From Branchiostoma floridae (taxonomy: Eukaryota > Chordata > Leptocardii > Amphioxiformes > Branchiostomatidae), in assembly GCF_000003815.2 (NCBI RefSeq), contig NC_049992.1, forward strand, positions 12,125,786-12,189,785: 64,000 nucleotides of DNA, read 5' to 3'. Positions within the stretch are counted from its first letter, which is position 1. Each line of letters starts with the position of its first letter. Below, in pieces: positions 1 to 64,000 of this stretch. The notes beneath the pieces are model-generated. The model saw only the letters and a program-made list of their open reading frames with translations, made no database searches and was not told the origin of the DNA. The translations under genes were made by a program, and so were the position numbers.

Positions 1-227
1 TTGGATTCATCAGTAGATCGATGAATTCACGGCGATGCAGTATTAGGGACGGAAGTGGCGTTGGATCATCAGTAGATCGATGAATCCCACAGCACTATTG
101 ATTAATTCCATAGCTGTGGAATTCATCATCTGAGTGATGAATATCACAGCTGTGGAATTCATCATTTTCACAGCTGTGGAATTCATCATCTAAGTGATGA
201 ATATCACAGCTGTGGAATTCATCAATC
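1..227. repeat. Palindromic minisatellite in PEX5 intron
   Basis: Two copies of a segment around CATCAGTAGATCGATGAAT start at about 8 and 67, a 60-base period. From about 109 to 227 a unit built on the palindrome CACAGCTGTG plus GAATTCATCA recurs four times, with TGATGAAT in the opposite sense between copies, so the tract can fold into hairpins. It lies just downstream of the third PEX5 coding exon on the minus strand, so it is intronic. No coding signal is seen. Confidence 0.7.
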
Positions 228-269
228 CACGGTCTTCGGATATACCTGATTCTACAGAATGATTTTTAC

Positions 270-1257
270 CTTGAGCAAGTCTACTTCTCATCTCGGCATC
301 TTCAATTTCTCTCATCTCCTGCATGAGGGCGTCCATGCGGAAGGTTGTAGGGGCAGCATGGCTGCGCTGGTCTGCCAGGAACTCATTCACCAACTGGACA
401 ATATTAGGACAAAATAATGTGTGAATGGCCAACTCTGAGTAGCCTGGCTACCATCCAATTTCTACCAGGGATTCTTGCACTTGTTGCCCTAATTTTTTGG
501 GGGGTCAGTGAGTGCTAGCCTGAGTGTCATCCTCCGTAGTGACCACTGGCTCAATCCTTTTGCTTGCTAAAGGATTGAGCCAGCAGTCACTAGGGAGGAT
601 GGCACTTAGGCTAAGTGAGTGCAAGGAGCCTGGGTGGAAATCGGATTTTACCGAGGTTATCTAACCACGAGTCATGCTGCTAAATGTGTGGCTGTGTCAG
701 AGAATGATGACAATTAATACAAAAAGAACATACCTGTTCCTCTGAGGCTTCAGCAAATCTGTCAGGTGTCTGAGGAGTAGAATGTTAAAAAATTACAAAA
801 TGAGAATAACATGACATGGTAAAAATCTATTCTGTTATTGGCAAGATTACATTTGTTATACAAACAGTAGCCCAGGAATAACCTACCAGTATTGACTCTT
901 TGTTACAATACACATTACATGTGTAGATGCAAAATCTGTAATGAACTGTTGTTTACATAGATGTCCTGAAAGATAAAAGTAAAACAAAAGAAATAACACT
1001 ATAGAAAATACTGCCATCATTCACTGTGAAGACATTTTCGTATCCTAATGAAGTATTCAGTTTTTTTTAATAATTCTAATTTGCAAAGAACCGTTAGGAT
1101 GACAAGGATTCCCTACCACAGGCAGCCCCCTTGCTGCAGGAAAGCCTGGCCTGAGCCCCTCCTGCCGGAGAGTCTTGTCCTGAGTGAAGTGTGTGGTTAA
1201 CTTCATCAGGGGGTTGGCTCCTCCACACTCCCCCTCCACCAGCTGACGCATCGCCAT
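270..1257 (-). CDS. PEX5: PEX5 peroxisomal import receptor, N-terminal exons (partial)
   Basis: PEX5 is the cytosolic receptor that recognises C-terminal PTS1 signals and shuttles cargo to the peroxisomal docking complex. Three coding exons are visible: 1257-1117 (47 residues, ATG at 1257-1255), 769-734 (36 bases, 12 residues) and 393-270 (41 codons plus one base). Donors and acceptors fit GT-AG and phases agree (0, 0, then 1). The first exon carries the family N-terminus [11 protein letters not shown] and FTQDK; the Cys at residue 11 matches the monoubiquitinated cysteine needed for receptor recycling. The third exon has [20 protein letters not shown] and an acidic helix, matching the region after the first exon in vertebrate PEX5. 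The WxxxF repeats and the TPR domain lie beyond the left edge. It is divergent from PDE6D. Identity is recalled from family sequences, not aligned. Confidence 0.92.
440..655. repeat. Foldback MITE-like element, copy A
   Basis: A long imperfect inverted repeat: arms at about 511-561 and 568-618 (sharing GGCTCAATCCTTT / AAAGGATTGAGCC and ATCCTCC / GGAGGAT), with outer sequence TTTCTACCAGGGATT and GGTGGAAATCGG. A related copy lies at 37119-37215. It sits in a PEX5 intron between exons 2 and 3. Confidence 0.6.
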
Positions 1258-3439
1258 GGTTACCAGGGATTCTGTCTGCTTCTATCAGAGCTGGAAGGAG
1301 AGAAAGATCTTCACATTTCTCAGAAGAAGAATCTGTGCAGTCACAGGGGCATCTGTGTTCTCTGACTACGATACAGTCACCAAATGTATTAGCATTGCAT
1401 ATAAAGTACCTGGCATTTTGCCAAAGGTTGCTGTCAGTGACAACAGACCAATTTAGTTTGCCACAAATAGATAGAAAAACATGAATATGTCAGAGAGTAC
1501 CGGTAAATTGCATCTCCACTATCTATGTAAGGCAGTAAAACAGTAAAAAGTCAGAGAAAATCAAGACTCTTTTAAGCTCATTGACAGCGGGAGGTTTCTC
1601 CTACTGCCTTAGTTTAGTGGACCTTATGTTTATGCATGATCAAACAAGTCCATCAAAACAGTGCTGTGTGTGTTGGCCTTGAGCTGATGTCCATGACTGT
1701 GGAGAATTAATTCTTTCACAGTAGCACAAAAGGTGGTTGTTCTCATCTGAAAGGCTTTGAACCATCTCAAATATTTGGATTAAGTTCAACTGGAATTTCT
1801 TACCCCTTCATTGAAAATGTCTGTAACTTTGGATTTAAGCATTCTATGCAACATTGCTTTTAATTAACAATGCAACTTGTAGTACAATGCTTAACTTTCT
1901 TCCAGTACTAAGGTGTACACAGATCAAATCTTAAACCACAACTACAAACATAGATGAGCTTCCATGCAACTTATACTTTTCAATAGTATTTGGAATATGT
2001 ACTAAAATAGTAATAGTTAATATCAGTTGTGTATCACTTGCAATGTAAAGTTAGGCATTTTCAATAATAGATGGTAACAACATCTTGATTTTCTAAAATG
2101 TTTTGTTATTATAAAGTTACCATGACAGAAACCCATGACCTGATTCCTTTAGAATATTAAGTAACGTTAGATGTACAAATGCTATAGCCTGGGTACCATC
2201 CGGGTGGTAGTTCACTCCTATCAGGGCTCGAAATACTTTTTTCTGCATACCTGCACTGGTGCAAGTAACATTGAAAATTACCTGCACCAGACAAATTTTA
2301 CCTGCACCTATCTGAATTTAGGAAGTATGGATCATACTAAAAATTGTTGAGGAACCTTTTTTGTCTTCTTTCATACTTAATAGGTGGTAACAGTCAATGC
2401 AGCTAATAACAATCCACAATGACATACACTTACATCATAGGATATTTATGTATAAAAGCCAGTACATGGACCAGTGCAGGTTAGGTGCAGGTAGACATCA
2501 GAAATACCTGCACAGCTCCAATTTTACTAACGTGCATATGCAGGTGGTATTTCGAGCCCTGCCTATGTTTGCTTCTGCTACCCGTCTGGAGACCTTTATA
2601 TTCAAACAGTTTGTGCTAACGTCAGTTAATGCGCACCTTTTCGGGCGTTGAAGCGCATTCCTTAATTTGCTCATGTGTAGGGACCAATCAGTGACCTTGT
2701 CCAAAATTTGGACGATTCCAGACGTTAACAGGTCAAGGATCCCAGACGGAACTGCAGAGAAGCGACTTTATATAGTGTATAATGAATGTCAGAGCGAGAA
2801 AAGACTGTAACGGTTGTTATATAGTGTATACTTAATGCTGGAGCAAACAACTTTCTGGATAGTTACCTAGGCTACAAATGACAAATGTTAAAATCTCATG
2901 TTCAAATTGTATACAACAGGACAAACATCTTTTGCAAAAAAAGGTGGCATGGAGAAAACTTCTAAGATGATGGTTACTATAATCAACCTGTACATAACAC
3001 TACATTAAAGTTTTAAAGGTAAACGCAACTGGGTCAACGGTCATAGGTCGCCTGAAAAGTTGTTTGCTGTGCTGCATGCTGTAGTGTTGCTACACTAGTA
3101 ATAAAACGTTCAAGATATAGTCTGTGTGGAGTTGTTGGTATGTTTGAATGTCAGTGAACATTGTACATTGCCACGGCCGCCAAATGGTGGCATTATAATG
3201 TGTCTAATTATATTTCTGTAAAAATCATCGAGTGACCAAGCGGTCATCGACATGATGGTTTAGGCATCGTAAACAGAAACTCTGAAAATGAACTTATCTG
3301 ACAATCACAGACATACAGCGCACCACATATGGAACACCTACCTTGGGTGCGTCACCAACTTGTTGAAGAAACTGTTCAAATGGTTCTTACTATCTAGAAT
3401 TTTGGACAATTTTCCTTAGAGCTGTTTACATCGCATCTA
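1258..3439. other. Intergenic / 5' flank between PEX5 and PDE6D
   Basis: No conserved coding exon was recognised on either strand. Any untranslated first exon of PEX5 would lie here or in the promoter segment to the right. An AG acceptor on the minus strand shortly before the PEX5 ATG would allow a spliced leader. The segment contains the transposon at 2222-2561, and about 2186-2215 resembles the outer end of the MITE at 440-655. Confidence 0.5.
2222..2561. mobile_element. Non-autonomous TIR transposon, copy 1
   Basis: Termini are CAGGGCTCGAAATAC and its reverse complement GTATTTCGAGCCCTG. The flanks carry the direct repeat CCTAT at 2217-2221 and 2562-2566, giving a 5-base target-site duplication. 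The subterminal regions hold repeated CCTGCAC / GTGCAGG. Length is 340 bases with no coding capacity. It shares ends with the elements at 6402-6762 and 43069-43382. Confidence 0.75.
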
Positions 3440-3887
3440 CGAAACGTTCAGCTGATCACGTCAGGTCAACCGCCATCTTAACTAAAGTTCACTTCCGGGT
3501 TAAGAATGACGTCACGAACCGCATCACTCCTCTGTAAACATTCACTACATCAAAGTGTGCACATATAATCTTGGTTTTATGAGCAAAATTTCATTTCATA
3601 AAACTATTTCTATTAAATACTCTATGCTTTGTGTTGGAACACAATGAATTAAAATGTTTGCAATATCCTGACATGCTGAGTGCGGATGGATATTTCCTAA
3701 AGGTAAATCGTCGGCCCGAACTACATTCATAAATTTGGATGCCATTTTTGGCGGAAGCAGGAGGAGTGTCTGTGTTTGCCCGAACTTCCCAGCCTTCTCC
3801 TACAAACTTACCCCTTATTTTGGACATCGTGAGACCCAGTCTCGGAGCACAGAAGTTTGAAGAAGCTTTGAGAGTCATTTGGTCGCC
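3440..3887 (+). promoter_or_regulatory. Putative PDE6D (possibly bidirectional) promoter
   Basis: Upstream of the PDE6D ATG lie a YY1-type GCCATCTT (3472-3479), an ETS-type ACTTCCGGG (3491-3499) and a perfect CRE TGACGTCA (3507-3514), all within about 45 bases, without an obvious TATA box. Such clusters are typical of housekeeping, often bidirectional promoters. PEX5 reads away on the other strand, so the segment may serve both genes. The motifs are seen; their function is inferred. Confidence 0.55.
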
Positions 3888-14581
<10,694 letters not shown>

Positions 14582-17500
14582 CCCCCAACAACCAACCAAT
14601 CAGTGTTCTCCATCCAAGTCACCTGACCTCACGACACCTGATCCAATCCTGATGTGTTTAGCTACCAGCCCTTTGCTGTTTTAGTGGGATGGTGCCGTTT
14701 CTGAGGTCAGATCATTCCAATTCACAGATAGGGTGGGGGTGGGTAGGATGTATGGAGCTTTTAAAAACCATCAGCTGGCATTCCTTGAAATTTTTGATGA
14801 CAGGGGAATAAGTAAAGAACTATACTTTTTTTTACAGCAGCACTAGCTATTGATGATAAATCCATTTCCTAGAAATGTTCCTCCATTGGCTCATCTATTG
14901 ATGTTTCTTTCCATAATCATAACACCCAATGTATAACCTGACTATTGAATACTTGAATCACTTGGTTAAAATGGTTCATGGCTCACTGTGAATATCAAAG
15001 CATTTGATACTTTAATAGCATGCTGGTGCATGGGGGAGAGTGCTTTATGAATGGCAATCTGTACAAATGTAAACAGCACTGGGAAGCTTTCCTAGCATGC
15101 TTTCTAGGAAATAGGGAAGACCACTTTGTGAAATGGTTGCCTAATTTGTTGTATACTTATCAGAAAGGACATTGTTAGTAACATACTCTCCATCATTTAC
15201 TGGTATGGTAAAAAATACAATCACAACACCACTCAATATTTGGTCTAACTTTAGGATGTGCTAACGATGCTCACCATTTTCTTGTACCATCAGTATCAAT
15301 ATAATGTAGGTATTACTGTTTTGCCACTTTTTAGAAGATGCTACCGAATATACAAAATGTATGTGACATTGCATCTTTCATAATTGTCATGGCTTACGTT
15401 CACATGTAATCTGCAAGTACACTATGTTTTGTAACAAACTGCTTCTGCACACAAGGCTACCATGTATTCCAAAGGGATGGCATTAGTGAAGTATCAAATA
15501 AGTACTAGTATTTCCAGCAGTGTCATGAAGCTATGATGTTGCAGCAAAGGTCACATAGCTTGTCCATTTTATTAGTAGTTTCCATTGAAAGCTGTATCAC
15601 AAGCAGTGTTTGCCTTGTGTAGGGCTCTGCTATGGTGTAACACAAATCAGTTCTAAAAGAAATGCATGGAAATCCCATCGTATCAGTTTTTCCTGCTGTA
15701 CATATTCTTGCCCAATGGTACAAATGGCTAGACACCGTTGGTTTTGATTTTTAGAAACACTACAAAGTCATAGTAGGGGGTTAAAGGATGTATGAATGCA
15801 CTTCAACTCAAATTCAGCTGTGACTTGCAATAATGGCAGCCTTGGGGAATTTCAGGAAACTGGTAGGTTATAGAAAGCTATCCATGCTTCATGCATTCCG
15901 AAGATAAGCTAATTGACAGTAAAGTACCTTGCAGAGGGTGAGCCAGAAAGAATTGTTGAGCGGAGCTGAGAAGAAATGTTGTGTAGAATTTAAGATTGGT
16001 ATTGCAAACCAGAAGAAAAAGTAAACAAAATGCTACACACTACAGTAGGACAAAATACCTTATAATCATACACCATACAAAAATTAATGTTTTAACACAT
16101 CTCTTCACCATGATTCTTTGAGATTCATTTCTTGATTCCTTAACATTACAAAGATTAAGATGACACAACTTAGAGAATAAGTAGCACATATTTTCAAAGC
16201 TGTCATAAATTGAAGATTACTATTATACATGTTGTAGTGCTGCATCTTTTTGATGTCGCGAAACGAGTGTGTTATGACATGGCATAAAAAAGTTCAAAAT
16301 GGAGAATGCGACCTAGTTGTCTTTCTATTGCGATGCCTCAAAATTCAGACTTTTTAGTCTTAAGATAGAGCCGACGTTGAACATCGTCACTTTTGAGGAT
16401 TTTGCTGGATTTGTATCTTTATATAACTTCTAGAAATGGTAACGCCCACTGAAAGCCATTGCAAAAATAGTTGGCCAAGGAGTCACAAAGACGAGAGATT
16501 GTTACTTTGTAGTATGAAACTTCTGACGGATTGCACTTACTGTAGAACTGATTGTGTTGACTGGCAATAAGTGTTGCATACATGTTCAGATTGTCAGCCT
16601 TCAGTGATAGAAATCTGTGTCATTCTGCTATGGCATGCTTTAATGTCAACAGAACAAGAAGTAATACTTCTCACAGTATTTTAATTCAAATGATTTATAT
16701 TGTAACAAAGAGGAGTTGATGTTAAACATGTACAACATTTAGCATATGATTAATTGTGAATTGTGATGTTGATATGTAGGTGATAAATTGATATATAATT
16801 ATAATGGGACCAAGATATGGTAAAACAAATTCAAGAATATGACAATTTTTTGAAATTATCAGTGAATGATTATGTTTATGGTATATTATGTGGCATATAC
16901 ATTTTGTGCACTTACTCACTGTCTTTGGAAAATCCTGTTGTACATAGTATTGGCTTGACACAGTCACTGAATGATGTGCATTTAGTAAAGTTGCTGAGTT
17001 TACTCTTTCTGTCTCTTGTTTGAGTCTATTGTCTGTATCTGTATTTATATTTAGTATATAGCCGGTGTAACACACCAGCTTGTCTCCAGTCTTAAGATGA
17101 AAAGTTCAATGTATGGATACAACAGTTGTTACCAAATTAATACATCCATCCATATATCTGCTATATATTGGCTGTAGCAGTTGAATTAAAGGCTGTTATA
17201 CCAGCATGTAGAGAGGAAGAATTGAAACTGTAAATCTATACATTAGATTAGGGTGGAAAAACAGCTCACGGTGAAAGGTATACTGTAACCATGTTTGTCA
17301 AAATTCTTCTACGGCACATAATGTGGAGTTTGAATCTTGTCACGAAATACATTTGTGCAAACTGATACATCTTAATGGCTGTAAGCCTACTAACACAAGC
17401 AAACTTTAAGATATATTATTATAAGTAAGGTACATATTTTACTCGTTTATAAAAGGCACAATATATAATGGCTTGCAAAAACATTCCTTAAAAAGCAGTT

Positions 17501-18086
17501 CTCTGTAGGGCTCCGACTAGGGCATGTTTTCTTTATTGATATAGTTACGTATGTCATGTTTTTCAGACCTTGCAACAAAAGTTGTGAGGGATGAGGCAAA
17601 CATTGACACTTTCATTAAAAGAAGATCGAAATGTGTTCAGAGAAAGATTAAGTATTTTGAAAAAGTTAGAATCTATCATGCATTTTCAATGAAGGTATTG
17701 TGCAAAACTGAGTGTCTTGGAAAGGCCTCTTTGAAAGCTAGATCCTAGGGACTCTTTACACTGAAGAAAAACTAGTGAAAGGGAGGAAATTGGCACTAAA
17801 TTGTCTACAAATCCAGCTTAAATCTATGTTTACATAGCTTATATGACAGCAAAGTTCACAATGAGAATCTTTACAACCCATCCTGGCAGCAGTAACAAAA
17901 GAACATATTCTATATCATGTACCTTTAAATGGCAAAAAAGGGATGTACAAAAGGAGTAAAGATCATGAAAAGTGGATCATTGAGGATAGAAATCCTAGTC
18001 CTATCAATATTTGATGTCCCTATGACTTGTTTAGAATTAGTAATGAGTTTTGTCAAGTATTACACAGTAGAGCTTGTGGACTGCAG

Positions 18087-18189
18087 AAGTGACAGTACAA
18101 CAGACCTGTGGAGGACAACTCACCCAGGGTCCCTGTACGAGCAGAAGTATGATGACTACACATCATTGAGTTTCCATGAGCGGAAGGTA
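18087..18189 (+). CDS. Candidate exon of unknown identity
   Basis: The segment follows CTGCAG and ends in a near-consensus donor (AAG then GTAAGT). Read in the open frame it gives 34 residues after one base of split codon, with DSTTDLWRTTHPG and YEQKYDDYTSLSFHERK. It looks protein-like but was not recognised. It ends in phase 0, the phase that would join in frame to the acceptor at 20268, just before the receptor's signal peptide. It could be a 5' exon of that gene, a nested gene, or chance. Confidence 0.35.
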
Positions 18190-18666
18190 AGTTTCTTGTG
18201 CTGCACAGTTTTTACTTGCTACTATGATAGAAATCCTTGGAAAGTAGTGAAGCTTTTCTTAAAGCTTGATGTCCTGACAGCTGAGAGATGGATGCATATC
18301 TGAACCAATGACTGCACTATCTTGTCAGATACATGGCAAATGATAGATACAGATGTCAGATACTGTTAGTATCATACCAGAAGGAAGGTATTTTGCATAC
18401 TGTGGTGTTACACAAGTTACATGATTAAAATCAAAGGCTGTTGCAACATTGAAGTCATGATATACATGATTATAAACAGGCTGTCCAACCTGTGTACATG
18501 AATGTACGTGTAGGGTTAATTTTGGCAGTCCAGGTGGCTTCATCATAATATTAGCTTACGAATATCAAATATTGAGATGCATATTGTATATTATAGGTAT
18601 TACACTAAGTGAACCAAAGGCCTCTACCTTCAGTTGTTCGTTCAGGCAAAACTTTATGGCCTTAAT

Positions 18667-19641
18667 TACCTCCATGAAATGTCATGGAGGTTATATTTTA
18701 CCCTGTGTTTGTCTGTGTGTCTGTCTGTCTGTCTGTCTGTCTGTGTGTAAACAAGATAACTCAAGAACAGCTTGGTGGATTGGTTTCATACTTGGTGTGT
18801 TGGTAGGGTGTGATAAAAGCTGGAAATGATTAGATTTTGGTCCCCCTAGCGGCTTCCCTTGGTACTGCAGCGCAACTTCCGGGTTTGCTATCTCGTGTTC
18901 TGAGCAAGCTATGGTCACGCTTTTGAAGTTTTAGATAGCTCTTGTGCTCAGAAATAAGTGACATAAGTTTGGGCCCCCTAGCGTCTAGTTTTGGGAAAGC
19001 AGGGGCATTTTTGTCAAAAACTTCTGAAGACGATAACTCAAGAAGGGAACGACGGATTTTCATCATTTTTGGTATGTAGGTACCTTAGACAATGTTTTAC
19101 AAGATAAGATACTAATTATGCAAAACAGGAGTACATTTGCATAATTAATGAGAATATTCTATCATAGCAGTTTTTTCAATGTATCTCTTGTTCCAGACAT
19201 GCTATGGTCTTGATATTTTGGTGGTAGATAGCTTTTGGTGTCATGAAAAAGTGGGGAAAGTTTCAGCCCCCTAACATTTAATTGTGGAACTGCATGGGTG
19301 TTTTTGTCAAGACACTCCAAAGAGGATAACTGCAGAAAGAAACGACGGATTGCCTGCATTTTAGGCACGCGGGTAGCTTAGGCAAAGATGTTCATAATGA
19401 TATACATGTTATGCAAATGAGGACTTAATTTGCATAATTAATGAGGAAATTGTATAGTTCCATTGTTTTCAATAACTGGACCTCAATACATGTAACACAT
19501 GTTAATTACGATAGGTGGAATATAAGCAGATACCAAATATGGTAATGAGGAACTTATTATGTTAATGTGTTAGTCAATTGCATGAAAGTTACGAAAGCTC
19601 TGAATTTTTCATGGAGGTATGAGGTCGCCGAACTCTAGTTT
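18667..19641. repeat. Dispersed repeat with (TGTC)n tract
   Basis: The segment opens with ACCTCCATGAAATGTCATGG and a (CTGT)n microsatellite (about 18717-18745). It contains repeated blocks around GATAACT(C/G)(A/C)AGAA, GCCCCCTAGCG and GCATAATTAATGAG, and ends near TTTCATGGAGGTATGAGG, the inverse of its start. The internal repetition and the matching ends suggest a transposon-derived family common in marine invertebrates. The class is not assigned. Confidence 0.55.
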
Positions 19642-20276
19642 TCTCTCTATTTTTGTGTGATATGTCCGTGGGATATTTAAAAATTATGGAAAGTAAAACC
19701 CTCCAAGTGTCAAATTATGGATTACTCTAACTGAGATGAGTATTAGATGGGCTGATATAGGTTTTCTTTCAGGTTTGAAGGACAGGCATTTGACTGGCTA
19801 ATCAAAATGTTACATACATTTGACATTTTGTATTGAGGGTGCAAATGCTGCATGATTGTACAATACTCAGTCATGTATTGTATGTGCCACTTTGTTGCTG
19901 GTACAATGTGTGACAAGGGATTACTCCACCATATGACAGGCACAATAGATAAAATTTCATCGTACAGCAGTTGTAACAGGTACAATGTATGACAACATGT
20001 ATGTATGTGTTGGAGAAAAGCGGGCTTTTCTGCCTTCCCTACTTTTTTCTATGTGTGACATTTTTTTGCATTCTGAAGTTAAATTCAAATCACCATAATG
20101 ATTATTACAAATTTTGTAACTAGGACATGGAACAAACATGTTGAAGTAGAAAACCAGAGAAGACTTAGCTGCAGCATAAGGAAAAGTTTCTCCTTCAGGA
20201 ACCATCGTTTTAGATATATTGATTTTTATGTCTTCAAGATTTATAATCTTTTACCCCATGTTACCAGGATCCCGTG

Positions 20277-20364
20277 ATGGAGTCAAAGCAAAGAATCCCA
20301 AAAGGGGCATTGGCACTGGCATTGCTGGTCCTTCTAGGATTCTACAAGGGAGCTTATTCGAAAG
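20277..20364 (+). CDS. Signal peptide exon of adhesion GPCR
   Basis: ATG at 20277 opens 29 codons and one base: a basic start ([10 protein letters not shown]), a hydrophobic core [13 protein letters not shown], then a small-residue region before the donor GTATGG. This is a typical secretory signal. A pyrimidine-rich tract ending TTACCAG at 20267 suggests an upstream, probably untranslated, exon joins at 20268. Ends in phase 1. Confidence 0.8.
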
Positions 20365-23300
20365 GTATGGATTCCCGAAGTTGATTTCAAGACAGTTTTG
20401 GAAATACCTTAAGTTGACGCTTGTCTTTACCTGGTTGAAAATTAAAGACTTAAAATATAATTTCTTTCTGTTTCATGCCTGTATTATAGATTAATTCTGT
20501 AATTTTTGCTATACATGCTATATTTTTCTGAAGCCCACTTGAAGGTTCAAGATAGCATTTTTTAATACCACTATATGAATTTTCATCACCCAGTAAATTG
20601 CCAGGAGGGAAATGGCGTATCCTACCGAGGAACAGTCTCTGTGACTGAAACAGGCAAGACGTGTCAGCGCTGGGACAGTCAGACGCCTCATAAACACGAC
20701 ACGACACCCGCTAAATATCCGTCATCAGGGCTGGAGGAGAACTACTGCCGGAATCCGGACGGCTGGCACGAGATTTGGTGCCTCACCATGGATCCCAACA
20801 CCTGGTGGGAGCGTTGTGACATACCAGACTGTGGTAAGGTCTGATTACCAAAAGACCTGCTGTTTGTAACTTCTGTATTAATGATCACAGATCCACATGT
20901 AAGGCTAGTTTACCTTTATCCGCAGGCCCGGGATATCCTTTATCCGTTGTATTCAAGACTGTTTCAAACTAAATACCTAACAAAAATGCAATTTGGAACC
21001 ACTGACCATCGACTTGATATCCCTAAATTTTTCCCTGTTTGTAAGTAAAACTAATATTAGGTTACCTCGCGGATAATGGTGAACTAGCATTACACTTTTT
21101 ATATTTCAGTATATCTAAGTTCTATATTTATGTTGTGTTATTAGTACACTTTTGATTGGATTGTGTTTCAATCAATTAAGTTAACTTCTTCTGCTATTCA
21201 TTATTCGTTATGTATGATCACTTCTTTAGTTTGACCTCTGACCTCTGCTTATTATTTTACGCTAATTATCCGCTAATTATCCGCTTTTGATGTTAAGTTG
21301 TTTCTTTTTCATTTCATGTATGTCATTTATTCTTATTATTATGACTCCAGGAAGAGTAGTGGCATGATTTTATGATGTACACTAATGGAGATCGCAATAA
21401 AACAAACAAACAAACTTCTTCTAGATAAAAAATTACCTGTATACACCAAATAATAGCCACATAAGCAACTGGACAAGATTTTGGACACAGTCAGACATTT
21501 CATGTAGCCTCCACTACCTTTCATCAGTGACACTGAGCAGACCTTTTGAAGAGCAGTAGTCATAGGAACCAAAACTGCTGCAAGTCAGACAAATTCAAGA
21601 CAAGGTTGATGCAAATGACTTGATGCAAATGGGTCAAATAGCTCCTGTTTGAGTGCAGGAGTTAATGTTGTCTTGCAGGGGTGAGAGCGCCAGGTTCCAA
21701 GTTCTGGAAAGTTTGGTACAATTAGGCCTCCTTTCCTACTGAAAATTCTCTTATGTGCTGTCTCTTTATCCAAACCAGCAGGGTTCGTGGTCAAGGATAT
21801 CAGAATTCTGTGGATTTGAGATTGAAATAGTGTCCATGTATATGCACTAGGCTCGTTCTCATTTAAATGTCGAAATGCTGTTGCCTGACTTTACGGCTTG
21901 ATATGGAGAAAATTATACTATGACAACATCACTGGTTCCTTCATTTGTCCATAACCCCTGTAATGTTTTACAAAAGATGCACAACAACATTCGTATTGTT
22001 TGATGACTTAGAAGATTATTATAGCCACGGGTGGGATTTCACACCCTAAAAAATGGCTGTCGCCTGAGAAGAAACGAAGAATTCAAATAGTAGCCAAAAT
22101 CTAACAATTCAGTTCCCAGAATGATTGTTCGGTAGGTAAAACCAGCTGACCAGGCCCTCTGACCGATCACGTCAGATCGCTCCTATCACTGATCTTGGAG
22201 GCTGTGTGAGGTGGTTTATGCCTGTTGCCAGATTCTGTAACAAACGTTACCACCACGAGTATGATGGTTGCCACGGTTTTATTATCCACGTATAAGACTA
22301 GAAATGCCAGTTTTTGTGACGCTGTACAGTTTTTCTCGCTTCCTAAAGAAACAAGAAAGGGTTGTTGACTGTTATTTGTATCCCACCTTGCTTAACAAAA
22401 TGTTGTACAGAAATGACTGTAACAAACGTTACCATTGTTCGATGCTGTCTTAGCTTTCTATCTGACCTGGTATAAAAAAGCTGCCCACTTTTCAAATGTC
22501 CATTGGGACATCCACTTATACCTAAATGATGTAGTCAATAAGGTAAGTCCTTTAGAAGAAAACAGGGTTTACTGTTGTAACAAACGTTACTGGTAACGTT
22601 TGTTACCTGCCCTGTAATGTATTACCAATGGGACCGAAAATAATAAGTTGCCATTTTTTGGCTACGGTTAAAAGAGGAATTTTCCTAAACAACCAGGTAG
22701 TTTTCACTGAAAATAAAGCCGATTTATTTTTCGACCCAAAAAATGCCATTTTCGACATTTCAATGAGAACGAGTGACTAATGAGTGCATACTTGGAGTGT
22801 GGGGGTTCGAGCTTTGGTAGCCAGTTTTTGTAGCCACACTTGTCTATTTTGTTTTGGCTTTGAGGTAATTGTGTTGTCTCCCCAGTGGAAGAGACTTTTA
22901 ATCACTGCCTGAATTTGTGTTTCAATCAGTGGTGCATGAGATTTGAAGGCCAGATACTGGTCATTATTGCAGGTTGCTATCCTTCTCTGTGATAGTAAGT
23001 GTCTAGCATAGGGATCATGACTAGACTCCTGTGTGAACTTGATGTTGTCATCTACAGTCAAACCTGTCTATAGCGGCCACTCAAGGGACGGGACAAATTT
23101 GGCCACTATAGACAGGTGGCTTCTGTATAGAGGTGGTAACTTGTAGATAAAATACCCAAGGGACCGACAAAAAGTGGCCACTATGGACAGGTGGCCCCTC
23201 TGTAGAGGTGGCCCCTAATACAGGTTTGACTGTACCTGGTTGATATAGTGAAACAATCAATGAAATAAGTTTGCAACCAGCGACACAACATAGAGTACAG

Positions 23301-26300
23301 AACTAAGCCTCCTCAAGCCCTTCTTTGTTATCTAATTTATCTATTGTGATTGGAGGTTTGAAACTCAAGCTCCTATTTTTATTGATCTTTGATAATAAAA
23401 GAATTAACCCAATGACTCCCACCCCGGACACTCTTTTTTTGCTTGATCATGAAAACATTGCCTTACCTTCATCATGTAAATTTCATGTGCTGCTTGGTGT
23501 AAGTGAAGTTGACTGGCCAATTTTTCACCTCACACCTCACATCTGTCCTACTATTATTTAGACCACTTGTGATCATTTGTGCATTTAGCCTACGGATATG
23601 GACATGCAATAAAGATTATTATCATTCTTCTCCACAAGATTACAATTGGCTGCAGAGATCCAGTGACTGGGCAATTGACGCAACAGTAACACAGTGGCCC
23701 CAAGCTGCTGGTGCCGACAAAGTTCTTGACGGTAATTATTATTCCCACTGGAACCCAAGTGGTCGAGGCCCGTGGTACATCATCTTCGACCTTGTTGGGC
23801 CTTACACACTTTCTAAGATCGGCATCACCAACAACGGAGACACAACCCATGACATTTCAAAGTTCCGGCTCCAAACATCGGTAACGTCTGATCCATACAA
23901 CTGGGAAGACGTGGTGACAGTAACAGATGTGGCAGCTTCATCTGAGTTACAGGAATTTGGGGGCTTCTCCGCCACCGGTCGATTCTGGAAATTCAATGCC
24001 ACAGAAACATATGGGACCTGGCAGCCTTGGTTACGAGAGGTGAACTTCTTTGGAGCAAGGGCAGGTAGGTTCATTTCAAGCTCTAACATTTCATGTAGCC
24101 ATCAATGATAGTGTACAATTTGACTAGTGCATTATCAAGCATACAAAATGTACAAGAGAAGTGTTTATCCCAGTAAATCAGTTGTTTTTTGAGCTGTCCC
24201 ATAAGCTCTTGATCCTGTTTTATTAAGATTAGTGAGATCAGATTTATGCAGCATTTAGTAACAGCATAGTTGTAAATGCCTATTATTATAGAGGCTTTGC
24301 AATTATATTAGAGTGTCATAATGTTTATGTATGTGTGCATAAGCTTACACTGTGATCATTGTCATTCTATAACACATGTCAATCTGAGCCAGTTTTCTTC
24401 AGGGCAACTTGTGACCATGTTGCTATTTTAAACCAATGTATCATAATTTTCAATCACGATTTGCCTTAAATTTGCCTCTTCCAGACGAGTTCCTATTGCA
24501 CTGATCAAATCTTGATACTGTGTAGTCAGCTTTTCACTGTGTACATTTGTGGTACCTACACAATGTAGCTCTTGACTATGATCAAAGAGGTATCCTTATA
24601 TTTATGCAAGTTCTGGCCATGTGGAATCTTCTGCTTGCTAAATTCAGAATCTTATTGTAATAAAAATTGTAGTCATGACTAATTCTAGTCAGGTCACAGA
24701 ATGTTGGGAAAGGTATTAGTGACCATACCTAATGGTATTTGAAAACTTTTCATATTGGTGTGCTTGAATAAGGTACATGTGTGTACCATAGCCTGTAAAT
24801 AAAAGTGTCCGCAATGAATATATCAGTTTGCTTCCAACGAGGTTTTTTACTCTGTATCAGATTCTGTATCTGTATCCATATAGCCGATATAACCGCCCTT
24901 TGGCATAACACACCAGCTGCCTTTCAAGTTAAACTGCAGGTTGGAGTGCATAGTGTTTTTGAGTCATTCTGTAAGCCAACCTTGATGGTCCTTGATTGAA
25001 GCCAAAATGCTGCTCATTTTTTTTGGAAGGCACCCCAGCTGTAGATTTTGTCTAATTCATTCTCTGGAAAGAATCATCATGGCTGCATGATGTTGTATAA
25101 ATTGCTTGTGTACATCGTCCCATGTTCCGTGTTTAAAGGCTTGTGGCCATTTTATTTAAGGAAAGACAGTTGTGAAGTTTATTGGTTTTTAGAATAACTA
25201 TTGAGTCTTGGTACATTTGTACTGGCATGGATTGTTTGCTGTTCAGTTGGAGGATAGAGAGTACCATGAATAGTTTGATCAGGTTAGTGAGTCACTGAAT
25301 AAAGAGACTCTTTTTACACAACCCTTTATTTCCAGCACCAACGTTTCCTTACACGTACACTCAGTAAAATGTAATAACTAATCCATCACCCAATGTAGGA
25401 CCAGTTGGTACCAGTGCTTTAGTGAAGGTTGACCATCTACATTGTACTCCATGTCTGAAAGGTTTTCCTTTAGGAAATGAAACCTTTAATGCTGAATATT
25501 GCGACTCAAGGATTTTACTCAAGACAGCTTGGTCATTGAAGGCTTAAAAAAGGCTGACTTTTGCTGGACATTGCAGTTCAACTGATATGTTCCTAGCAAA
25601 TTCTACATGCTTTTATTTTAGGAGCTGACATGTGTGGACTGTCAACATTTCGCCACGTCCCACAAACCGACTGTTACAGTGATGACAATTTGGCCATCCA
25701 CTATGGTGTAACCCTCCAGTTCTGTGCAGTTGCCTGCTGTGCAGCGTCCTCATGCCTGTCCTTTCAGTTCAACTCCGGCTCCAGCTGCTATTTGAAAAGA
25801 AAGCTCTGCTCCGATGAGGAGAAAGTGAGCACAGCAGTCGGGAACATGTACGATTGGTCTTTAGTATCAACCCAAGGTTTGTGCACATCCTCATCTTTTG
25901 TCATAGGGAATCATCATCACATTTCTTTTGTACATATAGTTTATAGACATGATGTTAAGGTTGTCAAACGATGTCTTAGTTTGATCTTGTTGCAAAGCTC
26001 CTCATGACAGGTGTATTAAGCATTGCATTTTCCAGATCTCTAAGATTAAGCAGTCTAACCCAAGGATACTAGTAACCCCAAATTTTGATATCATTTGCCA
26101 TCTTGAGAGAAAGAGGGCCTTCGAAGAAATGAAAGAGACTTATTAGTATAGAAAAAGAAGAAAAGATATAATTGACGTATGGTAATGATGTTATAGTCAG
26201 ATAAGCTTCATACAGGAAAGAATATGCTAGACCCTTGGATACCTGTTAAGCCAGGTAATCATACGTCATAATGTATATCAGCTTGTACACATTAAAAGTA

Positions 26301-29300
26301 CAGCTGGTTGCTTCACAGAGAGCACATGCTCCTTCATATCATGGCACCAAAGTTATTTTTGCTTTTCTGGTCAGCTGCAAGTGATGGCCCGAGGAACATA
26401 GCTCTTGGCATGCCTGCTGCACAGTCAAGTACTATCGCAGGCCTTGGTGCTGAGTTAGGTGTGGATGGTGACAGAGGCAACTGCTTCCATACTAATAGCG
26501 ACTCAAATCCCTGGTGGCGTGTGGACCTCGTTTTATCCCGGCGGATTGATCGGGTTGTCATCTTCAACCGAATGGACGGATGGACCTGGCAGCGGCTTGA
26601 TGGCTTTAATGTCTATGTCGGAGATAACGAAAGAGTCCAGGACAACCCATTGTGTGCAGCCAATCAGCCAGTACAGACCAAGGAAAGCAACTATACCATC
26701 AGCTGTTATGGGCTGTTGGGGCAATATGTGGGGATTCTCATACCAAGAAGGGAGTACTTCCACTTGTGTGAAGTTGAGGTGTATGAAGGTACATATGCAT
26801 ATGATTCACCCACATTATTTCATGCCACAAGCAGTAAAATGTAGCTGTAATTTTTACATTATCTACAGTCACTGTTCCTGCATCAAAATTAAAATGTTTG
26901 ATGTAATCTAGTTGTCATTTTTCTATAGAGTATAGTGTAATACAGTGCAAAACTCTTATTAAATTAAATGTGAATAGATAAAGCATGTTTTAGAACACTT
27001 GTATGATGAAATATTGTTATCTAGTCTCTGAAACTAGAAAAATGGTTCCTGACTAATTGTGTCGGAAATGTTTAGGAACATTTCTTTTTCACATATAATC
27101 AAATACATGATAGGAATAGATATTTGACTAATCTCGATTCCCTATTTGGAATTCTCTTTGAAGCCAGAGACAGGACCAATCTTGCTTTGGGTCAGCCAGC
27201 TGAACAGTCAATCACTGTTTACGGCAGTTTTGCACATTTAGCTGTGGATGGCAACAGAGATGCAGTCTTTTATCATGGATCTTGTACCCACACATTGGAT
27301 GGGAGCAGCAATTGGTGGCATGTTGATCTGGGCACCAGCTACTTTGTTGATGAGGTGGTGGTGTTCAACCGGCTGGATTGCTGCTTCACACGGCTGGATA
27401 ACTTCATGGTACACGTCGGGGATAATCCAGTGGTGATGCTGAACTCCCCGTGTGAGGCTCAACAAAGGGTAACAACAAACCAAGTTGGCTTTCCAGTGGA
27501 CTGCAGAGGCCTGAGGGGTCGGTATGTCGGGATCCACCTCCCAGTCCAAGGGTCACTGACATTGTGTGAAGTTGAAGTATATGGAGGTGGGCTGTTTGCA
27601 TTCAATTTGTCTCTTACAGCTCTCAAGCTACTGTTCATTGCAGATGGACACACTTGTTCCCTGTCAATGTTACTGTGAATCACCCAAATCTACAACAGTT
27701 ACTACATCCTCATTGTAGGGTCTAATAGTATGCTGTCTTGATGCACAACACAATAACTTTTGCTTTCATAATCACTGCATGGAATGATGACCACCCACTG
27801 GCTGGAAGGTAACCAACAGGAAAGCCTGCAAACTTTTTTGCCATCACTACATCCATCCCGGTGTCCACAACACTGACTTCCTCAATAGATAAGCTGTAAT
27901 AAATGCTGTATGCTGACTGTTGTGACTCTGAATTTGAAACAGTAATCTTTACATGTTTTGATTCAATGTTACTTTATGCCAACAACAGTACTAATGTTAC
28001 CTCAACAGTTAGCCTTTTGGGAATTATCTCTAACTATCAATGTTATACCCCAGTAACAAGTCTTTGTGTTAGCAATCACAGTTGATCTTTAAAAGGAACA
28101 GCTCTATTCTGATCTAAGGACACATTCCAGCAATTCAGTGCAAAAAGAGGATTGAATTGATGGATGGAACAGTTAACAATGATCATTAATTACACAAAAG
28201 TTCATTCATTTTTCAGAAATGGATCCTTCCAGTACAAAGGAGTTCATCATAGCATTTCCAGAGAATTTTGAGTACAAGGAGGATCAGACTACCATGTTGT
28301 TCATCACTGGTGCAAGGTCCACCCCTTCTTCTATTGAGGTTGACGTTCCTTCCACTGGCTTTTTCACCTCCGTCAGTGTTACATCCAGCGAGGTCAGTAA
28401 TTTTTCTTCTTCTTGTCCCAACTTAGTGTAAATGTGGGTCATTGTCACTGCCTGAAAGTTTTAATTAGTTCTTGACACAGGTGATAATGAGCAGAAATTT
28501 AGTAAACATTGGGTGATAAGTCATAAGTTATAACATTGAGTAATTTATAAAAAAAGTTGTTATCTGAATGATTGCAATGGTCGTAACTTCCTGTTTCAAA
28601 TCTAGCACTACTGATTTACAATATGACAAAATTGCAGAATTATTAAGAAAGTACATTTTATTAACAAAAACTATGCATTCAAAAAGTTTTCATTTAGTAA
28701 ATGAGCAATAAATCCTTTGGAGATGCAACTACTATAAGATACATTCACGATGTAGGTACTAGGCTTTCCCGGACCTGTCAGTGAAGAAGGAACATGCTTT
28801 GTGTGGAGAACATTTCCACTTTGTTTTACATTTTACAGGTTGCTGTTGTTGAACTGCCCCGAGCTGGTGTGGAGCTGAAGGGAAGCCAGACGGGGAAAGA
28901 AGCTGTCTCAGTCAGAGCAGACAGCCCTATCATGGTGTACGGCATGTCTCATGATACCTTCTCCGTAGATGCTTTCCTGGCATTGCCAACAGACGTCCTT
29001 GGAACTGAATACTACGTCATCTGTAGCGAACCATCATCTGAAAAGATACAAGGAAAAACAACAGTTTATCCCACAGGTGTTAAATACTATTCATTCAATT
29101 TACCTTCTCTCTGTCCTCACTATAACATTATCTAAAATGTTTTAGCAGGAATGTTGTTTGTAGTCAATTATCCTTCCAGCATGTTGTAGGTAGATTAAGT
29201 TTAACAGTTAAAAAGTTTTGTATATCAAAGCTGCAGTGTGTACCATTAAGTAGGGATTTACATGTGCATATCAAGCACAGCTTGAGATTATTCCTTCATA

Positions 29301-32300
29301 GTATTTCTTTGTGAAGTTTCATTCAATGATTGAACAAAATGACTTTTTCTGTTGAAGGAAAAAATATGTCAAAAACCTCCTGACAGTTTCAATGAAGTCT
29401 GTGCCTTAGTCACTAACTAGCTGGTGTGACAACCATCGACATAACAGAGCACTTGTGGCCTTCCCTCTAACATGTAGGGTACTTGAAAGTATCACAGTCC
29501 TCAGGATGGGATATTGAGCCTTGACCCTGTGTTCATTGTACTTGACAAAATGAGCTAGGTATATATAGCAGTTCCTCAGCACAATGATCTGGTATATATC
29601 ATACTGTCTGGTCATGGCCATTGGAAGTCTCAAAGTCTCAAAGGTTAGCTCTTCAGTTGGCTTACTAGTAACTGGTTCGAGATCCTATCACTTTACACAT
29701 GAAGTCTTTATGGAACAGATCTCCTGTCATTATGTGGCTAAGTAGACAGGGCTGTAGAAGAAATGGTTATTAATGATATTGAAATTTATTTTTCAGAGTT
29801 CGTGGTGGTTGGCATCCGGGATGGAACCACTGTGAACATTGTACCAACCCAGGAAGTAGAGTTCAATGGTCAACACTACTCAGCCAGCCAGACGTTTACT
29901 ATCACTGTGGATAGAATGGACAGCTTACAAGTTCAGAGTGTTGAGGACCTGGCAGGTAACTAAAGACATATGGATGATTTGTTTACAGGTGCCTGTCAAA
30001 ATTATCAGTGAATGTTGAATTTGTTTGCACAAAAGATGCTATATTTTTTTTACCAGAAATAGTACCCAATAGTTGAGGATACCTTTAGAATGCAAAGGAC
30101 CCACCCCACTAGATTCCCTTATTGAACACTAAAAATTCTGATCCAATCCTCAATTAAAATGGCATGCAAGTTTTACAACACAATACAATACAATACAATA
30201 CAATACACCTAGCTATCTTGTGGTATTTTCTGTTATCTATATTTTTACAGTGAACTCAGTCTTCCCTCTGTCTTTAGTAAGTTAGTTTTGCTTTTCAGGG
30301 TCTAAGATCACATCCAGTGAGCCAGTTGCTGTACTTAGTGGCAATTTTGCAGCCATTATTGGACAGGGTGCAACAACAAAAGACCATCTTGTGGAGATGA
30401 TCCCTCCTGTGGAAACCTGGGGCACAGAGTTTGCACTTGTTCCACTTGTCGGGAGAGAGGCTGGAGATATCTTCAGGGTCCTGGCTTCCCAAGACAACAC
30501 ACAGGTGTGGAGAACATGTTCTGCTTAGACCACTGCATTTTCATAGACAGCTTGTTATTCCTTTGACAGTAATTTTGCTCCAAAATTAAATTACAGTTTC
30601 CATTGGAGAGGTAGAAGGGTAGTGGAAGCAATGTAGTTGGGGAGAAAGAGAATTTTTAGTAAGAAATTAGTAATCGTGTTTGTCAGGCCAGAAGGGACAA
30701 AATTTAAAATCCACTGTTCATTTACTTGCAGGTCAACCTGACAGGACATGCCTCCGTTATTCTACATGCAGGGGAGTTTTGGGAGTTTGATGTACCCTCA
30801 GACCAGTACAAGTACCTCACTGCCAGTAAACCTGCCTTAGTAGCACAATACAGGTAAAACTTCCAAATACATCCAGATTTAAGCTTGCTCAATGGCTTCA
30901 TTAGCTGTATTAGTCAAGACTCAATGTTCAGATTTTGATGATGTCCAAAGCACAGAGTTGTAAGAATCGAACTTTTAAGATTTTACTTTATATCTATATG
31001 CACATTTTAAAGCCCATTTATGCACCTAGTAGCAACATTAATCCTTCTCTTCTGTTTAGATGATCTTGAAATATAATGCTTGAGATAATACTTTTTGGAT
31101 AGCTGTTCCTGCAGCATGGCTTCACTGCAGCTCACTTTTGTAGCCAATTATGATGGGAAGAAACTTCAGAATCCAAAGGAAGTATATGTAGCAAACCACT
31201 TCTTTGAGATGTCTAGACCAGTAAGTAGTAATAAATGAAACAAAATCACAATGAGGAATATCAGGGATAATTGGGAAGTGGGATGAACAAAAATAGACAC
31301 TAACTGGATTTGGAAATGGTCAAAGGATTCAGGTTTAGTCCACTATCTTTCGTCAGTGACAATGACAGTGTCACTAACAGTGACAAGAACAGTGATTCTG
31401 TCACTGGCGGTGTCGCTTACAAAAGATAGCTATCTGAAATGTCTGACTGTTTCCAAAATCATATAAGGTTGCTTAAGTAACTCCTATTTGGCATCCCCCT
31501 ATCTCCTTAGCTGGATGTCTAACCTTCGTCAATGCATCAGTGAAAATAGACTTGCTCGCCACTGGGGGTATCATGGATATTTCATTGGGATCTGTCCTTG
31601 GTTCTGATTTAGAAGCTGCTGGCACATAGTTTTTTTTATATGATTTTACTCCGTGATAGAAATAGGAAGGATATTGAAAATAAAATGCAATGTTGAATAA
31701 TCAAACTGTGTTAGATGCTACCATACATATCAATCCTTTTCTATTACCAATACTGTGTTCTTGTTTATTGTTACTTTGCAGCAAGTCAATGACAACTGAC
31801 AACTCACTGATTGATCCATTCATGATGATTGTACCATCTTTAAGCCAATTTGCTGCTCGATACACGTTTGTTGCGGCAGAAATCCCATCTGAGTCCCCCG
31901 GGACTCAACATGTGAACATCATCATTAAGGCTTCACACAGAGATGACCTTCGTATGGACGGCATGCCGCTGTCTTCTGATACAGCATGGGCCGGGATACC
32001 AGGAACAAACTTGTCTGCTGCACGCATCACCGTCACAAGTGGTGCCCACATGTTGAATCATGCTTCTCCTCTCGTCACTTTTGGCATTACTGTCTATGGC
32101 TACCGTCAACAATCTCCACTGTGGTCCTACGGTTATCCTGGAGGCCTCAACCTGAATGTGGCGTGCATCAGAACTCTGCAGGTTGCTGGTGATGGCATTG
32201 ACAATGACTGCGATCAGTTTGTTGATGAGGAGATTCCCAATGGGATAGATGATGATGGTGATGGGTGGATTGATGAAGATGTACCAGTTGCTGGTAAGTG

Positions 32301-35300
32301 AAATAATTTCCTCCTCTTGCTTTTCAAATGGAAATTGGTTTAATTTACCCTGTTTGATAAGCCTTTAAAATAACATTCTTTACATATCTGCCCTATTATG
32401 AATTCACTTGTATCTGCCGGAAACTGTGGTAAAAATGTAACAGTACACAGTCTTGTCTGATTTAATCATGCTTATAGCGTCCCGCCCAACATTTCCAGTT
32501 ACAGCCCTAAATAGGAGAGTTTGTGTTATGCCTGTCAGACTACACACTGAGTCATGTATTGGACATGACACATGTATGCATCAGTGCATTTTTAATTCTA
32601 CTCTATGCATCTGTTTCTTCAGTGATATTTTTTACTTTGATAGTACAATCTGCAAACAAAAACATGTCAGGAGGAATATAAACATGACCCAGATTAGCTA
32701 TTAGTTTGTCCTTGGTGCTTAACTTAAGTAGAAGCTGCTGACAACAACTTTTTTGCCTTTTTCAAGTGTCTGTAGCCCATTTATTTATTTATTTATTTCA
32801 TCTTTAAACAGATGGGTAGCCCCTACGACAGTGCATAGTTGATTTCCAAGGGGGCCCATCAAACATACATGTAAATAATAAATACAGGACAAAAACGTTG
32901 ATGTTGTAAGTGTTGTAAGTCCCTTGCTATCAAGCACTCTGTTGGAAGTTTTTTTCTGGCATTTGATGTGACTGTGGAAAACTTTGTTTTCTGTCACAGT
33001 GATAGGCTGCGATGAACCAATGGGCATGGAGTCGGGACTCATACAAGAGGAGAGTATCACTGCTTCAACTGAACTCACACATGATATGAGGGCTTCTAAA
33101 GCAAGGCTCAACACACAAATGGATGCCAATGGCGCTGGATCATGGGCGAGTGGACAAACAGACGGAAATCAATGGCTACAGGTAGGGTACATGAGACGAT
33201 CCTAATGGTATACATTTAGTGTACATAGTATATAGTGTATACTCCAAATAGTGTAAAAATTTGCAACTGTCTGATTATATTGGGAATCAGATAAGAGATT
33301 GTCAAGGATGATATAGGACATGGTAATGCACCCTCATTTCAGGAGGTGTAGAAGAAGGAAGATTATTTTCTGAACTTCATGGAATCGGCACAGGATACTA
33401 GTAGTTGGGAGATAAGACCATTAAACAACAACTTGTGCAGACTTTTCTGAACTTAGAATGTAACGTTACACTTGATGCTATGAAGATTGCAATTAGCAAA
33501 TGCAACATGGACCTCAAATAATGCACACAAAAATGTAGTTCTTTCTATCATCTCTAGTGAGTGCTTACAAGGGTATATTTACTGGGTGGTGTTCCATGAT
33601 ATGAACAACATTTAGTACTAATTACAACTTTCCTGTCATGATTTCTGAGGCCCTAAGCTTTCAACTTATCTCACCTCACATATTATGTCATACATAATAT
33701 CATCCTTCATCAAACTCTACCTAGATGTAAACTCAATGTAACTGGCACATGGTAAGCCAAGAAGGACCATCTCCGATGCCAAGTGAATATGTCATACATG
33801 ATATCATCCTTTATCAAACTCTACCTAGATGTAAACTCAATGTATAATCAATGTTATGAAAGACTATGTAATACTTGTAGGATTGGACTACATATTACAT
33901 ACTTGCTTAGTTGATAGATCATTAGATTAGAAATTTCAAGCAAATCTTGACTTACTAAAAGCTTGCATGCTGATGCTCCGACTATGTAATACTTGTAGGA
34001 TTGGACTACATATTACATACTTNNNNNNNNNNNNNNNNNNNNNNNNNNNNNNNNNNNNNNNNNNNNNNNNNNNNNNNNNNNNNNNNNNNNNNNNNNNNNN
34101 NNNNNNNNNNNNNNNNNNNNNNNNNNNNNNNNNNNNNNNNNNNNNNNNNNNNNNNNNNNNNNNNNNNNNNNNNNNNNNNNNNNNNNNNNNNNNNNNNNNN
34201 NNNNNNNNNNNNNNNNNNNNNNNNNNNNNNNNNNNNNNNNNNNNNNNNNNNNNNNNNNNNNNNNNNNNNNNNNNNAATGATGGCACGGGCAGTATTTTTG
34301 TCAGTCACACTTTTCCTCACTTCACTCACTTCAAAATTTGAGCATCTAGCTTTGGTTAGGGCTGTCTCTCGGATAGGAATCGTGAAATGGAGGTCCCGTG
34401 TTTGAGGAGAGCCACACTTTGAGCATGTTAAAGAACCCACCACACTTATCGAAAAAAAGCAGGTTTCAGTGGTTAAATCCTACAATCCTATGGTTGCTCC
34501 TGGGGCAGTTACTGAGGTCACCTGAGTGCGGCCGAATGTCAGCTTGCTTCAGACACTTGTGACAGTCATATTGAGGTCACCTGAGTTGTGCAAAATGGCA
34601 GCTCCCCTCATACACTTGCAATATAACCCCACCTATTGTAAGCTCCTTGCAACTCAGCCCCTGGCTGCTAAAAGAGAGTAGTCGGCCCACTCAATAACAT
34701 AATAACAACAGCATAACAGTCATATCACTTGTTGACAGGTTGACTTGGGCAGGATGCGCACCATCGCAGGTGTCATCACGCAGGGGCGGAATGGTGTTGC
34801 ACAATGGGTCACCTCATACAAGCTGCAACATGGTGTCTATGAGAATCATCTCACTACAATTGTAGATCTGTCTAATGGCTTAGACAAGGTAATTCGAGTT
34901 TAATGAATTCTACAATAAAAATCATCAAGTAAGGATTAATGCAAGTAGAATTTTTATTGTAGCCTGACAAGCAACACTCATACTCACTAGATAGAAGCAA
35001 TACAAGTCATGAGCCATATTAAGGTCTCAGATTTGCTGACTGTATTTTATGTAATATTTTAGGTAAATTCTTTTCAATGTTCAATTTGTAGATTTTTCCG
35101 GCAAACGATGACAGTGGTACCAAGGTAACAAACGTCCTGGATGAAATGATTACAACCCGGTATGTGCGCTTCCGACCGCTTACATGGCATGGCTGGATAG
35201 CTATGAGGGTGGAAATCCTTGGCTGTCGGGGTGAGTACAAATGTCTGTGTATGATCACTAGCTGTAGTGTATTTACATATTCAGCAGAGCAAAAAATACA

Positions 35301-38300
35301 ACCATGATGTTGAGAATGGGCTAGCATTGTGGGGGTACAAAATTATGAAGAAATACAGTGGATGAGATATGAATGACTGATAATTTGCAGGATAAAATAT
35401 CAGTAACACAACACAACACAAAATAGATAAATAGAACACAACACAATGTACCACAAATTATGTTGCTTTAGATTGGAAATGAAAAAATGAAGATTAGAAT
35501 TCTTACCACTTTCTACATTTCACAGTTTATTCTTTGTATGATTGTTGTAATATCCTCGCAATTCAGGCTGCCTGGAGGAATATTATGTCTATTGATGAAT
35601 AAACCAGTCTACAATTTCAGATGAAACACCAGACCCCCGATGCCCACCGGAGTACAAGCGATTCCGCTCAGTTTGCTACCAGGCTGTTGATACCCAGCTG
35701 AGCTTTGATGAGGCAGAGAGACATTGTGTGGACAATGGAGCTGTCCTTGCCATGCCACATGACACTGAGACTGTTCAATTCTTGATTAGGTAAACTGAAC
35801 TCCATGTTTTGTGATTTAGAAACTTGCAGTCAAAATCCTGCCTCTGGTTTATTTGTCCATTTGAACTTTGTTATTTACTGAAAACAGATTTAACAGATAC
35901 ATGTGCATGACTGATCATTTATGTGATACCTGTAGTTTAGTCATGAAAGAAACTACATGTACATGATTACTCCAAGTAGGCAATTGTAACAGAATTACAT
36001 TAGAGGACCTTAATAAGTAATGGTCTAATATTGAACATATTTCTAACTTTTACAATTTTCGTCATTTCCACAGCCTGAAAAATTCCGTGAATCCTAACTC
36101 ATTGTTCTGGATTGGGCTGAGTGACCGTTTAGAACCGGGAGTTTTTAAGTGGAATGATGGTAATAGGTTACAACCCAGTGAAACTAACTGGCATCCAGGA
36201 GAACCTTCCATCACTTGGAGTGGTGAAAACTGTGTACTTTACTTGTCGAATACTTCTTCCAATCTATGGGTTGACCAACATTGTACAACACAGCTTGCCA
36301 GTTACATCTGTGAAGTACCTGGTACGTACATCTAAATGTCCTTATACCCCCCTCACATTAGGCGCGATTCGATCAGACGACGAGTCTGCGAGCTCTAAAT
36401 TACGAGGAGGCATGACCCTGACGGGGGAGCTCTGCCATTTCTTTGTCGGCATCAGGGTCATGCCTCCTTGTAAATTAGAGCTCGCAGACTCGTTGTCCGA
36501 TCGAATCGCGCCTAATGTGAGGGGGGTATAAACAGTGATTTTAGTTTGATAATCATCTTCTAAATTAAACAATATCTTCCCCTGCTCTACATGAAATATT
36601 TGACATTGCCCTTAATGTCAGAGATAAAGTTACAGGTAAATTTTTCACTTTGCTGTCAGCCACTGATTTTCATCAGACAAATGTTATGCAAAAGAATATA
36701 AGACAACTGTCTAACATTGCATTACTTTAAAAAAAAATTTCATCCATGAACTTAAAGCACTAAAACACCTCCTTTCCCCTTCAAGTACAAATTAAGTCCT
36801 AGTTGTACAAAGTTAACTTAATTTCTAGTTAGTAATACCCATTTCTTCACAAAATCCTCCTTTTGTCCACAGCACACTGTCCGTTTATAACTGTAAGTGG
36901 TCTGGCTGGTGACAGTGCCAGCAGAATGGGGACTTACATGCTTACCAACATGGTCGCAGCCGATCGCCCAGTCTACAAACACTTGACACATGATCAGTAC
37001 ATTTATGCCACTTATGACTCTAACCGCCCCCGTCCCGCGTCATGGTACATTGGACAAGACGTTGGTGCTTTTCGTGGTAAGACACAACATACATTTTTTT
37101 GTAATCCTACCATTTTGCTAGCCTGTGTGGGTGCCATCTGATTTCTACCAGGGCTCATTGTACTTGCTGCCCTAAAAAAGGGCAGAGAGTGCAAGGAGTC
37201 CGGTAGAAATCGGATATTTATTAATTAGCTACATTATGTATATATTTAGCTTGAATAATGTTTAACAGGACATTGTCTTACTTACTATAGAATTGTCGTA
37301 AACCAAATAAGATAGAATATTCCTTGATTTTTTGTGAGATATTAAAGGAGCTAAGTAACATTGCAATATTTCTATAAAACAAAATGGTCATGGTAATTAC
37401 ATTTCACATGTAGATATTAATAATTGGTGTTATACTTGTGTTCTCTGAATGATGGACTCTAGCATTTAGTAAAAATCTTAAGATGGTGGCTTATAGTGCT
37501 TGCTTCTCTTACCTGCACACACATAATAAAGGGAAATTTCTTCCAAGACGCAACTCATCCTATTATCATTTGCACAAAACGGTGCCTAGATGCATTACCA
37601 CCCAATGCTCTGTAAACTCATGAAATAAGTGCTTAAGTTCATACTTAAACAGTTTGAAGTGAAAGTATTAGCATTGTATCACAGATTACCTTTCTGTTGT
37701 GCAATTCTATTATTCACTTCAAACTGTTTCAGTATGACACTTATGAAGTTACATGGCATGATCTGACATTCTAGGAGCTGGACTTCCTTCAGCAGCTGCA
37801 GTCAAATTTGAAATCTAGACAATCATTAGGAAGTATATTGAATTATACTTTTCAGGCTGTCCGTTAGATTACACCCACACCCAAGGAAGATGTTGGCAGA
37901 TCCACAGGGAGGCAGTGACCTACTCCACAGCATTAGCAACCTGTGCTGCCGAGGGTGGTGTCCTCATGATGCCAACAAATTCTGAGCTGAATGGAGCACT
38001 AGAAACTCTAGTTAGGGATGAACGTGAAAGCTATTGGATTGGGTTGACGGATCCAGGGGATGGTGGGCGGTGGACTTGGACGGATGGTTCTGTGTTGGGA
38101 GATAGGGATTGTAATAAGTGGAGGTACAGTTGGTAACATCTATTATCATAATACCGGTACGTTTACGACGATTTCTCTAGCCATACTGATTTGACAAATT
38201 GTCAACGCATCATTTTCTCCAGTTACATGTTGTTGTTATAGGTTACCCTTGCCACTTCTTCTGTGTAACTTTTCTGCCACTCTTGTCCTGCTAAAAGCGT

Positions 38301-41300
38301 AATATTGTAATTGTAACACGCCGCGGAATTACACGGCGAACGGGCGCGTGGTTGGGAGGGGGTACAAAATACCGGTAGGAAGAAACACGGCACAATTAAC
38401 TGCCGCTATGTACATTTATACATCCTCTGATGTTCCTTCCTTTTCTGTCAGTAAATGCATAAAACATAAACCTGCATGAGCATACAAAATGTCATGAGAA
38501 AATGGACGTATACTGTCAAGAATTTTCATTTAACTTCTGTCCGTCACAACCGCTATGACGTAACACTTCACTGCTAGCGTAGATATAAAAATGGCGGGAA
38601 AATGGCTGCGTACGTTCAATTTTGCCCATTCAGTCGTAGATCCGGGCTATTATGCAACGGTTCTTCACACTTTTACATGAGTTGTAGGTCACCAACAGAA
38701 ATTCAAGATTGTTGTTGAATCATGTTCGTCTTGTGCCGTGAGCATGTGTAATTATGATCTATATAAATTTGGCAATGAATGTGACAGTGTGTTCGTCCCA
38801 CGACGAGCTGCCTACCCCGAAATTAAAAAAAAAGTATACTGAAAACTTTTGGCCTTGTTGTCTTCGAATGCATTGTTATCGATGCTTTGTAAATGGTGTA
38901 TTGGACACCTAGATGTCTGAAGTGTGCACAGCTCAGAAATAACTATTGTTGCATGTGTAGATCTCTTTAAGTTCCAGTATTTTTAATCTACCGGTATAAG
39001 TCTTACTACCGGTATTATGCCAATGCATGTTACAGAGATACGAGCCTGCAGTCTGGAAAGGGGGAGAACTACTGTGCTGCCATGATGTACGATTCGAGGC
39101 ATTTAAACTGGCATGTCACAAGCTGTGAGAACACATTCAGGTTCATCTGTCAAATCAGTAAGTCACTCAATTTAAATGCAATTTTTTTTAACTGCTCATC
39201 ATCAAGAGATATTGCCATTTTCTAAGTGTTGTGTGAAACAAGCTGAGCATGGATCATTCTACAGAAGAAAACAATTCATGAGAGTTCTCTTGCATTACAT
39301 TGTAAATGAGCACCCAAAAATCTGAGTACTGTCACAGTGACCATACATAGACATGTATTATTTGAGTTTATCTTAAATGAGTTACTTTTATCGAAGAAGG
39401 TTTGTAAGGTTTTATTATCAAATATTTCAATCAAACATAAAATTTTAGAAGTACAAACATCAGTTAGATTACTCAAATCACTAATCTTAGCTAATAAATT
39501 TTCCACAATACATTAACACAGTGAACACTACTTGTTGCACATGTACATTCTGCCAATGATATACATTGTATTGATCTTATAATTATTGTGCCATGTTTTG
39601 ATCATGCTTGGATTTTGTGCAGGTACCCTTTATACAGGTGGAACAAGTGCCCACCCTGCCAAGAAAGTGTTTTGGTTCAGAAAAGTTGACTCTACCTGGA
39701 CAATAATGCCTCAGCTTCAAGTTGACTGCCTTGGTATGGTTATTAGAATTTCACCTCACTATTTGACCAAGTGTTAAAGTAAACATGGTTTGATAGACAT
39801 GCAATGTGATCTCTCATTATTCTGTTGGGTACCACATTTAGTGGAAATCGTGGCCTTTTCAAGAACGTCTGACTCTACGATACCTGACATATGCACTCCT
39901 CAAGGATCTTGCTGCATTGGTATATCTCTTTAGATAGACCACAGTTTAAAATGCGACAGTCTGGTAACGACAGTCCTATGGGCCTGGCAGAATTATGGGA
40001 GTTGACATAATATAGGTAGATTTTTTTCCAAGTGATATTTCCAAAACTATTTGATATGTATTTTATGCCATTTTGAACTTGCATTTGTATCAAAGTTAGT
40101 GGTCATGTTTCAAAAGGTGCTTCATTACAACTTAAGCGTTAGCTGCACAATACCTCTGGGATCTTAACAATATTTGTGGCCTTTTCAATGCTTTTCATCA
40201 AGGGTTTCTTCTATGACATTTGATTTTATTTCTATCATTACACTTTGATAGCAAACAAAATACAAGAACTTCAGTTTTGATGTGTCCCTAGCAAAGTAGA
40301 TTTTAAATCACTTCATTCGTAAAATGTACAATTTTTGCTAAATATGTTTTGTATTAGCATATGATATAAGACTGACAGTTGTTTCATTTTTGCTCAATGT
40401 TCAGATGAAAACCCACTAGGCTTGGTGGCAGAGGTGGCACCAAACATCACTGTCTCCTCTGTGTGGTCTGATGCAGAGTTCTGTCAACCTCATGAGAGTC
40501 AGCTAAACTCTCCCAGTGGCTGNNNNNNNNNNNNNNNNNNNNNNNNNNNNNNNNNNNNNNNNNNNNNNNNNNNNNNNNNNNNNNNNNNNNNNNNNNNNNN
40601 NNNNNNNNNNNNNNNNNNNNNNTCTTCTTATATTTTGGAAAAGTCTGCACAATAACAGAAAGGATATTAAGCAAATGAGCATGTGTTGTGTGCATGTGAG
40701 CATGTGTCAAGTATCAAGTCATGTTGAAGTATAAATGTATTACAGGAACCTCCTTGAAATGTCAAATTTCTTAAATGTACAGTACTGAATATAGCAAATG
40801 AGTTTGGTGTTTCTCCATGGTTTGGATGGCTCTTTCCCTAGATACCAAATGAATCTGGCTTGTATGAACACATCTAAGATCAAAGTATATCTACATGTAG
40901 CCAGTAACTGAAGTTGGTTATCCATATGCAGAGTAGAGACATCAAAAAAGGTTTGTTCACAAGTGGCTTCATGTGTTTGTACAGGTGAATCTTTGGTCAG
41001 AAACAGCCATCAGTGGAGTCATCACCAAAGGCAGAGCGAATGGTGCTCCCTATGAACGTGTAACAGCATACAAACTGCAGTATAGCTCTGATGGGACCAC
41101 CTGGACTACTTGTACTGATGAATATGGTGAAGAAAAGGTAAAGAATTTTACATTGTCAGAAGTCTTGTGATTGCATTTACTGAGTATCTTTTGAATATCT
41201 GTTAAGTTTTTTTGTATGGCTGAGATGAATATCATGGCCAAAGTTGCTACCTCTGCCCAATATATCACATGGGTTGAGCCCCTAGGCCTTCTTTAGATAA

Positions 41301-44300
41301 CTTTGTCTAGGTCCTCCTGACCTTTGTTGTAGGACAACACACGGTCTTGGGACTCTTGGCACTAACGTTTTCTATCATTTTAGATTTTCACAGATGACAC
41401 TTCAGTGGAAGCAAATATTGGGGTAACCCAGTATCTTGAGGTGCCTGTTTTTGCGAGGTACGTCCGCATTTTACCACAGATGTGGAACACCCATATCAGC
41501 ATGAGAGTGGATGTGCTGGGACTACTTCCTCAAGGTAAGCTGGATGGAATTTCATGCAGTTTTCTTTAAAAACATGGAAGCTGGGGTAGTAAAGACAATA
41601 ATCTTTCAGCTATGGGGGGGTATCAGGTAGAATACTGATAGCAGCATATTGATGTTTCCATTGCAAATCTGAGCCAATATGATGGCTCCCCAGGTCTTCT
41701 TGTTTTCCTAATATGAAGGAAACAGGTGCTCAGATCTCAAGTAACCTCAAAACAAACAATCTGCCTTTTAATCACTTTTTGATCACTCTTTTGATAACAG
41801 TAGATTGTTTTTCTCCTTGGTGCTGAAAAGTTTGAGGTGGGAGCTGTCTGTGATTTTAGTGACATCCTGAGTCTTTCTTTGCATTTGCTTCAGAGACAAC
41901 CATTCGGAGGTGTGGCAATCAAGCAACAGAGCTTTCCTGCCCTGAAAATATGGCCTTATCCATTGTGGATGCTAAATATGGTCGTCAAGCTGCAGTCCCA
42001 ACATGTGGAGGATCAACCAGCAGCACAGATTGTCATGCTGCAGACAGCCTGCCTATTCTAAGGGGGATGTGTGAGGGTGAACAGCACTGCACAGTGGCGG
42101 CTAATGGTTACACCAACATCTTTGGCGATCCTTGTCCGGGGACACACAAATATCTCCAAACCACATACCAATGTGTCGAAAGTATGAATTTTTGTATCTT
42201 AAAGAGAGGCTCAAGCCAATAATCTTCCAGTAGATGTAAGATGATTAATTCATGTTGCACTAAGAATTAATGTCTTACCGGGTAGTGCTAACTTTTTATA
42301 GTTTGCCACTAATGAAAGCCATAGAGTGACAGACAAGAAGTAACAAAGCCTATTCTTTCTTTTTATCATATTTTCTCATGTAGAGTATATGAAATGAAAT
42401 TATCAGTATTTTTCAAAACCAAAATGTAATTAACTACTTTTAGGCTTCTGGTTTCCCAGCATGCTGTACTTACCATTTTGCAACATTATGATTCATTGTG
42501 ACTGCAAATAAACAATAAACAAGATTCCACCTGGGAGTGTTGATATGTATGCATGAACTTCACTGAATGAGCCTATAGCATGATTTTGCAAAGGAGATTA
42601 GACTGCTTATTAAACACATTGATTTTCAAGGTCCTTTTGCATTACCAATGGCAGGTTGGAGTGAATGGTCAGTCTGGTCGGACTGTACCGTCTACTGCGG
42701 CAGCGTCGGGGAGCAGTCTCGTGTGCGTACATGTGAGAGTGTGCTGTCGTGTAAGGGGCTGGACTTACAGACACGGGATTGTGGAGACATTCCATGTGCT
42801 GGTTTGTGTTGGCATAAGCCACTCCTGTCTATCTTGTTCCTTACTTAGTCCAAGTCATTGTTATCAATATGTTGATAAAGTTTAGACATCTAGGTAATAA
42901 GATATGCCAAATAGTAATTACTCAAGCAATTGGATATGATTTTGGATATGGTCAGACATTTCAGATAACATCCATTATCTTTCGTTGTGACACTGACAGT
43001 GTCAGTGACAGTGATAGATAATGAATGATATCTAAAATGTCTGACGGTGTCCAAAATCATATCCAGTTCAGGGCTCAAAATCCATTTTTGGGAGTGCACC
43101 CAGCACCCAAAAATTTTTTGGTGCACCACTTAAGTTTAAGTAATAACCTAATAATAAAACTTAGTTACAAGCTATCAAATTCTTAAATGACAGACATTTT
43201 ATTATCTTTCCAACACTTAGATGTCAAGAATATGACGTATATTAGTATACTTTGATATCTTTACATACATAAACCTAAGAAAATATTTGGGTGCGCCCTG
43301 TGCACCCACAGAAAACAATTGGGTGCACAGCTCTAATTTTGGGTGCACCTGGGTGCACATGCACCCAGTATTTTGAGCCCTATAGTTGCTTGTAATGAGT
43401 AATTACTATTTGCTGTATTTTTATCAGTAGTCTCAGAATGACCAAAATGTTAAGTGCTTTCCAAGTTCACACTCTAAAGATGGGTGCAAGACAATTGACT
43501 CAGGTCACAAAAACAGGTCAGGTCTTCAAAGACTTATTTCTGGGTGACTGCCTAATTGTTGGAATGTCTTATTACATGTACTAGATGCTTACATTGACAC
43601 TGGTCAGCATTGGTGCAAGGAAAATTGACTGCAAGACATTGCATGGATGCCATTAACCCTCTCTGACTGATCTATGGATATTCCTTACAACAGCAGGTGC
43701 CAGTAATTGGAATATGAAGGGTGCATACAGTCATCTTCTATTCATAAAGCAGATAATAGATCACAGTTTTCATCATATTAAGCAGACAATATCTGAATCA
43801 GTAAGCGTATCATATAATCTGTGGCCAGTCAATTTGCAAGGAAGGGGTCCCTCCTCTAATTATGAACACCCTGAGATGATGTTGCCTTCAATGTACACTA
43901 ACTGCTTTTTCTCCAATCTTTGTGATCTTTTTTTTTTCTGACAGCATGGAGAGAGTGGAATCCATGGAGTCCGTGTTCCATCACTTGTGGTGATGTTGGC
44001 AGGAGGAGCAGAAGCCGATCTTGTCATGGCAAGGGAGGCTGTGTTGGCAGCTCCAGGGAACATGAGATGTGTAACATGGGGCGTTGTGCAGGTATAAGTC
44101 TTTTAAACAATGAAAAATCAACATAGTTTACTGACAAAATAAAACTAACAGCTTATCACCACTGGCTTTACTGACTGGGTCTGTACCATTTAAAGGTCAT
44201 AGAAATTGGCTTAGTAATCTGATTTCTTGTTCCAGTGTGTGTCATAGTTATTGGGTGACTATTTAGGGCTGGCATTGAGGGCATGTTTTGTACCAGTAGA

Positions 44301-47300
44301 ATACAGTCAAGACATTTTTAATAATAACCTGTATAAACTACATGACTGGTAGCAAACAAAGCATCATTTGAAGACAGCATATGCACAGGAAAAAATCATT
44401 TTAACTGATAACATATACTAGTCTGTACATTCTATGGTTGGTAGGGCAGAAAACATATTAAAATAATGTTGTTTGCCATTCATGTGTATTACAGATGCTG
44501 TAATGGGTGACTGTGGCTTTGACAAGGAGAACTTGTGTGGATACACCCAAGAACGCGGGGATGATGCAGACCTGGTCCGAGAGTACTATAATTCTAACCC
44601 ATATATCCAAGGCAAGATCTGGAACATTGTTATCTATCTATAAGGACAATGTCTAGATACCTATTTCTTACTTTGTTGTTAAACCATCTGGGTGCGTTAT
44701 GTATTTAACAACTGTTTTTGCCACCTTACAGGATATGTTGTATACCCCCCTGCACCTGATGTCATGGTCCGACTCACGTCACCTTTAGTGTCGTACCACA
44801 CATCAAGGTGTCTTAAGTTTGAGTATCGCAGAAGGCATGGTTACCACCAATTTGCAGATACTTGTAGTGTGACAGTTTACATAAGGTGAGATGATAAGGT
44901 CTTTATTGGAGATTGTTTTACCTATATTTAGGCTAGGTTTTCTTCCAGCTTCTTTATGTGAAGTCATACTTCAATTTCTTATCTGTTGTCTTGAGATTTC
45001 AAACGTCTTGAATAGTAACTTGTACTTGATAAACTTTCTCAGCCAGGTCAATGCTGGGGTAAACTGCATGGAGCATTCTGTAGTCCATTAACTTTACGTT
45101 ATCTGGATTAATATGCTGTTACTGTAGAATAAAGCCTTTATGCCATTCAATAACACAATAAAATTTTTCGAAGAGCGGTTTAATAAATCCTTTTTTGTGG
45201 CAGATTTGATGGAAGTATAGATCACCAGTATGCTCTGTGGAAGTCATCTCCTGTCATACCAGCAGACAAGTGGTCCACGGCATCTGTTGATATCTGTGCA
45301 TTGAAACACTTTGTGGTAAGCAAGACTAGTTTTGTGAAGGAAAAATGTGAAAGGATAATAGATATAGCGCTAGTTCACCTTTATCCGCGGGTTGACCTTT
45401 ATCCGTTGTCTTTAAAAACAGCACATTTATGAGTATTAGGTCTACAAACTGTGGTTTCAAATTTGCAATATTTTCAAAATGTTCAAATTTGAAACCACCA
45501 TCTGTCGACTTCATATCCTTAAAAACGCTTTTTTTACAAACAACAGATATAGATCACTCTTGGATAAAGGTGAACTAGCGTTACATTCGAGTGTTGAAAT
45601 TGAGGATTTAAAAGCACATTATACATCTTATGTTTTGCTAAGCCTTTGTCAGAACCCTGATAAGTCAAGGAATGATAAAAATGCTATGAACTGTGTTGAC
45701 TATGTACACATGTACTTGTACAATGTAGTTGTACTTGTCTAAACTATGTAAGTAGCTGTTGTACAATGTAGTTGTAATTGTCTAAGCTATGTAAGTAGCT
45801 GTATACTGTATTCAAATTGTTTTATGTAGCATCACAGCATGTGCTTATAATAGTTCGTTATTTTTTTTGTTATTTCCCATGTCTAGGTTATGTTTGAAAT
45901 ATTTGGAAATGTCATGTTGGACAATATCAAGTTCTCCAGCAGCAAATGCAGTGGTGAGTAATAATAACAACTATGCTCATATCATGATAGATGTTACTTG
46001 TATCCTGTCCTCTTGATAACATTGTAATGTGTATGCATTTCTCATGGATACCATTGCATCTATTGGATATGCATGCTGTTGTGAGCAAGATATACAAATC
46101 TTACTCTGAAGTTCATGATTAACCTTGTGGGAAGGTATATCAGACATTAAGATAGCTTTAAAGTTGAGTCAAGTGTGGGGAATTTTCAGTAAATGGAATA
46201 GTTATGTGATATTGATGGACAAATAGACTATGATACAGTTCAAGGGCATTAGATCTTTGTCAAACAGTACAGTTCTTACTAATGGCATGTGAATTCATCT
46301 ACCCTTATTTGTATGTCTAAATTTGTATGGAACAGAATTTGCTTACTGCCTTGAATGTTTAAGCAACAGATAGAGTGTCATTATTTGTAGAAGGCACATG
46401 AAATTTATGACAATATCATAAAAATTTTCACAATCTTTACTTTTCCATCATTCTCAGGATGTACCACACGAGACTACTCCTTTCCATGTCCAGTTGCTTC
46501 TGGCTGGTTTTTGGCCCGAGATGAGATGTGTGCGCCACCTAGCAGTTATACAGGGGGCTGCAGCACCTCTAACTTACATGCACTCTCAGCTCTGGAGAAG
46601 AAGAATTTGGAGGATGTGTGTGGAGTAAGATGGCCATGTGCAGGTGTGTCTCAGAAAAATGATCCAAAATGTTGAAACATGAAAGACTGCACTGTCAAAA
46701 TGGTGTGAAAGCTTGCTTTTTGATGTCCAAAGTGCCACTTGACAAAAGTGTGACAGTAACATTCATTCACATAATTTCACCAGGTGCCATTATACCGCCA
46801 CTTCAAAAAACGTGGTATTCCAGGCCTTCTCACGATTGTCTTATAAGATGTTGAGCACCTAAATATCTGAATTGTATTACATTTAGGATATTAACATTCA
46901 GTGTTCAAGACGATCTTGGGAAGACCTCTATTTTTTAGGTGGCGGTATTATAGCACCTGGTAGAATTATGATAGTCGATGTTATATCATCCAAATGAATT
47001 TTGTTCCTCCAGTACATTCTAAAATCAGTATTAAAATTGTGTTAGCATTTTCAGTTTCATCAACTGTTTACCTGAGTTTCTTTTTATAAAAACAACAACA
47101 CTGAAATTGCATTCTCCATAATAAAGGTCTTCAATACTAACTTCTTTTGAGCCTTTTTACAAAAATACATATAGAATTTAATTGTTACCAACTACATTCA
47201 AATGATATATGTTTATTTCCCCAATGGCTACTTTGCTGTACACTTAACAGCTAATTACTGTAAATGCAGAAATGTTCGCGGTTTTCGCGTCGACCACTTT

Positions 47301-50300
47301 ACCGCGAAATTAAATCCACCGCGAAAATTTTTCTATTAAGGTATTAGATTGCAGTAGATGGTGTTACCGCGAAATTAAATCCACCGCGAAAAATCATTTT
47401 TCCCGCTACCGCGAAATTAAATCCCCGCGAATTTAAATGCATTTACAGTATATGTTTTCTGTTCAGTCTAGATTTGAATGATTTTATAAAGCTAATGATC
47501 ATATAATTTCCAGATCATTGCCATGCATGTGACGGCACACAGGACATCACAGAGCCATCTGGGTGTTTGCTGAGCCCAAACTATCCTTACAACTATTTCC
47601 AGGTAAATGTACAGAAATTCATTGTGGTACTGAAAGTCATATCAATTGGTAACAAATTTTTGCTATGTATGTTGTGTATATGTGTCCTATAAATTATCAC
47701 CACATGGGAAAAGCAAATGATCAGGATATACATGTATCAGGAGTTAAGGGAACCATTAGGCAACAATTTTGTGTTTGGACTTAGAATGTTTTAGAAAATT
47801 AGGTAAATCCTCTCTTTTTGGTAGATCTGGAGCAGATCAGTAACATATTTACTCCTTGAGCTAAATTTGTAGGTTTGTGATATTAAGGGTAAGAATCTGG
47901 TTTATATTTTGGTGGCATCCCATTTGTGGTACTGCATATACCATTAATGCCTAGCAAAATGCTTCTATAATTGTTTACTTCTAACATGTTGACACCAAAC
48001 CATATTTTTGTCTCAGAAAAGTCTACAGAACCTTCCACAGAAATTGCTTCAAATATGTAATTCTAAACTGTCATTGCAAACAGGAAACACTGTGTGCTTG
48101 GAAGATCATTGTTGAGAAGAACAAGATTGTGAGTCTTTCAGTCACATCCATAACACTGGAGGAACATCCTGACTGCATCAAAGACTCCCTGACCTTTTAC
48201 GACGGAGAAGGAGATGATGCCCCCGTCTTACGTCGACTGTGTGGCAGTGCTACTCCCAGGACCTTCTACTCCACAGGAAATACTGTGTTTGTGAAGTTTC
48301 AGTCCAACTTCAATCAAGAGTTTGAAGGCTTTGTGGTTACTTACTCTACTGGTCAGCCTCATCGTAAGTGAAGCACTACTGCCAGTCATTTTACATATCC
48401 ATGATATAAATTTTAGTTTCAAGGGGCATCTTGACCCAATCCTATCATCACCCTTTGATTGAGATAGACAACAGCAACTTGAGTACCTCTCCTTGGTGCT
48501 GAAATGAGAGGTGTTACTTTAAAACTTCCCACAACTACTACATGCAGATTGCAGAAAATAATACATCACTGATAAACATACCTTTCTCAATAATAGTAGT
48601 TGTATGGTAGTGTAGAATACAGTACATTAGGTTCAGTTGGGTAGAAGTGTTGATTCCAGTTTGGGCCACTCTTCAATTTAATTTACTGACATCATTGGTC
48701 CCTTTGGTTAGACCAATGCTCTCTTTAGATATATTCATGTGTAAAAATGTAACCAATGGTGTTAACCACCACTTTGCATCCCATACGGAAGCAACAATGG
48801 CTTTCTGATTTTTAGATCAACAGGTTAATTTTGTGAATTTGAAAACATCATTTGTGGGATACATGCCTCACAACATTTTCACAGTTTTGCCAGTCCTATT
48901 TACAGCATTCCTTTTTTCTTACAGGATGCTGGGGTAGACTGGTTGGTGTAAGTTGGATGAATTTAAGAGACCCAATAATCACTGCATCAGACAAATCTAG
49001 CCTGCACTTTGGGGAGCACCAATCAGAGGAAAGTTGCCAGGAAGCCTGTATGCAGGTCAAAAGCTGCTGGGGTTATTCCTTAGAACTGACCAGCAACAAC
49101 TGCTATGGACTGCTGAATACAGATGACGAAAGGCATTACCGTTTTGATGCTGAGCAAGACCATGTCATCAGTGGATTCAGACAACCCTGTGATGGTATGG
49201 AGACATCCTTGAGCACATGCTCATTGATTTCTATAAATGGCTCTTCAAGAGCATTTCGTTGTAACGTGCAACACATTTTAGTATGAGAGAACCTTAATGG
49301 TCTTTTTTGTCACAAACTTGTTTAATCTTATGTAATGACAAAAGAATTTCATGTAACATAGCCACTTGTTAAAGAAGGAAGAAAAGGACTATGAAATAAA
49401 TGATTAGACTGACTGATTACTGCTGCATAGTTCTAAGACACCTCTTGAAACAGACAATCCTGTGAGTTTTGCTTGGTATCCAAGATCAATTTTAATTCAG
49501 AAAGCAAAGAGAGATCATGCCAAAGTGTCACATTCGAAAAATGTCTTTGTTGCGGCTGTTGTCAACTGTCAATATACATGTAGTCAATTTTAATTCAGCC
49601 TATTCTGACCTTTTCAGTGCAATATGATAGGCGCATAGACAAGAGTGTTGTTTTTGGCCTGGTGCCTGTCGGAGGAAGTGACATCAGGCCAGACACTATC
49701 TTCTTGGGAGAATTCCAAAGTGAAGCAGCCTGCGCATATGCATGTTCATTAGAGGCCTCTTGTTTGGTAAGTTGGTGGTTTTGACTTGGATGTACCAATT
49801 ATCAACTGAGATGCAAAAACAACATTCAAAGTTTCAAAATCAATCCATTCATTGTACATTCATGAATGAATTCAAAAGAAAATATTACAGCTTTTTTTTT
49901 TATATCAAGTTTGACCAAAAGTAAATAAAAAAAGGCCCGTTGTGAAAAAAATGCTAATAGTGATATAGATTGATTTAGGATTATCTAGCTCAAGTTGAAT
50001 TTTATCAACAATGATTGTTTTATCCCTCTAGCTATAACCATTGTATTTGCTTGTTCATCTCATCAGGCATATACATGGATTACTAAAAGCAACATGGAAC
50101 ACATGTTGCAAAAGTGCTATGGGAGGAATGTAGCCAATCCTGTTTTAGAGCAGACAAGAGGCAAATACTCTGGTATAAAGGTGCAGCAATCAGGTAAGTT
50201 TGACTACCTTGACCCACCTACAATTTTGCTCATTTGCCTTTCATTGATTGCTATCAAAAATGAAAGTTTCTTCTTCTTTACCTTCATCTTTTTCTGGGGA

Positions 50301-53300
50301 CAGAACACCTAGCAGGAGAGCATGTCTTTTTATCAAGGCTTCTGGGAAATAAGATGGCTTTGATCATGATAATAGTTTGGTCAGATGGCCATAAAGACCA
50401 GACATCCTTTTCTATTTAACAACATCTTATGTCATCCTGACCCAGCCATAGGACAGATTGGGACTGAAATTCAGATCCATTAATTAGTTTAAGATTTTTT
50501 GTTTACACTTTCTCATCTACATGTAACAGCAGTATGAGATATAGCTTCAGTCAATGTGTTTGATTTGTTTTGTTCAACAGTTTTAACAAAGCCCACAGAC
50601 CTTGCTGTCCAGACAGTCACACCCAACAAAATCAGCATCTTATTGGTGACAACTCACGAAGTGCGCATCTCCTGCATCCCTAAGTGCAACAACGTAACAG
50701 TGGGTGAGATCAATGGAGTGACTATTGCAACTTTCAATGAGCTGCAGCAGGCAACAAATTCCACCATATATGTGCGAGCTTTTGAGAGGTTCGTTGAGAG
50801 TGAAGCATCGGTAGTGACAGCCACCACCAGTAAGTATTTACCGTATTTATACTTTTGATCTTTAGCTAGAAGAAGTGACTATCAATATCTCCTTTTGTTT
50901 TATACACATCATACCACAATATACAATTTTCTTTGCTTTCTAGTGTCTCGTGTAAACAATAATCTTACAAATGTAAGATTTTACATGCATCAGAGAAAAT
51001 CATTTTCATGATCTATAGGAGACTTAGAATATCATTACCTCAAATCTTCAACATTTAACAATACAGATGTTTATATATACTAGAGCCCCTTTAATTCCTT
51101 GTAAACTTTAGAGGACATCTCTGATAATTTTTTGTTTGCTTTATCTTACAGCGTTTGCTGCTCCAAACATTACACTCACAAGGAGTGCTCAAGACACCCT
51201 TAACATCAAATGGCAAAGGGAGACTTTTTCATGGGAAGAGACTGCCATTTCCATGGAAATTACCTGTCAGCAAAAGAGACATGGACATTTTGAGGTTACT
51301 ATTGAGATAGATTTACTTATAACTTCCTTTCATCATAAGATTTTCTGCAAGTCTAATAATACACCCAATTTTGTGCCGCATCGTCTTTCTACGTCCAAGA
51401 AATAATGATCTTCGCAAATTTTGTTATAAAGTCATTGTCGGTACTTTTCTGGTGTTGCAAAGCCAACTCAACATTAGTGCTGTGAAAAATGAAGTGAATA
51501 ACAACAGAAAGTACCAATATTTGAGTGGTAAAAGAAAGTAATTTAGTGGAATTAATCAACCAAGAATTTGGTGTATGTAATGATGTTTGTGTTACAATAT
51601 ATTAAGATATTTTAAGTGTACCTTGAAATAACACGATCTAGATAAATGTAGATAATGGAAGACAAAAATCATTGTCATGATTATCTATGGCTTGAATAGG
51701 ATTGGAAGCAATGTGGAGTACTGCTGGTAAATGATGCTGATGGTGAAGTGGCAATGGCCGGGCTGTTTCAAGGAATGGACTACACATTCAGTGTGGAGAG
51801 GAGAATTGGAGATACATTAAGAGGAGAGACTGCAGAAGTATCATCTTATGTTGGTAAGATCTTTGAGAAAAAATCAATAGAGGAGCTTTTTAGTCCACCA
51901 TCAATGTAGAAATCAGTTCACTGTCCATAATATTATCTATTGTTTAGTATGAGAACTTCACCAACTCCAACTATGGAAATTAAAAAATGTGTATGGTCGA
52001 AGTGTATATGTATATGTATATTTGTGCTTTCTTCCTTACAGGTCTCATTTCACCTACAAGTCTATCAGCACTCACAATTGAACCCCAGACTATCACCATA
52101 CGTTGGAGTCTGGACAGGGATGAAGGACCTGTCATTCCAACAGTGGCAGTTAACTGTGCACCAACTTGTGTGGTAAGTGAATTTATCCTTCAATAAACAC
52201 ATGCTGATATTAGTTTGAAAGCTTGACTCTGTTGGTTGAAGTCATTTACTGAAATCTCTAACACAAAAGAAATTGGCAATAATTTTACCAAACAGCACCA
52301 CCAATTGGATATGGATTGAACCAATTTGATCATAGGAACACATGTTTCCTTCAAGCTGACAGTCGCTGCTGTTTAACGGTCAAAACGTCTAATTTCTTTG
52401 TCTTTAGATTACACATAGAAATATGTCTTCATGAATATAACTATACCAGTGTTTTGAATTACTGCGTGCTTCAGGATGTGGAATTGCAATTGAAGGTATG
52501 TGTGATTTTGTCCTTTTCTACAACAACAAGGAAGTCATCCTATTTTGGAAATTCTGTTTCAGGTTCAGCTACTTGATGGGCTATCTGCAGAACTGAGTGG
52601 TCTGCAGGCTGGTACCGATTATTTCATCCTTGTCTGGACAGAGTTCAACGGCCTACAGAGTGATTTAGTAACCCTGACAGTAACAACCTGTAAGTACATA
52701 TCATTTGGTTCTTTGTACTTATCCTGTCCTTGGTACTGAACACCTTCCATGTTGTTCTGCTCTCGGTGCTGAATACCTTAAGCATCATTACATGTCTGTA
52801 TGCCCTCAGAACTGGATACCTTCCATATTGTTCTGTCCTGGGTGCTGAACACCTTCCATATTGTTCTGTCCTTGGTGCTTAATACCTTCTATTTTGCTAT
52901 ATCCTCTATGTCGAACACCTTCCATATTGCCCTCTGTGTTGAATACGTTTCATATTGCCCTGTCCTTGATACTGAATATCTTTCACATTGTGCTGTCCTT
53001 AGCGTTAGATATCTTCCATTTTGTCATGAGCTGATTACTTCCACACTGTTATTCTTGGTGTTGAGTTCCTTCCATATAATCCTGTCCTTGGTGCTGAATA
53101 TCGTTATGCCCTTCATGTTGGATAACTTCCATATTGGGGCTGAATACCTCTACACTTTGGGAAAATATAAGAAATGAATAATGAGGGATGGAGGGAGTGT
53201 ACATGATATTCCTATTGGTGGTGGTAAATACCTTTCATGGTGGAAGGTCATTGATACTTCATGCCTTCAGAACAACCTTGATCCTGATACAAATTTCCAC

Positions 53301-56300
53301 TGACAGTGATCTGCTGTAAGTGCTGATAATTTTCAATTCACATCTTACATCTCACTAGGTACTTTTCATTTTCGACACATGTGATACCTCATTGTACACA
53401 TCCATAAACAGTTACAATATGAATAATTAATTATTATACTGGCCAATATTGTATTTATGTAGAATGATTCTTATGGTAAAGATAATATATGAACTTTGCA
53501 CTTCCAGTGATCCCACCGCTATCAGGTCTGCAGGCACCAGAACTGTCATCATCCAGTGTAAAACTCACTTGGGACAGCCCAGCTGTACAGCCAGATTTCT
53601 ACCAGATAACCTATAAGTAAGGCACTATCTAATATCATCCACCTGTCTTTGTTTGTGTATGAGATTAGTATAAAGTCATGCTTTCAGGTAAATCCCACAA
53701 AACTAGTCAAACTATATGTACGCCCTCAGAGCTTGACACCTTCTATATTGTTCTATCCTTGGTGCTGAATACAAAAATTACTTACTGTTTATGAAATAGT
53801 TCTTGTCATATTCACTTTCTTACACGTCTACACAGCATGCAAAATCTCATCAGACTGAAGAAAGTAAAGTAATGAAAAGCTGTTTTCCACAGGCAGACCT
53901 ATGGAGGAGTTGCTAAGAACGAGACTATAGGTGCCAGTGAAACACAATATGAGCTGAATGGATTTACCAACAAAAATCAACGATACAAATTTGAATTAGC
54001 TCCTGTTATCCATGGAAAAAAGGGTGATGTCTTCACACTTACAGTCTGCTTGGGTATGCAAACTTATTTGTCCTTTCAGGTTCAGGTTGTTCATATATGG
54101 AAATAGTGTGGTTGAAGATTCTTGCAAATTTAAGGAATATAGTATAACATATTTTAATCTACTTTCATAATGCAATGCACCTGATCTTTTTGATAATGGT
54201 GGACATGTGTTGTCAGTTTGTGTTAGTTTCATCAAGTCTTGGTTTTCATAAAGGTATCAATTTTGATCTTATTGGGTTCGAGTTTCTAATTAACATGATT
54301 TTTAAGATCAGATACAAACAAGTTGGTTTTGATTGACAGCTGAAACTGCAAAGCTGAAGGACTTTCAAGTTGGTCATGCCACTGCAACTGAGATTTCTGT
54401 CACGTGGACATCACCCGCTTGTATCGACGTCCGCAGCTATGACCTTTGTGCCATCCCCTTGGATGAAACAGATGAGGGTACGGTTTGCCGACAGGTTTGT
54501 ACTATCGACAATACTAACCTGCATCAATCATTTTGAGGAATTTCATACTTTAGGACTATAAGTTTTGCATTTATATTAATGTGTAAGAGTAACGGTAATT
54601 ACTGTGATGATTGATTTGTGCTCCATTTTGTTGGAAGGTTGATCCAAAAAGCCCCTCTGCAGTCATAGAAGATCTGGTGCCAGGAACCCTGTACTATGTC
54701 AACCTTACGGCACAGATTAGCTTTGTGGTTGGTGGAACTCCAACTGATACTATCAGTGATGCTATATCACAGGCTACAGGTTGGTTTTGTTACATTTCAA
54801 AAGAGAGTTATCAACTTATCACTTGTTGGGTCAATACTGACTGTCAATATTTCTTTGTATGCTGATCGATAATGAATGATTTGTAATTGAACCTGTCGCA
54901 ATGATCATTCAAAAATGAGTTGCCTTTTCAAAGGTAACAATGATCAATTGTCTTCGATACCTTGGACTGTTACTAAATGCACAAAAAATGTATAATGTAA
55001 AGACACACATGTCAAATATTTTACATTCTTCAGTTCCAGAACCACCAACAGAATTCCAGGTCACCAACTTCACTAGCAGAACTGTCTCCCTATCCTGGCA
55101 TCGCCATGGGAACAAGACAAACAGCTTGGACAACCATGGAAAGAAGACAAACAACTCTTCTGCTGTGTACACTGTCAGCTACTACAAGATTGTTGGGCTG
55201 AACGGGACTGAGCCACACAGATTGTCAGTAGGATGGCTTAGCACAGTTAACACATCAGCAGTGGTGGAAGGTCTTACTGATAATACAGAGTACCTCATAA
55301 CAGTGATGACATCAGTCAGTGGGATGCACAGTGGAGAAGTGTCTCTGATAATTCAAACAGGTATAACGTTAATTAGTAACTTATTCCTTTGTGTGCAATT
55401 CTTTACATATAGATTATGACATGAAGTTATTTGGTGTTACTACCCTAGTAGTATTATCCAGTATTTGATTTATCTGCTTCGTTGGTCCCTAACATGCATG
55501 GGTGGGCAGCAGTCGACTAGTCTTCACACCATGCTTCCAGGCAGCCCTGTCATCTGAGTTCACACTGGCATGGCCGCACACATTGATGTCTTTCTTAACA
55601 CACTCCTTTCAAGATTTCCTTGGACTATATTACCTCTTTTGCCAGGTAACTGCAATTTGAGAAAGGACTCACCCTGTTGGCATTGCCAAATAAAAGTTTA
55701 TTTTATTTGTTTATTCATTTTATCTACATTTATCAATTGAGCATTATACAAAAAGCACATTAATTTTGCTTACTATATATACGTTAGGTCTTCTGCTCAA
55801 GGTAACATAAAACAACAAATAATAGTCAAAATCGGCAAAAAGAACTTGCTTATTTATACAACACTAACATACATGTATAACAGAGATTGACAATAAAATA
55901 AATGTTTGAAAAAAAATGTTTGAAATTTTTCTGTAGCTCCTGAGGCAGAGTGGAGTGAGTGGCAGTTTGTCGGCAGCTGTTCTAAGTCCTGTGGTGAGGG
56001 AAGACAGGTGAAGAGGAGGTTGTGTCTCCTGCAAGATGGACAGCATGTACAGAAGTGTGAGGGGAGGAACCAGACTCTGATGGATGTAGAAGAGGATATA
56101 TCGTCCTGCAATAATATATCTTGTCCAGGTAAGTATACAAATCCTTGTCTTCTTGAGGTCATTTTACATGTAGATCAGTCCTACCCAGGGAAAACTTGTC
56201 TTCATGTGCATCACTGTAGCATACATATTTTGATGTACTAGAGTACCAGACTTACAAGTTCTCCAAGGCTCTCAAAGACTTCACAACTGTATGTTACCTG

Positions 56301-59300
56301 TAGGAAAAATTTCTTTCTATATGGCATGTAAAGGAAAGGAACAAGCTTTCAACTTTTAATACACTGTACTTTTAATGACTTCAAGAGCTGCTCCATTTTC
56401 AAGATCTTGCAGCCCATCAGGAGGGGAGTTAATTTATTTTAGATTTCTGTGCCCCTGTGTAACTATGATGATTATATCATGGCCTCACCTCTCCCATCTC
56501 AGAGTAGTTAACCCTACTGAATGTTTATGTTCATAGTACATGGAGGGTGGTCATCCTGGTCAAACTTCACAAGCTGCTCAGCAACCTGTAATGGAGGCAG
56601 CCAGACACGGAGCCGTAACTGTTCCAACCCTATCCCCCGACATGGTGGTCGAACCTGTGCAGGGCAACAGTTACAGACTGCTCAGTGCAACCTACAGAGT
56701 TGTCCAGGTTTACTCATTTACTAGTATCATTTAGCAAATGCTACTCATTGTCCACATTCAAAAGAATCATAATTGTCTAATTTATGATTTGAAATGATAT
56801 CAACCAATAATCTCCAAGCAGATCCTACGGTGCCCTAAGATAGTATCAAAGCTGGCCAAGGAGTGTAGCCGACCAAGGGAGTCAAACGGGCACCTACGGA
56901 AAGTTTGATACTATACATTACGCACCGTGGATCTGGTTCGAGATTAATCAACCAAGTGCAGATCAGAACGCAGTGGTCAGTGATTTGATTTAGTTTTCAT
57001 TTTCTGTTAATCCATCGAACAAAACTTTATTGACAAGCTGATGGCAAAGCACAAAAAGTTTAATTGTATCTTAAGTCAGTGTGTGGCCTTTTCAATCCAG
57101 ACTAAGATTGTTAGCGTTGACTTATCACAGAAGTTAACAATCTTTTTTGCTCTCCCTGAAGTGCCGGTGATATCAGCGTGGATGTCCTGGTCTGCCTTTG
57201 ACGACTGTTCTGAGACCTGTGGTGGTGGACTACAGATCAGGAGAAGACAGTGCAATGGTTCATCATGTGTTGGAGAGGCTGAGGAAATAAGAGAGTGTCA
57301 TGAGGAGCCTTGTCCAGGTTCAGATGTTTGAAAATTTGTTTTTAGTTGTTAAGGTTGTGTGATATTTGTAACATCAAAGCTCTTTAGTAACATTATGTAA
57401 TGATAGATATTCTGACTGTGGCGAAAGAGAGAGAAGACTTAATGAAAAAGAATAATTGACAAGACATTTTTGTGTCTCATATCTAAAACGGTAACATAGG
57501 AAATTTTGTGACATCATGCAACAACAGCTTGCAATGTCATACTTTCACAAGTCAGCATAAGTTCCTCTGTTGCTTTGAATTCTCCTTTCGACTGTGGTCA
57601 AAATCTTCTTTACAGAACTATGCAGATAAAAAAAAATTACTAAATTAATATCACAATGTATGAAACTTTTGAAAACAGTTGACATATTTCTTCCACTCTG
57701 CAGCTAATGGTACATGTATTAAGACCAATAAAATTTCTATTTTTAAAAGTCCATGGAGGATGGTCCATCTGGAGTCTATTCACTGCCTGCACGGTGACCT
57801 GTGGTCCTGGTAACCAGACCAGAACACGCAACTGTACCAACCCTGAACCTGCACTGGGAGGCAATAGCTGTCCTGGAGATGATGATGGACATGGACATGA
57901 AACACAGATCAGGGATTGCTTTTTGAAAGAGTGCCCTGGTATGTTCTTAAAAAATCTTCCCTTATGCAATGTAGATTAAGATAAAGGCTGTGTATTATAT
58001 ACAATGTAGTCTGTCTGGAACTTTGCAGGAATAAGATTTCACAAATGATGTGCAAGAATCTATGATCTGTAAGACTGGCTTCGATGTAATGATAATTATA
58101 ATGCATTGAGTAAAATTGCATGTGAAGATGGTCCAATCTTACTTTTCTTATTAGCTTTTGAATTTTGGCAACATATTTCACTAAAAGATGTGGTAGATTT
58201 ATACCTGTCCAGTACAATGAAAATAGTTTATTTTGACCTTAATGTATAATACCCAACCTTGTTCTACAGCCTTGCCTCCACCACCTACATGGTCTGAATG
58301 GTCTCCATTTGGCCCCTGTTCTGTGAGCTGTGATAATGGCACTCGGCAGAGGCATCGAAATTGTTCATCGGAAAACTGTGAGGGACCTGACATAGATGTC
58401 CAACAGTGTTTCCCATACCCCTGCTATGCAAGTAGGTTTCACAACCCTCTTATTGATTGTCTTGTTGTAACGTCTGTTGTAACAGTACTGTACTTTGCAT
58501 AATTTCCCCATCACAAATTATATATTATGCATGCATCTTAATGTTATTTTGCAATGTGCATTCTCTATAGCCCCTCCCGTAGATGGCATGTGGTCAGCTT
58601 GGTCGGAGTACAGTCAGTGTACGGTAACTTGTGGAGGAGGAGTGATGCAACGTACACGGGAATGTGCGGACCCTTCACCGACACACGGTGGCAGGCCATG
58701 TGAGGGAGACAGAGAGGGTCTCGGGATGGAGGTCCAGTATCTTGCCTGCAATCTAGCAGCCTGCAACGCATCAAGGCCTCCTCCTGACAATGTTGGAAGT
58801 TGGTGTCCTTTTCTTTTACCATAATTACTACTGGAAGGGATAATATGTGCATGTAGCTTTAGATATTGGAATACACAGCCTCGGCAGTTGCTAACATGAT
58901 CTTGGAAATACAACATTATCTTGGAAACAGAATAGCCACACTGAACGCTTAGAAAACCTAACAATATTAAGAATACATAAAGTTTTGCTTAGCAGGAAAC
59001 TTTGAATAGGATTATACTTATAGCCTTCAATTTCATGGGTAATCTAACTAAAATCCTGTTGTTACGTTGACAGTGTGCCCAACAGTGATAGGAACAAACA
59101 ATCAGGCCTGGCCAGAAGCTGCTGCTGGGGCCGTACAAACAGTCATCTGCTATAGAGGTGGGTTAACTTCATAACTTGATCAACATCCGACTTTCTTTAA
59201 ATCTACTAAATAACTCCTCTCTTTTTCCTACCCTTCCACATGGTCTCAAGCACCCATAGCTCACAGACTCATCCTAGTTCTCAAGGTACAGTAGGGCTAA

Positions 59301-62300
59301 CGGTGAAGAAAACTGTCTTTCAACGTCTTTATTCATGCTCTATTATATGTATCAATATATAGATAATGTACTTTGTTTATCATCCATGTTTGATAGACTT
59401 GTCACACAACTATACACAAGGAAACAGCTAATTAATGACATGTTGTGTAGTGGCCATAAGTCATTATAATAAGAGAGCTTAATAATGATGATTGACCACT
59501 TCCAGGTGTGGCCAGACGGAAGTGCAGTGAATACTCTCAGTGGGAGGCAGAGGACTTCCAAGACTGTGTGTCTGAGATCATGGCAGAGTTTGTGGATAAG
59601 GTAATACATGTACCAACATATTAGAAAAAGATTTTTAGTGTGTCCTGTGTGTCCAAATCTTATCCAAGTGTGTCCAAGTGTTATGGAGCCTTGATTTAGT
59701 ATTCCAAGATAATAATAAGCAACATGACATTAAATGAGAAACAAGAGAGAGAAACCTAGTGCAAGAGCATCAGTAAGACAGTATTGGGTTCAAGGGTTCT
59801 GTAGAATACATAGCGTACATTGTGTCTTTTTCTGTTTCAGCTAAATGGACCTCTCCAAGATAATCTAATCCCAGTACAAACAGTCCAAAATTTGGAGGCA
59901 AGCCTGGTAGCTGGGGAAGCCTCAGGGTTTGGGGATGTCAGCGCTGCAGCAAAGGTTATAAAAACACTGTCACAGGGAGACCTTCTCAATGTGGCAGATG
60001 GGACGCTTTCAAATAAAGACACGTTCATAAGGGTATGTGACACTGACATTTTAAGAGCAGATAAGGCCACACCAATTTAATTTCTTGGTTCACGGATTCG
60101 CTCGCTCCTATTTTTTGGGAAAAAAAATAAAAATAAAAATTACCACTCAGCAAATTTTCACCATTAATGAAACCATTCACCAAGTTTCTGGTGTAGCAAA
60201 CATAAAAACTGACACTACTTTTGTAATTTTCAATGAACAGGTGCTGTTACTGTACAGTAATAGTGTTTTTGTACTTTTTTCAAGCTGAAAACTTTTTATT
60301 CTTTATGTTTTGGATTAGCCCTTACCTTTACCCCAACCATTTTACAATTTTTATTTTTATTTCGCCCTCTCGCTCCATATTTTTTATGAAAAAATCCGTG
60401 AACCAAGAAATTAAATTGGTGTGGCCTAACGATAAAAAATAAGCTTCTATCAGATATATCAACTCTGCCATATCCTTTTCAGCTTGAATGAGGCATGAAA
60501 ATTTTAGGAACAGAATGTTTCAAGCGAAATATGGTCCCTACAGTTTGTTACAATTCCGTAAGCTTTTTGTACACTTACTGAGTTTTATCATGTACATTAT
60601 TTTATAGGGGCTTGTTGGAAGTGTTGATTATCTACTACCAGATGAAAATGGAGACTTTTGGCCCACCAGCAAGCAGGTAAGGCTAATGCTGCTGTAGATA
60701 CTTTCCCCCACAATGTAAGTTTTATGCAGCAATTATACTTCATCTGTCAGCAAATACAACATGCAATCTCTTATTTCACATATCTATTAATAAGTGTACA
60801 TGAATCAATGTATAATTTCTGCAAGACTCTGCAATTTGTCTTGCTATTTGAGGACCTGCAATGTAGTGATTGTAAGAAATACCTGACAACCAAGGAGCTA
60901 GGAGTTGGCACTGTCCATGGTGCTGAATATTGGGTTAACATCCTCTGCTGGTTAGCTGATACATGTTGCACCTTATATCTTATAATTCTTAATGTATCTT
61001 GAAGATGCCTTTTTAATATGCTTTTTAAAAAGCAGCAGGATTCACAGTGTTACCATGTAAGAAGTTCATTTTATTATTTATTCTGATAATACATTCACTG
61101 TAAGGAAACAATAGATGACATTATCTGTGAACTATTCCTATACTACAGAAAGATGCAAAGGATCATGTGACGTCACTTATCAACTCAATGGATGATTTTG
61201 GTTCCTCGATTGTGAACTACTTGTCTAATGTCGGAGAGGACTACGTCACAGTGCATAAGAAAAATATAGGTAAGTGTTCCTTTTTCTGCAAGACAGATAA
61301 GCACACACTTAAGATAATGAATTTCAAATAGTTAAATTTGAAGTTGTATATCAATTCTATATTGTTATCTCACTGTTTGAGTTTACTTTCTTTCCTATCT
61401 TGCTGACGAGTTCACATACAAGTAGGGTTACACTTCATCATCATCATTACACTTTTTACATTACACTTAATTCTATCTAATAGTGGCAAATAGAGAAAAA
61501 AAAGCCCCTTAAGTGAGATTTTACATTTGCCATTATATGTTTTGAACTTAAGACTGCAGGGAAAGAGGGAATGCAAACAACTTGTTTATTTTTTGTTGTT
61601 GTTAGAACTGGATGCAGCTGTAGTCCCAGCAAGACAGCTTCTGGAGTCCGTAACACAGCCGAGACCCCCCACATGGGGTCCAGCACCACCGGACAAGAGC
61701 AAGATCACAATTCCAGCAGAGGCCTTTGCTGAAATCTTGACGAGTTATCCAGGTAAGCAAGGACAACAGTTACAAATGTTGCTATTCTTGCATGTGGCCT
61801 AGACAGTGCAAAGGGCTTGACAAGCTAGTATTTTTTTCAATGACATATTTGTTTGTTTAACTCCAGAGGAAGAGGTGAGCAGCATTGGAGTGGTCACTTA
61901 CAAGATGATGCACTTTGACAAGATTTTGGAGAGTAACAACATACAAAGGTGAAGAGCTCTATAGTGCCAGGAAATCTAATGTTATTTCTGTTGTCAGTTG
62001 TGCATAGTTGTATTGTTATGCCTCTAACAAAATGAAGCATTTTATGAATGATGCATAGATTTAATATTTTTGTTAATAACAAGTTAAGATTGAGTTAAGC
62101 TGCTGAAGCTACTATTACCTTTGAGTGTAACATTCTCCAGGCATATCTATGGGAATCGGACATTGAACGGCCCTGTCTTGAGTACCGTCATCTATCCTCC
62201 ACCAAAAGAGGCACTGCTCAATCCTGTTACCATCAAGATACACCACACAAAAGTGAGGCTTTTTGGCATACAGTGTATATGATCATGTTGATTTACATAG

Positions 62301-63430
62301 AGGCACTTATTTTTCCTTTGCATTTATGCAGAATTTTCTACATATTAATTTGAGCCTCCTTGCAAACTGGTCATCTCAGAAAGATTACATTTTTTGTCAG
62401 TTTTTTACCTCCTTCTTTGTTGTATTCAGAGCTTGATTACATTTGCACTCATGTCATAATTTTTTAAGATTTATTTTTCTCCACTTGTTGTAGATGGCGA
62501 AGAACCCGCTATGTGTGTACTTGGACTATGAAGACCAAAATCGGTATGTACAATATTCCATGTAGTTGAACATCATTTCCCCTTGTGTGCTATTAAAGCT
62601 ATCGTTTGAGGCAGTGACAACAGTCCCATTTTGAGGTTATTGAAGCTGTTATGGACAGGTGTACTTTCTCTGTGGTTATGAAGAAATCATGGCCAACCAA
62701 TTTTCAAAGTCTGCACAAGTTACTATTCACATCAGAGGCATATTTCACAAAAGCTACCTACTACATTTATAGGAATCATGAAATGTTTTGTTTCTATTCA
62801 AGATGCATACTCAATGCATGTGTCATTATTACACAGTTTATTCAACCCATCTGGGTGTGAGGTGAGGGAGAGGAAGAAGTCCTACACCATCTGCCAGTGT
62901 TTCCACCTCACAGCGTTTGCTGTCTTAACAGAACTGGTCACACCAGTAAGGGCTTTCCTGCATTTACAACACTCACGTAGTCCAAGATATTATTTTGCAG
63001 TCTTCTCGTTTTCTTGTGATCGTCAATGTTAGTTTTACAACATTTTTACATATTTAATCGCCGATATTTTTTTCTTACAGGAACCAAAAGTCATGTTACC
63101 GACTACTAACCTTCCATGGATTGGCCAGGTTGTTGCCATGGCAACACTGAGCATTACACTGCTGATCTTCCTATGGCTCAGGTATATTGTTGCCTACACA
63201 GTTCCTGACAGTTTGACAGTTGTCTTTACTTCATTTTAAAATGTAACAGGGCAAAATCAAACAATAGCTAGGAGCGAAACCTAACATGGAGAAATCTTTT
63301 GTTAATAATATTTTTTTTCAATTTCAGAACTCACCTGGATACATCTGGTTACCTATTCCTACTCCTCACAGTCTGTCTGTTGGCCATTGAGGTCACCATC
63401 TTTGTAGGGATGGAAAAAACAGACAAATGG
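20277..63430 (+). CDS. Giant mosaic adhesion G-protein-coupled receptor (3' truncated by window)
   Basis: About 65 exons join in consistent reading phase from a signal peptide to the second transmembrane helix, giving about 3,820 residues before the right edge. The C-terminal order TSP1 x6, HRM, GAIN, GPS ([12 protein letters not shown]), TM1, TM2 defines an adhesion GPCR; domains N-terminal to this are listed separately. The receptor should sit in the plasma membrane, self-cleave at the GPS and signal through G proteins via its tethered Thr-Ala-Phe peptide. The exons show no in-frame stop, poly(A)-like break or second signal-peptide exon required by phase. Two N-gaps lie inside; 40523-40622 removes the end of one coding exon. 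TM3-TM7 and the tail are outside the window. Human ADGRB (BAI) receptors share CUB/TSP1/HRM/GAIN order but lack the lectin, kringle, FN3 and CPW-WPC parts. That it is a single transcript is inferred. Confidence 0.85.
20594..20833 (+). CDS. Kringle domain (residues ~30-109)
   Basis: One phase 1-1 exon encodes a complete kringle with six cysteines in canonical spacing and the landmarks [32 protein letters not shown] and CDIPDC. The lysine-binding anionic pair, usually Asp-x-Asp after NP, reads D-G-W here, so plasminogen-type lysine binding is doubtful; a Trp-Trp pair precedes the fifth cysteine. It is the most N-terminal module of the receptor. Confidence 0.95.
20899..21094. mobile_element. MITE with GCTAGTTYACC ends, copy A
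   Basis: Inverted ends GTAAGGCTAGTTTACCTTTA and TAATGGTGAACTAGCATTAC delimit 196 bases. A second copy is at 45365-45583, sharing TTTATCCGTTG and the GACTTGATATCC / GACTTCATATCC core. Intron after the kringle exon. Confidence 0.7.
21230..21415. mobile_element. LINE 3'-end-like fragment
   Basis: The segment ends GACTCCAGGAAGAGTAG ... CACTAATGGAGATCGCAATA followed by (AAAC)n. This resembles the 3' untranslated tail of CR1/L2-type retrotransposons in invertebrate genomes, where short 5'-truncated copies with simple tails are common. No reverse transcriptase remnant is seen. The left limit is approximate. Confidence 0.45.
21420..21572. mobile_element. GATTTTGGA inverted-repeat element, degraded copy
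   Basis: Contains CAAATAATAGCC, GCAACTGGACAAGATTTTGG and GTCAGACATTTCA, matching the left arm of the elements at 31305-31467 and 42905-43420. The right arm is not intact. Confidence 0.5.
21852..22773. mobile_element. 922-base TIR element with palindromic GTAACAAACGTTACC repeats
   Basis: Ends are CTCGTTCTCATTTAAATGTC and GACATTTCAATGAGAACGAG, about 25 bases of inverted repeat. Inside, the near-palindrome GTAACAAACGTTACC occurs at 22237-22251 and 22419-22433, and as a facing pair at 22577-22607. No open reading frame resembles a transposase, so it is probably non-autonomous. It lies in the intron between the kringle and first F5/8C exons. Confidence 0.65.
23053..23234. mobile_element. Pogo/mariner-like MITE with TA flanks
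   Basis: TACAGTCAAACCTGT at the left and ACAGGTTTGACTGTA at the right form 15-base perfect ends including TA dinucleotides. The interior has repeated GTGGCCACTATRGACAGGTGG. Such ends with TA duplication are typical of pogo/Tc1-mariner-derived MITEs. Confidence 0.75.
23639..24064 (+). CDS. F5/8 type C (CBM32-like) domain (residues ~110-251)
   Basis: A 142-residue phase 1-1 exon. Landmarks of the galactose-binding-like beta-sandwich are [42 protein letters not shown] and the C-terminal WLREVNFFG. It has no cysteines, unlike the disulfide-bonded discoidin copies later in the protein, so it resembles CBM32-type carbohydrate modules. The specificity cannot be read. Confidence 0.85.
25622..25876 (+). 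CDS. PAN/apple-like domain 1 (residues ~252-336)
   Basis: An 85-residue phase 1-1 exon with eight cysteines, including [16 protein letters not shown] and CYLKRKLC, which matches the alpha-helix plus strand core of PAN/apple modules. Such modules mediate protein-protein or protein-glycan contacts. Donor GTTTGT is weaker than neighbours but phase-consistent. Confidence 0.75.
26375..26788 (+). CDS. Fucolectin (FTP) domain 1 (residues ~337-474)
   Basis: A 138-residue phase 1-1 exon of the eel fucolectin/tachylectin-4 fold: [44 protein letters not shown] and LCEVEVYE. It keeps R-x-D-x(4)-R, the C-terminal part of the fucose-binding signature, but no His at the usual distance upstream, so fucose binding is possible but not assured. 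Confidence 0.92.
27164..27586 (+). CDS. Fucolectin (FTP) domain 2 (residues ~475-615)
   Basis: A tandem homologue of the preceding domain in one 141-residue phase 1-1 exon, with [47 protein letters not shown] and LCEVEVYGG. The fucose-contacting Arg in RxD is replaced by His and the following basic residue is lost. It has therefore probably diverged in ligand. Confidence 0.92.
28217..32293 (+). CDS. IgGFc-binding-type region with Asp-rich metal motif (residues ~616-1086)
   Basis: Six exons: 28217-28392, 28839-29076, 29797-29955, 30299-30504, 30732-30853 and 31782-32293, with phases 0, 1, 1, 0, 2, 1. The protein matches the repeat-like N-terminal region of IgGFc-binding proteins: [76 protein letters not shown] and [13 protein letters not shown]. 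The last exon adds [16 protein letters not shown] and [14 protein letters not shown], an Asp-rich putative calcium-binding motif that often follows this domain in deuterostome surface proteins. The biochemical role is unknown; the family is linked to mucosal and gel-forming secreted proteins. Confidence 0.88.
30178..30207. repeat. (AATAC)n microsatellite
   Basis: Five copies of ACAAT/AATAC in the intron between two IgGFc-region exons. Confidence 0.9.
31305..31467. mobile_element. GATTTTGGA inverted-repeat element, copy 2
   Basis: TATCTTTCGTCAGTGACA and CACTGGCGGTGTCGC surround stacked GACAGTGTCACT palindromes. The right end TTTCCAAAATCATATAAGG matches the family at 42905-43420. Lies in the intron before the last IgGFc exon. 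Confidence 0.55.
33000..35230 (+). CDS. Discoidin (F5/8C) domain (residues ~1087-1243)
   Basis: Exons 33000-33181, 34739-34888 and 35092-35230, with phases 0, 0, 1. This is a canonical discoidin domain: [78 protein letters not shown]. The first and last cysteines form the expected disulfide pair. These domains bind phosphatidylserine, collagen or glycans. The first intron carries a tandem repeat and the 253-N gap. Confidence 0.95.
33685..34022. repeat. Local tandem duplications adjoining an assembly gap
   Basis: A block of about 57 bases starting ATGTCATACAT recurs near 33685 and 33789 (period 104). A 43-base block containing GTAATACTTGTAGGATTGG recurs near 33862 and 33980, the second copy ending at the N run. 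Repetition probably caused the gap. Confidence 0.75.
34023..34275. other. Assembly gap (253 N)
   Basis: A run of 253 N in the intron between the first two discoidin exons. Those exons join correctly in phase 0, so no coding sequence need be missing. Confidence 0.99.
34290..34700. repeat. Dispersed repeat-like segment
   Basis: The text around GGCTGTCTCTCGGATAGG, GAGGTCCCGTGTTTGAG and GTTAAAGAACCCACCACAC resembles a family of short interspersed sequences in marine invertebrates, with a degenerate B-box-like GGTCCCGTGTTTGAG. The block CACCTGAGT-GCGGCCGAATG / CACCTGAGTTGTGCAAAATG is repeated about 60 bases apart. The class is uncertain. Confidence 0.35.
35621..36321 (+). CDS. C-type lectin domain 1 (residues ~1244-1382)
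   Basis: Exons 35621-35789 (phase 2) and 36074-36321 (phase 1). A long-form CTLD with [55 protein letters not shown] and YICEV. The calcium-site motif EPN reads EPS and WND reads WVD, so classical mannose or galactose binding is unlikely to be intact. Confidence 0.95.
36344..36530. mobile_element. Long near-perfect palindrome (foldback MITE)
   Basis: Arms of about 80 bases (36344-36421 and 36449-36530) mirror each other: TACCCCCCTCACATTAGGCG ... CGCCTAATGTGAGGGGGGTA, with GATTCGATC, GAGCTC and GGCATGACCCTGA inside. The ends read TATA. The low divergence between arms suggests a recent insertion. It is only 22 bases downstream of the donor of a C-type lectin exon. Confidence 0.8.
36873..37076 (+). 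CDS. Short orphan module between the lectins (residues ~1383-1450)
   Basis: A 68-residue phase 1-1 exon with [38 protein letters not shown] and SWYIGQDVG. The pattern of Gly-Thr-Tyr, R-P-V-Y-K, a Tyr strand, then W-x-I-G recalls a small beta-rich module seen repeatedly in protist and invertebrate surface proteins, but no named family is assigned. It has a single cysteine and may be only the N-terminal half of such a unit. Confidence 0.75.
37119..37215. repeat. Foldback MITE-like element, copy B
   Basis: GATTTCTACCAGGG ... CTTGCTGCCCT and its inverse AGGGCAGAGAGTGCAAGGAG ... GGTAGAAATCGG meet at AAAA. It matches the outer ends of the element at 440-655. Confidence 0.7.
37856..39157 (+). CDS. 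C-type lectin domain 2 (residues ~1451-1580)
   Basis: Exons 37856-38123 (phase 2) and 39036-39157 (phase 1). A CTLD with [57 protein letters not shown] and FICQI. No EPN/QPD and no WND motif is present, so calcium-dependent sugar binding is not expected. The 912-base intron carries a GC-richer, promoter-like stretch. Confidence 0.93.
38556..38608 (+). promoter_or_regulatory. Promoter-like motif cluster inside an intron
   Basis: CRE-like TGACGTAA (38556-38563) lies about 25 bases before AAAATGGCGGGAAAATGGC (38587-38605), which overlays YY1-type AAAATGGC and E2F-type GGCGGGAAAA. CG dinucleotides are frequent from about 38310 to 38610. It is a possible internal transcription start within the C-type lectin 2 intron. 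Inference from motifs only. Confidence 0.3.
39623..39733 (+). CDS. Linker exon after C-type lectin 2
   Basis: A 37-residue phase 1-1 exon with [27 protein letters not shown] and a single late cysteine. Acceptor TTTGTGCAG and donor GTATGG fit. No domain is recognised; it may be a partial module or spacer. Confidence 0.65.
40405..41534 (+). CDS. Discoidin (F5/8C) domain, interrupted by gap (residues ~1618-1758)
   Basis: Exon 40405 runs into the N gap at 40523 after NSPSG. Exons 40985-41137 (phase 0) and 41384-41534 (phase 1) continue with [53 protein letters not shown] and MRVDVLG. The end of the first exon and its donor are hidden, probably about a dozen residues. The usual first cysteine (C-x-x-P-L-G) is Asp/Glu/Asn, and the last (L-G-C) is Leu, so the conserved disulfide is absent as a pair. 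Confidence 0.9.
40523..40622. other. Assembly gap (100 N) inside a coding exon
   Basis: Exactly 100 N, a common placeholder for a gap of unknown size. It removes the 3' end of the first exon of the second discoidin domain. Confidence 0.99.
41894..42181 (+). CDS. SUEL-type galactose/rhamnose-binding lectin domain (residues ~1758-1854)
   Basis: A 96-residue phase 1-1 exon with eight cysteines in the D-galactoside/L-rhamnose lectin pattern: [52 protein letters not shown]. The YGR and DPC-x-G-T-x-K-Y-L motifs of rhamnose-binding lectins are retained, so sugar binding is plausible. The same domain occurs in latrophilin-type adhesion GPCRs. Confidence 0.95.
42655..42801 (+). CDS. Thrombospondin type 1 repeat 1
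   Basis: A 49-residue phase 1-1 exon starting [10 protein letters not shown], with six cysteines and [17 protein letters not shown]. The W-x-x-W C-mannosylation motif is present. The O-fucose site C-x-x-S/T-C-G is altered (Tyr). Confidence 0.92.
42905..43420. mobile_element. GATTTTGGA inverted-repeat element split by a nested transposon
   Basis: Left arm CAAATAGTAATTACTCAAGC then GGATATGATTTTGGA; right arm TCCAAAATCATATCC ... GAGTAATTACTATTTG. The right arm is interrupted at 43069-43382 by another transposon. Stacked GACAGTGTCAGTGACAGTG lies at the centre. Relatives are at 21420-21572 and 31305-31467. Confidence 0.75.
43069..43382. mobile_element. Non-autonomous TIR transposon, copy 3 (nested, inverted)
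   Basis: Ends CAGGGCTCAAAAT and ATTTTGAGCCCTA with GGTGCACC-type subterminal palindromes. The core is the reverse of the one at 6402-6762. Flanks are CAGTT (43064-43068) and TAGTT (43383-43387), consistent with a 5-base duplication with one later change. Confidence 0.8.
43945..44091 (+). CDS. Thrombospondin type 1 repeat 2
   Basis: A 49-residue phase 1-1 exon: [20 protein letters not shown] then four further cysteines. It carries both the W-x-x-W C-mannosylation motif and C-S-I-T-C-G for O-fucosylation. Confidence 0.93.
44495..45953 (+). CDS. MAM domain (residues ~1953-2102)
   Basis: Exons 44495-44611, 44732-44885, 45204-45315 and 45887-45953, with phases 1, 2, 0, 1. MAM landmarks are [55 protein letters not shown] and [21 protein letters not shown]. 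The first intron is GC-AG: AAG then GCAAGA at 44612, and no GT donor restores phase. MAM domains act in cell adhesion and receptor dimerisation. Confidence 0.85.
45365..45583. mobile_element. MITE with GCTAGTTCACC ends, copy B
   Basis: Ends TAGCGCTAGTTCACCTTTAT and ATAAAGGTGAACTAGCGTTA. An internal GGTTTCAAATTTG / CAAATTTGAAACC palindrome lies near the centre. Related to 20899-21094. In a MAM intron. Confidence 0.75.
45718..45805. repeat. Two-copy tandem repeat (about 43 bases)
   Basis: GTACAATGTAGTTGTA(C/A)TTG followed by CTATGTAAGTAGCTGT occurs twice in a row in a MAM intron. Confidence 0.8.
46458..46643 (+). CDS. CPW-WPC domain (residues ~2103-2164)
   Basis: A single 62-residue phase 1-1 exon between the MAM and CUB domains. 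It reads [25 protein letters not shown], an [11 protein letters not shown] helix-like stretch, and ends VRWPC. This is six cysteines in about 61 residues, with the paired CP-x(n)-W and WPC motifs and conserved aromatics that define the CPW-WPC family, described from Plasmodium surface proteins and other alveolates. Its function is unknown. The exon has normal splice sites (TTCTCAG / GTGTGT) and is in frame with its neighbours, so it is an integral part of the receptor. The assignment rests on motif spacing recalled from the family; no profile search was run. Confidence 0.8.
46770..46969. mobile_element. 200-base MITE
   Basis: Inverted ends CATAATTTCACCAGGTGCCA and TAGCACCTGGTAGAATTATG, followed inwards by ATACCGCCAC / GTGGCGGTAT. 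No coding capacity. Lies in the intron after the CPW-WPC exon. Confidence 0.75.
47256..47450. mobile_element. MITE with TACTGTAAATGC ends, copy B
   Basis: Ends TACTGTAAATGC and GCATTTACAGTA. The interior has four copies of ACCGCGAAATTAAATC and TTCGCGG, a CG-rich pattern unlike the surrounding intron. Related to 4349-4565. Confidence 0.75.
47514..48363 (+). CDS. CUB domain (residues ~2165-2287)
   Basis: Exons 47514-47602 (phase 0) and 48084-48363 (phase 1). CUB hallmarks are [49 protein letters not shown] and [11 protein letters not shown]. The Asp residues of the calcium-site motif around KDSLTFYDG are retained. BAI1 and BAI3 also carry a CUB domain N-terminal to TSP1 repeats. Confidence 0.94.
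48925..49194 (+). CDS. PAN/apple-like domain 2 (residues ~2288-2377)
   Basis: A 90-residue phase 1-1 exon with [36 protein letters not shown] and a final cysteine. The helix with Cys-x3-Cys and the following Cys-Trp-Gly-Tyr strand resembles PAN/WSC-type modules. The family call is tentative. Confidence 0.6.
49618..50193 (+). CDS. PAN/apple-like domain 3 (residues ~2378-2469)
   Basis: Exons 49618-49766 (phase 0) and 50067-50193 (phase 1). The layout is homologous to the preceding domain: [20 protein letters not shown], then AYTWI and KCYGR, ending KYSGIKV. It differs from domain 2 by an internal intron. Confidence 0.6.
50581..50829 (+). CDS. Fibronectin type III-like domain 1
   Basis: An 83-residue phase 1-1 exon with [32 protein letters not shown], a TIYVRAFE strand and a VVTATTS ending typical of FN3 boundaries. 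It lacks the strong core Trp, so it is a divergent copy. Confidence 0.65.
51152..51853 (+). CDS. Fibronectin type III-like domain 2
   Basis: Exons 51152-51294 (phase 0, weak donor GTTACT) and 51700-51853 (phase 1). Features are [27 protein letters not shown], then [18 protein letters not shown] and a terminal Thr/Ser-rich strand. The FN3 core Trp (IKW) and the G-L-x(2)-G-x-x-Y motif are present. Confidence 0.7.
52042..52689 (+). CDS. Fibronectin type III-like domain 3
   Basis: Exons 52042-52172 (phase 0) and 52563-52689 (phase 1): [20 protein letters not shown], then [20 protein letters not shown] and VTLTVTT. Between them 52475-52495 (21 bases, phase 0-0, flanked by CTTCAG and GTATGT) could be a micro-exon adding DVELQLK. 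Confidence 0.78.
52706..53160. repeat. Degenerate minisatellite in FN3 intron
   Basis: About ten imperfect copies of a unit near 40 bases, with core CTTGGTGCTGAA and ACCTTCCATATTGTTCTGTC. Two more copies occur at 53715-53770. The tract gives a long but meaningless plus-strand reading frame. Confidence 0.85.
53508..54053 (+). CDS. Fibronectin type III-like domain 4
   Basis: Exons 53508-53616 (phase 2) and 53893-54053 (phase 1): [32 protein letters not shown], then [20 protein letters not shown] and TLTVC. The FN3 core Trp and Tyr are present. Confidence 0.82.
54340..54779 (+). CDS. Fibronectin type III domain 5
   Basis: Exons 54340-54494 (phase 0) and 54638-54779 (phase 1): [31 protein letters not shown], then [18 protein letters not shown] and a QATG end. 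It shares the two-exon structure with FN3 domains 2-4. Confidence 0.85.
55034..55360 (+). CDS. Fibronectin type III domain 6 (last)
   Basis: A single 109-residue phase 1-1 exon: [20 protein letters not shown], a hydrophilic insertion rich in Asn/Lys, [30 protein letters not shown]. It is the clearest FN3 of the series. An internal near-repeat ([17 protein letters not shown]) suggests a small tandem expansion in the loop. Confidence 0.88.
55937..56128 (+). CDS. Thrombospondin type 1 repeat 3
   Basis: A 64-residue phase 1-1 exon: [25 protein letters not shown], and three later cysteines. It has an extra Gly-Ser before the first cysteine and a longer middle loop than its neighbours. C-S-K-S-C-G is an O-fucose-type site. 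Confidence 0.88.
56537..56707 (+). CDS. Thrombospondin type 1 repeat 4
   Basis: A 57-residue phase 1-1 exon: [42 protein letters not shown]-x-x-W is retained. The glycine after the second cysteine is Asn, which weakens the O-fucose consensus. Confidence 0.94.
56808..56946. mobile_element. MITE-like inverted repeat
   Basis: TAATCTCCAAGCAGATCCTA with CGGTGCC at the left and GGCACC/GCACCGTGGATCTGG with GAGATTA at the right form imperfect inverted ends. An inner AGTATCAAA / TTTGATACT pair is also seen. Lies between TSP1 exons. Confidence 0.55.
57162..57317 (+). CDS. Thrombospondin type 1 repeat 5
   Basis: A 52-residue phase 1-1 exon: [39 protein letters not shown]. It has a valid O-fucose site (C-S-E-T-C-G) and W-x-x-W. 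Confidence 0.94.
57750..57938 (+). CDS. Thrombospondin type 1 repeat 6
   Basis: A 63-residue phase 1-1 exon: [34 protein letters not shown], an Asp/His-rich loop, and CFLKECPG. W-x-x-W and C-T-V-T-C-G are retained. Confidence 0.94.
58270..58431 (+). CDS. Thrombospondin type 1 repeat 7
   Basis: A 54-residue phase 1-1 exon: [38 protein letters not shown]-x-x-W is retained. C-S-V-S-C is followed by Asp rather than Gly. Confidence 0.93.
58571..58798 (+). CDS. Thrombospondin type 1 repeat 8 (last)
   Basis: A 76-residue phase 1-1 exon: [43 protein letters not shown], then a Pro-rich spacer. The donor (GTTGGT at 58799) is weak but is the only nearby one in phase 1. The HRM domain follows directly. 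Confidence 0.92.
59074..59600 (+). CDS. HRM (hormone receptor) domain (residues ~3402-3460)
   Basis: Exons 59074-59157 (phase 1) and 59506-59600 (phase 0): [41 protein letters not shown]. This fits the HRM pattern (Cys, Trp, Ala-Gly, Cys-x-x-Gly, Arg-x-Cys, Trp, Cys). It sits just before the GAIN domain as in BAI, CELSR and latrophilin receptors. The first acceptor forces phase 1, since phase 0 meets a stop. Confidence 0.88.
59841..62945 (+). CDS. GAIN domain with GPS autoproteolysis motif (residues ~3461-3754)
   Basis: Exons 59841-60032, 60608-60676, 61149-61269, 61606-61752, 61867-61948, 62141-62252, 62494-62543 and 62837-62945, with phases 0, 0, 1, 1, 2, 0, 2, 0. The helical subdomain has the LNGPLQDN region and a Lys/Ile helix. 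The beta part includes [31 protein letters not shown] and VTIKIHH. The GPS has cysteines in [13 protein letters not shown] and [12 protein letters not shown]. The cleavage tripeptide His-Leu/Thr is intact, so self-cleavage is expected, leaving a tethered agonist starting TAFAVL. The two usual GPS tryptophans are replaced (Leu in VYLD, Phe before NPSGC). Confidence 0.92.
60064..60427. mobile_element. 364-base TIR transposon in GAIN intron
   Basis: Ends AGGCCACACCAATTTAATTT and AAATTAAATTGGTGTGGCCT, continuing inwards through CTTGGTTCACGGATT and its inverse, about 34 bases of inverted repeat. The AT-rich core has no coding capacity. Confidence 0.8.
63081..63430 (+). CDS. Transmembrane helices 1 and 2 of 7TM_2 domain (partial)
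   Basis: Exons 63081-63181 (phase 2) and 63328-63430 (phase 0). The first gives [20 protein letters not shown] (TM1) following the tethered peptide. The second gives [20 protein letters not shown] (TM2) and an extracellular MEKTDKW start. Spacing and the short first intracellular loop (RTHLDTSG) fit secretin/adhesion GPCRs. TM3-TM7 lie beyond the right edge. Confidence 0.88.
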
Positions 63431-64000
63431 GTAAGTCAAACTGTTTTGGAATGATGCTTACAAAAAATTATAACAATGGTATCATTGCATGCATGCAACA
63501 AAGCATAGTGTTGTTCAATAGGGTTTTACATTCAATCTGCATTAACATCAATTTGACATTGATTAGATTAAATTACATGTAATTGATGGAATAGACAAGA
63601 TAGGGCCATGATGGGTAAAATATGGCTTAAAAAATTAAATGTCATGTAAGAAGTTAGTCATAATATGAAAAACCTTGATATTAAATGATACTAAAACATA
63701 TCGAAAGTTTAAAAAAAGGTTTGTCAGGAGAGTAGTCTGAATTGAGTTACAGCACAGTATGCTGCCTCGCAAATTGAACTCAAAGTTGCTGGCTATGGGA
63801 CTTTTCCAACTATGACACGAGTGCAGGCATCAGCCCTCCCCAAATGGTCGAGGGCCTCTTGTGCCATCTTTGCACACTGCCAAGCCTTTCTCTGGTGTCC
63901 CACCTGTGCCATTAGGCCAGGGCCCTGCTAGAGCCTTAATCAGCCTTGTCTCAGACCTTCCCAGGGGCAAGGAGGTAAATAAGTACCTGTAGGTAACCCC
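63431..64000. other. Terminal intron of the receptor
   Basis: Starts with the donor GTAAGT after TM2. From about 63740 the composition becomes more GC-rich (CAGCCCTCCCCAAATGGTCG, GCCAGGGCCCTGCTAGAGCC) and resembles a dispersed repeat rather than an exon. No open 7TM segment was recognised. Confidence 0.5.

What the first reader, a model, noticed from the sequence alone, without database searches (positions are those of the whole stretch)
20277..63430. A giant adhesion GPCR with at least fourteen kinds of extracellular domain
Phase-continuous exons link a signal peptide to kringle, F5/8C, PAN, fucolectin, IgGFc-binding, C-type lectin, SUEL, TSP1, MAM, CPW-WPC, CUB, FN3, HRM and GAIN/GPS domains and the first two transmembrane helices. 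Adhesion GPCRs with diverse N-termini are known, and amphioxus is known to have expanded them. This combination, with about 3,750 residues ahead of TM1 and four lectin-type folds, is not one I recognise from any described receptor. It could be a multi-ligand sensor of glycans, lipids or microbes coupled directly to G-protein signalling.
Basis: partly seen in the sequence, partly recalled or inferred. Interest (0 to 1): 0.87.

Follow-up and report, generated by a model that had tools for sequence, protein, structure and literature searches.

The report
Giant many-module adhesion GPCR
A lancelet-like genome appears to encode one very large cell-surface receptor that joins about a dozen kinds of sugar- and protein-binding module, one of them otherwise described from malaria-type parasites and their kin, to an ordinary adhesion-type G-protein-coupled receptor.

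Summary
In 20277-63430 I built 65 exons in consistent phase. Over curated Pfam cut-offs: kringle, F5/8C, F-type lectin, IgGFc-binding, C-type lectin, SUEL, TSP1, MAM, CPW-WPC, CUB, FN3, PAN (barely), GAIN and GPS. HRM is below its cut-off. Exons past the window complete the seven-helix bundle (7tm_2 3.3e-25). The GPS keeps HL|T and a tethered-agonist-like TAFAVLTEL. So this is an adhesion GPCR with about 3,750 residues before TM1, if it is one gene. That is likely, not proven: 32 of 33 module boundaries are phase 1, so phase continuity is weak evidence; my gene-splitting test has little power; no transcript was available. Kringle, C-type lectin, discoidin and CUB on amphioxus adhesion GPCRs were reported in 2008 (PMC2246102, passages); the combination is a new variant. 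Least expected is CPW-WPC, which the literature seen calls specific to apicomplexans and chromerids: two models match, and it is the only match in the genome. Some N-terminal exons have 60-83% identical copies elsewhere in the genome, where no GPS match is listed.

The parts
20277..20364 (+). first coding exon, signal peptide ([29 protein letters not shown]), ends phase 1
   Evidence: at the stricter setting the only signal-peptide-like start with a phase-1 donor on the + strand of 20000-63430, against 2 on the - strand of the same span; looser settings give more on both strands
20594..20833 (+). kringle exon, class 1-1
   Evidence: PF00051 3.3e-26
23639..24064 (+). F5/8C domain 1, class 1-1
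   Evidence: PF00754 best stretch 129-241 of a query that scores 2.6e-25 with three stretches; 83% and 82% identical exons on C7 and C16
25622..25876 (+). PAN domain 1, class 1-1
   Evidence: PF00024 21.7 bits vs 21.4 as a lone exon, 17.2 in the longer query; 79% identical exon at C14:9.43 Mb
26375..27586 (+). two F-type lectin (fucolectin) exons, 26375-26788 and 27164-27586
   Evidence: PF22633 1.2e-43, three stretches; PDB FBP32 1.3e-40 and lectin 1k12 6e-22 for the two joined
28217..32293 (+). IgGFc-binding domain and tail, six exons
   Evidence: PF17517 1.7e-73
33000..35230 (+). F5/8C domain 2, three exons; a 253-N gap (34023-34275) lies in its first intron
   Evidence: PF00754 4.7e-26; gap
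35621..36321 (+). C-type lectin domain 1, two exons
   Evidence: PF00059 3.8e-37, two stretches with domain 2
36873..37076 (+). unnamed 68-residue domain, class 1-1
   Evidence: no Pfam match up to E 5; two other weak copies in the genome, 42-43%
37856..39157 (+). C-type lectin domain 2, two exons
   Evidence: second PF00059 stretch
40405..41534 (+). F5/8C domain 3, three exons; first exon broken by the 100-N gap
   Evidence: PF00754 8.4e-17 for the part after the gap
41894..42181 (+). SUEL (rhamnose/galactose-binding) lectin exon
   Evidence: PF02140 3.8e-18
42655..44091 (+). TSP1 repeats 1 and 2 (42655-42801, 43945-44091)
   Evidence: PF00090 6.5e-12, two stretches
44495..45953 (+). MAM domain, four exons (one GC donor after 44611)
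   Evidence: PF00629 3.5e-9
46458..46643 (+). CPW-WPC domain, one class 1-1 exon, six cysteines
   Evidence: PF09717 3.5e-13; TIGR01492 9.8e-12, over cut-off; sole match in the genome, 7 of 7 candidates scored
47514..48363 (+). CUB domain, two exons
   Evidence: PF00431 6.7e-25
48925..50193 (+). PAN-like domains 2 and 3
   Evidence: PF00024 22.8 vs 21.4 bits for domain 2; domain 3 below cut-offs
50581..55360 (+). six FN3-like domains
   Evidence: PF00041 1e-27 with three stretches, PF16656 3.9e-9 with one; the rest assigned by eye
55937..58798 (+). TSP1 repeats 3-8
   Evidence: PF00090 1.5e-52, six stretches
59074..59600 (+). possible HRM, two exons
   Evidence: PF02793 E 0.017, below cut-off: doubtful
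59841..62252 (+). GAIN domain exons
   Evidence: PF16489 1.9e-13
62494..62945 (+). GPS, two exons; HLT at 62904-62912, predicted cut between 62909 and 62910; following TAFAVLTEL as tethered agonist
   Evidence: PF01825 3.5e-10; found independently in the genome scan; letters
63081..63430 (+). TM1 and TM2 exons; TM3-TM7 exons lie 453-1947 bases past the window end (locus L009)
   Evidence: 7tm_2 3.3e-25 for the full bundle; exons

Best explanation
One gene encodes an adhesion GPCR whose extracellular fragment is a string of about 30 modules, most on class 1-1 exons or exon groups, rich in sugar-binding folds. Most likely mechanism: the GAIN domain cuts itself at HL|T and the fragments stay associated. 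When the module string is anchored to glycans, matrix or microbes and pulled, or changes shape, the tethered peptide TAFAVLTEL is exposed and drives the seven-helix bundle to activate a G protein. Shown from sequence: the modules, splice phases, GPS motif, tethered-agonist-like segment and complete 7TM. Inferred: a single transcript, cleavage, ligands and G-protein coupling.
For: 65 exons in phase with no stops; modules by Pfam. GAIN-GPS-7TM matches ADGRL3 at 4.7e-29, and the HLT and the TM3/ECL2 cysteines line up. Both assembly gaps lie inside F5/8C domains whose parts stand on each side. No spacing between neighbouring exons exceeds 2,805 bases, whereas 5.7 kb separates the stop of the upstream PDE6D-like gene (about 14581; GMP_PDE_delta 6.6e-47) from 20277. 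At the stricter setting 20277 is the only signal-peptide-like + strand start with a phase-1 donor in 20000-63430. Downstream, the next recognised gene is a sugar transporter some 30 kb past the window end (Sugar_tr 1.2e-26).
Against: No transcript or orthologue was available. The gene-splitting test is weak: at prices -12, -8 and -4 the program starts the chain at 14689, not 20277, so it also fuses upstream sequence; at -4 it splits once, at the N gap (40655/40675); at -2 it makes ten genes, with breaks near 21.4, 31.4, 36.5, 40.7, 42.8 and 56.3 kb inside the receptor. The strict signal-peptide scan finds 2 on the - strand of the same span, so one hit is not above chance by number. Looser settings give 2 vs 2, 6 vs 7, 5 vs 2 and 15 vs 8, + against -. 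Module-boundary introns are somewhat longer than those inside modules (median 432 vs 302, p 0.015); the longest, 2,805 bases, follows the kringle, so that join is the least secure. The GPS lacks two usual tryptophans (CVYLD, LFNPSGC; pattern recalled), so efficient cleavage is not certain.
Confidence: 0.68

Rival explanations
1. Two or more tandem genes: an upstream secreted or membrane lectin gene (kringle, F5/8C, fucolectin, IgGFcB and so on) and a shorter adhesion GPCR (FN3 or TSP1, GAIN, 7TM), chained by the phase-1 habit of extracellular modules.
For: 32 of 33 module boundaries are phase 1, so chaining across a gene boundary would not break phase. Gene-prediction errors are a known hazard for domain architectures (PMC3927609, passages). 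My own program fuses upstream sequence to the receptor at moderate gene prices and splits the receptor at low price. Kringle and F5/8C exons like the receptor's first two occur near each other on C7, where no GPS match is listed.
Against: No stronger second signal-peptide start; no spacing larger than 2.8 kb; only weak places for a split.
Confidence: 0.26
2. Assembly artefact: contigs of unrelated genes scaffolded side by side.
For: Two N gaps in the chain, of 253 and 100 N.
Against: Each gap is flanked by parts of one F5/8C domain; the last two exons of F5/8C domains 2 and 3 have matching phases and the domains are 40% identical; the rest is gap-free sequence.
Confidence: 0.03
3. A decaying or unexpressed gene.
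For: No expression data; divergent GPS; no close 7TM paralogue.
Against: 65 exons without a stop; 6 cysteines in each of 8 TSP1 repeats; intact CPW-WPC cysteines, GPS cysteines and 7TM.
Confidence: 0.03

Closest known systems
Amphioxus adhesion GPCRs with kringle, somatomedin B, C-type lectin, SRCR, CUB, discoidin (Nordstrom et al. 2008, PMC2246102, passages)
   Same: Adhesion GPCRs with kringle and other adhesion modules ahead of GPS-7TM; 37 reported there, 40 GPS matches here (150 of 195 candidates scored)
   Different: No somatomedin B match listed here; adds F-type lectin, IgGFc-binding, SUEL, MAM, CPW-WPC, PAN and an unnamed domain; I saw no such combination in the passages read
ADGRL3 / latrophilins and other vertebrate adhesion GPCRs
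   Same: GAIN-GPS-7TM; best solved match is ADGRL3, 4.7e-29; latrophilins also carry a SUEL-type lectin (recalled)
   Different: Extracellular region several times longer and mostly of other modules (latrophilin side recalled)
ADGRB (BAI) receptors
   Same: TSP1 repeats, HRM and GAIN in that order (recalled for BAI; HRM doubtful here)
   Different: The modules upstream of the second TSP1 array are not known from BAI (recalled)
C14:9.42-9.44 Mb modular gene of the same genome
   Same: PAN, F-type lectin, SUEL, F5/8C, PAN, then a TSP1 series; F5/8C 60% and PAN 79% identical to this receptor's
   Different: Has a PTPRJ-type TM-proximal domain (1.2e-8); no GPS and no phosphatase match listed nearby
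Apicomplexan CPW-WPC proteins and LAPs
   Same: CPW-WPC domain; a dinoflagellate protein joins two of them to F5/8C and SRCR (PMC11285972, passages)
   Different: Plasmodium CPW-WPC proteins have a signal peptide and repeated CPW-WPC domains (PMC3637178, passages); no GPCR mentioned there

Membership tests
Adhesion GPCR (class B2) | GAIN domain with GPS | tested here: met
   PF16489 1.9e-13, PF01825 3.5e-10
Adhesion GPCR (class B2) | secretin-type seven-helix bundle | tested here: met
   PF00002 3.3e-25 with exons past the window end
Adhesion GPCR (class B2) | cleavage motif H-L/I-T/S followed by a tethered-agonist-like segment | tested here: met
   HLT at 62904-62912, then AFAVLTEL. Motif recalled; cleavage itself not testable here
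Adhesion GPCR (class B2) | long modular N-terminus in the same polypeptide | tested here: inconclusive
   in-phase exon chain, weak split test, no transcript
Adhesion GPCR (class B2) | HRM before GAIN (frequent, not required) | tested here: inconclusive
   E 0.017, below cut-off
Amphioxus kringle/somatomedin-B receptor expansion | kringle domain | tested here: met
   3.3e-26
Amphioxus kringle/somatomedin-B receptor expansion | somatomedin B domain | tested here: not met
   no such family listed at E up to 0.05; the passages read do not say that every member carries it
Amphioxus kringle/somatomedin-B receptor expansion | 7TM groups with that clade | not tested
   clade sequences not in hand; the three other places found by the 7TM query are 29-40% identical over one exon each
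CPW-WPC domain family | score over curated model cut-offs | tested here: met
   PF09717 50.6 vs 23 bits; TIGR01492 45.6 vs 35.6
CPW-WPC domain family | six conserved cysteines | tested here: met
   six in the exon; six stated in PMC11285972
CPW-WPC domain family | occurs in apicomplexans and chromerids (as stated in PMC11285972) | tested here: not met
   here in an animal genome, as a class 1-1 exon between MAM and CUB

The most novel reading that the evidence does not exclude
The receptor carries a genuine CPW-WPC domain, described so far as confined to apicomplexans and chromerids, with one dinoflagellate case, as a single-copy, spliced, class 1-1 module of a chordate adhesion GPCR. That would make CPW-WPC another of the adhesion domains shared between animals and alveolates, with an animal copy that can be used to ask which way it moved. 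In addition, because nearly all module boundaries are phase 1, alternative splicing could deal out receptor versions with different lectin sets from this one gene.
Probability: 0.4. Interest if true: 0.75.

Novelty: new variant of a known kind. Interest (0 to 1): 0.55.

Why it matters
If it is one gene, it is among the most module-diverse adhesion GPCRs I can name, and it shows how far exon shuffling can go while the GAIN-7TM engine stays fixed. It would place several sugar-binding folds (F-type, C-type and SUEL lectins) and an IgGFc-binding domain directly in front of a G-protein switch, which is testable in a lancelet. The CPW-WPC exon would give an animal reference for a domain studied in malaria parasites.

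Tried and rejected
Phase continuity as proof of one gene: rejected as weak after the count of phases. The gene-splitting test as proof: rejected, because the program also fuses 14689-20276 to the receptor at prices -12 to -4. HRM as established: not accepted. A close paralogue of the receptor in the same genome: none found; of 9 matches of the 7TM query 6 are the receptor itself and 3 are other places, 29-40% over one exon each. Stretches of 30 kb at those three places were fetched and modelled. The 4.99 Mb one has Laminin_G_3 and F5/8C pieces; the C6 one reads by eye like cadherin-type repeats before the GAIN; the 14.41 Mb one holds 11,128 N. A phosphatase domain behind the C14:9.43 Mb gene: none among 144 matches (150 of 185 candidates scored). 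Structure of the CPW-WPC exon: AlphaFold2 on the single sequence gave mean pLDDT 45, useless, so no fold search was made; the second structure job was not used. No solved structure matches CPW-WPC by sequence up to E 1. Exons proposed by the program at some stage but dropped by hand: 22535-22542, 22973-22994, 23058-23135, 36362-36469, 39623-39666 (or -39733), 40371-40642, 40842-40884, 56242-56288, 56844 (or 56852)-56975, 61039-61056, 63834-63974, and all before 20277. The exon ends at 28392, 29797, 40405, 42655, 56707 and 57162 were settled by hand. The C-terminal tail past 65947 was not resolved; at price -8 the program ends it at 66158.

Full report
What is there. The window lies in a held 513 Mb genome, at C14:12125786-12189785. 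A simple exon-chaining program with generic splice-site weights and a codon table, first trained on domain pieces picked by eye, followed by hand curation, gave 65 exons between 20277 and 63430. They read as 1,619 + 2,167 residues without a stop, parted by a 100-N gap (40523-40622) that interrupts one F5/8C exon. Without seeds the program recovers 61 of the 65 exons exactly at three of five gene prices (57 and 9 at the two lowest). It scores 742 on the + strand of 14600-66400 against 159 on the - strand and 39-79 on five simulated sequences. The codon table came from these exons, so this is partly circular; the domain matches are the independent evidence.

Modules. In order: signal peptide, kringle (3.3e-26), F5/8C, PAN, two F-type lectins, IgGFc-binding (1.7e-73), F5/8C, C-type lectin, an unnamed domain, C-type lectin, F5/8C, SUEL lectin (3.8e-18), two TSP1, MAM (3.5e-9), CPW-WPC (3.5e-13), CUB (6.7e-25), two PAN-like domains, six FN3-like domains, six TSP1, a possible HRM, GAIN (1.9e-13), GPS (3.5e-10), TM1 and TM2 (some rechecked alone). 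Of the six FN3-like domains three are PF00041 stretches and one a PF16656 stretch; the rest are by eye. The F-type lectins match solved fucolectin-type chains: FBP32 1.3e-40 and 1k12 6e-22. HRM stays below its cut-off (0.017), and PAN is marginal (17.2 to 22.8 bits against 21.4; third copy below). The exon at 36873-37076 has no Pfam match up to E 5 and two weak relatives in the genome (42-43%); one of these, at C14:6.38 Mb, lies beside F-type lectin matches.

The receptor end. Sequence past the window (L009) supplies TM3 to TM7 in phase; the whole bundle matches 7tm_2 at 3.3e-25. GAIN to 7TM matches ADGRL3 at 4.7e-29. The GPS has four cysteines, HLT at 62904-62912 and then AFAVLTEL, so that TAFAVLTEL would be the tethered agonist, but it replaces two usual tryptophans (CVYLD, LFNPSGC; the canonical pattern is recalled). 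The C14:14.41 Mb locus, the best other 7TM match (29% over one exon), shows a similar GPS (CVFLD...LYNPSGC) in a predicted reading, so the two may be kin; that was not tested.

One gene or several. For one gene: both N gaps lie inside F5/8C domains with parts on each side. Spacing between neighbouring exons never exceeds 2,805 bases, while introns inside modules reach 1,557, counting the 253-N gap. The PDE6D-like gene upstream (6.6e-47) ends with a stop at about 14581, 5.7 kb before 20277, and the next recognised gene downstream is a sugar transporter about 30 kb past the window end (1.2e-26). Against: 32 of 33 module boundaries are phase 1, so a chain across a gene boundary would look just as continuous. 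My gene-splitting test has little power: at prices -12, -8 and -4 the program starts at 14689 rather than 20277, at -4 it splits once at the N gap, and at -2 it makes ten genes with six breaks inside the receptor. The strict signal-peptide scan finds one start on the + strand of 20000-63430, at 20277, but two on the - strand, so number alone means nothing; at looser settings the counts are 2 and 2, 6 and 7, 5 and 2, 15 and 8, + and -. What the scan does show is that, of the + strand candidates, none has both a stronger hydrophobic core and a better donor than 20277. Module-boundary introns are somewhat longer (median 432 vs 302, p 0.015). I put one gene at about two in three; the least safe join is kringle to F5/8C.

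Where the modules come from. The first F5/8C exon has 83% and 82% identical copies on C7 and C16. About 5 kb past the C7 copy there are a kringle (64% over 94 residues) and a C-type-lectin-like frame. On the receptor's own chromosome, C14:9.42-9.44 Mb encodes PAN, F-type lectin, SUEL, F5/8C, PAN and a TSP1 series, with the F5/8C and PAN 60% and 79% identical to this receptor's, and a PTPRJ-type TM-proximal domain. No GPS match is listed near any of these places (40 matches, 150 of 195 candidates scored), and no phosphatase match near the last. So these exons circulate among modular genes of this genome, as exon shuffling of class 1-1 modules predicts. The 7TM itself has no close paralogue.

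CPW-WPC. Two curated models match over their cut-offs; six cysteines are present. It is the only match in the genome, all 7 candidates scored. Of 51 papers holding 'CPW-WPC', 40 were listed; going by those titles and the starts of their abstracts they are about malaria and related parasites and their relatives; 11 were not seen. No paper held also holds 'amphioxus', and a search by model accessions gave 2 papers, both on Plasmodium and kin. PMC11285972 calls the domain specific to apicomplexans and chromerids and reports a dinoflagellate protein joining it to F5/8C and SRCR (passages). I cannot exclude that databases already list animal copies, since no animal proteome was searchable. Contamination is unlikely, because the exon is class 1-1 with good splice sites (6.6 and 6.2) between MAM and CUB in gap-free sequence.

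Novelty. Amphioxus adhesion GPCRs with kringle, C-type lectin, CUB, discoidin and SRCR N-termini were reported in 2008 (PMC2246102, passages). A search for papers holding both 'adhesion GPCR' and 'IgGFc-binding' found 0. I therefore file this as a new variant of a known kind, with the CPW-WPC module as the part a specialist would least expect.

Noticed in passing
8803-14581: Exons of a PDE6D-like gene (GMP_PDE_delta 6.6e-47) on the + strand upstream of the receptor, ending in RLFYV and a stop; its first exon was not sought.
   Followed up: partly
C14:12219567-12222753 (end of L011 and start of L012, 29.8-33 kb past the window end): Sugar transporter gene (Sugar_tr 1.2e-26) on the + strand, with a run of about 6,130 N right behind it.
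   Followed up: partly
36873-37076; L045; L046: A 68-residue class 1-1 domain (roughly Y.L...S.DRPVY...YFY...W..G in L046) with no Pfam family; in L045 it lies near F-type lectin matches, in L046 an EGF-like frame follows.
   Followed up: partly
C14:9420000-9437200 (L057, L050, L056): Large modular gene with PAN, F-type lectin, SUEL, F5/8C, PAN, many TSP1 and a PTPRJ-type TM-proximal domain, sharing similar exons with the receptor; no phosphatase match listed nearby.
   Followed up: partly
C14:14413000-14442999 (L038-L040): A gappy adhesion-GPCR-like locus whose predicted GPS reads CVFLD...LYNPSGC...CHCSHLQTAYALL, sharing the loss of the two GPS tryptophans; it is not among the 40 GPS matches listed.
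   Followed up: no
C3:27.69-27.75 Mb: A dense cluster of IgGFc-binding domain matches, several with internal stops.
   Followed up: no
52724-52999: Imperfect 33-base tandem repeat (8.2 copies) in an intron between FN3 exons.
   Followed up: no
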